From Sulfitobacter sp. W027 (GTDB taxonomy: Bacteria; Pseudomonadota; Alphaproteobacteria; Rhodobacterales; Rhodobacteraceae): 64,000 nt of DNA. The notes beneath the pieces were generated by a model, which was given only the letters and a program-made list of their open reading frames with translations, ran no database searches and had not been told where the DNA came from. The stretch spans positions 2,697,001-2,761,000 of the forward strand of contig NZ_CP083564.1 in NCBI RefSeq assembly GCF_025143985.1, in the 5' to 3' direction. The position numbers and the translations under genes are program-made. This document shows positions 1 to 64,000 of this stretch, piece after piece (within the stretch, counting starts at the first letter, position 1; every line of letters starts with the position of its first letter).

Positions 1-354
1 CATGCGGCGCTGGCATGGGACGGCGGACGCGCCGCCGCGCGGGCGCTGTCGGACAGCCTGCGCTTGCTTGAGGCCGATGGCCGGGTCAGCGTTCTGACGG
101 TGGGCAAACGCACCTCTTGGCCGATCGCCGATCTGATGACCCATCTCGACCGCCACGGCGTCGAAGCGGTGCATGAGAACTTTCCCACCACCCATCCGGT
201 GGCGCAGACTCTGCTGTCCTATTGCGAAAGGCACGATCCCTCGCTGCTGGTCCTCGGTGCCTATGAGCACTCCAAGTTCCGCGAAGATTTCCTTGGTGGC
301 GTGACCGCCGAGGTGCTGGAAAAGATCAAAATTCCCGTTCTGTTATCCCATTGA
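1..354 (+). CDS. Universal stress protein (UspA family), C-terminal part
   Basis: The reading frame is open from base 1, so the gene begins upstream of the window; about 117 residues are visible. They look like the second half of a UspA-type nucleotide-binding fold: a helix rich in Ala and Arg, a beta strand (VSVLTVG), a segment ending in LLVLGAYEHSKFRED and the usual closing pattern LGGVTAEVLEK...PVLLSH. The glycine-rich ATP-loop of the family (G-x2-G-x9-G) is replaced by a looser version, so ATP binding is uncertain. Function is a general stress-associated cytoplasmic protein; no specific substrate can be inferred. The next small gene begins 7 bases after its stop. Confidence 0.85.
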   Translation, partial: HAALAWDGGRAAARALSDSLRLLEADGRVSVLTVGKRTSWPIADLMTHLDRHGVEAVHENFPTTHPVAQTLLSYCERHDPSLLVLGAYEHSKFREDFLGGVTAEVLEKIKIPVLLSH

Positions 355-361
355 GAAGCGA

Positions 362-520
362 ATGATGACCAATTACGAGAAAATCCACGTCGCCCGCCGT
401 GATCTGGAAAAACTGCGCGCCGAGTTGATTGCCAGCATCGGCACGCAGAAGGACCGCGACCCCGATCTGCTGATCCTGCATGAGCGGGTCAGCAAAGCGA
501 TCAACGCGCTGTCTGCATAG
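362..520 (+). CDS. Small conserved-looking helical protein, unknown function
   Basis: A 52-residue frame with a double ATG start, located 7 bases after the universal stress protein stop and 8 bases before the next gene, so it sits inside a tight co-directional run. It is charged and predicted helical (MMTNYEKIHVARRDLEKLRA and so on), ending in LHERVSKAINALSA. The layout of two short helices is reminiscent of Spo0E-like small proteins, but I do not see enough to name it. Position and spacing are the main support that it is a real gene. Confidence 0.55.
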   Translation: MMTNYEKIHVARRDLEKLRAELIASIGTQKDRDPDLLILHERVSKAINALSA

Positions 521-528
521 GTGCAGGG

Positions 529-1503
529 ATGAAGGTTCATATCCTCGACGACTGGTTCGACACGCTGCGCGGGTTGCCTTGCTTTGACCTGCTGGCGGGG
601 CACGACGTGACCGTCTGGACAGATCATCAGCCTGACGAGGCGATCTTGGCCGACCGTTTGCAGGATGCCGACTGCGTGGTGCTGTTTCGCGAGCGAACCA
701 AGGTGACGCGGGGGTTGCTGGAACGTCTGCCAAACCTGCGCCTGATTTCGCAGCGCGGCGCCTATCCGCATGTGGATGTCGCGGCCTGCACCGATCAGGG
801 CGTGCTGCTGTGTTCCAACAAAGGTGCGGATGGGGCCAACCATGCGGCAGCTGAACTCACCTTTGCACTGATCCTTTCAGCCATGCGGCAACTGCCGCAG
901 CAGATGGCGAGCGTAAAGGCAGGCAACTGGCAGATGGGCGTCGGGCGCAGCCTGCGCGGGCGGCGGCTGGGGATTTATGGCTATGGGCGTATCGGACGTG
1001 TGGTGGCGGACTATGCCCGCGCCTTCGGGATGGAGGTCATCTGGTGGAGTTCCGAGGCCGGGCGCGCGCGGGCGGAAGCCGATGGCGAGACCGTCGCCGA
1101 AAGCCGCGCGACGTTTTTCGGGTCCTGCGACGTGGTGTCTCTGCATCTGCGGCTGACACCTGAGACTCGCGGCAGTGTCACCGCGGAAGACCTCAGCGCC
1201 ATGTCGCCCCGCGCGGTACTGGTGAACACCTCCCGCGCCGGGCTGATTGCCGAAGGCGCGCTGCTGCAAGCGCTCGACGCCGGGCATCTCGGCGCGGCGG
1301 CGGTGGATGTCTTTGATACTGAGCCGCTAACGGATCCCAACGACCCGCTGCTCTCACACCCCAAGCTGATCGCCACCCCGCATATCGGCTTTGTCACCGA
1401 AGACGAATTCGACAAGCAATTCGCGGATATCTTCGCGCAGGTGAACGCTTATGCGGCGGGTGCCCCGATCCATATGATCAACCCTTCCGTCTACGTGCCA
1501 TAA
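529..1503 (+). CDS. D-isomer-specific 2-hydroxyacid dehydrogenase family protein
   Basis: A 324-residue NAD(P)-dependent dehydrogenase of the D-2-hydroxyacid / phosphoglycerate dehydrogenase family, about the normal length. The Rossmann dinucleotide site is GYGRIG near residue 150. The catalytic trio of the family is present: Arg236 in VNTSRAG, Glu265 in DTEPL and His285 in TPHIGF. It would interconvert a D-2-hydroxyacid and its 2-oxoacid in the cytoplasm; the substrate is not evident. It is the third gene of a run with the stress protein and the small protein. Its 3' end overlaps the convergent AbrB-type gene by 26 bases. Confidence 0.9.
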   Translation: MKVHILDDWFDTLRGLPCFDLLAGHDVTVWTDHQPDEAILADRLQDADCVVLFRERTKVTRGLLERLPNLRLISQRGAYPHVDVAACTDQGVLLCSNKGADGANHAAAELTFALILSAMRQLPQQMASVKAGNWQMGVGRSLRGRRLGIYGYGRIGRVVADYARAFGMEVIWWSSEAGRARAEADGETVAESRATFFGSCDVVSLHLRLTPETRGSVTAEDLSAMSPRAVLVNTSRAGLIAEGALLQALDAGHLGAAAVDVFDTEPLTDPNDPLLSHPKLIATPHIGFVTEDEFDKQFADIFAQVNAYAAGAPIHMINPSVYVP

Positions 1504-2524
1504 GCCCCGCGACCAGCGGCGCGCCGACGATCACCAGCACAATGCGCGTTAGGTGGTGCGTGATGACGAATCCCAAGTCCGCCCCGGTAACGATGGCCAG
1601 CACCGTCATCTCGGCCTGCCCGCCCGGCGCGAAGGCAAGGAATGCCTCGACCGGATCGCCCAACCCGGCCCAGGTGACGAGGCCGGTGAAACCTGCGGCC
1701 AAGACGGCGAGCACCAGCACATAGGCGACGCCCGCCAGCACCACCCGCGTCAGCTCGCCCCATGTCACGCCCAGAAAATGCACGCCGATCCCGCAGCCGA
1801 TGAAAAACTGCGCGGCAAGGATGGCTTCGGCTGGCGGGCGGCTGTGGATCAGACCGGAGAGCGACAAGACAGCGGTGACGATCATGGGGCCAAGGATTGA
1901 CGCGCCAAAGAGGCCGATCCGCTCTCCCCCTTTCCAGCCGATCAAGGCCGCGGCGGCCATCAGGGCCATCTCGCTCACCGGAAGCTCCGTCACCGGTGCG
2001 CCGATGGGATTGGTCAGCCCTGCCCCGTAGGCCAGCGTCAGAAAGGCAGGCGCAAGGGTGACGATAATCAACACCCGCGTGGCATGGATCAGGGACAGTG
2101 CGCGCGGGTCGCCCCCCGCTTCGGCACCAAAGATCACCATGTCCTGCAGGCCACCTGGCATGGCAGCGTAATAGGCCGTTGGCCCGTCGAACCCCCAGAC
2201 ATGGCGGAAGAACGGAACGCCGATCAAGCCAATGAGTGTAATGAAAACCGGCACCAAGGCCACCGACATCGCCATTTGCGGGAGTTGGTGGAACAGGTCA
2301 GGCGTGATCGAGGCGCCGACCGCCACCCCGAGGATCGTGCGCGCTGCGACCGAGACTTGACCGAAGCCCTTTATCGGTACGTTCGACAATGCCGCGATAA
2401 GGCAGGCTGCCATCGGCCCGAAAAGAAATGGCAGCGGCAGATCAAGCCGCCAAAAGACCAAAGTACCACCTCCGGCGAGGATCAGGGTCAGCGTGCGACT
2501 TAGGGTCGATTGGGAAATGCGCAT
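1478..2524 (-). CDS. AbrB-family inner-membrane protein (putative transporter)
   Basis: A polytopic membrane protein of about 348 residues with the two-fold AbrB duplication seen in the family once annotated as putative ammonia monooxygenase. Conserved stretches include LPFLFGPMAACL near the start and AMPGGLQDMVIFGAEAGGD in the first half, echoed by FAPGGQAEMTVLA in the second. About ten hydrophobic segments are visible. The frame extends upstream to 2815, but the hydrophobic protein starts at ATG 2524 (or 2542); the longer version would run through the divergent GntR promoter. Transported solute unknown. Placement divergent to a GntR gene and next to tcuAB suggests a link to organic-acid metabolism, which is inference only. 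Confidence 0.8.
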   Translation of the reverse strand: MRISQSTLSRTLTLILAGGGTLVFWRLDLPLPFLFGPMAACLIAALSNVPIKGFGQVSVAARTILGVAVGASITPDLFHQLPQMAMSVALVPVFITLIGLIGVPFFRHVWGFDGPTAYYAAMPGGLQDMVIFGAEAGGDPRALSLIHATRVLIIVTLAPAFLTLAYGAGLTNPIGAPVTELPVSEMALMAAAALIGWKGGERIGLFGASILGPMIVTAVLSLSGLIHSRPPAEAILAAQFFIGCGIGVHFLGVTWGELTRVVLAGVAYVLVLAVLAAGFTGLVTWAGLGDPVEAFLAFAPGGQAEMTVLAIVTGADLGFVITHHLTRIVLVIVGAPLVAGLMARRRKG

Positions 2525-2552
2525 GGGCGTCCACTCACTCATTCTTCCGGGC

Positions 2553-2586
2553 TTGACCCCTTTGGGATACGATTGTATCCACCTGT
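2553..2586 (+). promoter_or_regulatory. Putative promoter and GntR-type operator
   Basis: Between the divergent AbrB-type gene and the GntR gene there is a perfect 6-base inverted repeat with a 4-base spacer, GGATACGATTGTATCC, at 2565-2580. A TTGACC hexamer at 2553-2558 followed 17 bases later by TATCCA could be the promoter, so the palindrome would overlap the -10 box. GntR/FadR-type regulators bind such short dyads and often repress their own gene. Assignment to this regulator is inferred from location. Confidence 0.5.
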
Positions 2587-2614
2587 ATGCAATAGCGAAC
2601 CTAGGGACGTTTCC

Positions 2615-3295
2615 ATGAGCGATGAAGACCGCACACCGCAGGGCAACTCTACCTATGCGCAACTGATGGACGAACTGCGTGCCGGTCGGCTGAACCCCGG
2701 CGACAGGCTGCGTGAAACCGAACTGGCCGACCGTCTGGGCGTCTCCCGCACCCCCGTGCGCGAGGCGATCCGCCAGTTGGAGGCCGACGGCGTCGTGGCG
2801 CATATTCCACGGCAAGGGGCGAGCATCCGCACGCTCGACTACGCCGAGGTGATGGAACTTTACGAGATGCGCGCCGTGTTGGAGGGCACCGCCGCACGGC
2901 TGGCCGCCCGCGCCGCCTCGGACATCGAGATTGAAGAGCTGCAGGACATGAACCAGCAGCTTGCCGCTCTGGGCAATGTGCCCGAAGCCTTCACCCTAAA
3001 CCGTCAGTTTCACGCAGCCCTCTTGGACGCCGCAAAGAACCGTTTTCTGACCCGGTCGATCCATACGCTGCAAAAGACGCTGATGATCCTCGGCCCGACA
3101 ACCCTCACCGACCCTGCCCGCGCCGAGAGAGCGGTAGAGGAGCACTTTGGCGTTCTGGACGCGATCAAGGCCCGCGATGCTACTCTCGCTGAAGCTGCCA
3201 TGCGCGCGCATATCGAAGCGGCTCAGCGAGTGCGTGTTCGCGCCCTGCGCGCACAGCCGTCGCGCGATCAGACCTATGACGGAGACCTACTGTGA
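2615..3295 (+). CDS. GntR-family (FadR/FCD type) transcriptional regulator
   Basis: A 226-residue regulator. Residues about 10-75 form the winged helix-turn-helix with the family signature SRTPVREAIRQLE; residues about 80-205 form the all-helical FCD ligand domain with the typical metal-site pattern (Asp/His-rich, for example NRQFHAALLDAA and RAHIEAAQRVR). The frame is open upstream to 2510, but ATG 2615 fits the family N-terminus. Its stop overlaps the GTG start of tcuA (GTGA), so it is probably co-transcribed with tcuAB and controls it in response to a carboxylic acid. In Salmonella tcuABC is governed by a LysR protein, so this would be a different regulator on the same pathway. Confidence 0.9.
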   Translation: MSDEDRTPQGNSTYAQLMDELRAGRLNPGDRLRETELADRLGVSRTPVREAIRQLEADGVVAHIPRQGASIRTLDYAEVMELYEMRAVLEGTAARLAARAASDIEIEELQDMNQQLAALGNVPEAFTLNRQFHAALLDAAKNRFLTRSIHTLQKTLMILGPTTLTDPARAERAVEEHFGVLDAIKARDATLAEAAMRAHIEAAQRVRVRALRAQPSRDQTYDGDLL

Positions 3296-4677
3296 CCGTA
3301 GCCTACGATATCGTCGTGATCGGCGGCGGCAATGCAGCCCTTTGTGCCGCGATCACCGCCGCCGAAACGGGCGCCCGCGTGTTGATCCTTGAAACGGCAC
3401 CGAAACCCTACCGGGGCGGCAATTCCCGCCATACCCGCAACTTCCGCTGCATGCACCACGGGCCACTGGGGCCGCTGGTCGAAAGCTACACCGAAGACGA
3501 ATATCTTGCCGATCTGATGAAGGTGACGGGTGGCAAGACCGATGAACATCTTGCGCGCCTTGCCATCCGCACCTCTGAGGAATGCCTGCCTTGGATGGAA
3601 GAACATGGCGTGCGGTTTCAGCCTTCGCTCTCGGGCACCCTATCCCTTGCACGTACCAACGCCTTCTTTCGCGGCGGTGGCAAAAGCCTCGTGAACGCCT
3701 ATTATCGCACCGCCGAAGGGCTGGGCGTGGATGTGCTCTATGAAGCCGCCGTGACCCATCTCGAACTGGAAGGCGACCGGGTGACGCGGGTGGACTATAC
3801 CCATGAGGGGGCCGCCAAGAGCCTTTCGCCCAAATCCGTCGTCGTGGCTTCTGGCGGCTTTCAGGCCGATACCGACTGGCTGGCACGCGCATGGGGGCCA
3901 GCGGCAAAGAATTTCCTGATCCGCGGCACGCCCTATAACCGCGGCGTGGTTCTGGCGGATCTGCTGGATCAAGGCATCGCACAGGTCGGCGATCCGACCC
4001 AATGCCATGCCGTCGCCATCGACGGGCGCGCGCCGAAGTTCGACGGTGGGATCGTCACACGGCTGGATTGCGTGCCCTTCTCCATCGTCGTGAACAAAGA
4101 CGCACAGCGGTTCTATGACGAAGGCGAGGATGTCTGGCCCAAACGCTACGCCATCTGGGGCCGACTGGTGGCCGCCCAGCCCGATCAGGTCGGCTATGTC
4201 ATTATCGACGCGAAATCGCTGAACCTGTTCATGCCTTCGGTTTTTCCACCAATCAAAGCCGATACGCTGGCGGAACTGGCGGGTAAGATGGGCCTGCCCG
4301 GTGATGCGCTGGAGCAGACCGTGGCCGCGTTCAACGAAGCCTGTGGCGATCAAACTGCCTTCCACCCCACCGAGCTTGATGGCGTGGCGACCTCCGGCCT
4401 CACCCCACCCAAAACCAACTGGGCGCGACCGATCACCGAGCCGCCGTTCTACGGCTATTCGCTGCGCACTGGCGTCACTTTTACCTATCTCGGGCTGAAG
4501 GTGGATGAAAACGCGCAATGCTCCATCGGCGACCGTCTGGTCAGCAACCTCTGGGCGGCGGGCGAAACCATGGCGGGCTCGATCTTGGGCCAAGGCTACC
4601 TCGCCGGGTTTGGCATGACCATCGGCACCGTATTCGGACGTATCGCAGGCAAGGAGGCCGCGGCCCATGCAAATTGA
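3292..4677 (+). CDS. tcuA: FAD-dependent tricarballylate dehydrogenase
   Basis: A 461-residue FAD protein of the fumarate reductase/succinate dehydrogenase flavoprotein group, matching TcuA in its features: the N-terminal dinucleotide site VIGGGNAALCAA at residues 9-20, RGGNSRHTRNFR soon after, and the C-terminal FAD site LWAAGETMAGSILGQGYLAG. TcuA oxidises tricarballylate to cis-aconitate, passing electrons to TcuB. It starts with GTG 3292, overlapping the GntR stop, and its end overlaps tcuB by 11 bases, so the three are translationally coupled. No TcuC-type permease is next to it; uptake must be provided elsewhere or by the neighbouring AbrB-type protein. Confidence 0.88.
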   Translation: MTVAYDIVVIGGGNAALCAAITAAETGARVLILETAPKPYRGGNSRHTRNFRCMHHGPLGPLVESYTEDEYLADLMKVTGGKTDEHLARLAIRTSEECLPWMEEHGVRFQPSLSGTLSLARTNAFFRGGGKSLVNAYYRTAEGLGVDVLYEAAVTHLELEGDRVTRVDYTHEGAAKSLSPKSVVVASGGFQADTDWLARAWGPAAKNFLIRGTPYNRGVVLADLLDQGIAQVGDPTQCHAVAIDGRAPKFDGGIVTRLDCVPFSIVVNKDAQRFYDEGEDVWPKRYAIWGRLVAAQPDQVGYVIIDAKSLNLFMPSVFPPIKADTLAELAGKMGLPGDALEQTVAAFNEACGDQTAFHPTELDGVATSGLTPPKTNWARPITEPPFYGYSLRTGVTFTYLGLKVDENAQCSIGDRLVSNLWAAGETMAGSILGQGYLAGFGMTIGTVFGRIAGKEAAAHAN

Positions 4678-5731
4678 TCTACTCCAAGAGGCCCGCCGTC
4701 AGGCCGAAATCTGCAATGCCTGTCGCTATTGCGAGGGCTACTGTTCTGTCTTCCCGGCCCTACAGGCCGAACGTGCCTTCTCGGACGGAGACCTGACGCA
4801 ACTGGCGAACCTCTGTCACAATTGCCGGGGCTGTTACTACGCCTGCCAATACACCGCCCCGCATGAGTTTGAACTGAACCTGCCGCAAGCCTTAGCCGAT
4901 GTGCGCCAAGATAGTTGGGAAGAGTTCGCCTTTCCACGTGCCGCCGGGAAAGCCTTCCAGAAAAACGGCCTCGCCATCGTGCTCGCCACTGTTTTGGGCT
5001 TTGCATTGCTGTTCTGGGCTGCCCTTGCGCTGGCCGCTGCGGGGGGCGAAGGTTTCTATGCGGTGTTGTCTCACAATGCGATGGTGGCGATCTTTCTACC
5101 CGCCTTTCTGTTTCCACTGCTCAGCATCGCCATCGGCCTGCGGCGCTATTGGCAAACGGTGGGTGGTGCTCCGGTCCGCCTATCTCACCTAAACGGAGCC
5201 ATCGCTTCGGCCGCGAACATGCGCAACCTCAAGGGCGGCCACGGCGACGGCTGCAACTTTGAAGACGAAGACCGCTTCACCCATGCACGGCGCTATGCGC
5301 ATCAGGCGATCATGTACGGCTTCCTTCTGTGCTTCGCTTCGACCAGCGCGGGAACTCTGATGCACTATCTGCTGGATATGCCCGCCCCCTATGGGCTGTT
5401 TTCGGCGCCCAAGGTTTTGGGGCTTTCTGGTGGAGTTCTATTGGTGTTGGGCTGTAGCAAGATGGTTTGGCTCAAGCTGCGCTCGGACAAATCACTCGGC
5501 GCAAGCAATGCCTTTGGCGGTGAGATTGCCTTCACCGGTTTGTTGGGGTTCGTCGGGCTGAGTGGTCTGTTGCTCTATGCGGCAAGCGGTTCTGGCTGGA
5601 TGCCGGGCCTTCTGGTCATCCACCTCGGCGCGGTGCTGGCGTTTTTCTTGCTGACACCTTTCACCAAGATGGCGCATGGGTTCTATCGCCTGGCCGCATT
5701 GGTGCGGGATGCGCAGCGGCATGACTATTAG
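4667..5731 (+). CDS. tcuB: Tricarballylate utilisation Fe-S/membrane protein (CitB family)
   Basis: A 354-residue protein with two ferredoxin-like cysteine clusters near the N-terminus (C16, C19, C22, C26 and C50, C53, C56, C60) followed by a membrane domain of about six hydrophobic helices. This is the TcuB/CitB architecture: it reoxidises the FAD of TcuA and passes electrons to the quinone pool. Histidines in the helices (for example HARRYAHQAIMYG) could hold haem. It overlaps tcuA by 11 bases. Length and order match known tcuAB pairs. Confidence 0.88.
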   Translation: MQIDLLQEARRQAEICNACRYCEGYCSVFPALQAERAFSDGDLTQLANLCHNCRGCYYACQYTAPHEFELNLPQALADVRQDSWEEFAFPRAAGKAFQKNGLAIVLATVLGFALLFWAALALAAAGGEGFYAVLSHNAMVAIFLPAFLFPLLSIAIGLRRYWQTVGGAPVRLSHLNGAIASAANMRNLKGGHGDGCNFEDEDRFTHARRYAHQAIMYGFLLCFASTSAGTLMHYLLDMPAPYGLFSAPKVLGLSGGVLLVLGCSKMVWLKLRSDKSLGASNAFGGEIAFTGLLGFVGLSGLLLYAASGSGWMPGLLVIHLGAVLAFFLLTPFTKMAHGFYRLAALVRDAQRHDY

Positions 5732-5754
5732 GCAGGCTCAAAACCATCGACCGC

Positions 5755-5910
5755 ATGACCTTTGGTATTGGGTTGCCGCTGGTCCGCAACTGGACCGAAA
5801 CCGGCAAACGTCGCGCGCGTAAAGAGGGTCGCTCCTTTGGCTTGCCAGACGCGTCAAACCCCGCTGAGGGCGCGGAACTGACCAAGAACCTTATTTTTAA
5901 TGCAGTATAA
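5755..5910 (+). CDS. Short orphan frame downstream of tcuB, possible gene remnant
   Basis: A 51-residue frame (MTFGIGLPLVRNWTETGKRR and onward) starts 23 bases after tcuB and ends at 5910. The frame is open further upstream to the tcuB end, so it could be the tail of a truncated gene whose front was lost. Composition is normal for coding DNA here but I do not recognise the family. The next 100 bases hold nothing I can support. Confidence 0.3.
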   Translation: MTFGIGLPLVRNWTETGKRRARKEGRSFGLPDASNPAEGAELTKNLIFNAV

Positions 5911-6012
5911 CTGGGCTATGTGCCGGTCTACAATTCGAGCTTGGGAGAGCACCTTGCAGGACTTAGGACGAAGTATGCCGAGTGTCTATCTGACTGGACG
6001 CATTGAGTTCTA

Positions 6013-6291
6013 TCATTCGTCAAATCCGGGAACATTCCCCAGTCTTACGATGAAGCTTGGATCGGCGACCTCTCCGCTGTTTGGATCCTCGCAGATCATA
6101 TAAGCGTCGGCACCTGCACAATCATCGGATAAAACCTCCCGTTCGGCACGGTTCTGGGCCTCCTGCGCTGAGGGATACTCAAACTGCTTGGCAATTTTCA
6201 GGCCGGTCTGCCCGCTGCGCCCGGCCTTTACCTCAACATACGTTTGGCAAATATAGTGAATTTTTTCTGGTGAACGCTCGGAGTTTGTCAT
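6013..6291 (-). CDS. Conserved-looking hypothetical protein
   Basis: A 92-residue protein beginning MTNSERSPEKIHYICQTYVE. The start at ATG 6291 is chosen over the upstream GTG 6309 because an AAGG ribosome site lies just before it. The middle (QFEYPSAQEAQNRAEREVLS) resembles short proteins that handle positional residues in tandem with a DUF-type fold, and the end carries YMICEDPNSGEVADP. Cytoplasmic by sequence; no catalytic motif. It lies downstream of, and in the same direction as, the racemase/DUF1611 genes. Confidence 0.55.
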   Translation of the reverse strand: MTNSERSPEKIHYICQTYVEVKAGRSGQTGLKIAKQFEYPSAQEAQNRAEREVLSDDCAGADAYMICEDPNSGEVADPSFIVRLGNVPGFDE

Positions 6292-6383
6292 GAATGGGAC
6301 CTTAAACACGGTTTGTTAGAATGTAGCCCTGTTGCGCAGTTCAGCGTCTGACTTAAAGAAAGGCTGTCGGCGCTTGATTGCCA

Positions 6384-6614
6384 CTATGAACCAGTTTCAG
6401 AGCGGCGCGTTTTGCGCGGTGGTTTGACTGTCGTCTCGGATGGCGTGTTCGCTTCTCTTTCGAGGCGAGCGTTACGCAATCTGGAGTTCTTCGCATGTCG
6501 CTGCTCCGCTTCTTCGTCGACCATTTGTCTCACGACACGCGTCGTCTTTTCCATCGGAGTTTCCGGTTTGGCGGCGTAGACTTTGGACAGGTTCTTTTTT
6601 GTATGCTTTGACAA
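6384..6614 (-). CDS. Small basic hypothetical protein, TTG start
   Basis: A 76-residue, strongly charged protein with many Lys, Arg and Glu residues and no hydrophobic segment. The start is TTG at 6614, supported by AAGGAAA about 7 bases upstream; no ATG fits. The C-terminus is a Lys/Arg/Thr-rich tail (TVKPPRKTRRSETGS). It resembles uncharacterised small proteins of Rhodobacteraceae in size and composition; a nucleic-acid-binding role is possible but not shown. It follows the racemase by 49 bases. Confidence 0.5.
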   Translation of the reverse strand: MSKHTKKNLSKVYAAKPETPMEKTTRVVRQMVDEEAEQRHAKNSRLRNARLEREANTPSETTVKPPRKTRRSETGS

Positions 6615-6663
6615 TTGTCAGTTTCCTTTGTGGTTTACGCCTAGGTGGACCAAACGAGCCCTT

Positions 6664-7785
6664 TTAAACTGGCACCAAATGTTCAAACTTGCCTTGGGTG
6701 CGCTTTGGCAAGCCTGTAGGTGGATCGTCCAACAGGCTCACTTCGATGTCGGGCGCAGCCATCGCATGCATCAACGCGTTGTAGTTCATCTGGATTTTCA
6801 TTTCCGAGCCCACCGACAGCGGGGATCGATTCGTCCCAACCACAAGATGATCGCTGGTCGCACCAACCACTTTAGTCCCAACAGGCAATGAAAGTCCCTG
6901 AATGTCGGTGTCCTGCTGCCCAAGCGCGAGGATCATGAGCGCGGGCGCACCACCGGCAGGCTTAATGCGAAGGCGTTCCGTGGTTGGATCGATCAGGGCG
7001 ATGGGGAAAGGCGCGGGTTTTGCACCCGTTTCAATGACTTCGGCAACAAGTGTGAAGGCATCCGTATGCATCCCCCCGATCCGTTCACCGGACAGGGGTT
7101 CGACACCCAGAAGGATCGCCTCGCCCAGCCTGAGGTCATTGACGCGGCCCGTTGCGTGGCCGCCTAATGCCCAAGGTAGGTTTGCAGATCCTCCACCAGA
7201 TACGATCTTGAGGCTGGGGCCGCCCCCCCGCTCAATCTCATTCGCCAACTCGCTTAACGCGGCCATTTGAGACGCTGTCGGAGCGCGCCCGTTCAAACAA
7301 GCAAAGTTAGCACCGATCCCCTCTAGCGTGGCCCCGGGCATCTGCCGGACCTGCTGCGCAATTTCAGCCAGCTTCTCGGGAAATATTCCGTCGCGCCGGT
7401 CCCCCATCTCGACCATGAGGATGATACCGTGAACTGAACCATTGCGGATCGCAGCGGCTGCCAATGCCGAGATGACTGGAATCTCTGTGTTATAGCTCGC
7501 TTCGCAGGATTGAACGACTTCATCAGCCTGACTTAACATCGGCGTCCGGATCAGTGTGATCGGGCCTGTCAGCCCTGTCGACCGTAGCCTTTGCACATTG
7601 CGGATACGTGCATCCGCAAGCGCCGTGGCCCCACCATCGAGCATGGCCTGAGCGATTGCAGGATGCCCGCAGACAGCCTTCGTCACGCCAGTGACGCCGA
7701 CCCCCCGCAGGCCCAAACGCTTGACCAATGTCTGCGTGTTGTGCCTGATTTTGCATAGGTCCACCTCGATGCGTGGGCAACTCAT
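6664..7785 (-). CDS. Alanine/ornithine-racemase-family PLP enzyme
   Basis: A 373-residue fold-type III PLP enzyme. The PLP lysine is K36 in VTGVTKAVCG; SGGGSANLPWA and RLGEAILLG are the phosphate- and ring-contacting regions seen in the alanine/ornithine racemase group. The C-terminal beta-domain (roughly 240-340) is short, as in ornithine racemase rather than biosynthetic alanine racemase. It would racemise an amino acid or N-acyl amino acid. Its ATG overlaps the stop of the DUF1611 gene (4 bases), so the two are coupled and probably act on the same compound. Substrate unknown. Confidence 0.8.
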   Translation of the reverse strand: MSCPRIEVDLCKIRHNTQTLVKRLGLRGVGVTGVTKAVCGHPAIAQAMLDGGATALADARIRNVQRLRSTGLTGPITLIRTPMLSQADEVVQSCEASYNTEIPVISALAAAAIRNGSVHGIILMVEMGDRRDGIFPEKLAEIAQQVRQMPGATLEGIGANFACLNGRAPTASQMAALSELANEIERGGGPSLKIVSGGGSANLPWALGGHATGRVNDLRLGEAILLGVEPLSGERIGGMHTDAFTLVAEVIETGAKPAPFPIALIDPTTERLRIKPAGGAPALMILALGQQDTDIQGLSLPVGTKVVGATSDHLVVGTNRSPLSVGSEMKIQMNYNALMHAMAAPDIEVSLLDDPPTGLPKRTQGKFEHLVPV

Positions 7786-8981
7786 ACTGTTGCCACAACA
7801 GGCCTTCGCGTCAGTGCCGGGTATGCGGCAGTGACCATCGCAAGCAGTTCTGCAACCGGTCTGGCCAATGCATCGGTGACCGGCAGCCCAAGCTCTTGTG
7901 ATTGGGCCGCGATCGTATCGGTGATCTCGGCCTCAGACATCCCCTCGTGATTGAGCGTAACACCGATGACCTTGGTATCAGCAAAGGCTTCGATCAAAGC
8001 GATCTCACTTGATGACGTGGGCATCGGCATAGTTGGAAAGTCGCAGCGATGGGCACGTTTTGGCGCGTGCTGCAGGATGACCGCATCCGGCTGGCTCCCC
8101 CGCAGAATGAAGGCCGATGTGCAAAAGGCAGGGTGGCTCAGGGCGCCCTGTCCTTCGATTAGGATCACATCGGGCTGTTCGCCGTCAGACGCGGCAACTA
8201 CCGCGCCCTCAAGCTCGCCACAGCAGAATTGCGGCGGCACGGCATCCATTGCGATCCCGTATTTTGCGCCCTGCATCAGGCCGGTCTGGCCCGTGCCAAC
8301 AAGCACGGTCTTGATACCTTTTGCATTCAGCGCCCGCGCCAAGACGGTGGCCGTTGTCCGCTTCCCGATGGCGCAATCGGTGCCGAGAACGGCAATCCGC
8401 AGCGCTTTGACATCAGCGACACTCCCATCAAAGAGGCGCATGTCTTTGCTGGCTTTCGGCTTTCGGATGTCGCGGATCGTGACATTCAGGTCCGATGCAG
8501 CACTGGCTATTTCTGTATCATCGCACAGATATTCATGCAGCCCGCTTACGATATTCATGCCAAGCTCAATCGCTTTCAGAACAACGCCCCGGTCCGCAGT
8601 CGAGAGACGCCCTGTTGAGGGGGCCATCCCATAGATCAGCGTATCGGGCGTGACGGCTTCATGGGCCACCGCTGCTTCGAGATGACCAAAGATCGGTATT
8701 TGGTTAGCCCTATCATCGAGAACGACGCCGCTGTCTTGTCCGCTATAAGTGCTGTCGATGACTGAAAGGATGCGATACGCTTGGGAATGGCGGACAAGGC
8801 CATTCGCCGTCTTGCCATCAATCCGCGTAAAGTTGCCTTCGCAATAGGCAATCGCTGTTGGATGAGCCGCGATCTGCGTGTTTGATAGTGCTACAGACGC
8901 ATCGCTCCGGCTCATTGGCGGCGCTTGCGCACCGCTGGCCGGACGGCGGATGGTATCGACAGTGTCAGATTTCGTTTCCAT
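7782..8981 (-). CDS. DUF1611 P-loop protein (DgcN-like, D-amino-acid N-acyltransferase family)
   Basis: A 399-residue protein of the DUF1611 family. A P-loop GTDCAIGKRTT sits at residues 200-210, followed by LIEGQGALSHPA and QHAPKRAHRCDFP, both typical of the family. Members of this family described in marine bacteria as DgcN acetylate D-glutamate so that a partner racemase can invert the N-acetyl product. Here the partner is a PLP racemase-like enzyme, overlapping by 4 bases, instead of the enolase-superfamily epimerase. That makes a D-amino-acid salvage role plausible. ATG 8981 gives a poorly conserved N-terminus of about 25 residues; an internal start is possible. Confidence 0.75.
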   Translation of the reverse strand: METKSDTVDTIRRPASGAQAPPMSRSDASVALSNTQIAAHPTAIAYCEGNFTRIDGKTANGLVRHSQAYRILSVIDSTYSGQDSGVVLDDRANQIPIFGHLEAAVAHEAVTPDTLIYGMAPSTGRLSTADRGVVLKAIELGMNIVSGLHEYLCDDTEIASAASDLNVTIRDIRKPKASKDMRLFDGSVADVKALRIAVLGTDCAIGKRTTATVLARALNAKGIKTVLVGTGQTGLMQGAKYGIAMDAVPPQFCCGELEGAVVAASDGEQPDVILIEGQGALSHPAFCTSAFILRGSQPDAVILQHAPKRAHRCDFPTMPMPTSSSEIALIEAFADTKVIGVTLNHEGMSEAEITDTIAAQSQELGLPVTDALARPVAELLAMVTAAYPALTRRPVVATV

Positions 8982-9031
8982 TTTATTCTCTCTTTTTATG
9001 TTAGCATCAAGGACAGGCCCGTTCGCAGCCC

Positions 9032-9049
9032 CACAGGCTGATGCCTGTG
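9032..9049. repeat. Short perfect hairpin between the repeat protein and the DUF1611 gene
   Basis: CACAGGC and GCCTGTG form a perfect 7-base stem with a TGAT loop (9032-9049). It lies in the 84-base gap between two minus-strand genes. There is no T-run after it on either strand, so it is not a standard terminator; it could tune read-through or mRNA stability between the two genes. Confidence 0.35.
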
Positions 9050-9065
9050 TTGCGATGTTTCGCGC

Positions 9066-9905
9066 TCAGTTGTTAAGGACGCACTGCCCTTTGGATTTCT
9101 GGAAATTTCTGTTGCATTCCCATCGGTTGCCCGACCTGCCCAGATGCGCGTACTCAGGAATATCTATCAATTCGCATGTCTTGCCCGATGCGGCATATCC
9201 ACGATCGCACTTCCAGCCTTTTCCATAGCTTGTGCCATCGAAATAGGCATTTTCGGGGATCACGGCGGCTTTGCAAAGACCGGCCTGTTCAACGAAGCCA
9301 CGCTCACACGTCCAAGGCTGACCGTACCCCGTTCCATTCAGATAGGCGTTGGCCGGAACCGCAATCTGAGCACACTGACCCCCGGTTGCTTCGTACCCAC
9401 GTTCGCACCTCCAGGTGGACCCATATGAGGAATCTACCAAATACGCATGCGCTGGCAGGACGATTTCCTTACAGGTGTCATCGACCCTGTCGTAGCCCCG
9501 CAGACATCCCCACCGTTCGCCTGTCGGGTCTAGGAACCCCCCTTCAGGCACCGCGACCGCAACACAGGTTTCCATATCGGTTTTGCGAAACCCATGTAGA
9601 CAGTCCCATCCGGACCCGTAAGACCGCTTCGTTTCATATGCGTTTTGCGGGACATTGACTGCGAGGCAGGCTTTTTCATTCAGCCGGAAACCAATATCGC
9701 ATTCCCATCCATCGCCGTAACTTCTGGTACTGGCGTTCTCCGGCATCGGTTGTGCGCTGTTTTGGGCCAATGCAGGCAGCACAAAAAGCATAAGCGCTAA
9801 GATTGAACCGGCAAATAGGCCGATGATTGTGGGGCGCTGCGCAGGGGTGCAGAAAGCGAGTGCCTGAGGGCCGCGCGGCCCTGTGAGTTGTGATTTACGA
9901 TCCAT
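9066..9905 (-). CDS. Secreted protein of seven two-cysteine tandem repeats
   Basis: A 279-residue protein. After a basic N-terminus and one hydrophobic stretch (about residues 27-48, ending in ALAQ, a good signal-peptidase site), the rest is seven imperfect repeats of 28-34 residues. The repeat core is NAY..(S)YG..W.C.RG(Y/F)......C....(V/I)P, each unit holding two cysteines, one Trp and a Tyr-Gly pair. One disulfide per repeat in the periplasm or outside the cell is likely. I do not recognise a named domain; the layout recalls small disulfide-stabilised binding repeats. It lies 84 bases upstream of the DUF1611/racemase pair in the same direction. Confidence 0.7.
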   Translation of the reverse strand: MDRKSQLTGPRGPQALAFCTPAQRPTIIGLFAGSILALMLFVLPALAQNSAQPMPENASTRSYGDGWECDIGFRLNEKACLAVNVPQNAYETKRSYGSGWDCLHGFRKTDMETCVAVAVPEGGFLDPTGERWGCLRGYDRVDDTCKEIVLPAHAYLVDSSYGSTWRCERGYEATGGQCAQIAVPANAYLNGTGYGQPWTCERGFVEQAGLCKAAVIPENAYFDGTSYGKGWKCDRGYAASGKTCELIDIPEYAHLGRSGNRWECNRNFQKSKGQCVLNN

Positions 9906-10128
9906 CTCTCTTGAGCCCCGCAGGGCAGGCGACTGCCAATTCCCGGCTCGAAGCTCTAATGCCCGGCACTAAGTCCAAGGTCACTCGTTCTTCCACAGGG
10001 GTGTCAGCGATCTTCTGTGTGCCGCAAGAGGTGGTCAACCCGTCACGGGCAAGGCCAAGGCTCGAGACAGCACCTGCACCAACTGCGGCGCTATAAATAC
10101 TGGGTTTCGTCGATCCGGGAAGTGTCAT
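9895..10128 (-). CDS. Doubtful small frame upstream of the repeat protein
   Basis: A 77-residue frame beginning MTLPGSTKPSIYSAAVGAGA, overlapping the start of the repeat protein by 11 bases and the preceding frame by 4 bases. It contains two cysteines and a mildly hydrophobic start but no recognisable motif. The overlaps would suit an operon, yet the upstream frame is itself a remnant, so this may be the end of a decayed gene. Confidence 0.25.
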   Translation of the reverse strand: MTLPGSTKPSIYSAAVGAGAVSSLGLARDGLTTSCGTQKIADTPVEERVTLDLVPGIRASSRELAVACPAGLKRDGS

Positions 10129-10554
10129 TTTCGATCCTCTGACGGCGAAAGCCCCGCCTCACTGTTTTTGATTGAGTACGTGATTGCATTCGCCTGATCT
10201 TGCGCCAGAGCCAGCTTTAGGCCTCGATGATCCGCTGCGCGAAGCTTTGCTCTCCAGCGCCGATAGACCAGATAGAAGCGTCGTTTTTCGTCGGCAGGCC
10301 GCAGAGCTGAAGCCTTCAATGGCTGCGCCGCCTACCAATTTTCGTAGTCATCATCGGAACGCTCATCCGTGTGTCCCGCGATCGTAAGCGGCTGGGGAAT
10401 GCCATAATCGACCTGATTGTGCGCGATCACATCGGCAACAGTCCCAAATATCAAATCCCTGCTAACGGACGTGACAGCTGAATTTTCATGATGAAAGGTT
10501 GTGGTCGGCTCTGGCAGGCTGATGCGCCTATGCCGCAGAGAACCACAACTTCGT
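10125..10554 (-). pseudogene. Remnant with an OmpA/MotB-like GHTD motif, broken by an in-frame stop
   Basis: Reading the minus strand from 10554, a frame gives ...LIFGTVADVIAHNQVDYG and then LTIAGHTDERSDDDYENW, followed by a TAG at about 10336 and then 64 more residues in the same frame (from TTG 10319). The GHTD sequence after a hydrophobic strand is the signature of OmpA-type peptidoglycan-binding domains. Upstream the frame is cut near the end of the IS3 element. It is therefore best read as the leftover of an OmpA-like outer-membrane or cell-wall protein disrupted by transposition; the part after the stop does not look like the usual domain end. Confidence 0.4.
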
Positions 10555-10663
10555 ATCTCCTACTTAGTCTTAAAGAGACGGAAATACAATGACCTGCTCC
10601 CCTTGGGGTCCGCGTTTATAGGTTAGCTCTGTTCAGGTTTTGGTATTCCTTTGACCGGTTAGC

Positions 10664-11235
10664 CTATTCGTATGGCGTCAGGCCCGCGAGGCTGGAGTGA
10701 GGCCGGTGGTGATTGTAGTCGGCGCACCATGCCGCAATCATGCGGCAGGCATGGCGCAAAGACGGGAACAGGTGTTCGTTTAGGCATTCCTCACGGATCC
10801 GCCCATTGAAACTGTCGACCAGGCCATTCTGCATTGGCTTGCCCGGTGCAATGTAATGCCGACCGACCTTGCGGTGCTCTTGCCATTTGAGCATCGCGTT
10901 GCTGGTCAGCTCCGTCCCGTTGTCCGAGACCACTAAACAAGAATAACCGCGCAGTTCGGCAATCCGATCCAATTCGCGGGCGACGCGTGCGGCGCCGATG
11001 GCTGTATCGAACACAGCGGCCAGACATTCTCGGCTGAAGTCGTCAATAACATTAGCGCGCGGAAAAGACGGCCATCCTCCAGCGCGTCCGACACGAAGTC
11101 GACCGACCATCTCTGGTTTGGACCTTGCGGGATTGCCATCGGGGTTCTCGTGCCCACTGCGCGCTTGCGTCCGCTCAATTGCGAACGGTTAAACTTTCTT
11201 CCCCGGTAGAGCCGATACAGCTTCTTCCAGTTCAC
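10664..11235 (-). pseudogene. IS3 transposase OrfB (DDE integrase), frameshifted
   Basis: Two overlapping frames (11235-10933 and 11110-10664) together give an IS3 OrfB integrase domain: [11 protein letters not shown] with the first Asp, then [11 protein letters not shown] with the second Asp, and the end [21 protein letters not shown] with the Glu, followed by [15 protein letters not shown] shift near 11050 separates the first Asp from the rest, so no complete protein is made from one frame. The region before WSVDF is also fragmentary. Confidence 0.75.
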
Positions 11236-11307
11236 TTGCCACCCCTCGCGCTACGGCAGGATGTGCAGGCGTCGATAGCCGAACCGCCGCCGTTCGGACG
11301 CCAATTC

Positions 11308-11740
11308 TTACATCCTTGTCCGCAGTTCCGTGTCGGCAGGGCGCTTAGACCTGCGCCGATACACAGGCGGATCGATCCCGGCCAACGCGCAAGTGCGTCG
11401 TTGATTGTAACCCTTAGTCTTCATCGCCCAGTCCACAGCTTTCCTCTGCGAGCCGGGCCTTAAAAGTTTTTTCCGAGCATTTCTTTCAGCGTCTCCACAT
11501 CCATCATCTGCTCTGCCAGCATCTTCTTCAGCTAAGCGCTCTCGCTTTCCAGCGCCTTCAAACGCCGCGCGTCGGACACTTCCATACCGCCATACTTCGA
11601 CCGCCACTTGTGAAAAGTCGCATCGCCGATCCCATGCTTGCGACACAATTCCTTTGCACCAAGCCCAGCCAGGCGCGCCGCCCGCCGTAGCGCGAAATTG
11701 TTAACAGCGGGGCCGATTTCAACTGCCAGTGGCCGACCGG
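11308..11740 (-). pseudogene. IS3 transposase OrfA and start of OrfB, degenerate
   Basis: One frame reads AKELCRKHGIGDATFHKWRS followed by KYGGMEVSDARRLKALESES, the classic OrfA helix-turn-helix of the IS51/IS3 group, then hits a stop at 11532. Downstream, another frame continues with NARKKLLRPGSQRKAVDWAM, typical for the OrfB beginning. The residues expected before AKELCRKHG are not conserved. It is inactive. Confidence 0.65.
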
Positions 11741-11796
11741 GTGGGGAGCGCATATGCGCCCTCTTACGAGCAAGAAATCTGGACGAACCATTCGGG

Positions 11797-12246
11797 TCAT
11801 CCTTCCTTTGACAGGGGGGCGCCTCCCCCCATGACCTGCAGCACAAAGCTTCCAGACGCCGTGATCATGAGAAAGCCGTGAAACGCCTCAATCCCGGTGA
11901 GGAAACGCAGGTGCCCCAAGGGTGTCAGGTCGCCGCGTCCTAAGGTGGTGAAGTTAACCAGTGAGAAATAGAAGTAGTCCATCAAAGTGATCGGCGCACC
12001 TGCCGGGCCGGAGGCGTTCAGCGCGCCGATTTGTAACCCCTGCACCGCCCAGAGAAAGAAGAGCGTATAGATAAAAGCCTCAATGACATGGGCTATCGTA
12101 ATTGCTCCGACGGCCAATCCTAGGTTCCGGCCCTGGGCCGTTCTGTTGCGCTGCGCAATCGTATCGGAAACCCACTTAAGGACGAAATAGTGGATTGTCG
12201 TGCAGATGCCGACGACCAGAATGGATAGAAGCATTGCTTGGATCAT
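11797..12246 (-). CDS. Two-helix ion-channel-like membrane protein with altered filter
   Basis: A 149-residue inner-membrane protein with hydrophobic segments near residues 4-22, 44-70 and 115-140 and a re-entrant pore loop between the last two. The loop reads FTTLGRGDLTP at residues 99-109, at the place where potassium channels carry TVGYG-D. The Tyr is an Arg (R104) and Val is Leu, so normal K+ selectivity is doubtful. Such proteins are common in Proteobacteria as ion-channel family members of unknown conductance. It is the last gene of the copper-island run, 61 bases after the LuxR regulator. Confidence 0.7.
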   Translation of the reverse strand: MIQAMLLSILVVGICTTIHYFVLKWVSDTIAQRNRTAQGRNLGLAVGAITIAHVIEAFIYTLFFLWAVQGLQIGALNASGPAGAPITLMDYFYFSLVNFTTLGRGDLTPLGHLRFLTGIEAFHGFLMITASGSFVLQVMGGGAPLSKEG

Positions 12247-12307
12247 TGAGGGGCCACCTGTTTGGTATCAGGGCCATTTCTGCGTGCGACTATGCGACAG
12301 CTGACGC

Positions 12308-12859
12308 TCATGCGGCGGCAACCATATCCGAGTTCTTTACAGCCACTGTTTGCGGTGCGTCCGCCGGCATCAATGCATCATCCATCAAGTCCTCAATGAA
12401 AGTACTCAGCAACTGCGTGCGCCCGGTGACGGCAGCCTTGCGATAAACTGCGTTCGTCTGCGCCTTGATCGTGCCTTCGGAGGTGCCGCGTAGTTCCGCA
12501 ATGTCGCGGGTGCTCAGGCCTTTGACCAGAAAGACGGCGACATCCCGCTCTGCGGGCGTCAGACGCCAGTCGGTGAAATGCTGCGTCATCACCAGCGAGA
12601 ACTCCGAGGTGCATCTGCGCATCTTCTCTTCGGCCAACCGCGCACGTTGCAGACTGGTCCTAAGGGCGATCCAGCCAAGCGCCACACCGAGGTTCAGGCC
12701 GATGGCCAACACGGTCTGCTGATACTCATGGCTCTGCCAAATCAGAAATTCAGGTTCCAGTCCGACAGCGTCCAGCAAGAAGCAGACGGAAAAGAAGATT
12801 GCCACAATGGCCTGTAGTGCAGCGATGGCCCAAAGGGCGATGGTTCCACGCGTTCTCAT
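12308..12859 (-). CDS. Membrane-anchored LuxR-type transcriptional regulator
   Basis: A 183-residue protein with two hydrophobic helices (about 8-30 and 48-66) followed by a C-terminal GerE/LuxR helix-turn-helix: LTPAERDVAVFLVKGLSTRD then IAELRGTSEGTIKAQTNAVY. There is no receiver or autoinducer domain, so any sensing must be by the membrane part or a partner. It lies between the cupredoxin-CusF gene and the channel gene, all on the minus strand, and may control envelope responses to metal. Target genes unknown. Confidence 0.8.
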   Translation of the reverse strand: MRTRGTIALWAIAALQAIVAIFFSVCFLLDAVGLEPEFLIWQSHEYQQTVLAIGLNLGVALGWIALRTSLQRARLAEEKMRRCTSEFSLVMTQHFTDWRLTPAERDVAVFLVKGLSTRDIAELRGTSEGTIKAQTNAVYRKAAVTGRTQLLSTFIEDLMDDALMPADAPQTVAVKNSDMVAAA

Positions 12860-12929
12860 TGCTCGAACTGCCTTATTTTTTTGGTGGAAAGAGCAGGGCC
12901 AGCCCGTTCGACGGCCCTGCTGTCGGCGC

Positions 12930-13664
12930 TTACTTCATCGCTGTGACGGTCAGCTTGCCTTTCACACGGTCGGCCACGAATTCGATGTTCTGGCCTTCCT
13001 TCATATTGGCGATCAGCGTCTCATCGGCTTTGAACACCATGGTCATCGACGGCATGTCGAGGTTTTCCAGCGGGCCGTGAATGATGGTCACTTTCTTGCC
13101 CTTGGCGTCGACTTTCTTGATCTTGCCGGTTGAGTAGACGGCGGGCGCCGCGGGGGCCTCATCAGACTGCTTCACGGTGATCGGGCCATGCATGCCGGAT
13201 TCGTAATGGCCGGGGATCAGGCAGGCGAACTCGAAGGAACCTTCATTGGCGAAGGTCCAGATCACCTCGCCCTCCATGCCGGGATCAAGGCGAACGGAGT
13301 TTGGGTCGTCATGCTCCATGTCCATCTTGGCCATGGCTTCCTTGTGCTTGGCATTGCCTTCCATCGTGTCGATTACGAACTCATGCTCGATCTCGCCTTT
13401 GTTGGTGACGGCAAAGCGAATGGTCTCGCCTTTTTTGATGTCGAACTCGGCGGGTTCAAAGATCATCTCGCCGTCGTCGGTTTCGCGCATGGTCACCTCG
13501 ATCGTGCGGTCAACCGCCTCGGCCTTGCCGGGCATGCCTGCGGCCATTTCCTTGTGCATGTCGCCATGGCCGTCATCGGCGTGACCGCCGCCATGGGTGC
13601 CTGCCGCATAGGCCGGAGCGGTGATGAGAAGGCTGAGGGCGGTTGAGAGAAGAAGTTTGTTCAT
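12930..13664 (-). CDS. Periplasmic cupredoxin-CusF fusion protein
   Basis: A 244-residue exported protein with signal peptide (residues 1-20, APAYA) and a His/Met-rich linker. Residues about 60-165 form a plastocyanin-like cupredoxin; likely type-1 copper ligands are H94, C148, H153 and M158. Residues about 178-244 form a CusF-like beta barrel with the signature MPSMTM (204-209) that binds Cu(I)/Ag(I). The two copper modules in one chain suggest a periplasmic carrier that can accept or exchange copper with the multicopper oxidase just upstream (46 bases). Known separately in Cus and Cop systems; fusions also occur in marine alphaproteobacteria. Confidence 0.88.
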   Translation of the reverse strand: MNKLLLSTALSLLITAPAYAAGTHGGGHADDGHGDMHKEMAAGMPGKAEAVDRTIEVTMRETDDGEMIFEPAEFDIKKGETIRFAVTNKGEIEHEFVIDTMEGNAKHKEAMAKMDMEHDDPNSVRLDPGMEGEVIWTFANEGSFEFACLIPGHYESGMHGPITVKQSDEAPAAPAVYSTGKIKKVDAKGKKVTIIHGPLENLDMPSMTMVFKADETLIANMKEGQNIEFVADRVKGKLTVTAMK

Positions 13665-13710
13665 GGTGTTTCCTGTATGGTTTTAGAGGTCATTTTGGTC
13701 CAAGGGCCGC

Positions 13711-15069
13711 TTAGCCCTTGGAGGTTGGTTTTGGCGTAATCTGGGTTTTCGGGCTGTGGTTCTGCGCGAAGTCCGGCAGTTCGCCCGTCCATTCATACGC
13801 TTCGGTGCCCGGCGGGTTTTCATACCAGCCGGGATCTTCGTAGTCGTCCGCGTCGATGCCTTGGCGCACCTTCACGACCGAAAACATGCCGCCCATTTCC
13901 AGCGGGCCATGTGGCCCCCAACCGGCCATCATCGGCACGGTATTGTCGGGCAGCGGCATCGACATTTCGCCCATATCCGCCATGCCCGCCGTGCCCATGG
14001 GCATGAACTCGGGCTGCACGCGGCGGACCTGACGTGTCATGTTGGAACTGTTGGTACCGATCAGTGTTGGCACGTCATGGCCCATGGCGTTCATCGTGTG
14101 GTGCGACTTGTGACAATGGATCGCCCAGTCGCCCAGATGCTCGGCCACGAACTCATAGGCCCGCATGGCGCCCACGGGGATGTCGATGGAGACCTCGGGC
14201 CATTGCGCCGATTCCGGCACCCAGCCGCCATCGGTGCAGGTGACCTTGAAGTCGTAGCCATGCATGTGGATCGGGTGGTTGGTCATGGTCAGGTTGCCGA
14301 CGCGCACCCGGACCTTATCGCCATGGTTGACGACCAATGGGTCGATGTCTGGGAAGATCCGGCTGTTCCATGTCCACAGGTTGAAATCCGTCATCGTCAT
14401 GATCTTCGGAATGTAGCTACCCGGATCAATGTCGAAGGCGTTCAGCATGATCAGGAAGTCCCGATCCACGCGCATGAAGTACGGATCTTTGGGGTGGACC
14501 ACGAACATGCCCATCATCCCCATCGCCATCTGTACCATCTCATCCCCATGCGGGTGATACATGAAGGTGCCGGATTTGGTCAGATCGAACTCGTAGATAA
14601 AGGTCTTGCCCGGCGGGATGCCGGGATGGCTGAGCCCGCCGACACCGTCCATGCCAGAGGGCAGGATCAGCCCGTGCCAATGCACGGTGGTATGTTCGGG
14701 CAGGCGGTTGGTGACATAGATGCGCACCCGGTCGCCCTCCACCGCCTCGATGGTGGGACCGGTTGACTGGCCGTTATAGCCCCAGAGGCGCGCGACCATC
14801 CCGTCAGCCAGTTCGCGCTCCACCGGTTCGGCAACGAGGTGGAATTCCTTCACCCCGTTGTTCATCCGATGCGGCAGGGTCCAGCCGTTGAGCGTGACCA
14901 CGGGATTGTAATCCGGCCCGCTGGTGGGGCGGGTTGGCGATTGGGTCAGCGCGCTGTCCATGACGGCGGCTTCGGGCAGGCCCATATTCATGGTCTGGCC
15001 CCATGCTTTGGAGGACACGAGCGTCGCTCCCGCAGCACCGGCCCCCAGCAGTTGACGTCTGTTAATCAT
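13711..15069 (-). CDS. Tat-exported multicopper oxidase (CopA/CueO-like)
   Basis: A 452-residue enzyme with Tat signal MINRRQLLGAGAAG. All multicopper oxidase copper motifs are present: HWH (130-132), HPH (172-174), HPIHMH (265-270) and HCHKSHH (318-324) with M326 as a type-1 ligand candidate. It should oxidise Cu(I) to less toxic Cu(II) in the periplasm. Length is shorter than CopA, nearer to two-domain-like or compact oxidases, with a Met-rich C-terminal third. The frame is open upstream to 15195 but that extension is the out-of-frame end of the TolC gene; ATG 15069 gives a proper signal. Confidence 0.9.
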   Translation of the reverse strand: MINRRQLLGAGAAGATLVSSKAWGQTMNMGLPEAAVMDSALTQSPTRPTSGPDYNPVVTLNGWTLPHRMNNGVKEFHLVAEPVERELADGMVARLWGYNGQSTGPTIEAVEGDRVRIYVTNRLPEHTTVHWHGLILPSGMDGVGGLSHPGIPPGKTFIYEFDLTKSGTFMYHPHGDEMVQMAMGMMGMFVVHPKDPYFMRVDRDFLIMLNAFDIDPGSYIPKIMTMTDFNLWTWNSRIFPDIDPLVVNHGDKVRVRVGNLTMTNHPIHMHGYDFKVTCTDGGWVPESAQWPEVSIDIPVGAMRAYEFVAEHLGDWAIHCHKSHHTMNAMGHDVPTLIGTNSSNMTRQVRRVQPEFMPMGTAGMADMGEMSMPLPDNTVPMMAGWGPHGPLEMGGMFSVVKVRQGIDADDYEDPGWYENPPGTEAYEWTGELPDFAQNHSPKTQITPKPTSKG

Positions 15070-15086
15070 CTGATTGCTTCCTTGTC

Positions 15087-16550
15087 TCAATGTCCTGCGC
15101 CGCCACCGGCGGCAATCTGTGCCTCTCCGCCGGCGCCACCGCCGCCGCTGCCACCGCCGTAGATCGCGGCGGTCAGACCGGCAGAGGCCAGCCAAAACTC
15201 ACGCTTGGCATTGGCCGCCTCAAGCTGGCTTCCGATCTTTTCGCGGGCGTCGTTCAACAGATCGAAGGTGCTGGTGATCATGCCGTTGTTGCTGAGCAAT
15301 GCCTCTTCATCGATTGTGCGCCGCAGGGGCAGCACGACGTCCGAGTAGTGCCGTGCGATCTGATGGCTTGAGCGGTAGGCCGTGGCCGCCGCCCGCGCTT
15401 CGGAGCGGACGTTCACCGCCCGTTCGGCCAGCACATTGGCGGCTTGAAGATAGCTGAGTTCGGCCTTGCGCAGCCGCGCCTTGCCGCTGTCGAAAATTGG
15501 GATGACGAACTCGAACTCGACCTGAGGTGAGATACTGGTCTCGACTTCTCCGTCCTCTTCCTCACGCTCGATCTCTGCCCCGGCAATAACTTCGAGGTCG
15601 GTCAGGGTGCGGGTGGCATCGGTCAGACCGTAGGCTTTCGCCGTGGCCTCCAACCCCAGCCGGGCGACTTCCAAATCAACACGATTGGCCAGCGCCAGCC
15701 GTTCAATGCCCCTGTGGCTGCTGACCGTGTTCGGCACACGCGGTAGGGCATCGGGCACGTAATAGGCCACGTCCTGACCCCAGAGCCCCATAAGCCGGGT
15801 CAGCTGTTCCTTGGCCAACTGCGCATCCAGCCGCGCCTGCGCCAACTGTCCGGCCATTTCGGCGTTGAAGGCCTGCTCCCGGGCCTGCGCGGCCTTGTTG
15901 AGCGCGCCGGTCTTACCCAATTGCTGCGCCAGTTCCGCCGCGGCGTCGGTGGTGACGGAAGCGCGTTTGAGGTAGCTGACCGTCTCAAAGGCCGCCACTG
16001 CATTGATCCATGCCTCGCGCGTTTCATTGGCCAATGCCAGCGTGTCGCTCACCGCCTGCATCTGCGCGTGCTGGAACTCCGCCTCGGCAGCGGCGATGCG
16101 CTGTTTGCGGGTGCGAGCGTCAAGCAGGTTCACGGCGATCATGCTTTCCAAGGCACGGTAAAGCCCGACCTCAGGCGCGCCGATGCCCAGTAAGCCGATT
16201 GAGACGACGGGGTTCTCGGGCGTAGATTGCTGCCATGCTTCCGCTGCGGACAGACCGATCTGCGCATAGGATGCCTGAAGCCCCTTGTTGTTCAACAGCG
16301 CAACCTGCACCGCGGTTTCCGCGCTAATAGTCTTGCCCTGCACCATGGCGCGGACCTGTTTGGAGGCGGCGACGGTCTCGGCCTGCGACTGCGCCCAGAC
16401 AGTGCGTTTGCCGATGGCTTTGGAGGTGCGTGCCTCTACGGTGGCAAAGCCAGCATCACGGGCCGAGAAGCTCACCGGCAGGTCCGTTGTCGTGCAGGCG
16501 CCCAAGATCAGTGGTGTAATGACGGCGGCGGTTTTGAGTTTCCAACGCAT
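15087..16550 (-). CDS. TolC-family outer-membrane efflux lipoprotein
   Basis: A 487-residue protein with lipobox ILGAC (C19) and two long alpha-helical hairpin repeats typical of TolC/CusC proteins (for example ETREAWINAVAAFETVSYLK and PQVEFEFVIPIFDSGKARLR). The C-terminus is Gly-rich. It would form the outer-membrane channel of a metal efflux route, but no RND pump or membrane-fusion gene is beside it. Its start overlaps the stop of the preceding lipoprotein, and it is 17 bases upstream of the oxidase, so all are one operon. Confidence 0.85.
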   Translation of the reverse strand: MRWKLKTAAVITPLILGACTTTDLPVSFSARDAGFATVEARTSKAIGKRTVWAQSQAETVAASKQVRAMVQGKTISAETAVQVALLNNKGLQASYAQIGLSAAEAWQQSTPENPVVSIGLLGIGAPEVGLYRALESMIAVNLLDARTRKQRIAAAEAEFQHAQMQAVSDTLALANETREAWINAVAAFETVSYLKRASVTTDAAAELAQQLGKTGALNKAAQAREQAFNAEMAGQLAQARLDAQLAKEQLTRLMGLWGQDVAYYVPDALPRVPNTVSSHRGIERLALANRVDLEVARLGLEATAKAYGLTDATRTLTDLEVIAGAEIEREEEDGEVETSISPQVEFEFVIPIFDSGKARLRKAELSYLQAANVLAERAVNVRSEARAAATAYRSSHQIARHYSDVVLPLRRTIDEEALLSNNGMITSTFDLLNDAREKIGSQLEAANAKREFWLASAGLTAAIYGGGSGGGGAGGEAQIAAGGGAGH

Positions 16551-16843
16551 CAGTGGTTCATCCCCTGCATATCCATCCCTTGCATAGGTGCCTGTTCAGC
16601 GTTCAATCGTCGCCAATCGAGCGGCTCCACCACGCCGCGCCGACGGTAACCTGCAAAGGGTTGCTCTTCGGCGGTCGTGGCACTGCCGCGCGTGCTGTTG
16701 TCAGCGGCGGTCATCGCGGCGACTTCGGGCAGAGGCGTGGGCTGCTGCACATAGGCGGCAGTGATGTCGGGAAACGGGGGGAGCGACGTGGCGCAAGCCC
16801 CGAGGGTCAGGGATATCGCCCCTGCAATCAGTGGTAATTTCAT
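16550..16843 (-). CDS. Small lipoprotein with Met-rich C-terminus
   Basis: A 97-residue lipoprotein: lipobox LTLGAC with C17, a Pro/Ala-rich middle, GYRRRGVVEPLDWRRLNAEQ and a copper-friendly tail MQGMDMQGMNH. The frame reaches upstream to 16900, but ATG 16843 places the signal correctly. It overlaps the start of the TolC-like gene by one base. Such Met-rich lipoproteins are found beside copper oxidase/TolC genes and probably bind Cu(I) at the outer membrane; direct function unproven. Confidence 0.75.
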   Translation of the reverse strand: MKLPLIAGAISLTLGACATSLPPFPDITAAYVQQPTPLPEVAAMTAADNSTRGSATTAEEQPFAGYRRRGVVEPLDWRRLNAEQAPMQGMDMQGMNH

Positions 16844-16925
16844 TGGTTTTTTGCCTGAGAATGAGGTGATCTTACCCGCAGCCAGCGGCGACGGATGCAA
16901 AGGCCGTTAGTCGGCCGGGATCAAC

Positions 16926-17306
16926 TCAGGCTCGAGGCGGGCGCAATTGGCCAGCGGGTTGGCCAGAGGCGACAGAATGGGACACGCTGGTGTATTCAAC
17001 GGATCGCACACCAGTCACTTTTGCATCCTGTGAGGTGGTCAGCGCCGCCGTCAAGCAGATACCACCACAGCAAGGCTCGCCTTCAAAACTGTCTGGTATT
17101 TCTGGCTGGTCCGGCATGGCCGCCGCGTCCTGGTGCGGCTCGGACGCGGTGGCCATCAGATGGCCCGCGTGATGCGCCGCCTGCGCGCTGTCATGCATCC
17201 CGTTTTCGGCATGAACCGACGAGGGCGGCAGCAGCAACAGACCACAGGCCAAAACCACGCCGAGAAGGACGCGACAGAGGTTGGATATGTTTGCCAGAGC
17301 ACGCAT
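16926..17306 (-). CDS. Secreted Cys/His-rich protein of the copper island
   Basis: A 126-residue protein with a signal peptide (hydrophobic residues 12-27, cleavage near VHA). The mature part has a His-rich stretch (AQAAHHAGH) and the cysteine group CCGGIC at 79-84. It is not a family I can name firmly, but the arrangement recurs in the protein at 55894-56241, which also sits by metal genes. Metal binding in the periplasm is likely. It lies between csoR and the small lipoprotein on the same strand. Confidence 0.65.
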   Translation of the reverse strand: MRALANISNLCRVLLGVVLACGLLLLPPSSVHAENGMHDSAQAAHHAGHLMATASEPHQDAAAMPDQPEIPDSFEGEPCCGGICLTAALTTSQDAKVTGVRSVEYTSVSHSVASGQPAGQLRPPRA

Positions 17307-17486
17307 AGGTGTTAGCAGTGTCGTAAGTCGCAGAGCCTGTCAACGCGTCCAGCGCTGGAAGGATTGCGGTCTTCTGGCGGAAACCGGCCTAATGTGCGGG
17401 GCAGCGGTTTGGCGTTTTAACCCAAAGAGGAGGCCAGAGGCGCTGGCTAAGGTGCCAAAGCGCGATGGGCATTCGGTCCGAAACGC

Positions 17487-17759
17487 CTACTTCGACGCCT
17501 TTTGCAAAAGACCGATTAGCTCGTCAAACTTGGCGCGTTGTTCTTCCGGGTTACCGCTGGCAATCGCAGCCTCGACGCAATGCTGGGCGTGGTTCTCCAG
17601 CACAAGCTTTTCGACGCCTAGAACGGCGGATCGGATGGCCGCAGTCTGAGCTAAGATGTCCATGCAGTAGCGGTCGGCCTCAACCATTTTTGCGATGCCG
17701 CGCACTTGTCCTTCGAGCCGTGATAGGCGGTCCAGCGTCTTTTCCTTGTTAGCCTTCAT
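17487..17759 (-). CDS. csoR: CsoR/FrmR-family copper-sensing repressor
   Basis: A 90-residue all-helical repressor. The Cu(I) ligand set of CsoR proteins is present with exact spacing: C32, H57 and C61 (C-x24-H-x3-C). The N-terminus contains RLSRLEGQVRGI, the DNA-binding face. ATG 17759 is used because the upstream extension of the frame runs through the operator. Without copper it would repress both its own operon and the divergent DUF305 gene; copper loading releases DNA. A palindrome fitting this role lies in the gap. Confidence 0.88.
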   Translation of the reverse strand: MKANKEKTLDRLSRLEGQVRGIAKMVEADRYCMDILAQTAAIRSAVLGVEKLVLENHAQHCVEAAIASGNPEEQRAKFDELIGLLQKASK

Positions 17760-17800
17760 GAGGCGTCGCTCCAGTAGAGATTTGTTGCCAATCGTAAAAT

Positions 17801-17817
17801 ATACCCCACATGGGTAT
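17801..17817. promoter_or_regulatory. Putative CsoR operator
   Basis: ATACCCCACATGGGTAT is a perfect inverted repeat of 6-base arms (ATACCC/GGGTAT) with a 5-base centre, lying in the 98-base gap between csoR and the divergent DUF305 gene. CsoR sites characteristically carry such TACCC...GGGTA dyads, so this is a good candidate shared operator. Confidence 0.75.
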
Positions 17818-17857
17818 AAAACGAAGGCACACATTGGCAAATTAGGAGGACAATACA

Positions 17858-18376
17858 ATGGATTCAAAGAATAAGCACGACGATAGCACAGGCAGCGGCT
17901 ATGGTCGGTTCTTCGCGATGATCGGCACCTCAACGGTCGTGATGTATGGCCTGATGTATCTTAACACTTATGCCCTTGACCATGTCTTCTTCTCGCAGAC
18001 GCGGATGTGGATGGCGCTCTATATGGGCGGGGTGATGGCAATCATCATGCTCGCCTTCATGCTCGGCATGTATTCCAATCGAAAAATGAATCTTGCGATT
18101 TTCGCCGGAGCCGCCATCGCCTTTGCGGCTGGCCTATACCTGGTCCGTTCGCAAGATACGGTGGGCGACACGGCCTGGATGAAAGCCATGATCCCGCACC
18201 ATTCCATCGCGATCCTGACCAGCGAACGCGCAAATCTGTCCGATCCGCGCGTGCGCGAGTTGGCCGACGCGATCATCAAGGCACAGCGCAGCGAGATTGA
18301 AGAGATGAAGCTCTATATCGAAGACATCGAAGCCAACGGGGATGCAGCGCCTGGCACGCCCCGCACCAAACCCTAA
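17858..18376 (+). CDS. DUF305-domain membrane protein
   Basis: A 172-residue protein with a short charged N-terminus, three membrane helices (about 20-38, 50-68, 74-94) and a C-terminal DUF305 segment: WMKAMIPHHSIAILTSER with the paired His of the ferritin-like fold, and LADAIIKAQRSEIEEMK. It is divergent from csoR across the predicted operator. DUF305 proteins are frequent in copper and heavy-metal islands and probably bind metal on the periplasmic side; the mechanism is unknown. Confidence 0.82.
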   Translation: MDSKNKHDDSTGSGYGRFFAMIGTSTVVMYGLMYLNTYALDHVFFSQTRMWMALYMGGVMAIIMLAFMLGMYSNRKMNLAIFAGAAIAFAAGLYLVRSQDTVGDTAWMKAMIPHHSIAILTSERANLSDPRVRELADAIIKAQRSEIEEMKLYIEDIEANGDAAPGTPRTKP

Positions 18377-18392
18377 GATCAAGGAGCATATC

Positions 18393-18594
18393 ATGCCCAG
18401 AGACACCCGTGATGTGGCCGACGTAACATCTGACCCGGCGACCGCAGCGACCGGAAAAACCGCCCTGCTCTACCGCATGGCCCTGCCAAACCACCTGTGC
18501 CCGGCGGGGCAGAAGGCGCGATGGCTTTTGGAGCGCAAAGGCTACGAGGTCGATGACCGCTTGTTCCGCGCGCGGTCCGAGGTGGACGCATTCA
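18393..18594 (+). pseudogene. Glutaredoxin-family gene, 3'-truncated
   Basis: Begins at ATG 18393, 16 bases after the DUF305 gene. The first 67 residues look like a glutaredoxin-like protein (TALLYRMALPNHLCPAGQKA then RWLLERKGYEVDDRLF). After residue 67 (near base 18594) the similarity stops and the frame runs on into antisense DNA of another gene until a stop at 18758. Thus the C-terminal half, including the cis-Pro region, is missing. The residue pair NHLCPAG has one Cys only, so it would be monothiol. Confidence 0.65.
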
Positions 18595-18770
18595 TCGTGT
18601 CCCCAAACAACAACCATCCCAATGAGGGTGGAGGTCTCGCGCAGGGCAGCGACAAGGGCAAAGGGCAAAGGGCGCGACTGTCATCGCCCAAACAGCGATT
18701 GTGTAGGCAGCAAAACTGGCCGCCGCCGCCACCAGCCCGACAGTGGAGTTTGCTTTGACAAATCTGCAAA
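18595..18770 (-). pseudogene. Fragment of an EamA/DMT-family transporter, frameshifted
   Basis: On the minus strand the sequence encodes STVGLVAAAASFAAYTIAVW and AMTVAPFAL, then, after a one-base shift near 18660, VAALRETSTLIGMVV. VAALRET is a hallmark of EamA-domain drug/metabolite transporters. Only about 55 residues remain; the fragment is cut by the glutaredoxin junction at one end. Confidence 0.6.
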
Positions 18771-18818
18771 AAGTCTTGTGCATCGCCGACCGAAGTGCCG
18801 CAGAGTTAGATTTGGAGT

Positions 18819-19004
18819 TCAGTCCGACATTAAACCAAAACTTAATTTTCGCCTACGTTTTGTACTCTCAACCAAACGCCGAACGCGCTCAGGATCATGA
18901 GGTCGATCCCGTCCGCTCGTACGGATGATTTTTCGAACATACCAAAGGCCGCAGAGTGCAATAGCGACACTCCCAGCCGATATCATTATCTCGAATAGGT
19001 CCAT
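18819..19004 (-). CDS. Possible small single-helix membrane protein
   Basis: A 61-residue frame from ATG 19004: one hydrophobic helix (about residues 5-22) and then a basic cytoplasmic tail (RRLVESTKRRRKLSFGLMSD). There is no recognisable family, and it lies between two gene wrecks, so it may be a fragment. Confidence 0.3.
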   Translation of the reverse strand: MDLFEIMISAGSVAIALCGLWYVRKIIRTSGRDRPHDPERVRRLVESTKRRRKLSFGLMSD

Positions 19005-19104
19005 TTGCGCAGTCCTCTCGCCAGGTCGCAATAAATCATCATATTAGATTTCCGGCCAGATCGACATGAACCCAAATCTTCTTCATGTCGATCTATCAAA
19101 ACCA

Positions 19105-19790
19105 AAAATCATTGACCTGCTCCCCACTGGTCCCTCACTCATAACGAGAGTTTGCAGGTTTGGTTTTGATAGTTGGGGGTTCCGGATTGGGCAAGCGCGG
19201 CAGGCGCGGAGCTCTCAAATTGCTCAAGCGCCTGCCGCGCTTGCTTTGGCGTCTGGTTTCCGCGCGATGAGTGTGGCCTGACGGTGTTGTAGTCGTAGCG
19301 CCAGAGGGCCAGCTTCCGCCGCGCATCATCCAAAGTGTCGAAGATCTCCTCATTCAGAAGTTCATCGCGCAGGCTGCCGTTGAATGACTCGATGAAGGCG
19401 TTCTGCTGCGGCCTGCCGGGATCGATGTAATGCCATAGAATGGCGTTCTGGTCGGCCCATCGCAGGATGGCCCTACTGGTGAACTCGGTCCCGTTGTCGC
19501 TGACAATACAAGCGGGTTTTCCGTAGATCCGCACCAGCGCGTCCAGTTCCCGAGCGACACGCGCGCCGGAGATGCTGGTGTCTGCAATTAGGCCCAAGTT
19601 CTCGCGGCTGCAGTCGTCGATCACCGCCAGAATACGGAACTTACGTGAAGCCCCGAAGCTGTCGGAGAGAAAGTCCAGCGTCCACCGTGCATTGGGGCGC
19701 ACCGCCTGCGGCATAGGAGTGCGCGTGCCTTGGGCCCGCTTGCGACCACGTCTCCGCTTCACTGAAAGCCCTTCCTCACGGTAATGTAAC
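19105..19790 (-). mobile_element. Truncated IS3-family element (second copy)
   Basis: The right end at about 19108 reads GACCTGCTCCCCACTGGTCC, similar to the other IS3 end at 10591. Most of OrfB is intact, but the element is cut at about 19790, where IS66 sequence begins directly. OrfA and the left end are gone. Confidence 0.75.
19139..19762 (-). pseudogene. IS3 transposase OrfB, N-terminally truncated
   Basis: Over 207 residues with the full DDE core: [12 protein letters not shown] (first Asp), [14 protein letters not shown] (second Asp) and [20 protein letters not shown] (Glu), ending [20 protein letters not shown]. The frame continues upstream as HYREEGLSV to the junction at about 19790, so a GTG at 19762 is only the first start left inside the gene. 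Without OrfA and one terminus it cannot move itself. Confidence 0.8.
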
Positions 19791-19791
19791 C

Positions 19792-20043
19792 CGCCAACAG
19801 CTTTATGCCTGGCGACATGATCTGAAGAAGAAAGGGCTTTGGTCTCCAGACGATGGAGCGCTCTTTATTCCTTTGGATGTTGCGCCTGATCCTTGCGTTC
19901 CTGCCATCTCTGATCTGGCACCCAGCCTATCAGAGCCCCCACCAGTAGAATTGCGTTTGCGCAGTGGGCGCTGCCTCCGCTTTGACAGCACAATGGACCC
20001 GGGCGCGCTTACGCAGTTGATCCGTGCGGTGGAGGCGGCATGA
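19792..20043 (+). pseudogene. IS66 TnpA, C-terminal fragment
   Basis: The frame [20 protein letters not shown] and onward to TQLIRAVEAA* is the end of an IS66 orf1 protein. QQLYAWR is the recognition helix of its helix-turn-helix; the residues before it are lost at the IS3 junction. The stop overlaps the tnpB start (ATGA). Confidence 0.7.
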
Positions 20044-20388
20044 TCGGTCCTGGGACTGGCGTTCGTGTGTATTTCGCTTGCGGTGTCACGGATATGAGGG
20101 AGGGGCATCGCGGGCCTGTCGGCGCTGACGCAGGACGTTTTGCGCCAGAAGCCGACCAGTGGCGCAGTGTTTGCCTTCCGCGGGCGCAGGGGTGATCGGA
20201 TCAAGCTACTGTTCTGGGATGGTCAGGGCTTTTGCCTCTATTACAAAGTGCTTGAACGGGGCCGCTTTACTTGGCCAAACGGGACAGAGGGTGCGACACG
20301 ACTGACATCGGCGCAGTTGGCTATGTTGTGGGAAGGCATGGATTGGCGGAGGCCGGACTGGGGCGCACCACCGGCTCGCGTCGGGTGA
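20040..20388 (+). pseudogene. IS66 TnpB, frameshifted
   Basis: Starts MIGPGTGVRVYFACGVTDMR, as in IS66 orf2 proteins, then an extra base near 20100 moves the frame. The rest is found in the +1 frame: TSGAVFAFRGRRGDRIKLLF, WDGQGFCLYYKVLERGRFTW, to the end at 20388. Confidence 0.75.
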
Positions 20389-20450
20389 ATTACACGTCTG
20401 ATTAGCTTTGTTTTTATGGTGCCAAGACACTGGGTATGGTAGTTTTATCC

Positions 20451-22062
20451 ATGTCCATTGATACGCAAAACCTCCCTGATGACCCTACCGTTTTGAAGGC
20501 GATGATCGCTGCTTTGCAAGCTGAGAATGCCAAGATATCGGCTACTTTACGGGTCCATGACTAGCTGGTTCAGGCGTTGCGCTTGCGGATTGCCAAGTTG
20601 CAGAAACTGGCCTTTGGCGATCTTCGGAAAAGATCGAACGTGAAATTGAGCAGCTGGAACTGGCACTGGAAGACCTGCTTGTAGCTGTTGCCGAAGGGGA
20701 CGATGGCCTCATCGACGAAGGGCATGATGAACCATCACCAGACACTGCCGATGCGCCCGCTTTGCGCCGTCGGCCACGTGTCTCAGATGAGACCCGCGCG
20801 AACGCCGCGAACTGGACCCCGCTAGCTGCTGCCCGGACTGTGGCGGTGATCTGCGCGTAGCGGGTGAGGATGTCAGCGAACTGCTGGATATGATCGCTGC
20901 GCAGATGAAGGTCATCCAGATCGCGCGTATCAAGAAATCCTGTCGTCGTTGTGAGAAGATGGTTCTGGAACCAGCACCCAGTCGTCCGATCCCCGGCAGC
21001 ATGGCAGGGCCAAACCTGCTGGCGCATGTGCTGGTGTCGAAGTTCGATGATCTCCTGCCTTTGTATCGCCAGCACGAGATCTTTGCGCGTATGGGGGCCG
21101 ACATTCCCGAAAGCACGCTGGTCGGCTGGTGCGGACGCTCCATGAAGACCTTGTCGCCGCTGATTGAACGGATTGAGGCTGACATCATGGGCAGCGACCT
21201 GCTGCACGCAGATGACACACCGATCCGGGTGCTGGACCGCTCAAAGCGTGACAAGGGTCTTGGCAAAGGGGTCAAGCAAGGCCGGACCCGGGCCTATGTG
21301 CGCGACTAACGGCCTTGGGCAGGGGCATCACCACCCGGTGCAGTCTATCGATTCGCACCGAACTGGAAGGAAGAGAACGTCCTGAGCCATCTGGCCAACG
21401 TCCGCGGTATTCTACAAGCTGACGGTTACAAAGGCTATGGCAAGCTTTGCGTGCCTGATAATGATGGCAGGCAGCGTTTGCGGGAGGCTGCCTGCTGGGC
21501 TCACCTGCGGCGCGACTTCCACGACTTCTGGACATCAACCAAGTCCGAGCTCGCCCGCGAGGCGCTCGCCCGGATCGGAAAGCTCTATGATATCGAGCGT
21601 GACATTAACGGCCAGCCTGCGAACGCGCGACATGTGGCGCGTCAAAAGCTGAGCCAACCCAAGGTAACGGCTTTCTTTGCTTGGTCAGAAGAGCAACTCC
21701 TACGCATTCCGGGCAAGAGTGATTTGGCTAAAGCGTTTTGGTATGGCCTGAGCCGTCGAGACGCCTTCAGCCTGTTCCTAACCGACGGACGTGTAGCATT
21801 AGACAACAATCCCGCCGAGCGGGCCCTGCGCCCAATTGGAATAGGACGGAAAAACTGGCTCTTCGCGGGGGCCGACACAGGCGCAGAAACTCTCTCCCGC
21901 GCCATGACCATCATCGAAACCGCCAAACTGAACGGCCTTGATCCGCAGGCATATCTTGCCGACGTCCTCGACCGCATCCACGATCACAAGATCAACCGAC
22001 TGGACGAGTTGCTGCCTTGGAACTGGACACCAGCCGATGCCGAGAACAGTCAAGCTGCATAA
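20451..22062 (+). pseudogene. IS66 transposase TnpC, multiply disrupted
   Basis: Begins MSIDTQNLPDDPTVLKAMIA; a TAG follows at about codon 38, there is a shift near 20620 and another near 20815, then a good stretch (20890-21309) with CRRCEKMVLEPAPSRPIPGS and DLLHADDTPIRVLD (first Asp), a further shift near 21310, and finally 21451-22062 with the C-terminal DDE part including RVALDNNPAERALRPIGIGR (Glu). Clearly non-functional. Confidence 0.8.
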
Positions 22063-22518
22063 GCTGCGGTATCAATGGTTCGGTTACGATGAATATGAGA
22101 TTGATCTGATCAAGTCGGAATGCACCTTTTTCGTGACCACCTTAGAAGTCGGCGTGCGCAAAACTAATAGTTCACCATAGCAACCCTAAAGCAACCTAAC
22201 GATTAAAGTTACCACAAGTTACTTCGATCTCGCGTAACTTCTCTTAAGTTATTAGGAACTCGATATTTGAGGCTACTCAGTCAGTTTTCATAGGGGTAGG
22301 TAGCGAACGGCCCATTGCGGCCATTGAACCAGCCTTCCAATGCCGCAGCGCGGCTTCCCCAGACCGGCCGTTCGTGCATCGTGCAGCAATTTCGGCGACT
22401 GAGAGACCGCAGCGCGGACAAAAACTGACCTTGGCCTTCCAAATGCCAAGGTATGCTTTGAGGAACTCAGGCGCGGATGTGCGGCCTTCAAGACGTGGGA
22501 AGGCTATACCATCCCAGT
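22063..22518. other. Gap with AGTTAC repeats and a doubtful minus-strand frame
   Basis: Downstream of the IS66 remnant the DNA becomes AT-rich. At 22206-22251 the heptamer AAGTTAC occurs twice, then GTAACTT, then AAGTTAT, giving an inverted pair around 11 bases. A frame on the minus strand (22522-22277, TTG start overlapping the reductase stop) encodes 81 residues with CPRCGLSVAEIAARCTNGRS but no known family; it may be a remnant. No RNA gene is seen. Confidence 0.4.
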
Positions 22519-23877
22519 TCAAATAAGTGATCCTAAATCAGATCCAACGCTGGGATAGACCGCTGTCATCGACTTGAGCTGTTTTGCAGTCAGGCCCATT
22601 TTGATCGCCAGCCCAAAAAAGTTGATCAACTCGCCATATTCCGGTCCAAAAAGGTGTGCGCCCAAGATCTTACCGTTCGACTTGTCGACTAAAACCTTCG
22701 CAGCCGCAGAGGTTTCACCAATCCGGTAGTTCGAATACCAGCCGCCAGTATCAGTGAATCGGACGTCGACATCGTGACCGGCCTCTTTGGCCTCGGCCTC
22801 TAACATGCCGACGCGGGCAAGTTCGGGCACCGTAAACACTGCCGTTGGAATGCCCGAATAGTCCGGCACGATCTTCTGCTCCTTGAGCATGTTCGATGCG
22901 GCGACCTTGCCCTCGATTACGGCAACGGGCGTCAGCGGCATGCCCTTCGTGTCGGCGGAATCTCCGGCGGCAAACACGGCGTCGTTCGTCGTACTTTGCA
23001 GATGCGGGGCCACGACAATGCCCTTCTCTCCATAAGCGACATCAGCGGCCTCAAGGTTCAGATCGGCAAGGGCTGCGATGCGACCCGCGCCATGCACGAC
23101 CAGATCGGTCTCAATGGTCGTCGTCTTGTCGCCTGTTTTCACTTCAACGGCAAAGCCCGCATCAGATGCTGTGATCGAGACGATCTCGGTTTCGCGCCGC
23201 AAGTCCACACCAACAGCGGCACTGCGCGCGATGAGCATCTCGACCAGATCGGGGTCAAAAGCGCTCAGCGGGCGGGCCCCGCGATCTATGATGATAGGCT
23301 CGGCCCCAGCACGTGCGGCGATATGTGCAAACTCAAAAGATACGAACCCACCCCCGACAAACAAGATACGCTTGGGCAAGGTTTCGAGGTTCAAAAAATC
23401 CGTGCTGTCGATCATCAAATCGGCACCGGTGAAGCTAACCGGTCTCGGAATCGCACCAGCGGCGATAAGGAAACGTTTTGACTGATAGCGCTGCCCGTCA
23501 ACTTCGAGCGTGTTGGCACCGGTAAACCGCGCAGCACCGTACAATGTTTCGACACCGTTTCCGGTCAGACCCTTTTCCATCTTATCTGGAACTGGATCGG
23601 TAAAGCCGCGCTTGTGGGCCATCAGATCCAACCAGTTGATCTTCAGCCCGCTGGGATCGATCCCTTTGCCCTCCATAAGCCGCGCGGCATCGACGATTTC
23701 AGCGCCGCGCCGCAAGATTTTCTTGGGATCACAGCCTCGCAAAGCGCAGGTGCCGCCGTAGGGCAACGCATCAACGATAGCCACACGCCAGCCTGCCGCG
23801 CCGCATTTATTCGCGGCCGCGACGCCAGCCATGCCTGCGCCGATGACGATCAAGTCGTATTTATCTGAATTATTCAT
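22519..23877 (-). CDS. Mercuric-reductase-like pyridine nucleotide-disulfide oxidoreductase
   Basis: A 452-residue FAD/NAD(P) disulfide reductase: FAD site VIGAGMAGVAAA (11-22), redox pair C44/C49 in GGTCALRGCDPKK, second Rossmann motif ILFVGGGFVSFEFA, AAGDSAD in the second FAD site and a C-terminal dimerisation domain. It lacks the C-terminal Cys pair of MerA and the HPT/His-Glu end typical of glutathione reductase (ends TAVYPSVGSDLGSLI). It is the last gene of the mercury operon, about 56 bases after merB. It may regenerate a low-molecular-weight thiol or reduce an organomercurial product; substrate unknown. Confidence 0.82.
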   Translation of the reverse strand: MNNSDKYDLIVIGAGMAGVAAANKCGAAGWRVAIVDALPYGGTCALRGCDPKKILRRGAEIVDAARLMEGKGIDPSGLKINWLDLMAHKRGFTDPVPDKMEKGLTGNGVETLYGAARFTGANTLEVDGQRYQSKRFLIAAGAIPRPVSFTGADLMIDSTDFLNLETLPKRILFVGGGFVSFEFAHIAARAGAEPIIIDRGARPLSAFDPDLVEMLIARSAAVGVDLRRETEIVSITASDAGFAVEVKTGDKTTTIETDLVVHGAGRIAALADLNLEAADVAYGEKGIVVAPHLQSTTNDAVFAAGDSADTKGMPLTPVAVIEGKVAASNMLKEQKIVPDYSGIPTAVFTVPELARVGMLEAEAKEAGHDVDVRFTDTGGWYSNYRIGETSAAAKVLVDKSNGKILGAHLFGPEYGELINFFGLAIKMGLTAKQLKSMTAVYPSVGSDLGSLI

Positions 23878-23933
23878 GGTTAGTCTCTTTCGCTAAAGGG
23901 CATCTCAAGTGTTTGCGCAACACGACAGGCATC

Positions 23934-24644
23934 TTATTCCCTTGGCTGCAGGATCGGCTTAGCATCTCTTGCCATGAACGGTCGGAATGTCGCTGAGCCC
24001 GCTTGCAGCGCCTGTGCCGCACTGAACGAAAAGCCATTGGTGTCGCCACTCTGTTGGCCCCGCCAGCTCTCAAGGTGAGCTTCACTGCAAAACCCGATCA
24101 TTGACTGACACTGACTGGAGGCTGCACATCCGCCATCCTCAACTATACCCGCCCATATCCGTGCATCCTTCGGTTCGACCTCCAACAGGGTCAGCCCCTG
24201 ATCCCCGATCTTGACTGAAACGGAATCGCCGCACGCGCCGCAGTCGAACCGTACCTCCCCCGGAAGGCCCACCATCGCAGATGCGCCAAACGCATCGATC
24301 GCGCAGACCGTATGATTGGTTATGCCGGCTATTGTCACACTATGCGGCATGTCACTGTTGGAGAAAGGATAGGCGTGCTGGATGGTTTCACCGTCCATGA
24401 CGATCAGATCCCGCGCCTCAAGGTCGTCAAGCAACGCCTTATCTTGCGGGTCAACCTTTGGCGGTTGGCCGTGGTTCAAAAATGCCTTCAAGATCGCCAG
24501 ATGCAGGTCACGTGCTGGCACGGACATTGTGTCCCATTGCTTGCGTGCGCGCCATTCGGTCAGCAACTGCGGCAGGGCATTCGCAACATCGGGATCGGTC
24601 ACGACTGACATATCCAAGCTCATTGTGTGAGGATCATTGGTCAT
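23934..24644 (-). CDS. merB: Organomercurial (alkylmercury) lyase
   Basis: A 236-residue MerB. The catalytic Cys-x2-Asp of the family is C114/D117 in TVCAIDAFGAS, and C179 in SSQCQSMIGF aligns with the second catalytic Cys, giving the needed C-D-C trio that cleaves the carbon-mercury bond by protonolysis. An additional pair C135/C138 (DCGACGD) is present. The start ATG 24644 fits the family; a longer frame reaches 24668. It follows merA by 13 bases and supplies Hg(II) to it. Confidence 0.88.
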   Translation of the reverse strand: MTNDPHTMSLDMSVVTDPDVANALPQLLTEWRARKQWDTMSVPARDLHLAILKAFLNHGQPPKVDPQDKALLDDLEARDLIVMDGETIQHAYPFSNSDMPHSVTIAGITNHTVCAIDAFGASAMVGLPGEVRFDCGACGDSVSVKIGDQGLTLLEVEPKDARIWAGIVEDGGCAASSQCQSMIGFCSEAHLESWRGQQSGDTNGFSFSAAQALQAGSATFRPFMARDAKPILQPRE

Positions 24645-24657
24645 AACTTTTTGTCCT

Positions 24658-26073
24658 TTATCCTGCACAGCAGCTCAGTTTTGCGACATCCATATCGAAG
24701 GTCTGGGCCGCGAGCTTCAGGCCTTCTACGGTGGTCAGATACGGAAAGATCGTTGCGCCGAGGTCTTTGGTCGTCATGCCGAACTTCAACGCCATAACCA
24801 GTGTCTGGATGGTGTCGGACCCTTCGGGCGCGATGATCTGGCCGCCCAGCAGCTTATCTGTAGCCCTATCCGCCACCAGTTTGATCAAGCCACGTGTGTC
24901 ACGGGCGGCAAGTGCGCGCGGCACCTGATCGAGCGGCACGACAGAGGTCTTCACGTCGAAACCCGCATCCCGCGCCTGCTGTTCGCTGAGGCCGACGCCG
25001 GCAACCTGCGGATCGGAGAACACGACCCAGGGCATGGCGGCATTCTCATAGCGTTGATCATCGCCCAGAACCGCGTTTTTCACAGCCAACTTTGCCCCGT
25101 AGGCTGCCATATAGACGAACTGGTCGCGGTCGGTCACGTCGCCCGCCGCATAGATGCCGGGCACTGACGTCTGCATGTCGTCGCCGATGACGATGGACCC
25201 AAGCGTGTCGGTTTCTACGCCGACCTCTTCCAAGCCCATTCCTTCGGTATTGGCGCGTCTGCCAGCGGTGGAGACAAGATGATCCGCGGTGACCTCGACA
25301 GGCTTGCCGCTCTGCATGACATGCAAGGTTACGCCCGACGCGTCACGTCTGACGTTCTCATAGCTCAGGCCGGTCAGCAGCGTGATCCCCTCGGCCATGA
25401 ACGCATCTGCTAAAGCCTCAGACACTTCCGGTTCGGCACCCGGCAACAGATGCGAGCGCGCGACGACCGTAACCTTCACGCCCATCCGGCTCATCATTTG
25501 CGCCAGCTCCGCACCGATGTAGCCCGCCCCCAAGAAGATCAGGCTTTCGGGCAAGGTTTTCAGCTCAAGCATGCTCTTGCTGTCCAAAGCACCTACATCC
25601 GCAATACCTTCGATGGTTGGCAAGATAGAGTGGCCACCCGTCGCGATGATGATCTTGGGCGCAGTCAGGGTGCGGCTTCCAATTGTCACGCCGCCCTTGA
25701 TCAGTTTTGCCGGGCCAGCGTCGATGTAATCGACACCTGGATACTCCGGTAACAGGTCTGCGTATTTCTTCTGCCGCATGGTTGCGACCAAGTCGTCCTT
25801 TGACTCCACCAAGGTGCGCCAGTCATCAACTTGGGCCTGTCCTGATACACCGGGGAACCGCTTGGCCGCCTGTGCGCCGTGGATCGCCTCTGCCGCGCGG
25901 ATCATCGCCTTGGACGGCACGCACCCGAAGTTCACGCAAGTACCGCCGATGGTGCCATGTCCGACCAGTGCAACACGCTTGCCAGCATCGGAGGCTGAAA
26001 TGGATGCGGAGAAACCCGCCGAGCCTGCGCCGATGACAATCAGATCATAGCTTCCGTTACCGTCGTCATTCAT
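24658..26073 (-). CDS. merA: Mercuric reductase, short form without N-terminal metal domain
   Basis: A 471-residue flavoenzyme reducing Hg(II) to volatile Hg(0) with NADPH. FAD site VIGAGSAGFSAS near residue 13; redox pair C46/C51 in GGTCVNFGCVPSK; FLGAGYIGAELAQ in the NADPH domain; and the diagnostic C-terminal Cys pair C468/C469 (KLSCCAG) that hands Hg to the active site of the partner subunit. No HMA domain precedes it. ATG 26073 or 26088 are both usable. merB follows closely. Confidence 0.92.
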   Translation of the reverse strand: MNDDGNGSYDLIVIGAGSAGFSASISASDAGKRVALVGHGTIGGTCVNFGCVPSKAMIRAAEAIHGAQAAKRFPGVSGQAQVDDWRTLVESKDDLVATMRQKKYADLLPEYPGVDYIDAGPAKLIKGGVTIGSRTLTAPKIIIATGGHSILPTIEGIADVGALDSKSMLELKTLPESLIFLGAGYIGAELAQMMSRMGVKVTVVARSHLLPGAEPEVSEALADAFMAEGITLLTGLSYENVRRDASGVTLHVMQSGKPVEVTADHLVSTAGRRANTEGMGLEEVGVETDTLGSIVIGDDMQTSVPGIYAAGDVTDRDQFVYMAAYGAKLAVKNAVLGDDQRYENAAMPWVVFSDPQVAGVGLSEQQARDAGFDVKTSVVPLDQVPRALAARDTRGLIKLVADRATDKLLGGQIIAPEGSDTIQTLVMALKFGMTTKDLGATIFPYLTTVEGLKLAAQTFDMDVAKLSCCAG

Positions 26074-26089
26074 GTTGATATCTTTCATT

Positions 26090-26227
26090 TCAGCGTGCCT
26101 CGTCCAGATTAGAGTTCTTTCGTTTGGCAGCGACCAAATAAATGATCGCACCAATGGCCATAAGCGGTGTCAGCATGCCAAGAATTCCGAAGAACATGCC
26201 AACCGCAGTGCAAGACCCCATCATCAT
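26090..26227 (-). CDS. Small hydrophobic protein of the mer operon
   Basis: A 45-residue protein (MMMGSCTAVGMFFGILGMLT and then LMAIGAIIYLVAAKRKNSN) with one long or two short hydrophobic helices and one Cys. Its ATG triplet overlaps the end of merF and it lies 17 bases before merA, so it is translated within the mer operon. Too small for confident family naming; a role in Hg(II) uptake or stabilising a transporter is plausible. Confidence 0.55.
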   Translation of the reverse strand: MMMGSCTAVGMFFGILGMLTPLMAIGAIIYLVAAKRKNSNLDEAR

Positions 26228-26611
26228 TGTGCAGCTCCTTTTGATTTCGCTCTGTTGAGGAGAAGGGCGTAGACGCCGACAGCCACGAAAGCGCCAACCG
26301 TGATCCGCAGAGCAAAGCGGAACTCGATCCAGATGATGAGGATCGACAGAGCAGCGGCAATTGCAGAGGCCCAGATTTTTGGAGCCGGGCCCGGCTTGCC
26401 CGCACGTAGCCAGAGCGCCTGCGACACAACGGCGAGGCAAAAGAACAGCAGGGGAAACAGCGCGTAGTCGAGCCAGCCGGTCAAAGCCGACAGTCCGACA
26501 CCGGTCACGGCGATGACCAAGAGGGGGGGTGAAGCAGCACAGGGCAGCAAAAAGCGCGCCGCCCAACCCCCATTTAAGCATGCGGTCGGGGTTTTCAGTA
26601 TTCTGGGTCAA
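26224..26611 (-). pseudogene. merF: MerF-type mercury transporter, frameshifted in a C7 run
   Basis: The first frame gives MLKWGLGGALFAALCCFTP, the MerF transmembrane helix with its Cys pair, then fails. The second frame, from the same spot, gives LLVIAVTGVGLSALTGWLDY followed by ALFPLLFFCLAVVSQALWLR. Removing one base from the seven-base homopolymer at 26523-26529 joins them into an uninterrupted MerF-like protein with a longer C-terminus of two more helices. A TTG at 26611 or ATG at 26581 could be the start. The shift is either a true inactivation, slippage or a base-call error. Confidence 0.7.
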
Positions 26612-26846
26612 GTAACACTCTTTCTGTCTGAAAATTATTAGAATTCGAGGCACGGCGTTTGGCAGATCGTTGGACTTCGCAAAGGACGAGTAAGGCGAGC
26701 GCTGCTAAGAGGGCGATGGAAAGCCCACCAAAACCTGACAGCCAGGCTCCAATCCCACCGACCGTTGCAGCCAGCAGAGCCGTGCCGCCTCCGCAGCACA
26801 TGATCACGACCGGGGTCGCAATTCCAAACGCCAGCGGCCCGCCCAT
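26595..26846 (-). CDS. Small CC-motif membrane protein, putative mercury transporter
   Basis: An 83-residue protein with two membrane helices. The first holds a vicinal pair, VIMCCGGGTALLAA (C17/C18), as in MerT, MerF and related Hg importers, and the second is LSIALLAALALLVLC. The C-terminal tail is basic and overlaps the start of merF. It follows merP by 32 bases. The exact family is not clear; it may be a duplicate, diverged MerF/MerE-like protein. Confidence 0.6.
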   Translation of the reverse strand: MGGPLAFGIATPVVIMCCGGGTALLAATVGGIGAWLSGFGGLSIALLAALALLVLCEVQRSAKRRASNSNNFQTERVLLDPEY

Positions 26847-26878
26847 CAGGGTGTTTACGGGTTCGGAATTCTCTGAAG

Positions 26879-27184
26879 TTAGGACTCAGAGTCCGGCAAA
26901 GCCGAGGCGGGATAGCCGTTGTCTGTGACGGCATCGATGATGTTCTCCACGCTGGTTTCAGCATCGTCGAAGGTGACACTGTAAACACCGTGTCCAGCTT
27001 CTGGCCCTTCGACAAACTCTTCAATACTGACCGATGGAACGCCGCGCATCGAACTGGCAACGATGAATGAACAGGAGGGACAGGTCAGCTCACTGACCGC
27101 GATCTCGACTGTGCGCTCTTCGGCGAAGGCTGCGGAGGTAAATGCAGCAATGGCCAGCGCTGACGATAGCAATATGTGTTTCAT
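26879..27184 (-). CDS. merP: Periplasmic mercury-binding protein
   Basis: A 101-residue protein with signal peptide (residues 1-21, SAAFA) and an HMA-type ferredoxin fold whose metal site is TCPSCSF (C35/C38) instead of the common TCxxC context. The end contains DNGYPASALPD as in MerP. It scavenges Hg(II) in the periplasm and passes it to MerT. Lies 15 bases after merT. Confidence 0.88.
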   Translation of the reverse strand: MKHILLSSALAIAAFTSAAFAEERTVEIAVSELTCPSCSFIVASSMRGVPSVSIEEFVEGPEAGHGVYSVTFDDAETSVENIIDAVTDNGYPASALPDSES

Positions 27185-27199
27185 GATTTTGTTCCTTGC

Positions 27200-27607
27200 T
27201 CAGAATTTGAGAATGAGGGGTGTGATGTAGGGAAACGCCATCGCCACGGCGACAATTGCGGCGGCTGCCCAAAGGGTCACCCGCATGACAGTCCTGTTGA
27301 TCGGGCGGGCACAAGTGCCATCGGCACAAGCGTCCGGGCTCACCGGCTTGTAGGCCTTGTAAAACCCATATCCGATAAACGCGGCACTCAACGTGAACGT
27401 GACCCACTTGTAGGCATAGAGCGCGCCAAGCTGCGCGATGAAGACGCCAGTCACGCCGAAGCTCACCAGCACAAGCGGCAGGATACAGCACGAAGTCATT
27501 GCCAGCGCGCCGAGAACGCCAAAGCCAGTCGCACCCCAGCCTTTCTTGGTATCATCGCCGGCCTGTCGGGTCTGGTCGGATGTCTGGTCAGAAATAGCTT
27601 GGTCCAT
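27200..27607 (-). CDS. merT: Mercuric ion transporter
   Basis: A 135-residue inner-membrane protein with a hydrophilic N-terminal extension of about 22 residues and three helices. The Hg(II)-binding vicinal pair is C40/C41 in the first helix (ALAMTSCCILP); the cytoplasmic pair C94/C99 (DACADGTCARP) lies in the loop. It takes Hg(II) from MerP and moves it to MerA. First gene of the operon, divergent from merR across 70 bases. Confidence 0.9.
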   Translation of the reverse strand: MDQAISDQTSDQTRQAGDDTKKGWGATGFGVLGALAMTSCCILPLVLVSFGVTGVFIAQLGALYAYKWVTFTLSAAFIGYGFYKAYKPVSPDACADGTCARPINRTVMRVTLWAAAAIVAVAMAFPYITPLILKF

Positions 27608-27634
27608 CGAATCGCCCTTGTCCTATTCTTTCCA

Positions 27635-27668
27635 CCGTTCTACGGTCTGTAGGAAGTACAGGCACAAG
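27635..27668. promoter_or_regulatory. Putative MerR operator/promoter
   Basis: In the merT-merR gap, CTGTAGGAAGTACAG (27647-27661) is a perfect 5-base inverted repeat with a 5-base centre. Read on the minus strand, TTGTGC (-35) and TAGAAC (-10) flank it with a 19-base spacer, the lengthened spacing typical of MerR-controlled promoters. MerR would bind the dyad inside the spacer and activate merT on Hg(II) binding. Confidence 0.6.
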
Positions 27669-27677
27669 GAGTTTCTC

Positions 27678-28097
27678 ATGAAAGTTGATAACATAAGCGT
27701 GAAGCCGTTGCGGCGTGTTGACGTCGCCAGAGCAACGGGCTGTAACCTTGAAACCATCCGCTATTATGAAACGGTTGGCATCATGCCGGACCCGCCGCGC
27801 AGCGCAAAAGGTCACAGATGTTATGACGAAATCCATGTCAGACGGTTGAAATTCGTCATGCGCTCCCGTGATCTTGGTTTTTCATTGGAGGAGATCAGGG
27901 GATTGTTGGGATTGGTCGATGACCGGACCCAGACCTGCGCCCAGGTTCAAACTGTTGCCGAGAGCCATCTTCAAGATGTGCAGGAAAAGATCGCCGACCT
28001 GAAGCGGATCGAGCGCGTCCTGTCAGAGACCGTTGCGCGCTGCACCGGTGATGCTGCCCCCGAATGTGCCGTCATCGACGCGCTTCTCGAAACATAG
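27678..28097 (+). CDS. merR: Mercury-responsive MerR regulator
   Basis: A 139-residue MerR protein. The N-terminal helix-turn-helix and wing (RRVDVARATGCNLETIRYYE, GIMPDPPRSAKGHRCYD) are followed by the dimerisation helix and a metal-binding end. Hg(II) ligands of MerR correspond to C87, C122 and C130 (the last pair in ARCTGDAAPECAVID). ATG 27678 fits the family. It is divergent from merT and next to the predicted operator. Confidence 0.9.
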   Translation: MKVDNISVKPLRRVDVARATGCNLETIRYYETVGIMPDPPRSAKGHRCYDEIHVRRLKFVMRSRDLGFSLEEIRGLLGLVDDRTQTCAQVQTVAESHLQDVQEKIADLKRIERVLSETVARCTGDAAPECAVIDALLET

Positions 28098-28206
28098 GTG
28101 GACGAGTGTTTGTGAGGTAACAGAGTGGTTGATCGGAAGCGCTCCGTTATTAGCGGATGAGTGGGCGCAAATTGATTGACTTCTCTCTGAAATGGGTAAC
28201 TCACAA

Positions 28207-28533
28207 ATGCAGACGGTTCTAATTTATTTCTTAGCGGCGCTGGCCGAAATTGCGGGATGTTTCGCCTTCTGGGCTTGGTTTCGATTGGACAAAAGCGTGT
28301 TCTGGTTGGTGCCAGGGATGTTGCTTCTCGGGGCATTCGCCTGGCTGTTGACCTTCAGTCCCGCCGATCAGGCAGGACGCGCTTATGCCATTTATGGTGG
28401 GGTATACATTGTATCGTCCCTGCTCTGGCTCTGGGTTGTCGAGGGTCACAGGCCTGACCATTGGGACGTCATCGGAGCCATCATTTGCCTTGCCGGTGCA
28501 AGCGTAATCCTTTGGGCTCCGCGCAGTATGTGA
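28207..28533 (+). CDS. YnfA/UPF0060-family membrane protein
   Basis: A 108-residue protein with four short membrane helices, SMR-like in size. The UPF0060 hallmarks are visible: [31 protein letters not shown] and the end [17 protein letters not shown]. An alternative ATG at 28192 adds five residues. It follows merR by about 110 bases and may have joined the metal region as a small multidrug/cation exporter; exact transport function is unproven for the family. Confidence 0.8.
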
Positions 28534-28890
28534 AGGATGCTCCTGTGGCAACTTAAACAGCTTCAAACACTGTGCCAACTTGTCTGCTTAGCTGGTTTAA
28601 CGATTCAGCAAATCAGAAAGCTTCGTATTGTAATCGGGTATTAAAATTGCGGTGACGGTCTGTTTCGCTCACTGACTTCGAAAGCTGCCATTTAGGTGTT
28701 CTGCAGCATATAGAAATTTGGACTCCTTGCCGACGTTAGCTGCAACAAACACTGGGGTGTTCTGAGCGGACAAAAAGGGGTTTCGCAGCACTTGCACCAA
28801 TGTTTGCTTCCACTTTCTGGTTGTAGACGGTTAGGTGTCTCCCTTGCATATTGCTCCAATAGCGCAGGTTTCGAAATGGCCAACACAGCC
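28534..28890. other. Intergenic region without supported gene
   Basis: AT-richer than its surroundings. A 70-residue minus-strand frame at 28692-28904 has no recognisable motif and would run through the terminator of the neighbouring gene, so it is not called. No RNA gene or repeat seen. Confidence 0.5.
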
Positions 28891-28923
28891 GAAAAAGCCC
28901 ACACTAAAAATTAGTGCGGGCTT
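28891..28923 (-). terminator. Rho-independent terminator of the isochorismatase-like gene
   Basis: On the minus strand, AAGCCCGCACTAA pairs with TTAGTGTGGGCTT (one mismatch) around a T-rich loop, followed directly by TTTTC. It begins 11 bases after the stop of the exported hydrolase gene. Confidence 0.8.
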
Positions 28924-28933
28924 CCCAACTTTA

Positions 28934-29767
28934 TCAGCTGGCTGCTTTGATCATTGCCACCGCTTCTTGCGTGCTCCACACAGCGTTCGCGATAAAGCGG
29001 AAGTTGGTCAAAGCGGCTAAGTAGCCATCGCCATCTGGGATAATCGCAGCAGCGGTCGCGTCTTTAACAACAGCAACTTCAAAACCTTGCTCTATCAGTT
29101 CACGCATATGGGATTCAGTGCACAAGTTTGCTGACATACCCGATAAGATGACTTGATCAACACCTTGCTTACGCAATTGCAGTGACAGATCATTCGTGTC
29201 GTTTCCGTAAACCTTGTGCGGAGACGTCACGATTGTTTTGCCATCGTTGATGTATTTCTTGTACTGTGGCATCCAGTCAGCACCAGACCCGTCAAAACCT
29301 TCAAGGTTCAATGGGCCTGGCCGGTCAAACATACCGATTTTGTGCATTAGCTTTTCCAGCGCGCCCTCGAACTTCCAACCATGATCGGTTGGGTAGTAAT
29401 AGTGCGGCGACACAGCAACTGTAATGTCCGCAGCTTTTGCAGCTTTGAACAAGGTTTCGATGTTTTCGACAGTGTTGTTCTCTGTCACCGATGCACCTAC
29501 CACGCCCCACGTCACGCCATCAGGGCTTAGAAAATCGATCTGAGGATCAGTAACAACCAAAGCAGCGCGACTGAGATCCAGTTTCATATTAGAAGGTGGC
29601 AGAACGGAATTTTCTGGATCGGCATAGGGGTCTGCAGTCTGGGCAGATGCCGCTGTTGCACCTGCTACTGTTGTTGCAGCTGCCGCAGTTACCGCCAACC
29701 CTCCGCGAAGGGCGGCGCGACGAGAGATTGTGCCGTGGTTGTGGTTTGGATCATCGCAATTACACAT
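28934..29767 (-). CDS. Tat-exported isochorismatase-family cysteine hydrolase
   Basis: A 277-residue hydrolase. The N-terminus carries a twin-arginine signal (TISRRAALRGG, then an Ala-rich helix to ASAQ). The catalytic triad of the isochorismatase/nicotinamidase fold is D74 (VVTDPQIDF), K185 (TSPHKVYG) and C216 (MSANLCTESH), and the cis-peptide region SGMSANL is conserved. Export to the periplasm is unusual since most members are cytoplasmic. The substrate is an amide or vinyl ether not identifiable here. Divergent to an AraC gene that probably regulates it. Confidence 0.85.
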   Translation of the reverse strand: MCNCDDPNHNHGTISRRAALRGGLAVTAAAATTVAGATAASAQTADPYADPENSVLPPSNMKLDLSRAALVVTDPQIDFLSPDGVTWGVVGASVTENNTVENIETLFKAAKAADITVAVSPHYYYPTDHGWKFEGALEKLMHKIGMFDRPGPLNLEGFDGSGADWMPQYKKYINDGKTIVTSPHKVYGNDTNDLSLQLRKQGVDQVILSGMSANLCTESHMRELIEQGFEVAVVKDATAAAIIPDGDGYLAALTNFRFIANAVWSTQEAVAMIKAAS

Positions 29768-29895
29768 CTTAGAATTCCTTATGTTGGTTGGATGTATCCA
29801 TTAAATACGATGCCGCATGTGCCTATTCGTCTTGAATTTGCTCGGTGGGTAGAAAATAGGTGTTTTTTCGTCCAGATAACGGCCAAAACTAGTTC

Positions 29896-30807
29896 ATGGA
29901 ATTTGAACATATCTTTGACGAGCTTGAAATCACGACAAACCCCTTCGCCATTTGCGAATTGCAAGGTACCAGCAATCTTGGTCTTGAGCGCGATGCTTCT
30001 GCAACGTTGCACTACATCCTATCAGGTGAAGGTGAAATCACCCTTCGGTCTCGCGCACCCTTTAAGGTATATCGTGGTTCGCTTGTACTTATCCCTGCGC
30101 TGCAAAGCCATGGACTCCACAGTTTTGGCGTGACGAGCAACCCGGTGCCAAAGTGCAAACCCGCCGCTTTGCGCCTTGGACATCTCATGGCAACATCTGA
30201 TTGTGGCGGAGAGGGGCAATTGATTGCCCTTTGTGCCCATGTCGATGTTGGCCTGCGTGGGGTCGCAGACATCATTGATCTGATACGTGAGCCGTTGATC
30301 GAAAATGTTTCGGCACCCAACCGGATGCACCCGGCCTTACAAACCTTGCTGTATGAAATAGCTAATCCGAGTCTTGGCAGCCGGGCTATGATCCGTGCCC
30401 TACTGACGCAATGTATGATCGAAATGCTCCGTAAACGGCTGGCCGTATCCGATAACGCATTGCATTGGATGGCTGCCTTGGCGGATCCAACGGTATGGAA
30501 AGCGTTGCGCGCCATGCTCGATGAACCCGGAGACAATCATACGGTCGAAAGATTGGCAGACAGTGTCGGTATGAGCAGGGCGGCATTTGCCAAGCGATTT
30601 TCCAGCGCGTATGGATCTGGTCCGATAGAGTTGTTGCGCGACCTGCGGATGCGACGCGCAGGTGCATTGTTACGTGATACAGACTTACCCGTAAAACGAG
30701 TTGCCGAAATGGTTGGATTTACATCCCGCAGTGCATTTAGTCGTGCGTTTGAGACAACGACCGGTCAACCGCCTCGGGCGTTCCGAGCATCTTTACTTAG
30801 GAGGTAA
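29896..30807 (+). CDS. AraC-family regulator with cupin N-terminal domain
   Basis: A 303-residue regulator. Residues about 10-170 form an AraC cupin_6-type sensor (YILSGEGEITLRSRAPFKVY, LVLIPALQSHGLHSF); residues about 205-300 hold two helix-turn-helix units with the classic second motif RVAEMVGFTSRSAFSRAFE. It lies 128 bases from, and divergent to, the exported hydrolase, its likely target. Such regulators often respond to small toxic aldehydes or aromatic compounds; the ligand is unknown. Confidence 0.85.
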   Translation: MEFEHIFDELEITTNPFAICELQGTSNLGLERDASATLHYILSGEGEITLRSRAPFKVYRGSLVLIPALQSHGLHSFGVTSNPVPKCKPAALRLGHLMATSDCGGEGQLIALCAHVDVGLRGVADIIDLIREPLIENVSAPNRMHPALQTLLYEIANPSLGSRAMIRALLTQCMIEMLRKRLAVSDNALHWMAALADPTVWKALRAMLDEPGDNHTVERLADSVGMSRAAFAKRFSSAYGSGPIELLRDLRMRRAGALLRDTDLPVKRVAEMVGFTSRSAFSRAFETTTGQPPRAFRASLLRR

Positions 30808-31260
30808 CAATTCGGATTGGTGCAAATCCCAATTCGACTCTCCACTTAAAAGGGTTGTTCCAGATTGTGGCACAAGTATTGTTAGTTAACATTTGGTCAC
30901 GTCGCAGCATCCAGGTAGTTTGGTTGCGAACCAAACCTCCGATGCGGCACGCATGAAGGTCCGCTCTGGGCCAGTATCGCCGGGCGCGCTGATGCTGCGA
31001 GTGCAAAAATAGCCATCTCCGCGGCGACTAATTTGGGATCACGGCTGACTTTAGCTACGACGAGCATCAAGGTCTGCTGGGCGGATCTAACCGCCTTTCA
31101 AGATTTCGGTCAAAACGGCAATTAACTTGGAGATAGCCGCTCGAGAATAGGTCTTGTCCTCGGCACTTCTACCTATTGCATGAAACCGCCGAGGTCCGTC
31201 TTGAAAGCGTACATTCGAATCCTGAAGCGGAGCTATACAGCCGCACGCTCAGCTGCGGTT
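30808..31260. other. Intergenic debris with a hairpin
   Basis: No supported gene. A perfect 8-base hairpin GTTTGGTT/AACCAAAC with a GCG loop lies at 30918-30936; it has no T-run. The end of this stretch leads into a transporter fragment, so the region is probably the scar of rearrangement. Confidence 0.4.
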
Positions 31261-31385
31261 GGCATGTCCTGAGGAGTGATAGCCGATTCCGGTTGTTCCT
31301 CCAGTCCCAGTGGCTGGGCGGCGCGACCCTGATGGCGTTGCCGTTCTATGTCGTCGCAGCGAACGGTAGCGGCGTCACTGTTGCC
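31261..31385 (+). pseudogene. Fragment of an MFS transporter
   Basis: The plus frame gives WHVLRSDSRFRLFLQSQWLG, then GATLMALPFYVVAANGSG, matching the beginning of a helix pair in an MFS exporter. The upstream part of the frame is not protein-like, and the fragment is cut at about 31385 by the IS3 remnant, with the stop lying in the junction. Only about 40 residues remain. Confidence 0.5.
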
Positions 31386-31690
31386 GACGTCGCCTGACGC
31401 GCAGTGTCCCCAGACAGACGCCTTTTGCCTGCCTCCAGAAATTCTTTCGACCAGCTGTAATACAGGCTCTCAGCAATACCCTCACGGCGGCACAGCACCG
31501 AGATGCTTTCCTCGCCACGCAAGCCTGCCAAGACAATGCGGATCTTTTCTTCAGCTGAATATGTCTGCCGGGTCTTACGCCGGATATTTTTGACCACCTT
31601 CTCGGCGGCGTCTTTCGACGTCTGGGGTTTCTTTGTCATCTCGATCTCCTAATCGATAAGATGAACCAGAAATCCTCCCTTATTCAAATC
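31384..31690 (-). mobile_element. IS3-family remnant carrying a truncated orfA
   Basis: The minus frame from 31639 (MTKKPQTSKDAAEKVVKNIR, YSAEEKIRIVLAGLRGEESI, LCRREGIAESLYYSWSKEFL) is a well-kept OrfA of a different IS3 subgroup. Similarity ends at about 31384 after GDTARQATS; orfB and the far end are missing. The near terminus is probably inside 31660-31690. Confidence 0.75.
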
Positions 31691-32068
31691 AACAAATCTG
31701 TCCCATGGGTGCTGACGTCAGACACAACACGTTGGATTATCGACGGCACGGCGGACGGCATCCGCCGCTTTGTCCGCGAGGAAACACTCGCACGTCAGGC
31801 GATAGCTTCTCAAGCCTTGAACGGGTTCCGCTTTGAATCGACCCCACATGCCTTCAATGTCTGGCTTCACCTGCCCAAAGGCATCACGCGCACCGAAATG
31901 ATCGGGCGCATGGCAGGCACAGGAGTGGGGATCATGCCGTCAGACGCCTTCACTGTTTCTGGCAATCCCGCCGAAGCGATCCGAGTCTGTCTCGGCGGGC
32001 AGATTAAACGAAGCCAACTCCACAACGCGATGGGCCTTCTCGCCTATATCATGTCGAGTTCGGACTGA
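31690..32068 (+). pseudogene. C-terminal fragment of a MocR-type (GntR/aminotransferase) regulator
   Basis: About 125 residues matching the end of a PLP-dependent aminotransferase-like MocR protein: FNVWLHLPKGITRTEMIGRM, GVGIMPSDAFTV and AIRVCLGGQIKRSQL. The PLP lysine and the N-terminal winged helix are absent. The frame begins at 31661 inside the IS3 end, so the first ten residues are IS-derived. It is a remnant. Confidence 0.65.
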
Positions 32069-32352
32069 AGCTTTCAGGTTTAGGTTTGAAATTATACGTT
32101 TATTTAGAGCCGGCGCACGAACAGAAGTTCGATATCCGAATTTCCGCTCTGGTCGTTGATAAAACGCCCTGCTGCGCTGCAGCGAATGTCTGCTTCCCGC
32201 CCTTCGTGTCGGAGTCCTCGCAACCGCAGCGAAAACTGAGCGCCCGCAACGAACGGCGGGAAGTTTCCGCATAGCGGCCCACACGGTATGCGGACGCCCC
32301 CAATACTTTTGGCGCAGGCGGGACCGCTGCGCTTGGTCCGACGATGTACTTT
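32069..32352. other. Intergenic region, no supported gene
   Basis: Frames in both directions (for example 32303-32100 minus) have no convincing start or family. The DNA is GC-rich and lies between the MocR remnant and the convergent purU end. Confidence 0.4.
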
Positions 32353-33237
32353 TCATCCCATACGTTTTGAGCTGTAGCTACCAGGCGATGCGGGAAGCAC
32401 TACAGTCTTATTCCCGATTAGAAACACGCGGTAGTTAGCATGAGCATGGACAGCTCGAGCCAACACGCTGGCTTCTACGTCCCGCCCTAGCGAAACATAA
32501 TCCGACCCATTCTGCGCATGGGTAACTCGCACGGTATCCTGCTCAATAATCGGACCCTCATCCAGATCAGCGGTCACATAATGCGAAGTCGCGCCAATAA
32601 GCTTTACGCCACGTTCATAGGCTTGCTTGTAGGGGTTCGCTCCTTTGAACGAAGGCAGAAAAGAATGATGAATGTTGTTAATTCGACCGCTCATCTTCTG
32701 GCACATGGCATCAGAGAGAACCTGCATATAGCGGGCGAGCACGATCAATTCTCCGCCTACTTCTTCGACCACGGCCATGATCCGCGCCTCAGCTTCGGGT
32801 TTATTTTCTTTGGTCACCTTTATGTAGTGAAATGGAATATCATGGTTCACCACGACCTTCTGATAATCCATATGGTTTGAGATTACCGAAACGATCTCAA
32901 TCGGTAGGGCTCCAATGCGCACCCGGTACAAAAGATCGTTAAGACAATGGCCGAAACGTGAAACCATTACGACGACCTTCATCGGTTTACCTTGATCATG
33001 AAACTCGTAGGACATGTCGAAGCGACCTGCCACGTCGTTAAAGCCCTCGCTAATGTCTGCGAGCATAGCACCGGTTTCGGCTTCCGCGCTGATGCGCATA
33101 AAAAATTGCCCGTTATCAGCATCGTCAAACTGGGTGCTGTCGGTAATATTACAGCCATTCTGCGCGATATAATTTGCGATTGCTGCAACAATTCCGCGTT
33201 TAGAAGGGCAACTAACAGTCAAACAAAACTGGGTCAC
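32353..33237 (-). CDS. purU: Formyltetrahydrofolate deformylase
   Basis: A 294-residue enzyme hydrolysing 10-formyl-THF to formate and THF. N-terminal ACT domain (residues 1-85, LTVSCPSKRGIVAAIANYIA), then the formyltransferase fold with INNIHHSFLPSFKGANPY containing the catalytic His, and the conserved GATSHYVTADLDEGPII with the Asp. Slightly longer than usual (about 285). It closes the operon of importer, amidohydrolase and GMC oxidoreductase. In amine degradation it can recycle one-carbon units made by demethylation or formimino/formyl removal. Confidence 0.9.
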   Translation of the reverse strand: MTQFCLTVSCPSKRGIVAAIANYIAQNGCNITDSTQFDDADNGQFFMRISAEAETGAMLADISEGFNDVAGRFDMSYEFHDQGKPMKVVVMVSRFGHCLNDLLYRVRIGALPIEIVSVISNHMDYQKVVVNHDIPFHYIKVTKENKPEAEARIMAVVEEVGGELIVLARYMQVLSDAMCQKMSGRINNIHHSFLPSFKGANPYKQAYERGVKLIGATSHYVTADLDEGPIIEQDTVRVTHAQNGSDYVSLGRDVEASVLARAVHAHANYRVFLIGNKTVVLPASPGSYSSKRMG

Positions 33238-33375
33238 GGGCTCAACTCTTGGTTTTCAATAGCAGGGAATAAGCGACGGAGGTAAGACGGCGATAGCCCT
33301 GTCTGCATTCCTTCCGCTGCTGGGTCACGTAGCATGGCAACGGCGAGAGCGAAATCGACCTTAGGCAACACCCCC

Positions 33376-34986
33376 TCAAGCCGCCCGCCAGTCCGAAGTT
33401 ATCATGCGCGCGCATTTCTCACCGATCATCATTGAAGGCGCGTTGGTATTGCCGCCGATCAACATGGGCATGACCGAAGCATCACCGATCCGGAGGTTGG
33501 CCAAACCGTAAACCTTGAGGGTATCGGAATTAACCACTGCCATTGCGTCATGTCCCATCTTCGCGGTGCCAACAGGATGGTACACGGTTAAGGCCTCCGC
33601 GCGCAGATAGGCAAGAATATCAGCATCGTTTTTGACATCGGATCCGGGTAGTATTTCACTCCCTTCAAGATCAGCCATTGGCCCCGCCGCAAAAATACGG
33701 CGCGCCAATTTAATACCTTCGACCAAGACTTCCGCATCTCGACTGTGAGAAAAAAAACGATGGTCAATTAAGGGCACCAGTTCGCCTTGTTCCCGTCCAA
33801 CTGTAATCTGTCCGACGGACTGGGGCCGAAGGACGCAGGTATGAACTGCAAATCCATGCCCCCACTCAATCAGTCGCCCGCGGTGACTGCGATAGCCAGG
33901 AACGAAATGGAACTGCACGTCCGGTAGTTCATCAGCGAGAGGGGTTTTGGCAAACCCGCCCGCGACGACATAGTTGGTCGAAAGCTCGCCCTTCCGTTTG
34001 CTACCAAAGGCAAATGGCGCACTTATTAGTCGCCGCCAGTTCGCAAACGAAAGCCCCAGAGTGCGCGCTGATGGACTACGCACGGTGATCATCCCATCTA
34101 CGTGATCGCGTAGGTTGCGACCAACCCCCGGCAGATCGTGTAGAACCTCCACACCTGCTCCCTTTAGCACGTCAGCAGGCCCGATTCCGGATTGCATCAA
34201 AGCCATCGGCGTACCAATAGCGCCTGCGCTCAAGATCACTTCGCCCGCGCAGGTAACCTCAACAATTTTGTCGTTCCGCTTAAGCGCGACGCCGGTCACC
34301 CGCCCATCTTTGATCACAAGCTTCGTCAGTTCGGTTCCTGTCCACACTTCCAGATTCTTCCGGTGTAGGACGGGTTGGAGAAAAGCATTGTAGGACGAGA
34401 AGCGCAGTCCGTTTTTTTGGTAACGTTATATATTCCAAGACCGAGCTGAGAAGGTCCGTTGAAGTCCATGTTATGCGGCAACTGTAGCGTCTCCCCCGCC
34501 CTAATGAACTGATCGCAGACAGGGTTCGGGTCGGTAGGGTTGCTGACGTGCCGTTCGCCATTACTGCCATGAAAGTCCGTCGATTGTCCTATGGTGTTGC
34601 ACTCAAGGTCTTTAAAGATCGGCAGTACGTCGTTCCACCCCCCATCCCTCGCAGCCAAGGTCGCGCCACTCGTCATAGTCTTGCGCCGCGCCGCGAATAT
34701 AGAGCATCGAGTTCATGGAGGACGATCCGCCGAGCATCTTGCCCCGATTAACTGGAATACGCCTGTCGTTTAATTCGGGCTGTGGCGTACCGACATATCC
34801 GTAATCAAAGCGCTTGCGGCCATACATCGCAAGGATACCAGCAGGAAGTTTGACGCGAGGATCGCTTTGTCCGCCGCCCGCTTCCACCACTAAGACACGC
34901 GTCTTGGATTGAACGGACAGACGGTTTGCCAAGACGCATCCTGCCGATCCGGCGCCAATAATGATGTAGTCAAAGCTCTGCGTCAT
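33376..34986 (-). pseudogene. GMC-family oxidoreductase, two homopolymer frameshifts
   Basis: Three consecutive frames make one choline-dehydrogenase-like GMC flavoprotein: FDYIIIGAGSAGCVLANRLS and GKMLGGSSSMNSMLYIRG in the first (34986-34612), DVLPIFKDLECNTIG and LGLGIYNVTKK in the second, and NLEVWTGTELTKLVI through YHPVGTAKMGHD with the catalytic His/Asn end in the third. The breaks are at a six-C run (34638-34643, one base too many) and a seven-T run (34412-34418, one too few). Repaired length would be about 536 residues. If the indels are real, the gene is dead; if they are base-calling errors, it is an intact alcohol oxidase. Confidence 0.8.
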
Positions 34987-36619
34987 GGGTAATTTTTCCG
35001 TCACAAATTGTTAGAGAGATGCGCGCGGCGTCTTTGTCCTGCGCCAGATCGTCGAGGCTGCCATCTATCAAGACCAGATCCGCCACGAACCCTTCTTGCA
35101 GCGCCCCCCGACAATCCTCCGTGAAGTCCGCATAGGCACCACCGGTGGTGTAGGCCAAAAGGCATTCTTCAAGACTGATCCTCTGATCTGGCGTGTCTGG
35201 CCCCCAAGGCTTACGGGCAAGCGCACAATGGATTGCGTAAAGCGGAGATAGGGGAGAGACAGGCCAATCTGTTCCAAAAGCAAGCGGGATATCGCGGTCG
35301 CGGATCATCCTCCATGGGAAGGCCGTATCCCACCGCCCGCGCCCCATGATCGTTGTCGTCGGCTCCAACGGCAATCCAGCAGAACCCGGCGGATGGACCG
35401 GCTGCATTGATGCGACAATACCAAGCGGTTTAAGCCGATCCAGATCAGGGGAAGTAATAGTGTCGATATGTTCAATGCGATGGCGGCTGTCTCGCTTGCC
35501 ATTTTTCTTTTGTGCAGCTTCGTAGCCATCAATAGTTGCGCGCACTGCGCCGTCCCCTACCGCATGGGTCGCCATCTGAATTCCTCGTTTATCCGCCGCA
35601 ACGCAGATGGCGTTAAATACTTCTGGTGCGATCAATGGTTCGGACCGAAAGCCAGCCCGTTCAGGATAATCGGACACAGTTAGGGCAGTCCAAGTGTCGT
35701 AAACGCCATCAAGGAACAATTTGATACGACCAAAATGCAGCCAGCCCCGCACCTCCTCACCGAAGAGATCAATGCGGTCGACCCCTTCAGGGCCATCCTT
35801 CTCAACCAGTTTTAAAGGTAAGCTGACCCGCACAGGCATCTCCCCTGCCTGTGCCAAGTCGCGCATTAGTCCGGCCTGATAGGGGTTGCCGTCCATATTC
35901 ACAGCTGAGGTGATACCATGCTGTGCGCAATAGAGCCCAGCCCGCCGAATTAAGGCCTGATCATGGGCGCGGCTTTCCTCAGCAACTGGTTCTATACCAG
36001 TATTGTCGAGGCTGTCTCGCCCCTGCAAATCCGTCAGGTTTTGGATATAGCGCATGGCTTCGAATTCGCGCAATTCGCCCGTGGCCAGCCCGTCGTTCCC
36101 CATGACTACTTCGGCCCCCTGCCCGACGTCGGCACCATGCAAAATACCAGCGAGTTCAAGAGCACGGGTGTTAGCCCAAGCACAATGCAGGTCAACTGCC
36201 AGCATGCAGATCGGCCGGTTCGGGGAAATTCTATCTAAAAGGTGCCGGTCAGGGCGCGCGTTATCACCGACGATTGTGTAATTTGCAGAAAAACCGGTCA
36301 AGATACCCTTGCCAGGATTTTTCTTGATGAATGCCTGAAAAGCCGCATTCAACGCGTCAAACCCAAATACATCGGTCAAATTCAGCATTGAAAGCGTCGC
36401 GCCGCCCATAAAAAGATGCAGGTGACTTTCGATAAAGCCCGGCAACAGCTCACGACCTTGGGCGTCGATCATTCGGGTCGCAGTCCCTGCCTGAGCACAG
36501 ATGTCAGCGTCCGTTCCCCGCGCAACGATCTGACCTGATTTTATGGCCAGCGCAGTGGTCCCGGGGGGCGCAAAGATTGACCGAATTTTCACGTTGAAGA
36601 TACAGAGATCGACCGACAT
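34970..36619 (-). CDS. YtcJ-type metal-dependent amidohydrolase
   Basis: A 549-residue amidohydrolase_3 family enzyme. Metal ligands HLH in GFIESHLHLF, a glycine-rich centre, HAVGDGAVRATIDGY and HRIEHIDTI with later metal His residues, and GTDWPVSPLSP with the catalytic Asp. Members hydrolyse amides, formamides or cyclic imides in the cytoplasm. It lies 50 bases after the Pot-type binding protein and overlaps the start of the GMC gene. In the proposed pathway it could open a cyclic or formyl amide, but the substrate is unproven. ATG 36619 chosen over the longer frame. Confidence 0.85.
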   Translation of the reverse strand: MSVDLCIFNVKIRSIFAPPGTTALAIKSGQIVARGTDADICAQAGTATRMIDAQGRELLPGFIESHLHLFMGGATLSMLNLTDVFGFDALNAAFQAFIKKNPGKGILTGFSANYTIVGDNARPDRHLLDRISPNRPICMLAVDLHCAWANTRALELAGILHGADVGQGAEVVMGNDGLATGELREFEAMRYIQNLTDLQGRDSLDNTGIEPVAEESRAHDQALIRRAGLYCAQHGITSAVNMDGNPYQAGLMRDLAQAGEMPVRVSLPLKLVEKDGPEGVDRIDLFGEEVRGWLHFGRIKLFLDGVYDTWTALTVSDYPERAGFRSEPLIAPEVFNAICVAADKRGIQMATHAVGDGAVRATIDGYEAAQKKNGKRDSRHRIEHIDTITSPDLDRLKPLGIVASMQPVHPPGSAGLPLEPTTTIMGRGRWDTAFPWRMIRDRDIPLAFGTDWPVSPLSPLYAIHCALARKPWGPDTPDQRISLEECLLAYTTGGAYADFTEDCRGALQEGFVADLVLIDGSLDDLAQDKDAARISLTICDGKITHDAEL

Positions 36620-36669
36620 GAACTGCCCCCTGACGTGGATTGGAGGGCCGATGGCCCTCCGAAAATTTG

Positions 36670-37686
36670 TTACTGCAGAAGCTGGGTCCAGACCCGGGTC
36701 ACCAAATCCTGCGCGGCGGGCGAGCAACTGCGAGACATCTCGACCGGCACCTCGGGATAGAGGGCAGGCGCATTTTCTTTGGTGTATTTTTTATCGGCTT
36801 CGACGACCTCAAGCGGCGATGAATGTGCGTAGTAGTTCATTTGCGCGGTAGCATTCTCCGGCGTCGAAATGAATTCGATGAACTTAATGGCGTTGTCGCG
36901 GTTCGGCGCGCCTTTGGGGATCACGAGACTGTCGATCCAACCCACCAAGCCTTCCTTAGTCATCGCGTATTCAACCGGTGCCCCGTCGCCTTTTGCGCGA
37001 ACCACTTCACCGTCCCACCAGAAATGCGCGGCAACTTCACCAGAACTGAGGCGTCCTTCGATGTTGTCAGATGAATATGCTGCTACGTGTTCTTTCTGTG
37101 CCATGAGCAAGTCCAGCACCCGCTTCATCTCATCTGGGTCTTCCGAGCAGAAGGGTATCCCGAGATAGAGCTGTGCGGCGCCAATAACCTCGTCTGGGTA
37201 GGACAACATAGCGATTTTGCCTGCTAGATCGCTTTCCGGCTCGAAGAAATATTTGAGACTGTCGGTCGGGCCGTCGTATTCTGCGGTGTTTACGGCGAAA
37301 CCAGCAGAGCCGTAGGCTAACGGGATCGAATACTCCTGCGTTTCGTCCCACCATTGGTTGCGCCAGCGCTCGTCAATGGCGTCATAGGCATCGAGTTCAC
37401 TGGCCCCAAAGTCTTCGATCAGCTCCTCGTCGATCATGATGCGCAAAAAGTGCTGGGAAGGTGCCGCCAAATCGTAGCCAGAGGCGCCTGCCTGCAGCTT
37501 GGTTAGCAGGTCTTCGTTAGAGGTATAGCCATCTACACTGACATCAACGTCATATTCCTGGGAGAATTTTTCGATGAGTTCAGGCGCGATCGACTCAGAC
37601 CAGACGTAGAGATTTAGCTTACCTTCGGCCGCCGCTAAGGTGCCAAAGCAGAGCGCGATGGCCGTGGCTGAATAAAGTTTGTTCAT
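36670..37686 (-). CDS. Polyamine-type ABC transporter substrate-binding protein
   Basis: A 338-residue periplasmic protein of the PotD/PotF group with signal peptide (residues 1-20). LNLYVWSESIAPELIEKF and GYDLAAPSQHFLRIMIDE are typical. It would bind a cationic amine. Acidic residues suitable for amine contact (for example the Asp/Glu-rich DEELIEDFGASELDAYD) are present. Followed by the amidohydrolase and preceded by both permeases. Confidence 0.88.
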   Translation of the reverse strand: MNKLYSATAIALCFGTLAAAEGKLNLYVWSESIAPELIEKFSQEYDVDVSVDGYTSNEDLLTKLQAGASGYDLAAPSQHFLRIMIDEELIEDFGASELDAYDAIDERWRNQWWDETQEYSIPLAYGSAGFAVNTAEYDGPTDSLKYFFEPESDLAGKIAMLSYPDEVIGAAQLYLGIPFCSEDPDEMKRVLDLLMAQKEHVAAYSSDNIEGRLSSGEVAAHFWWDGEVVRAKGDGAPVEYAMTKEGLVGWIDSLVIPKGAPNRDNAIKFIEFISTPENATAQMNYYAHSSPLEVVEADKKYTKENAPALYPEVPVEMSRSCSPAAQDLVTRVWTQLLQ

Positions 37687-37718
37687 GTCATTCTCCAGTT
37701 AGACTTAGTTATGAAGCG

Positions 37719-38522
37719 TCAGTCATTGTTGTTCTGACCGTGAGCAGCCACGGACAGGGCAATCGTTGCAAGCAGGATCGAACCGATAATTAGCATGGTC
37801 GCGATTGCATTCAGTTCCGGTGACGTTCCGGCCCGAATGAGAGAAAAGATATAGACCGGCAACGTGGTCGTGCCGCCCGAACTAAGGAGGTTTGAAGTGA
37901 TGAAATCATCCATCGAAATCAAAAACGCCAGCATAGCCCCCGAGAACAGCCCCGGAAAAATCAGAGGTAATGTCACTCGGCGGAACACTGTCCAACGGGT
38001 GGCATAGAGGTCCATCCCGGCCTCTTCGAGGTCCAGTGACATGCCCTGAAGGCGCGCCCGTATCGGGAGGAAAGCGAATGGGGTGCAGAAGGCAGAATGC
38101 GCAATGACAAGCTTGAGCAGGCCGTTTTGCAACCCTATCAGCGAGAATAGGATCAACGTCGCGACGGCCAAGACAATCTCGGGCAGCAGCAGCGGCAGGT
38201 TGACCACAGTTTCCGATAGCTTGCGAAAGCGCACGCCTTTGCCACGAATGATTGCCAGCGCTGCAAGCAAGGCAATCGTTGTGGCCACCACGGTCGCAAT
38301 TCCCGCAACTATAAGCGAGGTTTTGAGCGCAGCCATTAGCGCGCTGTTGTTCATTGCAGAGCCGTACCACTTAAAGGAAAATTCGGTCCAAACACTGGTT
38401 ATACGGTTCGCGTTGAATGAATAGAGTACGACGATCAAAAGGGGCGCATAGAGATAAGCAAAGAAAGCGATGCTGAGCAGCCCCAACCCAGGGTAGCGTT
38501 TAACGTTATGGTGCCTATTCAT
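37719..38522 (-). CDS. Polyamine-type ABC transporter permease (PotC/PotI-like)
   Basis: A 267-residue inner-membrane protein with six helices and the ABC coupling motif EEAGMDLYATRWTVFRRVTL, which contacts the ATPase. Overlaps the first permease by 4 bases and precedes the binding protein. Confidence 0.88.
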   Translation of the reverse strand: MNRHHNVKRYPGLGLLSIAFFAYLYAPLLIVVLYSFNANRITSVWTEFSFKWYGSAMNNSALMAALKTSLIVAGIATVVATTIALLAALAIIRGKGVRFRKLSETVVNLPLLLPEIVLAVATLILFSLIGLQNGLLKLVIAHSAFCTPFAFLPIRARLQGMSLDLEEAGMDLYATRWTVFRRVTLPLIFPGLFSGAMLAFLISMDDFITSNLLSSGGTTTLPVYIFSLIRAGTSPELNAIATMLIIGSILLATIALSVAAHGQNNND

Positions 38523-39442
38523 TGCTTCATCTCCCTACGGGCGCTGCGGATCGCAATGGCAATCAGCACCAGCATCACGACCGTCAAAAGGGTGATGGCA
38601 ATTGCCGCCCCAAAGGGCCAATTGCGCCCGCCCCCGAACTGAAGCTGGATGAGCGACCCCATCATCATCTGTTTGCCACCGCCCATTAAGATCGGTTCCA
38701 GCACCGCCCCAAGGGCTGGCACGAAGACGAGAATGGCACCCGAGGCGATGCCGGGAGCGGTGAGCGGCAGGATAACGCGGCGCAGGGTAACCCAACGGTT
38801 GCCGTAGAGATCATGCGCCGCTTCGATCAGTGTGCCGTCGAGCTTTTCAATGGAGGCAAAAACAGGCAGCACCATTAGCGGGATATAGGTATAGACCATC
38901 GCTGCCAGCGTTGCGCCATCGTTATACATTAGCGTCATCCCCTCTGGCGCTCCGAAAAGGCCGAGGAACCGCGGGAGCGGGCCGCCCTTCCCGAGAATGA
39001 TCATCCAGGCATAGACCCGCAGGATCATTGACATCCAGAACGGCAGAGTGACCAGAAAAACGAGAATTGATTTGCGATGCCCAGGTTGGCTTGCAATCCA
39101 ATAGGCCACTGGAACTGCGAGGATTAGACAAAGGACCGTCGTGATAGCTGCCAACAGAATGGTACGAAAGATGATGATTAGATATTGCGCCGTAAATTCC
39201 ATCTCGCCAGTCCAGCCTTCGTTGAACATGATTTGGCGATAGCCAGTAAGATCGAATCCCCAATCGAACCCTCCGTAAGCCCCACGTGTCGCAACGGAAA
39301 CAGCCCCAACGATGAAGATGGGCAGGATCAGAGCGAAACCCATGATTAGCCAAGCGGGGAGTAGCCCAAGATAGGGGAGTTTGATTCCACGGCGACGGGC
39401 TCGTGGCAAAAGGGGGCTATGATGCGATGCGATATCAGTCAT
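38519..39442 (-). CDS. Polyamine-type ABC transporter permease (PotB/PotH-like)
   Basis: A 307-residue permease with about six helices and the coupling motif EAAHDLYGNRWVTLRRVILP. The N-terminus has a charged stretch (LLPRARRRGIKLPYL). Overlaps the ATPase gene and the second permease by 4 bases on each side. Confidence 0.88.
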   Translation of the reverse strand: MTDIASHHSPLLPRARRRGIKLPYLGLLPAWLIMGFALILPIFIVGAVSVATRGAYGGFDWGFDLTGYRQIMFNEGWTGEMEFTAQYLIIIFRTILLAAITTVLCLILAVPVAYWIASQPGHRKSILVFLVTLPFWMSMILRVYAWMIILGKGGPLPRFLGLFGAPEGMTLMYNDGATLAAMVYTYIPLMVLPVFASIEKLDGTLIEAAHDLYGNRWVTLRRVILPLTAPGIASGAILVFVPALGAVLEPILMGGGKQMMMGSLIQLQFGGGRNWPFGAAIAITLLTVVMLVLIAIAIRSARREMKQ

Positions 39443-40512
39443 GCAGCTAATACCCGCGCCGAAGTTTCAACAAAACCGACATTGACGATACCGCCTACCG
39501 GGATCACGTCCCCCTCTCGGGATGCATTGCGGCGCGAAGCCCGTATTTCAGCTCCCCCCGCTGAAAGGAGGTAATGCGTATATCCGCCCAAGTATTGCTT
39601 GCTTAACACCTTAGCTTCGAAATCAATCCCTTCAGCTTGGTCGCCCAAATTGAGCTTTTCAGGCCGGATCGACAGGGTCGCTTTTCCCAGTCCGATTGCC
39701 GCCGTCGAAGGCACAGTGATAACCTGTCCGAAGGGTGTACGGACGGTTGCTGTTTTCGAAGCGGTTTTCAAAACCTCAACATCAAGGAAATTCGTCTCGC
39801 CGATGAAATCGGCGACAAAGCGGTTGGCTGGGTCTTCGTAGATTTCCGACGGTGCGCCAAGTTGCTGGATTTCACCGCTACCCAGCACCGCGATACGGTC
39901 TGACATGTCCAGCGCCTCTTCTTGATCATGGGTCACGAAAACGAATGTGATACCGGTGTCGCGCTGTAGACTGCGTAACTCGTTGCGCATCGCCTGACGC
40001 AGCTTCAAATCCAACGCCGAGAGCGGTTCGTCCAGGAGCAGCACTTCCGGGTCTGGTGCGAGAGCGCGCGCCAACGCGATCCGCTGTCGCTGCCCGCCGG
40101 ACAATTGAGCCGGCTTGCGGTTTGCAAAGGCGTCCATATGCACCCGCTCAAGCATCTCGCCCACACGGCTACGAATTTTTGCTTTGTCCCAACCGAGGTT
40201 TTCCAACCCAAAGGCAACATTCTGCGAGAGGGTCATATGGGGAAACAACGCGTAACTTTGAAACACGGTATTCACCCGGCGCTTATGGGGCGGGATATCA
40301 ACGATATCGCGACCATGCAGTCTGATACTGCCGGTGTCTGGCGTCTCGAATCCCGCCATCATGCGCAACAGTGTGGTTTTTCCGCAGCCCGAAGGCCCTA
40401 GCATTGTGAAGAACTCATTTTCGCGGATATTAAAGCTAACGGAACGGAGCGCTTGGTAAGATCCAAAGTTCTTGGATACCGCGTTGACTTCGACTGCGTT
40501 TTGCTGGTTCAT
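39439..40512 (-). CDS. Polyamine-type ABC transporter ATP-binding protein (PotA-like)
   Basis: A 357-residue ATPase: Walker A GPSGCGKTT, signature LSGGQRQRIALARAL, Walker B VLLLDEPLSALD, switch His in VTHDQEEAL, and a C-terminal TOBE-like domain (residues about 285-355). ATG 40512 is used, as the upstream extension lacks a family match. First gene of the operon, divergent from a LysR gene with a 346-base gap. Confidence 0.9.
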   Translation of the reverse strand: MNQQNAVEVNAVSKNFGSYQALRSVSFNIRENEFFTMLGPSGCGKTTLLRMMAGFETPDTGSIRLHGRDIVDIPPHKRRVNTVFQSYALFPHMTLSQNVAFGLENLGWDKAKIRSRVGEMLERVHMDAFANRKPAQLSGGQRQRIALARALAPDPEVLLLDEPLSALDLKLRQAMRNELRSLQRDTGITFVFVTHDQEEALDMSDRIAVLGSGEIQQLGAPSEIYEDPANRFVADFIGETNFLDVEVLKTASKTATVRTPFGQVITVPSTAAIGLGKATLSIRPEKLNLGDQAEGIDFEAKVLSKQYLGGYTHYLLSAGGAEIRASRRNASREGDVIPVGGIVNVGFVETSARVLAA

Positions 40513-40858
40513 CCGGCTTCCCCAAGTTGCAAGTTCACGCCGCCCGACCTGCCATTTCACAAGCAGATGTGACGGTATTTAGCTATGTAGACGGCAAGTT
40601 CCGGAACCGATCAATGAGCACTTCTGGAAGGTATGCTTAGCCTATTCCTAATCCGCGGAGATATTCGGGCAAAACGCCTATGAAATAAGGCGATGTCAGC
40701 AAGAAATCTATAGCCTACGACCAGGGAGTATGCTCCTGCCTGCGTAAATATTGATCAATCCGGCCAATTGATTAGGCACAGTTGAAGTACCGCTTACGCA
40801 GCAAGTTTTTATCGTTTAGGTATGCCGGACGCACCGATCACTATAGCGGGTACAACCA
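40513..40858. promoter_or_regulatory. Divergent control region of the importer operon and LysR gene
   Basis: No gene. TTGATCAATCCGGCCAATTG at 40749-40768 followed by ATTAGG contains overlapping dyads (TTGATCAA and CCAATTG) of the T-N11-A kind LysR proteins favour. Likely holds both promoters; not further resolved. Confidence 0.4.
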
Positions 40859-41794
40859 ATGCCACTTCGATATACGTTCAGACAGTTGGAATATTTCGTC
40901 GCCGTTGGTGAAACTGGCAGTATCGCGGCGGCATCTCATCTTGTGAATGTCTCTTCCCCTTCTATATCCGCGGGTGTTTCGCAGCTAGAGGATGAACTTG
41001 GGGTCAAACTATTCGTTCGTCGCCATGCACAAGGCCTCACGCCGACTGCGGCCGGACGCCAATTGCTTGAACAGGCGAAATACGTCCTGCGCCAAGCAGC
41101 GGAAATACAAGATCTCGCCGGCGATCTTTCGGGTTTTATACGCGGCCCATTGTCGATCGGCTGCCTTAGTACTTTCGCTCAAACCGTGTTGCCCGGCCTG
41201 CGTCAGAGTTTTGTTAGTCAATATGAAGACGTCCGCATCACTCAAATAGAGGCCGATCAATCAGAACTCTTCAGCCTACTTCGCCAGGCAAAGATCGACG
41301 TCGCACTGACCTACGATTTGAGCCTGCCGCGGGACCTCCATTTCCTCCCGATCCTAGAACTACCGCCGCTCGTCGCCTTGAATGAAACCCATCCGCTAGC
41401 GGAGCTGTCAGAGATCACCGTTGAAGAACTGGCGTCACATCCAATGGTGTTATTGGACCTGCCTCATAGTTCAGATTACTTTCTGTCCTTCTTCGCAACC
41501 AAAGGTCTGCGTGCGAACATCGCCGAACGCACCCGTGACATGGCGGTCATGCGCGGCCTCGTGGCCAACGGCTTTGGGTTCTCCATTGTAAATTTCAGAC
41601 CTGCTAACGACCTTGCACCAGATGGCAAACCGCTGCGCTTTGTGCCCCTTGCAGGCGATCAACGTCCTATGAAGCTTGGTTTCTTGACAGGCAGCGATAC
41701 GGATCGAACGCAATTGCTCAAGACATTCTTAGCGCATGCCGAAAGCTGGATTGAAGGACGTGCGGACGCCCTGCTTGGGATTAAGTCTGCTTGA
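40859..41794 (+). CDS. LysR-family transcriptional regulator
   Basis: A 311-residue LysR protein: winged helix-turn-helix at residues about 8-65 (TFRQLEYFVAVGETGSIAAA, SISAGVSQLEDELGVKLFVR) and a periplasmic-binding-like effector domain from about 95. Divergent from the ABC operon and convergent with the M20 deacylase gene, overlapping that gene's 3' end by 66 bases. Probably regulates one or both amine-catabolic blocks with a pathway metabolite as inducer. Confidence 0.88.
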   Translation: MPLRYTFRQLEYFVAVGETGSIAAASHLVNVSSPSISAGVSQLEDELGVKLFVRRHAQGLTPTAAGRQLLEQAKYVLRQAAEIQDLAGDLSGFIRGPLSIGCLSTFAQTVLPGLRQSFVSQYEDVRITQIEADQSELFSLLRQAKIDVALTYDLSLPRDLHFLPILELPPLVALNETHPLAELSEITVEELASHPMVLLDLPHSSDYFLSFFATKGLRANIAERTRDMAVMRGLVANGFGFSIVNFRPANDLAPDGKPLRFVPLAGDQRPMKLGFLTGSDTDRTQLLKTFLAHAESWIEGRADALLGIKSA

Positions 41795-42961
41795 GACTGA
41801 ACCTTTGGTCATCCGCTTAAGCAGACGGTCCATCATCAGATCGCAGGTACCAAGCTGGTCGAGCTTAAGAAATTCATCAGCCTTATGCCCTTGACCCTCC
41901 ATGTTTCCCGGCCCGCAGACGATCGTAGGAATTCCGAGATTTGCGAAAAAACCTGCCTCGGTACCGAAAGGCACTTTCGTGAGACTATCGCTTTGAACGA
42001 GGTCCACCACGCGCTGCACTACTGCGCTGTCGTGGTCGATCTCCAAACCCGGATAGGTCGTGGTCACGGTTATGTCGATTCCGACGTCACTTGCCATTGC
42101 GCTATGCGCAGCAACAATCTGCGCCCTAGCCTTGTCGAGTAAATCCAGGAAATGTTGCAGGTCGTCATGTGGGAGGTGTCGCAACTCAAATTCGATATCA
42201 GCTTTCTCCGGCACAATATTCAGCGCCGTACCGCCTGTCAGCTTTCCCGCATGTACAGTAGAATAAGGAATATCATAAGCGCTGTCCTGTCCGGTTCCTC
42301 CGGCATATCCCTTCTGGATGTCCCTGAGTGCGCCAATAAAATCGGCGGCCAGATGAAGTGCATTTACATAGTACGGCGCAAGGGCCGAATGCCCCGCTAT
42401 ACCGCGACAACTTGCTAGCAACGCCGCCTTACCTTTATGTCCGGTTGCGGGAACCATTAAAGTAGGCTCCCCAACGATACACAAGTCTGGTGACCAGCCC
42501 AGATTTTCTAGCCCGGGCAGCATTTTGCGGATGCCCTGACAGCCGACTTCTTCGTCATAGGAGATCACCAACATCAATGGTTCTGCCAACGGCGTGTCGG
42601 CTACGCGCAGTGCAAACGACAACATTGAAGCGAGAAAGCCTTTCATGTCGGTGGTGCCGCGCCCGTAAAGCCTATCGCCGTCACGGGTCAACTTGAAAGG
42701 TGGGTATGTCCACTCCTGGCCCGCAACAGGCACAACGTCGCTATGCGCCGACAGGAGCACCCCACCCGGTCTCTCAGGGCCGATCCGCGCGACGAGGCCG
42801 GATTTCTCGCCCTCCGGATCGGGGATGCGCTGCGTGACAAAACCAGCATTGCTCAGCAGATCGTCAACATAGTCGATCAGCGCCAGATTGCTCTGAGCGC
42901 TGACCGTTGGAAAGGCGATCAACTGGTCAAGGATATCCAGCGTCGTCGCGTGGGGCTTCAT
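41729..42961 (-). CDS. ArgE/DapE-family (M20) deacylase
   Basis: A 410-residue metallohydrolase annotated by family as acetylornithine deacetylase. Metal and catalytic residues are in place: SAHSDVVPV, YGRGTTDMKGF, SYDEEVGCQ with the general-base Glu and GEPTLMVPATGHKGK, and the final His in EGQGHKADEF. The C-terminal tail of about 25 residues is extra and basic. It is the last gene of the flavoprotein operon, overlapping the flavoprotein stop. In this setting it could remove a formyl or acyl group from an aspartate or diamine; its position far from arginine genes argues against a biosynthetic role. Confidence 0.85.
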   Translation of the reverse strand: MKPHATTLDILDQLIAFPTVSAQSNLALIDYVDDLLSNAGFVTQRIPDPEGEKSGLVARIGPERPGGVLLSAHSDVVPVAGQEWTYPPFKLTRDGDRLYGRGTTDMKGFLASMLSFALRVADTPLAEPLMLVISYDEEVGCQGIRKMLPGLENLGWSPDLCIVGEPTLMVPATGHKGKAALLASCRGIAGHSALAPYYVNALHLAADFIGALRDIQKGYAGGTGQDSAYDIPYSTVHAGKLTGGTALNIVPEKADIEFELRHLPHDDLQHFLDLLDKARAQIVAAHSAMASDVGIDITVTTTYPGLEIDHDSAVVQRVVDLVQSDSLTKVPFGTEAGFFANLGIPTIVCGPGNMEGQGHKADEFLKLDQLGTCDLMMDRLLKRMTKGSVSSRLNPKQGVRTSFNPAFGMR

Positions 42962-45027
42962 TCTGCGGCCAACTCCGTGATCTCGCGGCGGAATGGCAAC
43001 TCGTCCCCGATATCCTCTCCATCAAGTTCGCGGGCATAGCGATGGCCTGCGTAAGTGGCCCATGCAATCGGACCGGAGGCTTCCGCATCACCAAACAGTT
43101 TTACCGACCGGATACCCGCATCTGCCCATTCGTCTTGTCGTGCCGCAAGGTCATGAAACAGTTGGTCGTTGCCGATCCGCGAGGCAACCATGACGACCGC
43201 GTCACACTCATAGCTGCGTGTTTTGCCAGTATAGACGCAATTGCTGACCACATGGCCCGCGCCTACTTCGGTGATGCCACGGTTCAACACGATTTCGACA
43301 CCAAGATTGTCAAGCTTCGCATGAATGGTGGCCTGCTCCAGCGTGTTGTTGGTCCAGTCAGAGACATAGGCCGACGGCGTGACCAAAGTGACTTTCGCGC
43401 CCTGTTTGACCAAAAGCTCGGCCAAGACGCCGCCCATATAGTAGTGATCGTCATCATAAATCACGACATTGCCACCCGGCACAGTGCCACCCATTAAATC
43501 ATCGGGCGTGTATACCTTCGCACCCTCCGCAATCGGCATCGGCACAACATGCTGGCGCGCTACACCGTCGCGCCGCCACGTGGAACCAGTCGCGATCGCG
43601 ACGTTCTGGAAGCCAAACTCCAACACGCTTTCTGCATCCAATTCGCTGGCACGGTAAATCTCTACATTCGGGCGCTGAGAAAGCTGGTAGTCGCGATAAT
43701 CCACGACACGCCCCCAGGCTGAGAGGCCAGGCAATGCACGTTCGCGGGTGACGCGGCCTCCAATGACGTCGCGGGCTTCAGCCACCGCCACGTCATAGCC
43801 ACGGCGGCACAGCGCCCAGGCCGCTTCCAGTCCAGCGGGGCCCGATCCGATAACCAGCACATTCTCGCTGGTGCCCTTAGAGTTCATTGTTTCCGGGTGC
43901 CAACCTTTACGCCATTCCTCCATAAAAGTCGGGTTCTGTGTGCAGCGGCTAATGGACATGGTCATGTCGCCAGTGATGCAGATATTGCAGCCAATACATT
44001 CGCGAATATCCTCTATCCGTCCTTCTTCAATCTTCTTAGGCAGGAACGGGTCCGCGATGGAAGGCCGCGCACAGCCGATCATGTCAAGCGTGCCGGATTT
44101 GATCATCTTGGCCATAACATCAGGTGAGGTGAAGCGGCCAACACCGACAATCGGCTTATCGGTCAGGTCTTGAATGCCCTTCACCAATTGTTCCTGGGCA
44201 GCCTCCTCCTTGAAACGCGATGGGCCTGAGCAATCCTCCCAAGTCCCCTGTGCCAGATCCCAGATGTCAGGCAAATTGCGGTTCATCTCGACAAAATCTC
44301 GGACTTCGGCATTCGAAAAGCCCAGCTCGCCGATCGTCTCATCAAGAGATACGCGGAGTGCGATGGCCATCGTGTCCCCCACTGCGTCCCGGATATCACC
44401 GATCACCTCATTTGCGAAACGGGCACGGTTCTCTAGTGAGCCACCATACTCGTCTGTGCGGTGGTTGGTTGCGCGACTGAGGAAGTGCTGAAAAATGCCG
44501 AACCCATGTGCGCCGTAGAGATTGATGAGATCAAACCCTGCCTCTCGTGACCGTTTGGCCGCGTTCACGAACCAGCGGCGCAGATCCTTAATCTCGGTCT
44601 TGGACAACGCGCGGGCCTGCACCGGATCGTTAGTAAATGTGCGGATCGGCAGCGCGGAGGGCGCCAGCGGCACTTCCTTTGAATAGAGGTTCGGGCCATT
44701 GATACCCGAATAGGCAAGCTGAATGCCGGCCAGCGCCCCATGCTCTTTCATCTTTTCCGACATACGTCGTAGCTGCGGAATGTCTTTGTCTTCCCACAGC
44801 CGCAACTCAATGAACGGCGTAATCTCGGATGTGTGGTGCATTTCGCATTGTTCGGTGAAAATTACCGCCCAACCACCTTGGGACTTGATTCCGCGCATCT
44901 CCGCCGCGGCAGAAGGATCTCTGTACCCGCCACCGTTACAATGTGGGACTTGATAAAACCGGTTCTTGGCGGTCAGCGGGCCAATCTGAAGGGGTTCGAA
45001 CAGAATGTCGTAACGAGGGTCGCGCAT
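42958..45027 (-). CDS. Histamine/trimethylamine dehydrogenase-family iron-sulfur flavoprotein
   Basis: A 689-residue enzyme: TIM barrel with FMN (residues 1-380), then an FAD/ADP-binding part (GSGPAGLEAAWALCRRGYD). C30 in FYQVPHC sits where trimethylamine dehydrogenase links FMN as 6-S-cysteinyl-FMN. The 4Fe-4S ligands are C344, C347, C350 and C362. The catalytic trio corresponds to Y171, H174 (YGAH) and D265. The aromatic substrate bowl is changed: the TMADH Tyr60 place is Q60 and the Trp355 place is D354, while W263 is kept. From memory, Gln/Trp/Asp is the arrangement of histamine dehydrogenase. It should oxidatively deaminate a primary amine, feeding electrons to ETF. Start MRDP (45027) rather than 45039. 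Confidence 0.88.
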   Translation of the reverse strand: MRDPRYDILFEPLQIGPLTAKNRFYQVPHCNGGGYRDPSAAAEMRGIKSQGGWAVIFTEQCEMHHTSEITPFIELRLWEDKDIPQLRRMSEKMKEHGALAGIQLAYSGINGPNLYSKEVPLAPSALPIRTFTNDPVQARALSKTEIKDLRRWFVNAAKRSREAGFDLINLYGAHGFGIFQHFLSRATNHRTDEYGGSLENRARFANEVIGDIRDAVGDTMAIALRVSLDETIGELGFSNAEVRDFVEMNRNLPDIWDLAQGTWEDCSGPSRFKEEAAQEQLVKGIQDLTDKPIVGVGRFTSPDVMAKMIKSGTLDMIGCARPSIADPFLPKKIEEGRIEDIRECIGCNICITGDMTMSISRCTQNPTFMEEWRKGWHPETMNSKGTSENVLVIGSGPAGLEAAWALCRRGYDVAVAEARDVIGGRVTRERALPGLSAWGRVVDYRDYQLSQRPNVEIYRASELDAESVLEFGFQNVAIATGSTWRRDGVARQHVVPMPIAEGAKVYTPDDLMGGTVPGGNVVIYDDDHYYMGGVLAELLVKQGAKVTLVTPSAYVSDWTNNTLEQATIHAKLDNLGVEIVLNRGITEVGAGHVVSNCVYTGKTRSYECDAVVMVASRIGNDQLFHDLAARQDEWADAGIRSVKLFGDAEASGPIAWATYAGHRYARELDGEDIGDELPFRREITELAAE

Positions 45028-45085
45028 TTTAATCTCCAAAAAGGAAGGTCGTGTCAGAGGCGTCCAACTCGGACGCCCGGCATGA

Positions 45086-46582
45086 TCAGGTTTTGTATTT
45101 GATCCAAGTGGTTTTCAGCGCGGTGTATTTGTCCAGCGAATGCAGAGACAAGTCGCGCCCAAAACCGGATTGCTTCACGCCCCCGAATGGGGTCTGGGCC
45201 GATAGCGCATCGACCGTATTGACGGAAACCGTACCAACATTCAGACGGTCTGCTACCCGGCAGGCGCGCGAAAGGTTGTCTGTCCAGACCGAAGCCGCCA
45301 GACCGTAGATTGAATCATTGGCCATAGCGACGGCATCCTCTTCGCGATCAAAGGAGATCACCGACAAGACCGGGCCAAAGATTTCATCACGGGCCAGCGG
45401 ATCATCATGCGCGACATCTGTAAAGATCGTCGGCTGTACGAAACAGCCCTTCCCGTCGACCTGCACCCGCCTCCCCCCAGTCACAAGATCAGCGGTCTTT
45501 TGGCCAGCTTCTACAAACCCCATGATCCCTTGTGTCTGCTTCTCATCGACAATGGCACCCATCTTCGCAGCGGGGTCCAGCGGATCGCCGGGTTGCATAT
45601 TCTCCGCGCGAGCGACCAGCTTCTCAACCAGCGCGTCTTTGATCGAGCGTTCGACATAAAGACGCGAGTTGGCAGAGCAGACCTCGCCCTGATTAAAGAA
45701 AATGCCGAAGGCGGCCATGTCGGCGGCGGCGTCGAGATCTTCACAATCCGCAAACACAAGATTGGGGCTTTTGCCCCCTGTCTCCGGCCAAACCTGTTTA
45801 AGGTTGGATTGACCGGAGTATTGCATGAAAAGCTTGCCCGTAGCTGTCGATCCGGTGAAGGCGAGGCAATCCACATCCATATGCAGGCCAAGCGCCTTTC
45901 CAGCCGTTGCGCCATAACCCGGCACAACGTTAAGCACACCATCGGGTAGCCCCGCCTCAGAGGCCAACTCGGCTAGACGCAGCGCCGACAGCGGCGATTG
46001 CTCAGCCGGTTTTAGAACCACTGAGTTGCCAGCAGCCAAGGCGGCCGCCGATTTCCATGTCGCCATATCAAGCGGGAAGTTCCACGGCACCACGGCCCCT
46101 ACGACTCCCAAGGGCACACGCCGGACCAGTGCCAAATCACCGGGCCCGGTTGGAGCAACCTCGTCATAGAGCTTGTCGATCGCCTCAGCATACCATTGGA
46201 AGAAATGAGCCGAGCCGGGGGCGTCTACAGTGGTGGCATCAGTGATCGTTTTGCCCATGTCCAAGCTGTCCAACAAAGCCATTTCCGCGAGATTTTCGCG
46301 GATTAAATCTGCCAGTTTCAGCAGAACCGCTTTGCGGTCGCCCGGTGCCATGCGCGACCAGCGGCCATCCTCAAAGGCGCGGCGGCCGGCTGCCACCGCC
46401 AGATCGACATCGGCGGCGTCGCATTCAGCAACCAGCGCCAACACTGCGCCGGTGGCTGGATTAGTACTTTCAAAGGTCCTACCGGAAACGGCATCAACGA
46501 AAGCACCGTCAATAAACGCTTTACTGCGGATGTCCAAATTGGCCGCGCGTGTCGCCCAGTCCTTGCGGGTATAATCGAGCAT
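45086..46582 (-). CDS. Aminoaldehyde-type aldehyde dehydrogenase (PuuC-like)
   Basis: A 498-residue NAD(P) aldehyde dehydrogenase with catalytic C302 (NQGEVCSANSRL) and general base E267 (WPETGGKSP), VVPWNFPLDMATWK near 165-177 and GSTATGKL for cofactor. Closest in pattern to gamma-aminobutyraldehyde/PuuC enzymes. It lies 58 bases upstream of the flavoprotein in the same operon, so it should oxidise the aldehyde released by it to an acid, for example imidazoleacetaldehyde to imidazoleacetate if the amine is histamine. Confidence 0.9.
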   Translation of the reverse strand: MLDYTRKDWATRAANLDIRSKAFIDGAFVDAVSGRTFESTNPATGAVLALVAECDAADVDLAVAAGRRAFEDGRWSRMAPGDRKAVLLKLADLIRENLAEMALLDSLDMGKTITDATTVDAPGSAHFFQWYAEAIDKLYDEVAPTGPGDLALVRRVPLGVVGAVVPWNFPLDMATWKSAAALAAGNSVVLKPAEQSPLSALRLAELASEAGLPDGVLNVVPGYGATAGKALGLHMDVDCLAFTGSTATGKLFMQYSGQSNLKQVWPETGGKSPNLVFADCEDLDAAADMAAFGIFFNQGEVCSANSRLYVERSIKDALVEKLVARAENMQPGDPLDPAAKMGAIVDEKQTQGIMGFVEAGQKTADLVTGGRRVQVDGKGCFVQPTIFTDVAHDDPLARDEIFGPVLSVISFDREEDAVAMANDSIYGLAASVWTDNLSRACRVADRLNVGTVSVNTVDALSAQTPFGGVKQSGFGRDLSLHSLDKYTALKTTWIKYKT

Positions 46583-46596
46583 GAGATGTCCTTTGG

Positions 46597-47271
46597 TTAT
46601 TGATCGCCCGGTACGCCGTAAGAAGGCGCTTCCCGAGGGTCTAGTGCGCGCTGGATGTAGGCGTCGAGCTGCGGCTTATAGATGTCCCAAGCCGTCGCGA
46701 TGTTTTCGATGGGGCACTCTTCAGTCCAATCGCAGCGCAGATCGGCGACCGGCCAGCTGACTTTATCGACGATCTTCATGCCTGCAGAATGTACTGGCCC
46801 CGCTTCCCCGCCCGCGGCCAAACCTGCGCGCATTGCGGCAATCAATCGGTCGCCGATGTGACCTGTAGCCGTCAAATAGCCGTCTACAATGGCCTGCGGG
46901 ACGCGGTCGTTGGCCAGCAGATTGCCGCCAGAAGCGACATTTTCAGCCTGCGCATCAGTCCAGATACCAAGAGATTTGGGGCCGGAGTGAATGGCCGTTC
47001 GCCCTGCCGTGTCCACGGCAAGCACCTGTCGATACTCCAGAAAAGACGCTTCTTCCTGCATTCGTGCGATTGCCTCAACTGCCGTCAGGCCATCTTGCAT
47101 CAGATCAAGCGTCGCTGGCCCCAGTGATGGGTCAGTGACATTCTGAGTGGCAACAGCGCCCACAGCAGCCCGGGCGAATGAACAACGCGCTGCCACCGCT
47201 GGAGAGGACGAGGAAATCGCCACGCCGAACATGCCGGTGTCGGGGCAACGAGCTACCAATGAAAACGTCAT
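46597..47271 (-). CDS. DUF1028 Ntn-hydrolase-like protein
   Basis: A 224-residue DUF1028 protein. The N-terminus MTFSLVARCPDTGMFGVAIS followed by SSSPAVAARCSFARAAVGAV is diagnostic. The fold is like N-terminal nucleophile hydrolases, but no reaction is established. Overlaps the RidA gene by 4 bases and precedes the aldehyde dehydrogenase by 14 bases. DUF1028 genes recur in amino-acid and amine degradation operons, suggesting hydrolysis of an amide-type intermediate. Confidence 0.85.
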   Translation of the reverse strand: MTFSLVARCPDTGMFGVAISSSSPAVAARCSFARAAVGAVATQNVTDPSLGPATLDLMQDGLTAVEAIARMQEEASFLEYRQVLAVDTAGRTAIHSGPKSLGIWTDAQAENVASGGNLLANDRVPQAIVDGYLTATGHIGDRLIAAMRAGLAAGGEAGPVHSAGMKIVDKVSWPVADLRCDWTEECPIENIATAWDIYKPQLDAYIQRALDPREAPSYGVPGDQ

Positions 47272-47684
47272 TGCGGGATCACCGCTGTGCCGTCGATCTC
47301 CACCAACCAGTCTGGACGGGCCAGCGCTTGCACGACAAGCCCGGTAGAGACCGGATGCACGCCCTTGATGTACTCGCCCATGGTTCGGTAGACGGCCTCG
47401 CGATGACGAACATCGGTGATGTAGACGACAACTTTTACCAGATGCTCCATCTGACCTCCGGCTTCTTCAATTAGTTGCTTGATGTTCTGCATGACCTTAT
47501 GCGTCTGCTCTACAGGATCGTGGCTCTCGATGTTTTTTGCGTCATCGAGATTCTGCGGGCATTGGCCGCGCAACCAGACAATCTTGCCTCCTTCGGTCAC
47601 GACAGCCTGGCATAGATCGTTGTCTAGGTTCTGTTCGGGATAAGTGTCCGAAGTGTTAAATTTGCGAATTCGGGTATGTGCCAT
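47268..47684 (-). CDS. RidA-family protein
   Basis: A 138-residue RidA/YjgF-type protein (VVYITDVRHREAVYRTMGEY, VQALARPDWLVEIDGTAVIP; the Arg of the family's imine site is seen in ALARPDWLVEI). Such proteins hydrolyse reactive enamines/imines to ketones plus ammonia. In this operon it would clear imines produced by the amine-oxidising flavoprotein. Overlaps DUF1028 by 4 bases. Confidence 0.88.
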   Translation of the reverse strand: MAHTRIRKFNTSDTYPEQNLDNDLCQAVVTEGGKIVWLRGQCPQNLDDAKNIESHDPVEQTHKVMQNIKQLIEEAGGQMEHLVKVVVYITDVRHREAVYRTMGEYIKGVHPVSTGLVVQALARPDWLVEIDGTAVIPQ

Positions 47685-47699
47685 GATCTATTCCTTGGA

Positions 47700-48977
47700 C
47701 TATTCCGCGGCGGCCTGCACGATGGCGGCCTGACCTTCATATTTTTCATAGCTGCGCTGGATCTCTATCTGGTCGGCAATATGTTTGGCATCATGCCAAA
47801 CCCCCCAGATGAAAGACGAACCGCGTCGGGATTGCCATGGCAGACCCAGGAAGTAGATATCCGGCTCCACTGAGACACCGCGGTTATGAAGTGGTGCTCC
47901 TCTGTCGTCGAACGCATCGACTTTTAGCCAACTAAAATCCTGTCGAAAGCCGGTAGCCCAGATGATTGTCGAGATCCCCTCGTTCTGGAGAGCGACAGAG
48001 CGTATCGGCTGCGTCAAGCATTGCGGGTCTGGATACATCTGCCGCGCTTCGGGTTCTTCCGGCAAATTCAAACCCGTGCGGGCAACATAGGCATCGGCTA
48101 AGTCCAACACTTCAAGATAGTTTGCGTCGCCTGCCGCGATATTCTGCTGCAAATCATCCGCAAAACTCAGTTCGCCGTCGCTATAGCCGCTGGTCAAACC
48201 TGTCAGTATGACCCCCTCGCCCCCAAGGCGGCGGAAGTCCATCGTACGACCACCGTGGGCGCCACTTACAGAAATAGTCACATGCTCTGTCCCTGGCGCG
48301 GGTGCAGCCATATCCCAGAGCCCCAAGACACCAAGCCACCAAACATTGTCGCGCCCCCGATAGCGACGAGGCGGGCGATCATGCGGTCCGACCGAAAGAA
48401 ACACCTTGCGGCCAGCACGGTTCAATTCGTCCGCGATCTGCGCGCCCGAAGAGCCCGCCCCGACAACCATCACTGCCCCGGCGGGAAGTGCTTCGGGGTT
48501 TTTGTAATGAAAGGAGTGAATTTGTTGGACAGGCGCTTCCTTTGGCACGATCGGCGGGATTACGGGATGCTGGAAAGCACCAGTAGCAGCAACGATACGA
48601 CGAGCTTCGATATCGCCCGAACTTGTTCGGACAAGAAAGCCACCGGTACCGGATAACCTGTGCGCTTCTTTAACCTCGACCCCTTCTCGAATTGGGGCCT
48701 TAATCATCGCGGCGTAATCCACCAGATATTGAGCAAGACGATCTTTCGAGACGAATTCGTCCGGCTTGGCCTCTTCGAACGCAAGACCTGGGAAGCGATC
48801 ATGCCAAGCAGGTCCGTTGGCTACAAGATTATCCCACCGACCAGTGCGCCATGCCTCAGCAGTTCGTTTCTTTTCAAGCACGATGTGAGGAACTTCCGCA
48901 TTTCGCAGATGCTCGCTCATGGCGATCCCGGCCTGCCCTCCACCAACAACGAGGGTATCGATCTTCTCTACGGGCAT
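47700..48977 (-). CDS. Flavin-containing monooxygenase-type NAD(P)/FAD oxidoreductase
   Basis: A 425-residue flavoprotein: FAD site VVGGGQAGIAMSEHL (10-24), NADPH site VVGAGSSGAQIADEL near 165, and QIHSFHYKNPEAL at the region of the FMO/BVMO fingerprint. The C-terminal half has LPWQSRRGSSFIWG. Members hydroxylate or N-oxygenate small molecules. First gene of the flavoprotein operon; it ends 15 bases before the RidA gene. It is a candidate for ring oxygenation of imidazoleacetate. ATG 48977 gives the normal start; 48995 is also possible. Confidence 0.82.
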   Translation of the reverse strand: MPVEKIDTLVVGGGQAGIAMSEHLRNAEVPHIVLEKKRTAEAWRTGRWDNLVANGPAWHDRFPGLAFEEAKPDEFVSKDRLAQYLVDYAAMIKAPIREGVEVKEAHRLSGTGGFLVRTSSGDIEARRIVAATGAFQHPVIPPIVPKEAPVQQIHSFHYKNPEALPAGAVMVVGAGSSGAQIADELNRAGRKVFLSVGPHDRPPRRYRGRDNVWWLGVLGLWDMAAPAPGTEHVTISVSGAHGGRTMDFRRLGGEGVILTGLTSGYSDGELSFADDLQQNIAAGDANYLEVLDLADAYVARTGLNLPEEPEARQMYPDPQCLTQPIRSVALQNEGISTIIWATGFRQDFSWLKVDAFDDRGAPLHNRGVSVEPDIYFLGLPWQSRRGSSFIWGVWHDAKHIADQIEIQRSYEKYEGQAAIVQAAAE

Positions 48978-49254
48978 CTCAGCACTTCCTTCCATGAACC
49001 GAAACATCGTCCACAGTGGGACCCTGCAACGAGAAATAAGAGAAATGGGATGCAACTAAAATAACGGAAAGTCGCACCAGATATAAGGAACAGCCTAACC
49101 CGAACTCGAAAGTCCTTTGATGGCGACAGCAAAACCACCTTCCACGCTGAACTACTTAGGAATTTCCGTAGCTAAGCGTAACTAAAGAATGGTTTTGCCA
49201 GCACCTTTGCTGCGCCACACAAAGCGCAATTCAGCTCCCTGCATGAGGCAAAAA

Positions 49255-50691
49255 ATGGATGGCTATCTTACCCCCGACGACGCCATGAGGCTCGAAGAAG
49301 ATACGATCGGGGAGATGCAGCTTCCAGCAAACTGCGTGTACGGCATTCATACCGCACGTGCGCTTTGCAACTTCCCGATCTCTGGCGTGCCGCTCAGCCA
49401 CTTTCCGGAACTTGTCGGCGCCCTCGCGATGGTCAAGAAAGCCGCTGCTATGGCCAATTGCGAGGTTGGCGATCTCGCACCAGATCTCGCGCGGGCCATC
49501 ATCACGACATGCGACGAGATTTGCGCTGGACAGCACCATAAAAACTTTGTCGTCGATATGGTCCAAGGGGGAGCAGGCACGTCAACAAACATGAACGCGA
49601 ATGAAGTTATTGCAAACCTCACGTTAGAGCGTTTGGGGCACAACTATGGTGACTACCGGAATCTACATCCTAACGATCATGTAAACCGTTCCCAATCTAC
49701 GAATGACGTTTATCCCACGGCACTTCGGTTGGCAGTATTGTCGGCATGTGCGCCTCTCTTGGTACAACAAAAACGGCTGAGCGCGGCTTTCGCGGAGCGA
49801 GCGCAGGCCTTTGAGGCGGTCATGAAAGTCGGCCGTACGCAGATGCAGGATGCGGTGCCGATCACCCTCGGGATGGAATTTGCCTCCTTCGCTGACACGG
49901 TTGACGAAGATATCGAAAGGCTTCAGCAGGCCTCTGAGCTTTTGAAAGAAGTGAACCTCGGGGGTACCGCAGTCGGAACGGGCGTAAATGCACCGTCAGG
50001 CTATGCAGAGCGTGCGATCGACAATCTCGCGGCTATCTCTGGTCACAACCTTATTGCCGCAAAGAACCGCATTGAGGCCTCTTCGGACCTTGGTGCCTTC
50101 GTCATGTTCTCCAGCACGCTTAAACGCATCGCTGTAAAAATATCTAAAATCTGTAACGACCTCCGCCTTCTTAGCAGTGGACCGCGTGCAGGCTTGGGAG
50201 AAATTTCCCTTCCGCCGGTTCAGGCAGGTTCGTCGATCATGCCGGGCAAAGTGAACCCGGTAATTCCCGAGGTCGTAAACCAAGTCGTCTACCAGGTGAT
50301 TGGGAATGACCTCACAGTGACGCTGGCAGCCGAGGCAGGCCAGTTGCAGTTAAACGCAATGGAACCGGTGCTAATCTTGAACGTACTCCAATCCATCCGA
50401 ATGCTGACACGCGCCTTCCAAGTCTTAACAGACCGCTGCGTCAACGGCATCGAAGCTAATACTGAGCGCTGTCAGGAGCTACTGGAGAGGTCCCTGGTCC
50501 TTGCGACGGCGCTTGCCCCCTTGATCGGCTACGAACGCGCCACTGAAATAGCCAAAATTGCCCATCGAACCAACAGTACGGTTGCCGAGGTCGCGGTTCA
50601 AACCGGGGCAATCGAAGCCTCGGACATTTCCTCTCTGCTCACGGCAGAGGCGATGTTGAGCCGTGCAATTCGTCAGAAAGAAACCCCTTAA
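49255..50691 (+). CDS. aspA: Aspartate ammonia-lyase (aspartase/fumarase family)
   Basis: A 478-residue lyase of the fumarase/aspartase superfamily: [13 protein letters not shown] near the centre, [16 protein letters not shown] with the catalytic region, and the flexible SS loop [15 protein letters not shown]. Residues typical for aspartase over fumarase (Gln/Thr-rich [14 protein letters not shown]) favour deamination of L-aspartate to fumarate plus ammonia. Starts at 49189 or 49243 are alternatives. Divergent from the FMO operon and co-directional with etfB, it would link the end product aspartate to the TCA cycle. Confidence 0.85.
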
Positions 50692-50720
50692 AATGCCTAA
50701 ATACAAAGGAGCAACAGTTT

Positions 50721-51158
50721 ATGAAGGTGCTTGTATCCGTCAAACGGGTAATTGACTACAACGTTAAGGTACGCGTTAAAGCGGACGGGAGCGGCGTTGA
50801 CCTTTCCAATGTCAAAATGTCCATGAACCCTTTCGACGAAATTGCCGTCGAAGAGGCGGTCCGGCTGAAAGAGGCTGGTATTGCCAAAGAGGTTGTCGCG
50901 GTTTCCATCGGTGTGAGACAGTCGCAAGAAACCCTGCGCACGGCCTTGGCAATGGGCGCTGATCGCGCGATCCTCATACTGGCCGCTGACGACGTACATA
51001 GCGATATCGAACCGCTGGCAGTCGCGAAACTACTGAAAGCCGTAATCGACGATGAGAAGCCCAGCCTTGTCCTTACAGGAAAACAGGCGATCGATAACGA
51101 TATGAATGCCACCGGCCAAATGCTGGCCGCGCTAACCGGATGGGCTCAGGGAACTTTC
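50721..51158 (+). pseudogene. etfB: Electron transfer flavoprotein beta subunit, cut by an IS66 element
   Basis: The first 146 residues ([20 protein letters not shown] ... [20 protein letters not shown]) are a normal EtfB start; full-length proteins have about 250. At base 51159 the frame enters IS66 sequence and stops at 51194, losing the FAD/AMP-binding C-terminal half. It begins 30 bases after aspA. ETF is the natural electron acceptor of the TMADH family, so its presence here and its disruption are notable. No second etfB or etfA is in the window. Confidence 0.82.
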
Positions 51159-51247
51159 GTAAGCGATGCATCTAGCCCCCTGATCCGCATCTGAACCTAC
51201 CGATTGATCAGTGATAATCATGCCTGATCACATAAAAGGGGATTGGC

Positions 51248-51652
51248 ATGTCGAACGATATGGTCTGGGGTTTTGAGGTGCGAACGAGCGCGTCGGGTAG
51301 GAAAATCTGGCCGAATGACCTAAAGCGCGAGGCTGCACGCAAAATTCGAGAGGACGGCTTATCTGCTGGCGAGGTCGCGGCCGATCTCGGCGCGCATGAG
51401 TGCCTTGTACGCAAGTGGTTTGTTGCAGACCGTCGCAGTCGAGGGGAGAAGGTTCAGGTCGAAGGACCTGCATTCACTGAGGTCATAACTGGGAACCCGC
51501 CTGCTCCGGCCGCCCCTCCGGCACCACTTGGAGCCGACGTGAGCAATTCTACAGCACGCTTGGTGATAAACAGCCTCAGCTTTGAGTTCCCAACCGGTAT
51601 TTCAGATGTCGACCTACTTAAGCTTGTTCGCGTTGCGAGGGAATGTTCATGA
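51248..51652 (+). CDS. IS66 TnpA (orf1)
   Basis: A 134-residue helix-turn-helix protein: WPNDLKREAARKIREDGLSA, GEVAADLGAHECLVRKWFVA. Alignable with IS66 orf1 proteins and complete. Accessory in transposition. The stop overlaps the tnpB start. Confidence 0.8.
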   Translation: MSNDMVWGFEVRTSASGRKIWPNDLKREAARKIREDGLSAGEVAADLGAHECLVRKWFVADRRSRGEKVQVEGPAFTEVITGNPPAPAAPPAPLGADVSNSTARLVINSLSFEFPTGISDVDLLKLVRVARECS

Positions 51653-52017
51653 TCGCGCCATCACATTCCTACAAGATTTTCCTTGCCACAATGCCGGTAG
51701 ATTTCCGAAAGGGAATGGACGGATTGGCAAGCTACGTCATGAGTAACTTTGAACTCGATCCATTTTCCGGTGCCTTCTTTGTGTTTCGGTCCAAGAGTCG
51801 CGACAAAATCAAGGTCCTGATGTGGGATGGCACCGGACTGGTGTTAATCTACAAACGCGCGGAAGGCGGTGGGTTTGTTTGGCCGAAATTATCGGAAGGC
51901 ACGATTACGATGACAAAAGCCCAGTTCGAGGCTCTGTTCGAGGGGATCGATTGGCGCCGCGTGACATCCGCCGACTATCAACACCCAAAGGTCTTTAAAA
52001 AGGCCGCCGAAAGGTGA
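51649..52017 (+). CDS. IS66 TnpB (orf2)
   Basis: A 122-residue protein typical of IS66 orf2: MPVDFRKGMDGLASYVMSNF, GAFFVFRSKSRDKIKVLMWD, FEALFEGIDWRR. Complete. ATG 51649 is preferred over 51643. Confidence 0.82.
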   Translation: MIAPSHSYKIFLATMPVDFRKGMDGLASYVMSNFELDPFSGAFFVFRSKSRDKIKVLMWDGTGLVLIYKRAEGGGFVWPKLSEGTITMTKAQFEALFEGIDWRRVTSADYQHPKVFKKAAER

Positions 52018-52037
52018 CCCGCGACCTATTGTAAGCG

Positions 52038-52652
52038 TTGCATCTGACCCCGGCTGTGACATTTATCTCAGATAAACGTTACCCCGTGTATTGGCGCGTA
52101 GCGCCAATACACAATGGTACGCACGGGACTTCCGGCCCATTGCTGCCTTTCATCGACCGTTTAGATGCTGCGGCGCGGCCCGTCCAATCTGCCGTTCGCT
52201 GTGACCGCATAATCTCCGGGGTAGTGAACTCACGTTCTGCGGACAAAGCTGCGGTTCGCGTCACCAATTCGATTGTCCGCTTCGTCAATGACAATGCCAA
52301 TGGTTTCCTCGCCAATATGCAACCGGTTAAAAAAGAAAAGATCATGGCGATGACTAGATCCAGGCACGGCCCTCTACACCTCATTGAGATCCGACGGGAT
52401 GATGAAAATCCAGGCTGGATCGAAGAAGAGCGGCGCAATGTGCTGCCTTGTTTTCGTGAATTTGAAAAACTGACATCTCTTACAGGGTATTTTCTCGTGC
52501 CCGAACCCTTCGGGACCAATCGCGGGGGTTGTCAGCATGGGGTCGCCCGAGTAGCGCTGTCGGACAAACCAAAATTGGTCCGACAGCGTCATTCAGCAGG
52601 CGTAGCGTGTCCGGTTCGTCATCTTCGTCTGGGTGCTTCAGTAGCTATCTGA
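52038..52652 (+). CDS. Doubtful 204-residue frame after IS66 tnpB
   Basis: An open frame running from the second IS66-like end through a strong hairpin (52086-52112) to 52652. The middle (ENPGWIEEERRNVLPCFREF, EKLTSLTGYFLVPEPF) looks protein-like, while the beginning and end look like non-coding DNA in frame by chance. A minus-strand frame overlaps it. It could be a passenger gene or a fused remnant; no family recognised. Confidence 0.25.
   Translation: MHLTPAVTFISDKRYPVYWRVAPIHNGTHGTSGPLLPFIDRLDAAARPVQSAVRCDRIISGVVNSRSADKAAVRVTNSIVRFVNDNANGFLANMQPVKKEKIMAMTRSRHGPLHLIEIRRDDENPGWIEEERRNVLPCFREFEKLTSLTGYFLVPEPFGTNRGGCQHGVARVALSDKPKLVRQRHSAGVACPVRHLRLGASVAI
52086..52112. repeat. Perfect 12-base hairpin with 3-base loop
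   Basis: GTGTATTGGCGC (52086-52097), loop GTA, then GCGCCAATACAC (52101-52112). It sits about 55 bases after the second IS66-like end. It lacks a T-run and is unusually perfect for a chance palindrome; it could be an element terminus or recombination site. Confidence 0.65.
52555..52588. repeat. 10-base inverted repeat around a 14-base centre
   Basis: CGCTGTCGGA (52555-52564) pairs with TCCGACAGCG (52579-52588); the centre contains CCAAAATTGG, itself a palindrome, so an extended cruciform is possible. It sits in the untranslated stretch before the MBL-fold gene. Confidence 0.6.
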
Positions 52653-52709
52653 GTGTAACAACCGGTCCGAAAATCCGCGATCAGCTCTCAGCTTGGCGGG
52701 ACGACTGCT

Positions 52710-53681
52710 TTATATATGCCGCCACTCTTCCGGAACCCAGGCGTAGGCCCCGTCTTTTTCTTCGACATGGCCGATACCGGGGAACGGCAAATGGGTGCCC
52801 GCAACGGCAATCTTGTCGGCAACCACCATATCCAGGACACGGCTGCGCGTCTCTGCGGCCTGCGCGCTATCTGCGTCAAAGGCGATACCGGCATCGGGGT
52901 GGCTGAACTGCAGCGACGCGACAGCGGTGCTGTCTCCCCATATGAGCAACTGATCAGAGCCATCCGACACCCGGATCCCGCTGTGTCCAGGCGTATGCCC
53001 CGGCATGGCCAAAGTCGTGAGGCCGCCACCGAGATCGGTATTGTCGCCAAACATTTCAGTCCGCTGGGTGTAGGCCTCGCTGACAGCACGTGCCAAGGCA
53101 AAGAAACCTTGCGAAGACTCCGGCGCACCCGATGCGATCGTCTCATCCGTCCAGAAGGCATGATCGGCTTCACTGACATGCAACGATGCATTCGGGAAGA
53201 CCGGGCCATTATCTCCCATCAATCCCCCGATATGATCCGGGTGCATGTGAGTCAACACAATGCGCGTCACGTCCTCGGGTGCAACGCCAAGCGACTCCAG
53301 CGATGTGCGCAACCTGCCTGCTGTTGGTCCAAAGGCACCGCCCGCACCAGCATCGACCAAGCTAACCTGGTCTCCTTGGCGAATGACGTGAGTACTGATT
53401 GCCAGCGGAATCGCATCCGCAGGGTCAAGATAGGCCGCCTTCATTCCTTCCGCGATTTGCTCGTCCCCGAGGTTCGTCACAAGATTCTGATCGAGCTTGA
53501 AATACCCGTCCAACAATGTCGTCACGCGCAAATTGCCGACCATACGATCATAGAAGGTTGGAAGTGGTGCCGTTGCATGGGCCGCAGCTTGCAGGGGGTG
53601 TGGGCGTCCGGCGGCAAGAAGGGCGGCCCCACCCGCGGCACCCAGAATCAATCCACGGCGCGAAAGATCGAAAGAAGTCAT
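52710..53681 (-). CDS. Tat-exported metallo-beta-lactamase-fold hydrolase
   Basis: A 323-residue protein with Tat signal LSRRGLILGAAGGAAL and the metallo-beta-lactamase fold: HMHPDHIGG (metal His/Asp), PGHTPGHSGI, GDSTAV and the last His in GTHLPFPGIGH. Similar exported hydrolases act on lactones or small esters. The substrate is not known. It is convergent-adjacent to the IS66 debris and divergent from the recombinase. Confidence 0.85.
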   Translation of the reverse strand: MTSFDLSRRGLILGAAGGAALLAAGRPHPLQAAAHATAPLPTFYDRMVGNLRVTTLLDGYFKLDQNLVTNLGDEQIAEGMKAAYLDPADAIPLAISTHVIRQGDQVSLVDAGAGGAFGPTAGRLRTSLESLGVAPEDVTRIVLTHMHPDHIGGLMGDNGPVFPNASLHVSEADHAFWTDETIASGAPESSQGFFALARAVSEAYTQRTEMFGDNTDLGGGLTTLAMPGHTPGHSGIRVSDGSDQLLIWGDSTAVASLQFSHPDAGIAFDADSAQAAETRSRVLDMVVADKIAVAGTHLPFPGIGHVEEKDGAYAWVPEEWRHI

Positions 53682-53939
53682 GAGTTATTCCTTGTTTCAT
53701 ATGCAGAACTTCAATTCTGCGTATTGTATGCTTTTAATCAAATAGGTCTAAATTTCAGATGACCACCCACCGAGAGCATGGACAGACCAACGGCCCTCGG
53801 ACGAACAGCGGACATCTTACGGATTTGCGGCACACCACAACTCGGGCTCGAAGCCGACTTTCGCCGCAGATCGATTGTAAAGTTGGCCGTCGGCGAAACG
53901 CCGAAGACGTGGCGGGACCGGTGGATTGGAGGAACCGCT

Positions 53940-54572
53940 ATGCCTACCGCCAACCTACCAGCAATCCGTGCCTGCCGTCCCGCTTGGAACAAAGGGCGCA
54001 TCGTCGGCCAGAAACGTCCGCTGCAACCGAAGCATGTCTGGGCGATCCGGGTCCGACTGGAGATCGCCCATCGGACCCGAGAACTGGCGCTCTTCAACCT
54101 CGCCATCGATAGCAAGTTGCGTGGCTGCGACCTGGTGCGGCTCAAGGTCGCCGACGTCTACGCCGCGGGGCAGGTCAAGCACCGCGCAGCAATTGTTCAG
54201 AGCAAGACAAGCAGGCCCGTGAGCTTCGAGATTACCGAAGGGACTCGGAAAGCAATCGAAGCCTGGCTCGAATCCCCGCTCATGGTTGGGTCGGAGCATC
54301 TCTGGCCGGGGCGGTTCCACGAACGGCTGCACATTTCGACGCCGCAGTATGCTCGCCTCGTCCGGGACTGGGTGGCCTCCATCGGTCTCGAGCCGAGCGC
54401 CTACGGCACCCATTCCATGCGTCGCACCAAGGTTGCGCAGATTTATCGGAAGACCGGCAATCTTAGAGCAGTTCAGCTCTTGCTTGGCCACACAAAGATG
54501 GACAGCACCGTGCGCTACCTCGGCGTCGAACTGGAGGATGCGCTCCCGATTGCAGAGTCGGTAGAGATCTAA
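53940..54572 (+). CDS. Minimal tyrosine recombinase/integrase
   Basis: A 210-residue protein consisting only of the catalytic domain. All six active-site positions are present: R61 (SKLRGCDL), K89 (SKTSR), H158 and R161 (THSMRRT), H184 (LLGHTKM) and the nucleophile Y193 (VRYLG). No N-terminal core-binding domain. The frame is open back to 53778, but ATG 53940 is the first start with family similarity. No attachment site or cassette array could be identified nearby. Confidence 0.82.
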   Translation: MPTANLPAIRACRPAWNKGRIVGQKRPLQPKHVWAIRVRLEIAHRTRELALFNLAIDSKLRGCDLVRLKVADVYAAGQVKHRAAIVQSKTSRPVSFEITEGTRKAIEAWLESPLMVGSEHLWPGRFHERLHISTPQYARLVRDWVASIGLEPSAYGTHSMRRTKVAQIYRKTGNLRAVQLLLGHTKMDSTVRYLGVELEDALPIAESVEI

Positions 54573-54801
54573 GCGCCAGGGGCCGGTCTGTCGCGGCCGG
54601 CCCAGACCTGCCATTACCTTGATGATCGAACGCTGCGATGCAGCTTCAAGATATCGGCCACTCATCCCTCGCGCATCATTTTCGAAGGTGAAGGTCGGCG
54701 GAGCGGACAAAGGAAGCATCCGCTCGAGTTATCTCCGTCTCATCATGCAGTTTCTCGAGAAGCTGGACCGCGCGTGAGAGGTCATATCCGCTATCCGCGC
54801 C

Positions 54802-55581
54802 TTATCTCGTTATCGTTTTCAAGATGACCTCTGCGGCCTCCTTCGGGCGGTCCCACTGCGGGAAGTGGCCACACCGCTCGAACCAGTGCAACCGCGCGGT
54901 GGGGAAGGCCGCTTGTGCGCGCTCCGCCTGACGCGGCAGCAGGAGACGGTCCTGACGGCCCCAGCCAATCGTCACGCGGCCCGGAGGTGTGGCGGTCCCC
55001 TCCTGCAACGGACCACGCGCCAGTTCGCGCAGCATCGCGTCGAACACGTCTGTCTCGGCTATGGCCGTCAGTTCGTTCTGGACAAGCAGGGGATCGAGGG
55101 CACCGGGCTTCGCCGACAGTTGCGCGAGCAGAACGGCACGCGCGGCACGGCTATGCGAGAGCGCCGGAATGCGCTGCCGCAGGAGGCGCACCAGCCGGAC
55201 CGAGGCGGCAAGCGTCGAGCGGAACCACGCCGTCTCCCAGCCGCGCCAGAAACCACCCGGATCATAAGCGACCGTGTGGCCGCCGATGCCGCGCCGTGCC
55301 AGTTCCAGCACCAGCCGCGCACCGACGGAACTGCCGACGGTATCAATGTCGGCGAGCCCGTTCCGGTCGATGAAGTGTTCGAGCGCATCCGCATAGGCGG
55401 CAATCGTCTGGCGCCCCGAAAGAGCCGGAGACCCCCCGTGCCCAGGCAGATCGACCAATATGACTTCGCGTTCGCGAGCAAGCATCGGCAGGATGCCGTC
55501 CCAGGACCGGACGCTTCCACCTAACCCGTGAACCAGGAGCAAGGGTGGTCCGGCACCGTGACGTTCACAATTCAATTCCAT
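54802..55581 (-). CDS. Alpha/beta hydrolase
   Basis: A 259-residue alpha/beta hydrolase: oxyanion region LLVHGLGGSVRSW, nucleophile Ser in VGSSVGARL, and terminal catalytic His in CGHFPQWDRP. The frame reaches 55695, but ATG 55581 is right for the family. Cytoplasmic; the substrate (ester, epoxide or lactone) is unknown. Alone on its strand between the recombinase and the metal-related genes. Confidence 0.82.
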   Translation of the reverse strand: MELNCERHGAGPPLLLVHGLGGSVRSWDGILPMLAREREVILVDLPGHGGSPALSGRQTIAAYADALEHFIDRNGLADIDTVGSSVGARLVLELARRGIGGHTVAYDPGGFWRGWETAWFRSTLAASVRLVRLLRQRIPALSHSRAARAVLLAQLSAKPGALDPLLVQNELTAIAETDVFDAMLRELARGPLQEGTATPPGRVTIGWGRQDRLLLPRQAERAQAAFPTARLHWFERCGHFPQWDRPKEAAEVILKTITR

Positions 55582-55893
55582 GCTCAAGGAACGCTTGGCA
55601 GCGGAACTGGTTCCGCCGGTTGTGCTGGTAACCGACGGGTCGTCGTGCCGATGGCGGCATGCAGCGGACGCGCATGTTCCGGTCCTCCTGCGCATCGCCG
55701 CCGCCGCCGCCCCCGCGCACAGATATCAATTCCTGATCCCTGTGCGGTCGTCTCGCCGCAGTCAAGAACGGCCCTAAGCCGACCTTCACGCATTGGGCTG
55801 CGAAGGTCAGCTTCGCAATACGAAGCCATCCTTGGCTTTCGTCACGAACATTTTCCTGTCCGTCGTATAGACAGCGCTTCCTTCTGTTCTTAG

Positions 55894-56241
55894 ATGACCG
55901 CTATGCGCCGTCTGGTCCGCCTTGCCATGCTCTGCCTCTCGCTCGCCCTTCTGGGCGGGGTGGTGCTGCACGACGTATCCGGTGCCCGGATGTCGATCCA
56001 CATGGCGGCGTCAAGTGTCGAACAGCAAGATGATCTCTGCCCAGCCTGCGTTCAGGATGCCGGGGAGGAGATGGCCTGTGATTTCGACTGCACAGCGCCG
56101 CTCTTGTCCACAGCATCCTCGATGGCGGACCTGCCCATCGCCGTAATTGCGAGCAGCCTCGCCTGGCCTGCGGACTCCGCAGTGCGAACGCGCCATCTGG
56201 ATTTTGATCCCGCCCCGCCGCGAACCACCATCCTAAGCTAA
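55894..56241 (+). CDS. Secreted Cys-rich protein, relative of the copper-island protein
   Basis: A 115-residue protein with a signal peptide (hydrophobic residues 9-25) and a mature part with LCPACVQDAG and ACDFDCTAPL (four Cys). The architecture resembles the protein at 16926-17306. Possibly a periplasmic metal binder. A second start at 55903 is possible. Followed by a truncated Tat protein. Confidence 0.6.
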   Translation: MTAMRRLVRLAMLCLSLALLGGVVLHDVSGARMSIHMAASSVEQQDDLCPACVQDAGEEMACDFDCTAPLLSTASSMADLPIAVIASSLAWPADSAVRTRHLDFDPAPPRTTILS

Positions 56242-56338
56242 CCGGCCGCACCCGCCAGGTGACGGCCTGGTTTCTCCATGCCTGCCGGATGTCGGCAGGC
56301 TGACGTTGAACCGATCGTTCACTCTTAGGATTTCAATC

Positions 56339-56665
56339 ATGTCCAACTATACCGCACGCGCGTTGTCGCGCCGGCGCGTCCTACTCACTGGGAGCGCCGC
56401 GACGGGCGTAGCATACTTCACCCCAGCCATCGCAAGATCAGCCTCTCAGCTCGCCTTTTCCCCAGATCCGTCCGTCCTGACATTCGACGGCTCCACTATC
56501 CTTGCGGCTTCCTCGGAGGGGCTGTTCCGTCAGGTAGGCGCCAAATGGGAACAACTCCCCGCGCCGAGGAATCCAACCGCAATTGCCACCCACCCGGATC
56601 GCCCCGGCAAAATCTTCGCGGGTTGGAAAAGCCCAAGATCGACTGATGCGCCTGCGAACATCTGA
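56339..56665 (+). pseudogene. Tat-signal sialidase/BNR-like (F510_1955 type) protein, truncated
   Basis: From ATG 56339: Tat signal ALSRRRVLLTGSAATG, then FDGSTILAASSEGLFRQVGA and ATHPDRPGKIFAG, the first beta-propeller blade seen in exported F510_1955-type proteins common in heavy-metal islands. After about residue 97 the family pattern is lost and the frame stops at 56665, so about two thirds are missing. Lies 97 bases after the Cys-rich protein. Confidence 0.55.
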
Positions 56666-56944
56666 TAGGGATGTCTTACACGAACGACCCATAGCTGCCA
56701 TCAGCCTAGCCGGCAGCGAACGTCAGTTCGCAGTCTTCTTAAACGTTGCTGCAAGCAGATAGAATAGTCGCTATGTCGACAAGAATATTTTGAGAACTGT
56801 GTAATTTCGTTTGTGAAATGCTTTCCGAACACTCAATAGCAACCCTGGGACGCCCCAAACTATACCAGTCAACGGTGGCCCTTCACTAATCCAACCTTTA
56901 TTCCGGGTCTGTCCTAATCCTTTCCGGCTATGGCTTGAAGGGTC
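56666..56944. other. Intergenic region without supported gene
   Basis: AT-richer than its surroundings; no frame, hairpin or RNA gene supported. It probably marks the edge of the truncated metal cluster next to the TRAP/thiolase operon. Confidence 0.4.
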
Positions 56945-58129
56945 TCAGGCGACCTCAAACAACCCTGCAGCCCCCATTCCCCCGCCGACACACATGGTGA
57001 CGACTACAAATTTCGCACCGCGTCTTTTGCCTTCGATCAGCGCATGGCCGGTCGTGCGGGCCCCAGTCATTCCGTAGGGATGGCCAATCGAAATCGCGCC
57101 GCCGTTCACATTGAAGATTTCCGGATCAATGCCCAAATGGTCGCGGCAATAGATCGCCTGACAGGCGAATGCCTCGTTCAGTTCCCATAGGCCGATATCC
57201 GAAACTTTCAACCCGTGGTGCTTCAGCAGTTTGGGCACCGCGTAGACTGGGCCGATCCCCATCTCTTCGGGCGCACATCCGGCAACCATCATACCGCGGT
57301 AGATCCCGAGAGGGGTCACATTTCGCCGCGCGGCTTCGGCACCTTCCATCAATACCATTGCACTTGCGCCATCCGACAATTGGCTGGCGTTCCCGGCAGT
57401 GACGGAACCGCCTTCTATCACCGGGTTGAGCGACTGGAGTGATTCCAGAGTGGTCGAGGGGCGGTTGCCTTCGTCTTGGGTCAACGTCACCTCCTGCATA
57501 GAGATCTCGCCGCTGGCCTTGTCTTTGACCGCCATTTGCACGGTAATCGGCACGATCTCATCATTGAACTTCCCCGCGTCCTGTGCGGCGGCGGTGCGCT
57601 GTTGAGAACTTAGCGCGTAATCATCCTGTGCTTCGCGGCTGATGCCGTACTTATCTGCGACGAATTCTGCGGTCTTCAACATTGGCATGTAAGCGTTTTT
57701 GACCTGCGCGGTAACATTCGGATCGGTAGCGGCTATGACGGCTTCAAAATAGGGGCCCTGGACCGCGGAAATATTGTCCTGCCCCCCTGCAATAGTGACC
57801 TTCATCCCGTCGACCATGATCTGCTTGGCCGCTGTGGCCACGGCCATCAGTCCTGAGGAGCATTGCCGGTCAATCGTTTGGGCCGAGACGGAGGTCGGCA
57901 GTCCTGCGGCAAAGACCGCGTTTCGGCCGAGGTTCAGGCCCGCCGTGCCTGCGGCCAGCACCGTGCCGATGACGGCGTCGTCGATCTCGGCTCCGTCGAC
58001 CCCGGCGCGCTCGACCGCGTGTTTGATCGCGTGGCCCATCAAGGTTGGGGATTTGGTGTTGTTGAACGCTCCTTTGAACGCGCGGCCAATGCCAGTGCGA
58101 GCGGTAGAGACGATGACAGCTTCTTTCAT
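56945..58129 (-). CDS. Acetyl-CoA acyltransferase (thiolase)
   Basis: A 394-residue thiolase with nucleophile C90 ([10 protein letters not shown]), H350 ([12 protein letters not shown]) and C380 ([13 protein letters not shown]). It cleaves a 3-oxoacyl-CoA with CoA to acetyl-CoA. Last gene of the TRAP operon, 29 bases after the large permease. ATG 58129 gives the family N-terminus; the frame extends upstream without similarity. Confidence 0.92.
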
Positions 58130-58158
58130 GGAACTACTCCTAATCGACGGGTGGACCG

Positions 58159-59463
58159 TCAGAACATGTTTGGGATGAAGGTGATGATGCCGGGGAACCA
58201 GATCAGCAGGCCCAGCAGAATGATGTCGGCGACAAAGAACCACAGCACACCGCGGAACACGATGGCGGCAGGCGCGGCTTTGCCCACCGTGGAACTGAGC
58301 ACAAAGACGTTCATGCCAATCGGGGGTGTAATCATTCCGACTTCGAGCAATTTGGCGACGAAAACCCCAAACCAGATGGCGTCGATGCCCGCCGTGCCGA
58401 CCAGCGGCAGAAAGATCGGCAAGGTAATCAGCATCGCACCGATGGGTTCAAGAAACATGCCGAGGATCATGTAGATGACGGCGATGCCGATCAGCAGGAA
58501 CACCGGGCTGGCCCCCAAAAGCGCCACCGCGTCCGAGATCATATAACCGACGCCCGACAATGTCAGGAACCGGGTCAACATGCTGGCCCCGATGGTCACG
58601 ATGAACAAGCTGCCGCAGGTGACCAGTGTCTCGATCACCGAGGTCTTCAGCGCCTTGAACGTCAGCGTGCGTTGCGTGGCCGCCACGACCATCGACATCA
58701 ACGCCCCAACTGCCCCTGCCTGCGTAGCGGTAAAGAGCCCGCCAAAAAGCCCGCCCAGCACTGCGACCACCAGCAAGATGACCGGCAGCGCGCCTTTCAA
58801 CGCGGAGAACTTTTCGGTCCATGTGACCTGTTCCGTCACCCGCGGCGCAAGGGAGGGGTTCAACGTGACCCGAAGCAGAATGACCGCGATATATGACAGC
58901 GCCGTGGCAATGCCCGCGCCAATGCCGCCAAGAAACAGATCGGTGATTGAGACCTGCGCAATCACGCCAAAGACGATGAGCAAAATGCTCGGCGGGATAA
59001 GCGCCCCAACAGTGCCAGCCGCCGCCACGGTGCCACAGGCAAGGCTGGCGTCATATTTGTTACGCAGCATCTCTGGGACAGCAACTTTACCCATGGCAGC
59101 CGCGCAGGCCACACTGGAGCCGGTGACCGCGGCAAAGCCCGAGCAGCCAAAGACGGAGGCGATGGCCAGACCGCCCGGAAGACGCGCGAGCCAAAGGCGC
59201 GCGGCATCAAAAAGCCCCCGCGTCAGGTCCGCGTTAAAACAGATGTATCCCATAAAAACGAACATTGGCACGGAAGACAGCGTCCAATTCGAGATGAAGG
59301 TATAGGGAACAACTTCAAGCATCCCCCAAGCCGCATCGCTGCCCACGATGGCGATCAAGCCAAGGTAGGAAACCAAGATCAACGCGATCCCGATATGCAT
59401 ATTCGCAGCGATCAGAACCAGCAGACCGATTATTCCCAGCGATCCGATCAATGCGTCAGACAT
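58159..59463 (-). CDS. TRAP transporter large permease (DctM-like)
   Basis: A 434-residue membrane protein with about 12 helices and the DctM hallmarks [12 protein letters not shown] and [40 protein letters not shown]. It forms the sodium-driven channel with the small permease. Overlaps that gene by 8 bases. Confidence 0.92.
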
Positions 59464-59998
59464 GGTCTGTCTCCAGTTCTGCGGTGCCCGTCGCATGAAT
59501 GTCGTTCTGCCCAGTAAGGCGCAGCACGACCCGAGCGATTAGCAAAAGCGCCATGGTGCCAAAGGCCAATGGCAAGAAGAAGAACGAAGGCCAGACCGGT
59601 ATCTTGCCAACTTGTTCGACCACCGAGGCATTGATCGACAGCTTGTGCAGCGCCTGTTGCCAAGACTGTGCTGTCAGCAGCAGATAGACGCCTGCAGTGA
59701 TCGCGATGACCAGTGTTTCCAGTTTAAGCCGGACCCCCTCGGGCAACAGGACAGTTAAAAGGTTCACGCTGATATGGTTGCCGCGATATTCCGCCGCGAG
59801 GATCGGCAGGAAGGCCACTGCGATCATATAGTAATTGGTGACGATCGCGGACGTCACAGAGATCGGCGCGTTGAAGGTAAGGCTCGAGAGAATATCGAGG
59901 CTGATGTGAACCATCATTGCCACCAACCCAATGGCGGCAATGATGACCAAGGCCCGGTCCACGGTCCGGACAACACTGGAGATCCAGCTTCGGGTCAT
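59456..59998 (-). CDS. TRAP transporter small permease (DctQ-like)
   Basis: A 180-residue protein with four membrane helices, typical of DctQ (for example EYRGNHISVNLLTVLLPEGV). Overlaps the large permease; starts 17 bases after the binding protein. Confidence 0.88.
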   Translation of the reverse strand: MTRSWISSVVRTVDRALVIIAAIGLVAMMVHISLDILSSLTFNAPISVTSAIVTNYYMIAVAFLPILAAEYRGNHISVNLLTVLLPEGVRLKLETLVIAITAGVYLLLTAQSWQQALHKLSINASVVEQVGKIPVWPSFFFLPLAFGTMALLLIARVVLRLTGQNDIHATGTAELETDHV

Positions 59999-60015
59999 GG
60001 ACACGGGCCTTCTCC

Positions 60016-61143
60016 TCACAATCCGTAGGTCGCAGGGTCAAGCTTTGAGAAGATCTCGGCCCGGTAGACTTCGGCGATTTCCTCAGGCGTCCACTCCCGA
60101 TCAAGCGGCAACAAACTCTCCCATTTGGTCACCAACTCGCGAAAGCGCGCGACCTTCGCCTCAGCGTCCTTCAATCCATGGGTTTCCGTGGCGATTTTGA
60201 CCACTTCTTCAAGATCGGCCTGAATGGCGGCCTCCGATAGCGCCACCATATCAGGAGAGGCCTCGTGGACGTTAATGCCCTTTTCCTTGGCCAGCGCGAG
60301 GTTGGTCGCAACGTCGTCGGCAAATTTCCATGTGGTTGCGGCGTTACCCAGGGCTGCGGCATCCATATAGGCCCGGCGTTGCTCCTCTGTCAGCGACTTC
60401 CAGAAATCGCGGTTGACGCTCATGACGTCCAGCCCGTGTACGGTTCCGCCCGGCAAGTTGGTGGTGACGTCCGTTGCCACGTCAATCAAACGGATCGAAG
60501 TCAACTCCGAAGGTGCGTTGAACGCCCCATCAATGGTCCCTTGCGACACGGCCTCGAAAATTTCATTGCCGGGCAGACTGACGCCTACGGCGCCCATGGC
60601 CCCCGCCCAGCGGACCCAGGACCCGCCCGCGGCGCGGATCTTCTTGCCCTTCAGTTCTTCAGCATTGGTAATCGGCGTCGTGCTGATGATCGCGTAGGCG
60701 CCGGTCGAGGCATTGCCCAGCGGCACCTGATTATTGGCCAGCCGTTCCGCAATGCAAGGCTCGCAGGTCAGGATATACTCGCTCATCGCGCCTGACATCG
60801 CGTAAGGGTTCTTGCCCAACATCGCCAGGTCGATGGGCAGCATTGCCTCGGGCAAGTCCGACGGGAAGTAGTTCAACACCAGATAGCCGCCATCGACGAC
60901 ACCATCTTTGATACCGCCAAATGTCTGCACGAGATCAAGGAGCGAGGGCGGGAAAACCCGGACCTTCAATTCGTCTTTGGTCCGGGCCGCGAGATCAGCA
61001 GCAAAAGCGTCAACGCCATAGTGAGCGCCCGAGCCCGGCGGCACCCCGACCACGATCTTGACGTCGCGCGCCTGTGCGCTGGCGGCAGAAAGGGCGATGG
61101 CGAATGCAGCGCAGGTGCTCCGCAGAAGTGTGGTAAGTTTCAT
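60016..61143 (-). CDS. TRAP transporter substrate-binding protein (DctP-like)
   Basis: A 375-residue periplasmic protein with signal peptide (ending near AQARD). Family features: DELKVRVFPPSLL, KIRAAGGSWVRWAGAMGAVG with the carboxylate-binding Arg, and FEAVSQGTIDGAFNAPSELT. It binds a carboxylic acid. It follows the enoyl-CoA hydratase by 66 bases. Confidence 0.9.
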   Translation of the reverse strand: MKLTTLLRSTCAAFAIALSAASAQARDVKIVVGVPPGSGAHYGVDAFAADLAARTKDELKVRVFPPSLLDLVQTFGGIKDGVVDGGYLVLNYFPSDLPEAMLPIDLAMLGKNPYAMSGAMSEYILTCEPCIAERLANNQVPLGNASTGAYAIISTTPITNAEELKGKKIRAAGGSWVRWAGAMGAVGVSLPGNEIFEAVSQGTIDGAFNAPSELTSIRLIDVATDVTTNLPGGTVHGLDVMSVNRDFWKSLTEEQRRAYMDAAALGNAATTWKFADDVATNLALAKEKGINVHEASPDMVALSEAAIQADLEEVVKIATETHGLKDAEAKVARFRELVTKWESLLPLDREWTPEEIAEVYRAEIFSKLDPATYGL

Positions 61144-61209
61144 TCCTAGTTCCTCCCTAAATGCGTACCGAAATGGCACGCGAAGTTATGTGACTCGATC
61201 GAGCCGCGA

Positions 61210-61986
61210 CTACCGTCCCCTCCAGACCGGTTTCCGCTTTTCTGCAAAGGCGGTGGCACCTTCGCGGGCATCTGTCGAAGTGATTACCCTCTCCAGAATT
61301 TCGTTCTGCCGCTCCCAGACCTGATCGTGTGACCAGCGGGCTGCATCGGTGATGATTTCCTTCGTCGCTGCCAAAGAAAGCGGCGCGTTGTCAGCAATCT
61401 GGCCTGCAAACGCGCGGGCGGTTTCAAGCGCGGCACCGGGCGCACAAAGTCGGTTCACCAGTCCCCAGCGCTCAGCCTCTACCGCTTCGATCATCCGACC
61501 TGTCAGCGCACATTCCATCGCGATCTGGCGTGGCATCCGTTCGGGCAGGCGTATCAAGCCCCCAGAGCCGGCAATCAGGCCACGTTTGGCCTCAGGAAGT
61601 CCGAAGACCGCAGTTTCGGACGCTACAATCATGTCACAGGCGAGTGCGATTTCGAAACCACCTGCCAGTGCATAGCCTTCGACCGCAGCAATCAGCGGCT
61701 TGGAAGGCGGACTCTGTGTTAGTCCGGCAAGGCCACGGCCTTCGAGTTCGACACGCTCACCAGCAATGAAGGCCTTGAGGTCCATCCCGGCACAGAAATG
61801 CTCGCCCGCGCCGGTAAGGACGCCGATGGAGAGCGCCGGATCGCTGTCCAGAAGGTCCATTGCCTCGGCAATCGCGCAGGATGTTTCATGGTCAATCGCG
61901 TTGCGCCGGTCGGGCCGGTTTACTGTCACGATCATCAAAGCGCCTTCGCGAGTCACGATCACCTTTTCTGCCGGTATATCGGTCAT
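61210..61986 (-). CDS. Enoyl-CoA hydratase/isomerase (crotonase family)
   Basis: A 258-residue crotonase: oxyanion loops GAGEHFCAGMDLKAF and EGYALAGGFEIALACD. Catalytic Glu at the second loop's usual place (EAKRGLIAGSGG region) is retained. It hydrates or isomerises an enoyl-CoA. Overlaps the NTF2-like gene by 4 bases. Confidence 0.9.
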   Translation of the reverse strand: MTDIPAEKVIVTREGALMIVTVNRPDRRNAIDHETSCAIAEAMDLLDSDPALSIGVLTGAGEHFCAGMDLKAFIAGERVELEGRGLAGLTQSPPSKPLIAAVEGYALAGGFEIALACDMIVASETAVFGLPEAKRGLIAGSGGLIRLPERMPRQIAMECALTGRMIEAVEAERWGLVNRLCAPGAALETARAFAGQIADNAPLSLAATKEIITDAARWSHDQVWERQNEILERVITSTDAREGATAFAEKRKPVWRGR

Positions 61987-62759
61987 GCCGCCTTCCTCAT
62001 TCTCGCCCAAAGTCCCATACGGTCCCGGATCACGCGGCCGTCGACAACGCGGCCATTCTCCACCCGCACGATCCCATTGACGTCCAATGTTTCCGCAACA
62101 GGGCCAGAGGCGGGTGCGGGCAACCCGCCCAGATAGCGGCCGGTCTGGCGGACGTTAAAAGCCACATGATCTCCCGCCGACAGCATTTCGCCCACTTGCG
62201 TATCCGCCACCTCGAAGGCCAGCGCCGTTCCAGTCAGATAATCGTCATCACACCGAACCGCGTCAGGAAAGCGCGGCCAATCGCCTTCCACCCATTTCAA
62301 AACAACTGCTTCCGCTTCCGGGTTACGGGCTTGGGGCGCTGTGTCCCACGGGGCCGCTGCAGGCGATTCTACGGGATCGGCGCGACCGGATTTCAACTGA
62401 CGGCGCCGGGTCATGTAGTCTTCCTGTGCGACGCAACCGGTCAGAACCCGCCCGTCGCTGCGGTAGATTCCTACGCCCGACCAAACTGCCGCTTTGCCAC
62501 TTGTAGATCCATGCTCGCTGAACCAGATCGCGGCCCAATCGTCGCCGACCAGGGCCTGATGCACGGTCATGCCCATGCCCGGATAAGCCTTCATCTGCAC
62601 ATCGACGGCAGGCAGCCAGGCATCATCGCGCCCCGCAAACACCACGTCTCCAATCGAAAGCGCGTAGTCGGGGGAGCAAATCTCGCGGGCCACGCCTTTG
62701 TCCTGGCCATTAAAGTAGCCGACCACCCAACGGCGCAGAAGCGACAGAGTGTCTGTCAT
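61983..62759 (-). CDS. Two-domain NTF2/SnoaL-like protein
   Basis: A 258-residue protein with two SnoaL-like cone folds (about 1-125 and 135-255). First domain: WVVGYFNGQDKGVAREICSP; second: VGEMLSAGDHVAFNVRQTGR. Such proteins bind small hydrophobic molecules and can act as cyclases or hydratases. Overlaps the ligase gene and the hydratase gene, so it is part of the same operon; the substrate is unknown. Confidence 0.75.
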   Translation of the reverse strand: MTDTLSLLRRWVVGYFNGQDKGVAREICSPDYALSIGDVVFAGRDDAWLPAVDVQMKAYPGMGMTVHQALVGDDWAAIWFSEHGSTSGKAAVWSGVGIYRSDGRVLTGCVAQEDYMTRRRQLKSGRADPVESPAAAPWDTAPQARNPEAEAVVLKWVEGDWPRFPDAVRCDDDYLTGTALAFEVADTQVGEMLSAGDHVAFNVRQTGRYLGGLPAPASGPVAETLDVNGIVRVENGRVVDGRVIRDRMGLWARMRKAA

Positions 62760-64000
62760 ATCGCTCCCCCATAGGTCTTCCGCAGCTCCCCTTTCAGCAA
62801 TTTACCAGAGGCGTTACGCGGTAAAGTTTCGGCGAAAACGATGCGTGAAGGGCATTTATAGCGGGCCAAGTGGCTGCGGGTGAAGCTTAGCAATTCTTCA
62901 TCGGTGACACGCGCGCCCTCTTTCGGCACTACGATCGCAAGCGGTGTTTCACCCCAACGCTCGTGGGCAACGCCGATAACACCGACCTGAGCGACAGCTT
63001 CATGGCCGTTCAATACGTTTTCGATCTCGGCAGGGTAGATATTCTCGCCGCCTGAAATGATCATGTCTTTGAACCGGTCAAAGAGAAACATGTGGCCCGC
63101 TTCATCCAGATAAGCCGCGTCGCCCGTGCGAAACCAACCGCCATCCACAATGGCCTCTGCGGTTGCCTTGGCGTTTCTCCAATAGCCCTTCATTATCATC
63201 GGGCTGCGGAGCCAGACCTCCCCCACTTCGCCGGTTGGCATATTCGCCCCCGTCCCCGGATCGACAACCCGTAGTTCGACCCAGGGCATCGCCACGCCAC
63301 AGGATTTCAGCAGATGGGCATTCGGCCCGTCCGGGTCGTGCAACTCGGGGCCTAGGCATACGACGGTGCCGGAGCTTTCGGTCATGCCATAGGCATGGAT
63401 GAAATCGCAGCCCAGAGTTTCCATCGCACGGCGCAGCAGAACGTCGCCCATCGGTGCTGCGCCATACATCAACAGTTCCATGCTCGACAGGTCGGCTCCG
63501 GCCACCTCAGGCGCATTGAGCAGGGACTGGACCACGGCAGGGACTAGAAAGGTATGTGTAACCGCATGGCGGCGGATCAGCTCGATAATCGCGGCGATGT
63601 CGACCTCGGCCATCAAGACGGTATGCCCCCCCGCAAGCATAGTGCTGCTGCCGTATCCACATCCGCCAACGTGAAAAAGCGGCATGGCAACAAGATTGAC
63701 GCTGCGGTCCGTCATACCCCAAGCCTCGGCCAGATTGCGCGTGTAGGACATGCCTTCGTTCGTCAGCATGACGCCCTTGGGCATACCGGTTGTGCCGGAA
63801 GTGTATAGGATAAGCGCCACATCATCGGCACGGCCCTCATATCCGGGGTCTGTCTCGGATGCTGTCTCGCATAGCGCCTCGAAGGTTGCGCCGAAATGGA
63901 GCGTTTCACCTTCAAAGTTTCCATCGGACAAAGCGGCGGCCCCGGTCTCATCGATCAGCAGCAGAGATGGCGCGGCATCGACCAAAATCTCTTTGATCTC
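62756..64000 (-). CDS. Acyl-CoA ligase (AMP-forming), C-terminal portion in window
   Basis: At least 415 residues; the frame is open to the window's end, so the true start lies beyond 64000. P-loop YTSGTTGMPKGVMLTNEG, acyl-site YGMTESSGTVV, YWRNAKATAEAIVDGGWFRT with GDAAYLDE, and the catalytic Lys in RNASGKLLKGELRK. It activates a carboxylic acid with ATP and CoA. It precedes the hydratase/thiolase genes and the TRAP importer, consistent with uptake and degradation of one acid. Confidence 0.9.
   Translation of the reverse strand, partial: EIKEILVDAAPSLLLIDETGAAALSDGNFEGETLHFGATFEALCETASETDPGYEGRADDVALILYTSGTTGMPKGVMLTNEGMSYTRNLAEAWGMTDRSVNLVAMPLFHVGGCGYGSSTMLAGGHTVLMAEVDIAAIIELIRRHAVTHTFLVPAVVQSLLNAPEVAGADLSSMELLMYGAAPMGDVLLRRAMETLGCDFIHAYGMTESSGTVVCLGPELHDPDGPNAHLLKSCGVAMPWVELRVVDPGTGANMPTGEVGEVWLRSPMIMKGYWRNAKATAEAIVDGGWFRTGDAAYLDEAGHMFLFDRFKDMIISGGENIYPAEIENVLNGHEAVAQVGVIGVAHERWGETPLAIVVPKEGARVTDEELLSFTRSHLARYKCPSRIVFAETLPRNASGKLLKGELRKTYGGAI

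Follow-up and report, generated by a model that had tools for sequence, protein, structure and literature searches.

The hin pathway of histamine catabolism in Pseudomonas putida U and P. aeruginosa involves hinABCD, hinFLHG, hinIJ, and hinK (gene names are given in the available parts of PMC8231116, Table 1, and PMC6467879, Table 3). In this pathway the HinA permease is responsible for uptake and the HinC aminotransferase for the first step. Histamine dehydrogenases (HDH), on the other hand, are known from Rhizobium sp. 4-9 (PDB 6DE6) and Nocardioides simplex (3K30). In Brevibacterium, homologues of HinD, HinH, HinL, HinF, and HinI have nearby locus tags, and the available part of PMC6467879 proposes a first enzyme that is not an aminotransferase but a histamine oxidase resembling the Arthrobacter globiformis enzyme. 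HDH and the Pseudomonas hin pathway were not shown together in the open-access literature searched. That literature deals with histamine dehydrogenase mostly as a food-sensor enzyme.

Here we describe a locus at positions 32353..51158 of a 64,000-nt stretch of DNA (the window) from Sulfitobacter sp. W027, probably a marine bacterium. The locus is very probably a histamine catabolic supercluster that varies the hin pathway of Pseudomonas, and it would supply nearly every gene for taking up histamine and degrading it to common metabolites. By homology, most genes match the hin pathway (there are orthologues of hinF, hinL, hinH, hinG, hinD, and hinK, and an aspartase in the HinI role), the first-step enzyme differs, and related bacteria repeatedly show similar layouts. 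An FMN/4Fe-4S flavoprotein dehydrogenase stands in place of HinC (and of the oxidase proposed for Brevibacterium), and a Pot ABC importer probably replaces HinA; a scan of the 20 proteins at 28934-51652 found no aminotransferase domain of the HinC type and no permease domain of the HinA type. Because HDH and Pot stand where HinC and HinA would be expected, we file the locus as a variant rather than as the hin pathway itself. Whereas the Pseudomonas hin genes lie in four regions, those of the window lie in one locus.

Profile and domain searches located all the gene families named in an earlier, sequence-only reading of this DNA, each at its place: the Pot importer, HDH-like flavoprotein, aldehyde dehydrogenase (ALDH), flavin monooxygenase (FMO), RidA, DUF1028, M20, YtcJ, GMC, PurU, aspartase, and ETF-beta. 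The gene set of that reading is thus real, and most of it is syntenic in other genomes in which it was sought, so the grouping is more than chance. In Rhizobium gallicum, for example, ETFb-AspA-FMO-LysR-ALDH-HDH-RidA-DUF1028-M20-PotABCD-YtcJ and part of the GMC gene all occur together. What did not stand was the integrity of the etfB and GMC genes, the link to PurU, and the orientation: rather than converging, the hin operon and aspA-etfB point away from each other from about 49 kb; the LysR gene is divergent from potA and convergent with the M20 gene. The annotated copies inspected carry only the labels acetylornithine deacetylase, RidA family, DUF1028, aldehyde dehydrogenase, and FAD-dependent or NAD(P)-binding oxidoreductase.

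The predicted flavoprotein at 42958..45039 (reverse strand) is a close orthologue of the characterized histamine dehydrogenase (EC 1.4.9.1). It aligns over its full length with 6DE6, the solved Rhizobium enzyme, with 544 of 686 aligned residues identical (79%), and shares its 4Fe-4S cysteine motif. All 18 positions checked, taken from the pocket, tunnel, and catalytic residues listed in the available part of PMC10180351 together with Cys30, are identical; they include Tyr171, His174, Asp265, Trp263, and Asp354, while Leu567, also in that list, lies outside the 18. In every one of the 27 scored loci whose HDH has 74-93% identity, 17 or 18 of these pocket positions are kept, against 6-13 of them in 22 proteins below 58%. 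Whereas the 6DE6 and 3K30 enzymes are described alone in the available parts of PMC10180351 and PMC5500553, the HDH of the window adjoins a presumed downstream pathway and a regulator.

Four further genes, all on the reverse strand, correspond one-to-one and in the same order to the P. aeruginosa PA7 counterparts of hinF-hinL-hinH-hinG. They encode a HinF-like imidazoleacetate monooxygenase (47700..49055, 65% identity, with an alignment-based start probably near 48977), a HinL-like RidA family enamine/imine deaminase (47268..47684, 55%), a HinH-like DUF1028 protein (46597..47271, 52%), and a HinG-like M20 deacylase (41729..42961, 47%); the RidA and M20 families were also recovered by domain search. 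All four are present in 75 of the 80 named loci. At least three of the four module genes adjoin 18 of the 21 HDH orthologues in loci selected by HDH, and none of 17 distant paralogues; HDH proteins at 58-73% identity mostly lack the module, which is present in two of eight. The M20 enzyme is a proposed N-formylaspartate deformylase. The HinF-like enzyme belongs to the same superfamily as the MSMEG_0569 family flavoproteins (TIGR04046) but scores below the cut-off of that family (357 against 498 bits). HinF-type matches have 58 to 77% identity, the next has 52%, and the others have at most 46%.

The proposed HinD-like imidazoleacetaldehyde dehydrogenase (45086..46582, reverse strand) has its best PA7 match, at 66% identity, in the hinD-position gene, but was found beside only 11 of the 21 HDH-selected orthologues. 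For the HinK-like LysR regulator (40859..41794, forward strand) the best PA7 match scores 171 bits and the next 85, and the best matches of LysR and ALDH are divergent neighbors (an adjacent hinK-hinD pair), both assignments being one-way best hits from the window to PA7. The best PDB chains for the LysR protein are 6m5f and 3fzv, which we take to be HinK structures; the printed sequence of both matches the PA7 gene adjoining the hinD match. Beyond the LysR and ALDH matches, PA7 encodes an amino-acid permease, a class-III aminotransferase, and a binding protein, and this gene row is the hinK-hinD-hinA-hinC-PA0222 set in the available part of PMC8231116. The histamine assignment, once drawn from one enzyme pocket and the aspartase, is now more broadly founded because of the orthology to 6DE6 with its identical pocket and the matches to hinF-hinL-hinH-hinG, hinD, and hinK.

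Fold comparison places the model of the DUF1028 protein with the proteasome-beta/HslV type, as expected of an Ntn hydrolase. Thr2 is invariant in 126 of 126 DUF1028 homologues kept, and many HslV and proteasome alignment rows begin by pairing residue 2 of the model with residue 1 of the chain. In the model, Thr2 is the candidate N-terminal nucleophile of DUF1028/HinH. HinH is termed an amidase in the available part of PMC6467879, and DUF1028 (HinH) is more likely to be the ring-opening amidohydrolase than YtcJ. No paper containing the word DUF1028 was found in the open-access literature searched.

The importer genes form one row on the reverse strand (36670-40560) encoding a PotD-like periplasmic amine-binding protein (36670..37686), PotC-like (37719..38522) and PotB-like (38519..39442) permeases, all assigned by domain and family profiles, and a PotA-like ATPase (39439..40560). 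The last reaches the PotA subfamily score (TIGR01187, 362.8 bits, cut-off 355.6) and falls below that of the PotA equivalog (NF006987, 383, cut-off 482). PotA, B, and C occur together beside 14 of the 21 HDH-selected orthologues and were not found together beside the other seven, of which two come from contigs 11.0 and 5.8 kb long and five from 20 kb stretches. Given these seven and the linkage of two distinct Pot lineages to HDH loci, histamine is only the presumed Pot ligand. The P. aeruginosa binding protein PA0222, encoded near hinA, is strongly histamine-induced yet binds GABA and not histamine, according to the available part of PMC8231116, which cautions against reading a ligand from gene position.

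The remaining genes of this block are also on the reverse strand. A YtcJ-type amidohydrolase (Amidohydro_3 profile, 34970..36727) probably starts internally to its reading frame; the record of the protein and many homologues have about 549 amino acids. We rejected YtcJ as an imidazolone hydrolase: its resemblance to HutI is limited to a short N-terminal match, it was found beside the same Pot system in only five of the 21 HDH-selected loci (L067, L117, L120, L121, and L123), and the hin pathway uses HinH. The choline-dehydrogenase-like GMC oxidoreductase is present but split into two reading frames, a C-terminal part (33376..34347, Pfam/NCBIfam) and an N-terminal part (34612..35004) recognized by comparison with intact homologues; in Paracoccus seriniphilus and Haematobacter, intact versions of 531 and 530 residues accompany the same genes. 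A PurU-like formyltetrahydrofolate deformylase (32353..33237, TIGR00655 above cut-off) had been assigned to one-carbon recycling. This gene is the second of two copies above cut-off in the genome and PurU was found in none of the 58 neighborhoods searched for it, so we rejected it as a conserved part of the locus and consider its link to the histamine pathway doubtful.

Pot, YtcJ, GMC, and PurU could instead form a separate operon for another substrate, such as an N-acyl or N-formyl amine, beside a complete hin operon. The broken GMC gene, the lack of PurU conservation, the HDH loci without Pot, and a second, paralogous Pot-YtcJ operon elsewhere in the genome all fit this explanation, which we nevertheless consider unlikely given the recurrence of PotA, B, and C beside HDH. 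Moreover, of 385 genomes of the class only three, its own included, have a YtcJ match at an E value of 1e-100 or below, so the operon is not a common one. Regulatory sites shared with the hin genes also speak against a separate operon. In relatives, all 23 exact TTAGG-N5-CCTAA sites are at promoters of hinF, HDH, or pot; among them are sites upstream of potA in L067 and L117, with the Pot lineage of the window, and in L069, L074, and L223, with the second lineage. The box was first spotted by eye in L067, L117, L118, and L120, which account for five of the 23 sites; the other 18 come from 22 further loci, and several of these loci are closely related rather than independent. The window has two candidate boxes with one mismatch each, in the potA/lysR (40637..40651) and hinF/aspA (49084..49098) intergenic regions. 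Their number means little by itself, since 8 of 100 shuffled sequences attain it, and their weight lies in their position, one in each divergent promoter region. The HinK-like LysR probably binds such boxes in both regions. In contrast to the relatives, five Pseudomonas stretches, PA7 included, gave no match to the box even when one mismatch was allowed.

An aspartate ammonia-lyase gene (49189..50691, forward strand, probably with an internal true start) scores above the cut-off of NF008909 (688 against 510 bits) and below that of TIGR00839 (634.9 against 681); the next genomic match reaches 454 bits. By family profiles, it stands in the HinI role and fits the pathway step proposed for it. The adjacent etfB (50721..51194, forward strand), put forward as the electron acceptor, is cut by an IS66-type element with genes at 51248-52017 and covers only residues 1-149 of the 252 in an intact relative, and no etfA match was found within the window. 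A working local acceptor is not supported. Because etfB is truncated and GMC is broken, the locus may be partly decaying. That it is non-functional altogether in this genome is improbable: the hin-type, HDH, Pot, and aspartase genes are open frames with no internal stops, and the genome has two further pairs of ETF genes with long frames. Moreover, among the 21 HDH-selected loci only L118 and L123 gave an etfB match, so a local ETF gene is no general feature.

Another or a broader range of amines (agmatine, 1,3-diaminopropane, or putrescine) as the substrate, with the imidazole genes as mere neighbors, is very unlikely. In its favor, the profile scores of the Pot proteins and of the PuuC-like ALDH lean towards polyamine families, and the Rhizobium HDH oxidizes agmatine at 10% and 1,3-diaminopropane at 13% of the histamine rate (available part of PMC10180351). 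Against it, the hinF-hinL-hinH-hinG orthologues act past imidazoleacetate and share the leftward gene row, the hinD-position gene is the closest PA7 counterpart of the ALDH, and the HDH pocket is identical to that of the histamine enzyme.

Under the histamine reading, the same series of intermediates is expected as in the hin pathway. PotABCD would import histamine, and HDH would convert it to imidazoleacetaldehyde and ammonia, as known for its close relative, passing electrons to an ETF; with the local etfB broken, these would have to go to an ETF encoded elsewhere in the genome. Imidazoleacetate would then be produced by the HinD-like dehydrogenase and imidazoloneacetate by the HinF-like monooxygenase. 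Ring opening and loss of the imino nitrogen, which lead to N-formylaspartate, may fall to HinH and HinL together, with a division of labor that we assign provisionally. The HinG-like M20 enzyme would release formate and aspartate, and the aspartase would yield fumarate. Through its boxes, the HinK-like LysR could couple import, ring degradation, and aspartase.

In six relatives a PLP decarboxylase adjoins HDH. It may feed histamine from histidine. It was rejected as a recognized histidine decarboxylase, however, as five score 37-45 bits against the NF002748 cut-off of 305. The solved structures nearest to one of these proteins are other PLP decarboxylases. No hutH match was found in four of the six decarboxylase genomes, with a partial match at a contig end in a fifth, compared with no match in four of 14 other, hand-picked genomes, and a link to hutH loss is suggestive at most. 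A tentative and rather doubtful extension is that Alphaproteobacteria have a self-contained, flavoprotein-based histamine mineralization in which DUF1028 is a threonine Ntn hydrolase opening the imidazolone ring, and that loci of Sulfitobacter relatives, with the decarboxylase directly behind HDH, add a histidine-to-histamine-to-aspartate bypass of hut.

This locus joins work on histamine dehydrogenase with work on the Pseudomonas hin pathway. HDH gains a probable physiological context of ETF, import, and regulation, DUF1028 gains a testable role, and the candidate operator offers a means to recognize such loci.

The flavoprotein encoded at 42958-45039 on the reverse strand has as its best match among solved structures the Rhizobium histamine dehydrogenase 6DE6 (1265 bits), with lower scores for the Nocardioides enzyme 3k30 (847 bits), 6l6j (653 bits) and trimethylamine dehydrogenase (522 bits). 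It is identical to 6DE6 at 544 of 686 aligned residues, and all 18 of the pocket, tunnel and contact positions checked, drawn from PMC10180351, are unchanged. Homologs at 74-93% identity to this histamine dehydrogenase (HDH) retain 17 or 18 of the 18 positions (27 scored loci), followed by 16-17 at 67-73% (three loci), 16 at 61% (two loci), 14, 13, and 7 at 58-60% (three loci) and 6-13 below 58% (22 proteins).

Downstream enzymes have counterparts in the histamine (hin) pathway of Pseudomonas. In P. aeruginosa PA7, genes for the flavin monooxygenase (FMO), RidA, DUF1028, and M20 proteins occur in this order and share 65, 55, 52, and 47% identity, respectively, with those in the window, matching the hinF-hinL-hinH-hinG order of PA5393-PA5390 in Table 1 of PMC8231116. 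Table 3 of PMC6467879 gives HinF as a FAD monooxygenase (EC 1.14.13.5), HinL as an enamine deaminase, HinH as an amidase and HinG as EC 3.5.1.8. By one-way best match, the LysR regulator has a single top gene in PA7 (171 bits, runner-up 85) and the aldehyde dehydrogenase (ALDH) scores 706 bits (runner-up 591). These two PA7 genes are adjacent and divergent, followed by genes for an amino-acid permease, a class-III aminotransferase and a binding protein, which fits PA0218-PA0222 (hinK, hinD, hinA, hinC, and a binding protein) of PMC8231116. A named genome collection was also scanned with an alignment led by a Pseudomonas-type FMO. Of 570 confirmed places the top 80, PA7 among them, were kept; RidA is present in 79 of these, DUF1028 in 78, M20 in 77 and all four genes in 75. 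The sequence-only reading had proposed a candidate histamine catabolic locus, its imidazole assignment resting on a single enzyme pocket and the aspartase; orthology of HDH to 6DE6 and of the hin-type genes to PA7 supports the assignment, at the level of sequence, on broader grounds.

Linkage was evaluated in loci selected by HDH match and divided into three identity classes: at least 74% (n = 21; 13 from relatives, one from the class sample and seven named plasmids, the latter 7 of 18 among listed records at ≥60% identity), 58-73% (n = 8) and below 58% (n = 17, hand-picked among matches, four being stretches of only 11-15 kb). Seven more loci (HDH 75-79%), selected by FMO, were left out of these counts. 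The search for this gene set in other genomes, suggested earlier, was productive: the hin module (at least three of FMO, RidA, DUF1028, and M20) adjoins HDH in 18/21, 2/8, and 0/17 loci, respectively, with two module genes in one locus of the lowest class (L234). Two of the three misses in the top class lie on short contigs (11.0 kb; 5.8 kb with M20) and the third carries FMO alone. In 14 of these 21 loci PotA, B, and C occur together, and ALDH is present in 11. In Rhizobium gallicum, HDH and the hin-type genes lie together with etfB, aspA, PotABCD, ytcJ, and part of a GMC gene, and an ETF alpha gene adjoins etfB. In Pseudohalocynthiibacter, aspA-etfB and a gene for a FAD-binding protein, likely etfA, diverge from hinF. 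An Ideonella plasmid carries an annotated aspartate 1-decarboxylase near the hin/HDH genes (L124:3394-3798), perhaps another fate for the aspartate produced, and a cupin gene after HDH. Dodecin and a cupin-domain protein are also encoded within a Leisingera HDH-hin row (L119:14085-14291 and 15448-15828).

The genes of the locus form four rows. The leftward hinF-RidA-DUF1028-ALDH-HDH-M20 row is followed by a rightward LysR gene that converges with M20 and diverges from potA, which heads the leftward potABCD-ytcJ-GMC-purU row, its GMC gene being split. The fourth row, aspA-etfB, runs rightward and diverges from hinF, so the earlier description of the two main blocks as converging was mistaken. 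ETF-beta had been named as electron acceptor; the gene is present, but it is truncated at an IS66-type element (the alignment covers residues 1-149 of 252). Two more ETF gene pairs occur elsewhere in the genome. To the right of etfB (51195-54572) are IS66-type genes, a metallo-beta-lactamase-superfamily protein gene and a phage-integrase-family frame. PurU, earlier included in the pathway, is a doubtful member; it is not conserved in these loci and is a second genomic copy. YtcJ accompanies one of two Pot lineages. A paralogous PotABCD-YtcJ operon lies at ~2636-2641 kb of the same genome (L242:5567-11072), with 32-52% identity to the window copy.

The motif TTAGG-N5-CCTAA is common to the intergenic regions of four relatives, and we take the T-N11-A within it to be a LysR-type box. 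Exact copies number 23 in 15 of 26 loci scanned (553,574 bases), compared to a mean of 0.35 and a maximum of 1 in 20 mononucleotide shuffles. Each of the 23 falls in the 400-base stretch upstream of a cluster gene; such stretches account for 19% of the bases and also contain 29 of 30 one-mismatch sites. Marked in this way are hinF, HDH/M20 and potA; an NMT1-type binding protein gene joins them in two loci. The window has two one-mismatch boxes (40637 and 49084), a number that alone is not significant (8/100 shuffles reach it). Their placement, one in each divergent promoter region, connects the pot genes and aspA with the hin row. The NMT1-type gene occurs in four loci (L087, L088, L089, and L090), with an exact box upstream in L087 and L089, which suggests another import system under the same regulator.

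A PLP decarboxylase gene was found in 6 of 98 relatives, always directly downstream of HDH (L070:11060-12391, L072:11105-12436, L073:11118-12458, L075:10924-12387, L077:7668-9104, and, on one relative's contig, G017:C201:1455-2780). The L070 protein belongs to PF00282; with its start called mechanically at a TTG codon, the gene overlaps the HDH stop, but the true start may be later. The five scanned fall below the cut-off of every NCBIfam model they match. The enzyme may be a new histidine decarboxylase that supplies the pathway with histamine. Histidine is the attractive substrate; the chief competitor is aspartate, the pathway product. The family has many members, with 7950 of 7999 scored candidates reaching E 1e-60 or better, so those elsewhere need not involve histamine. 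At E 1e-60, there is no match in the window genome.

The window spans bases 2697001-2761000 of contig 1 in a 4.1 Mb genome. Its GC content ranges over 50-57% in the 28-54 kb part and 55-64% elsewhere, a weak contrast. We found no description of HDH combined with the hin pathway in the literature covered, mostly open-access papers; the parts are already known, and what is new is their arrangement. Because the locus is plasmid-borne in relatives, this capacity for histamine catabolism may be mobile.
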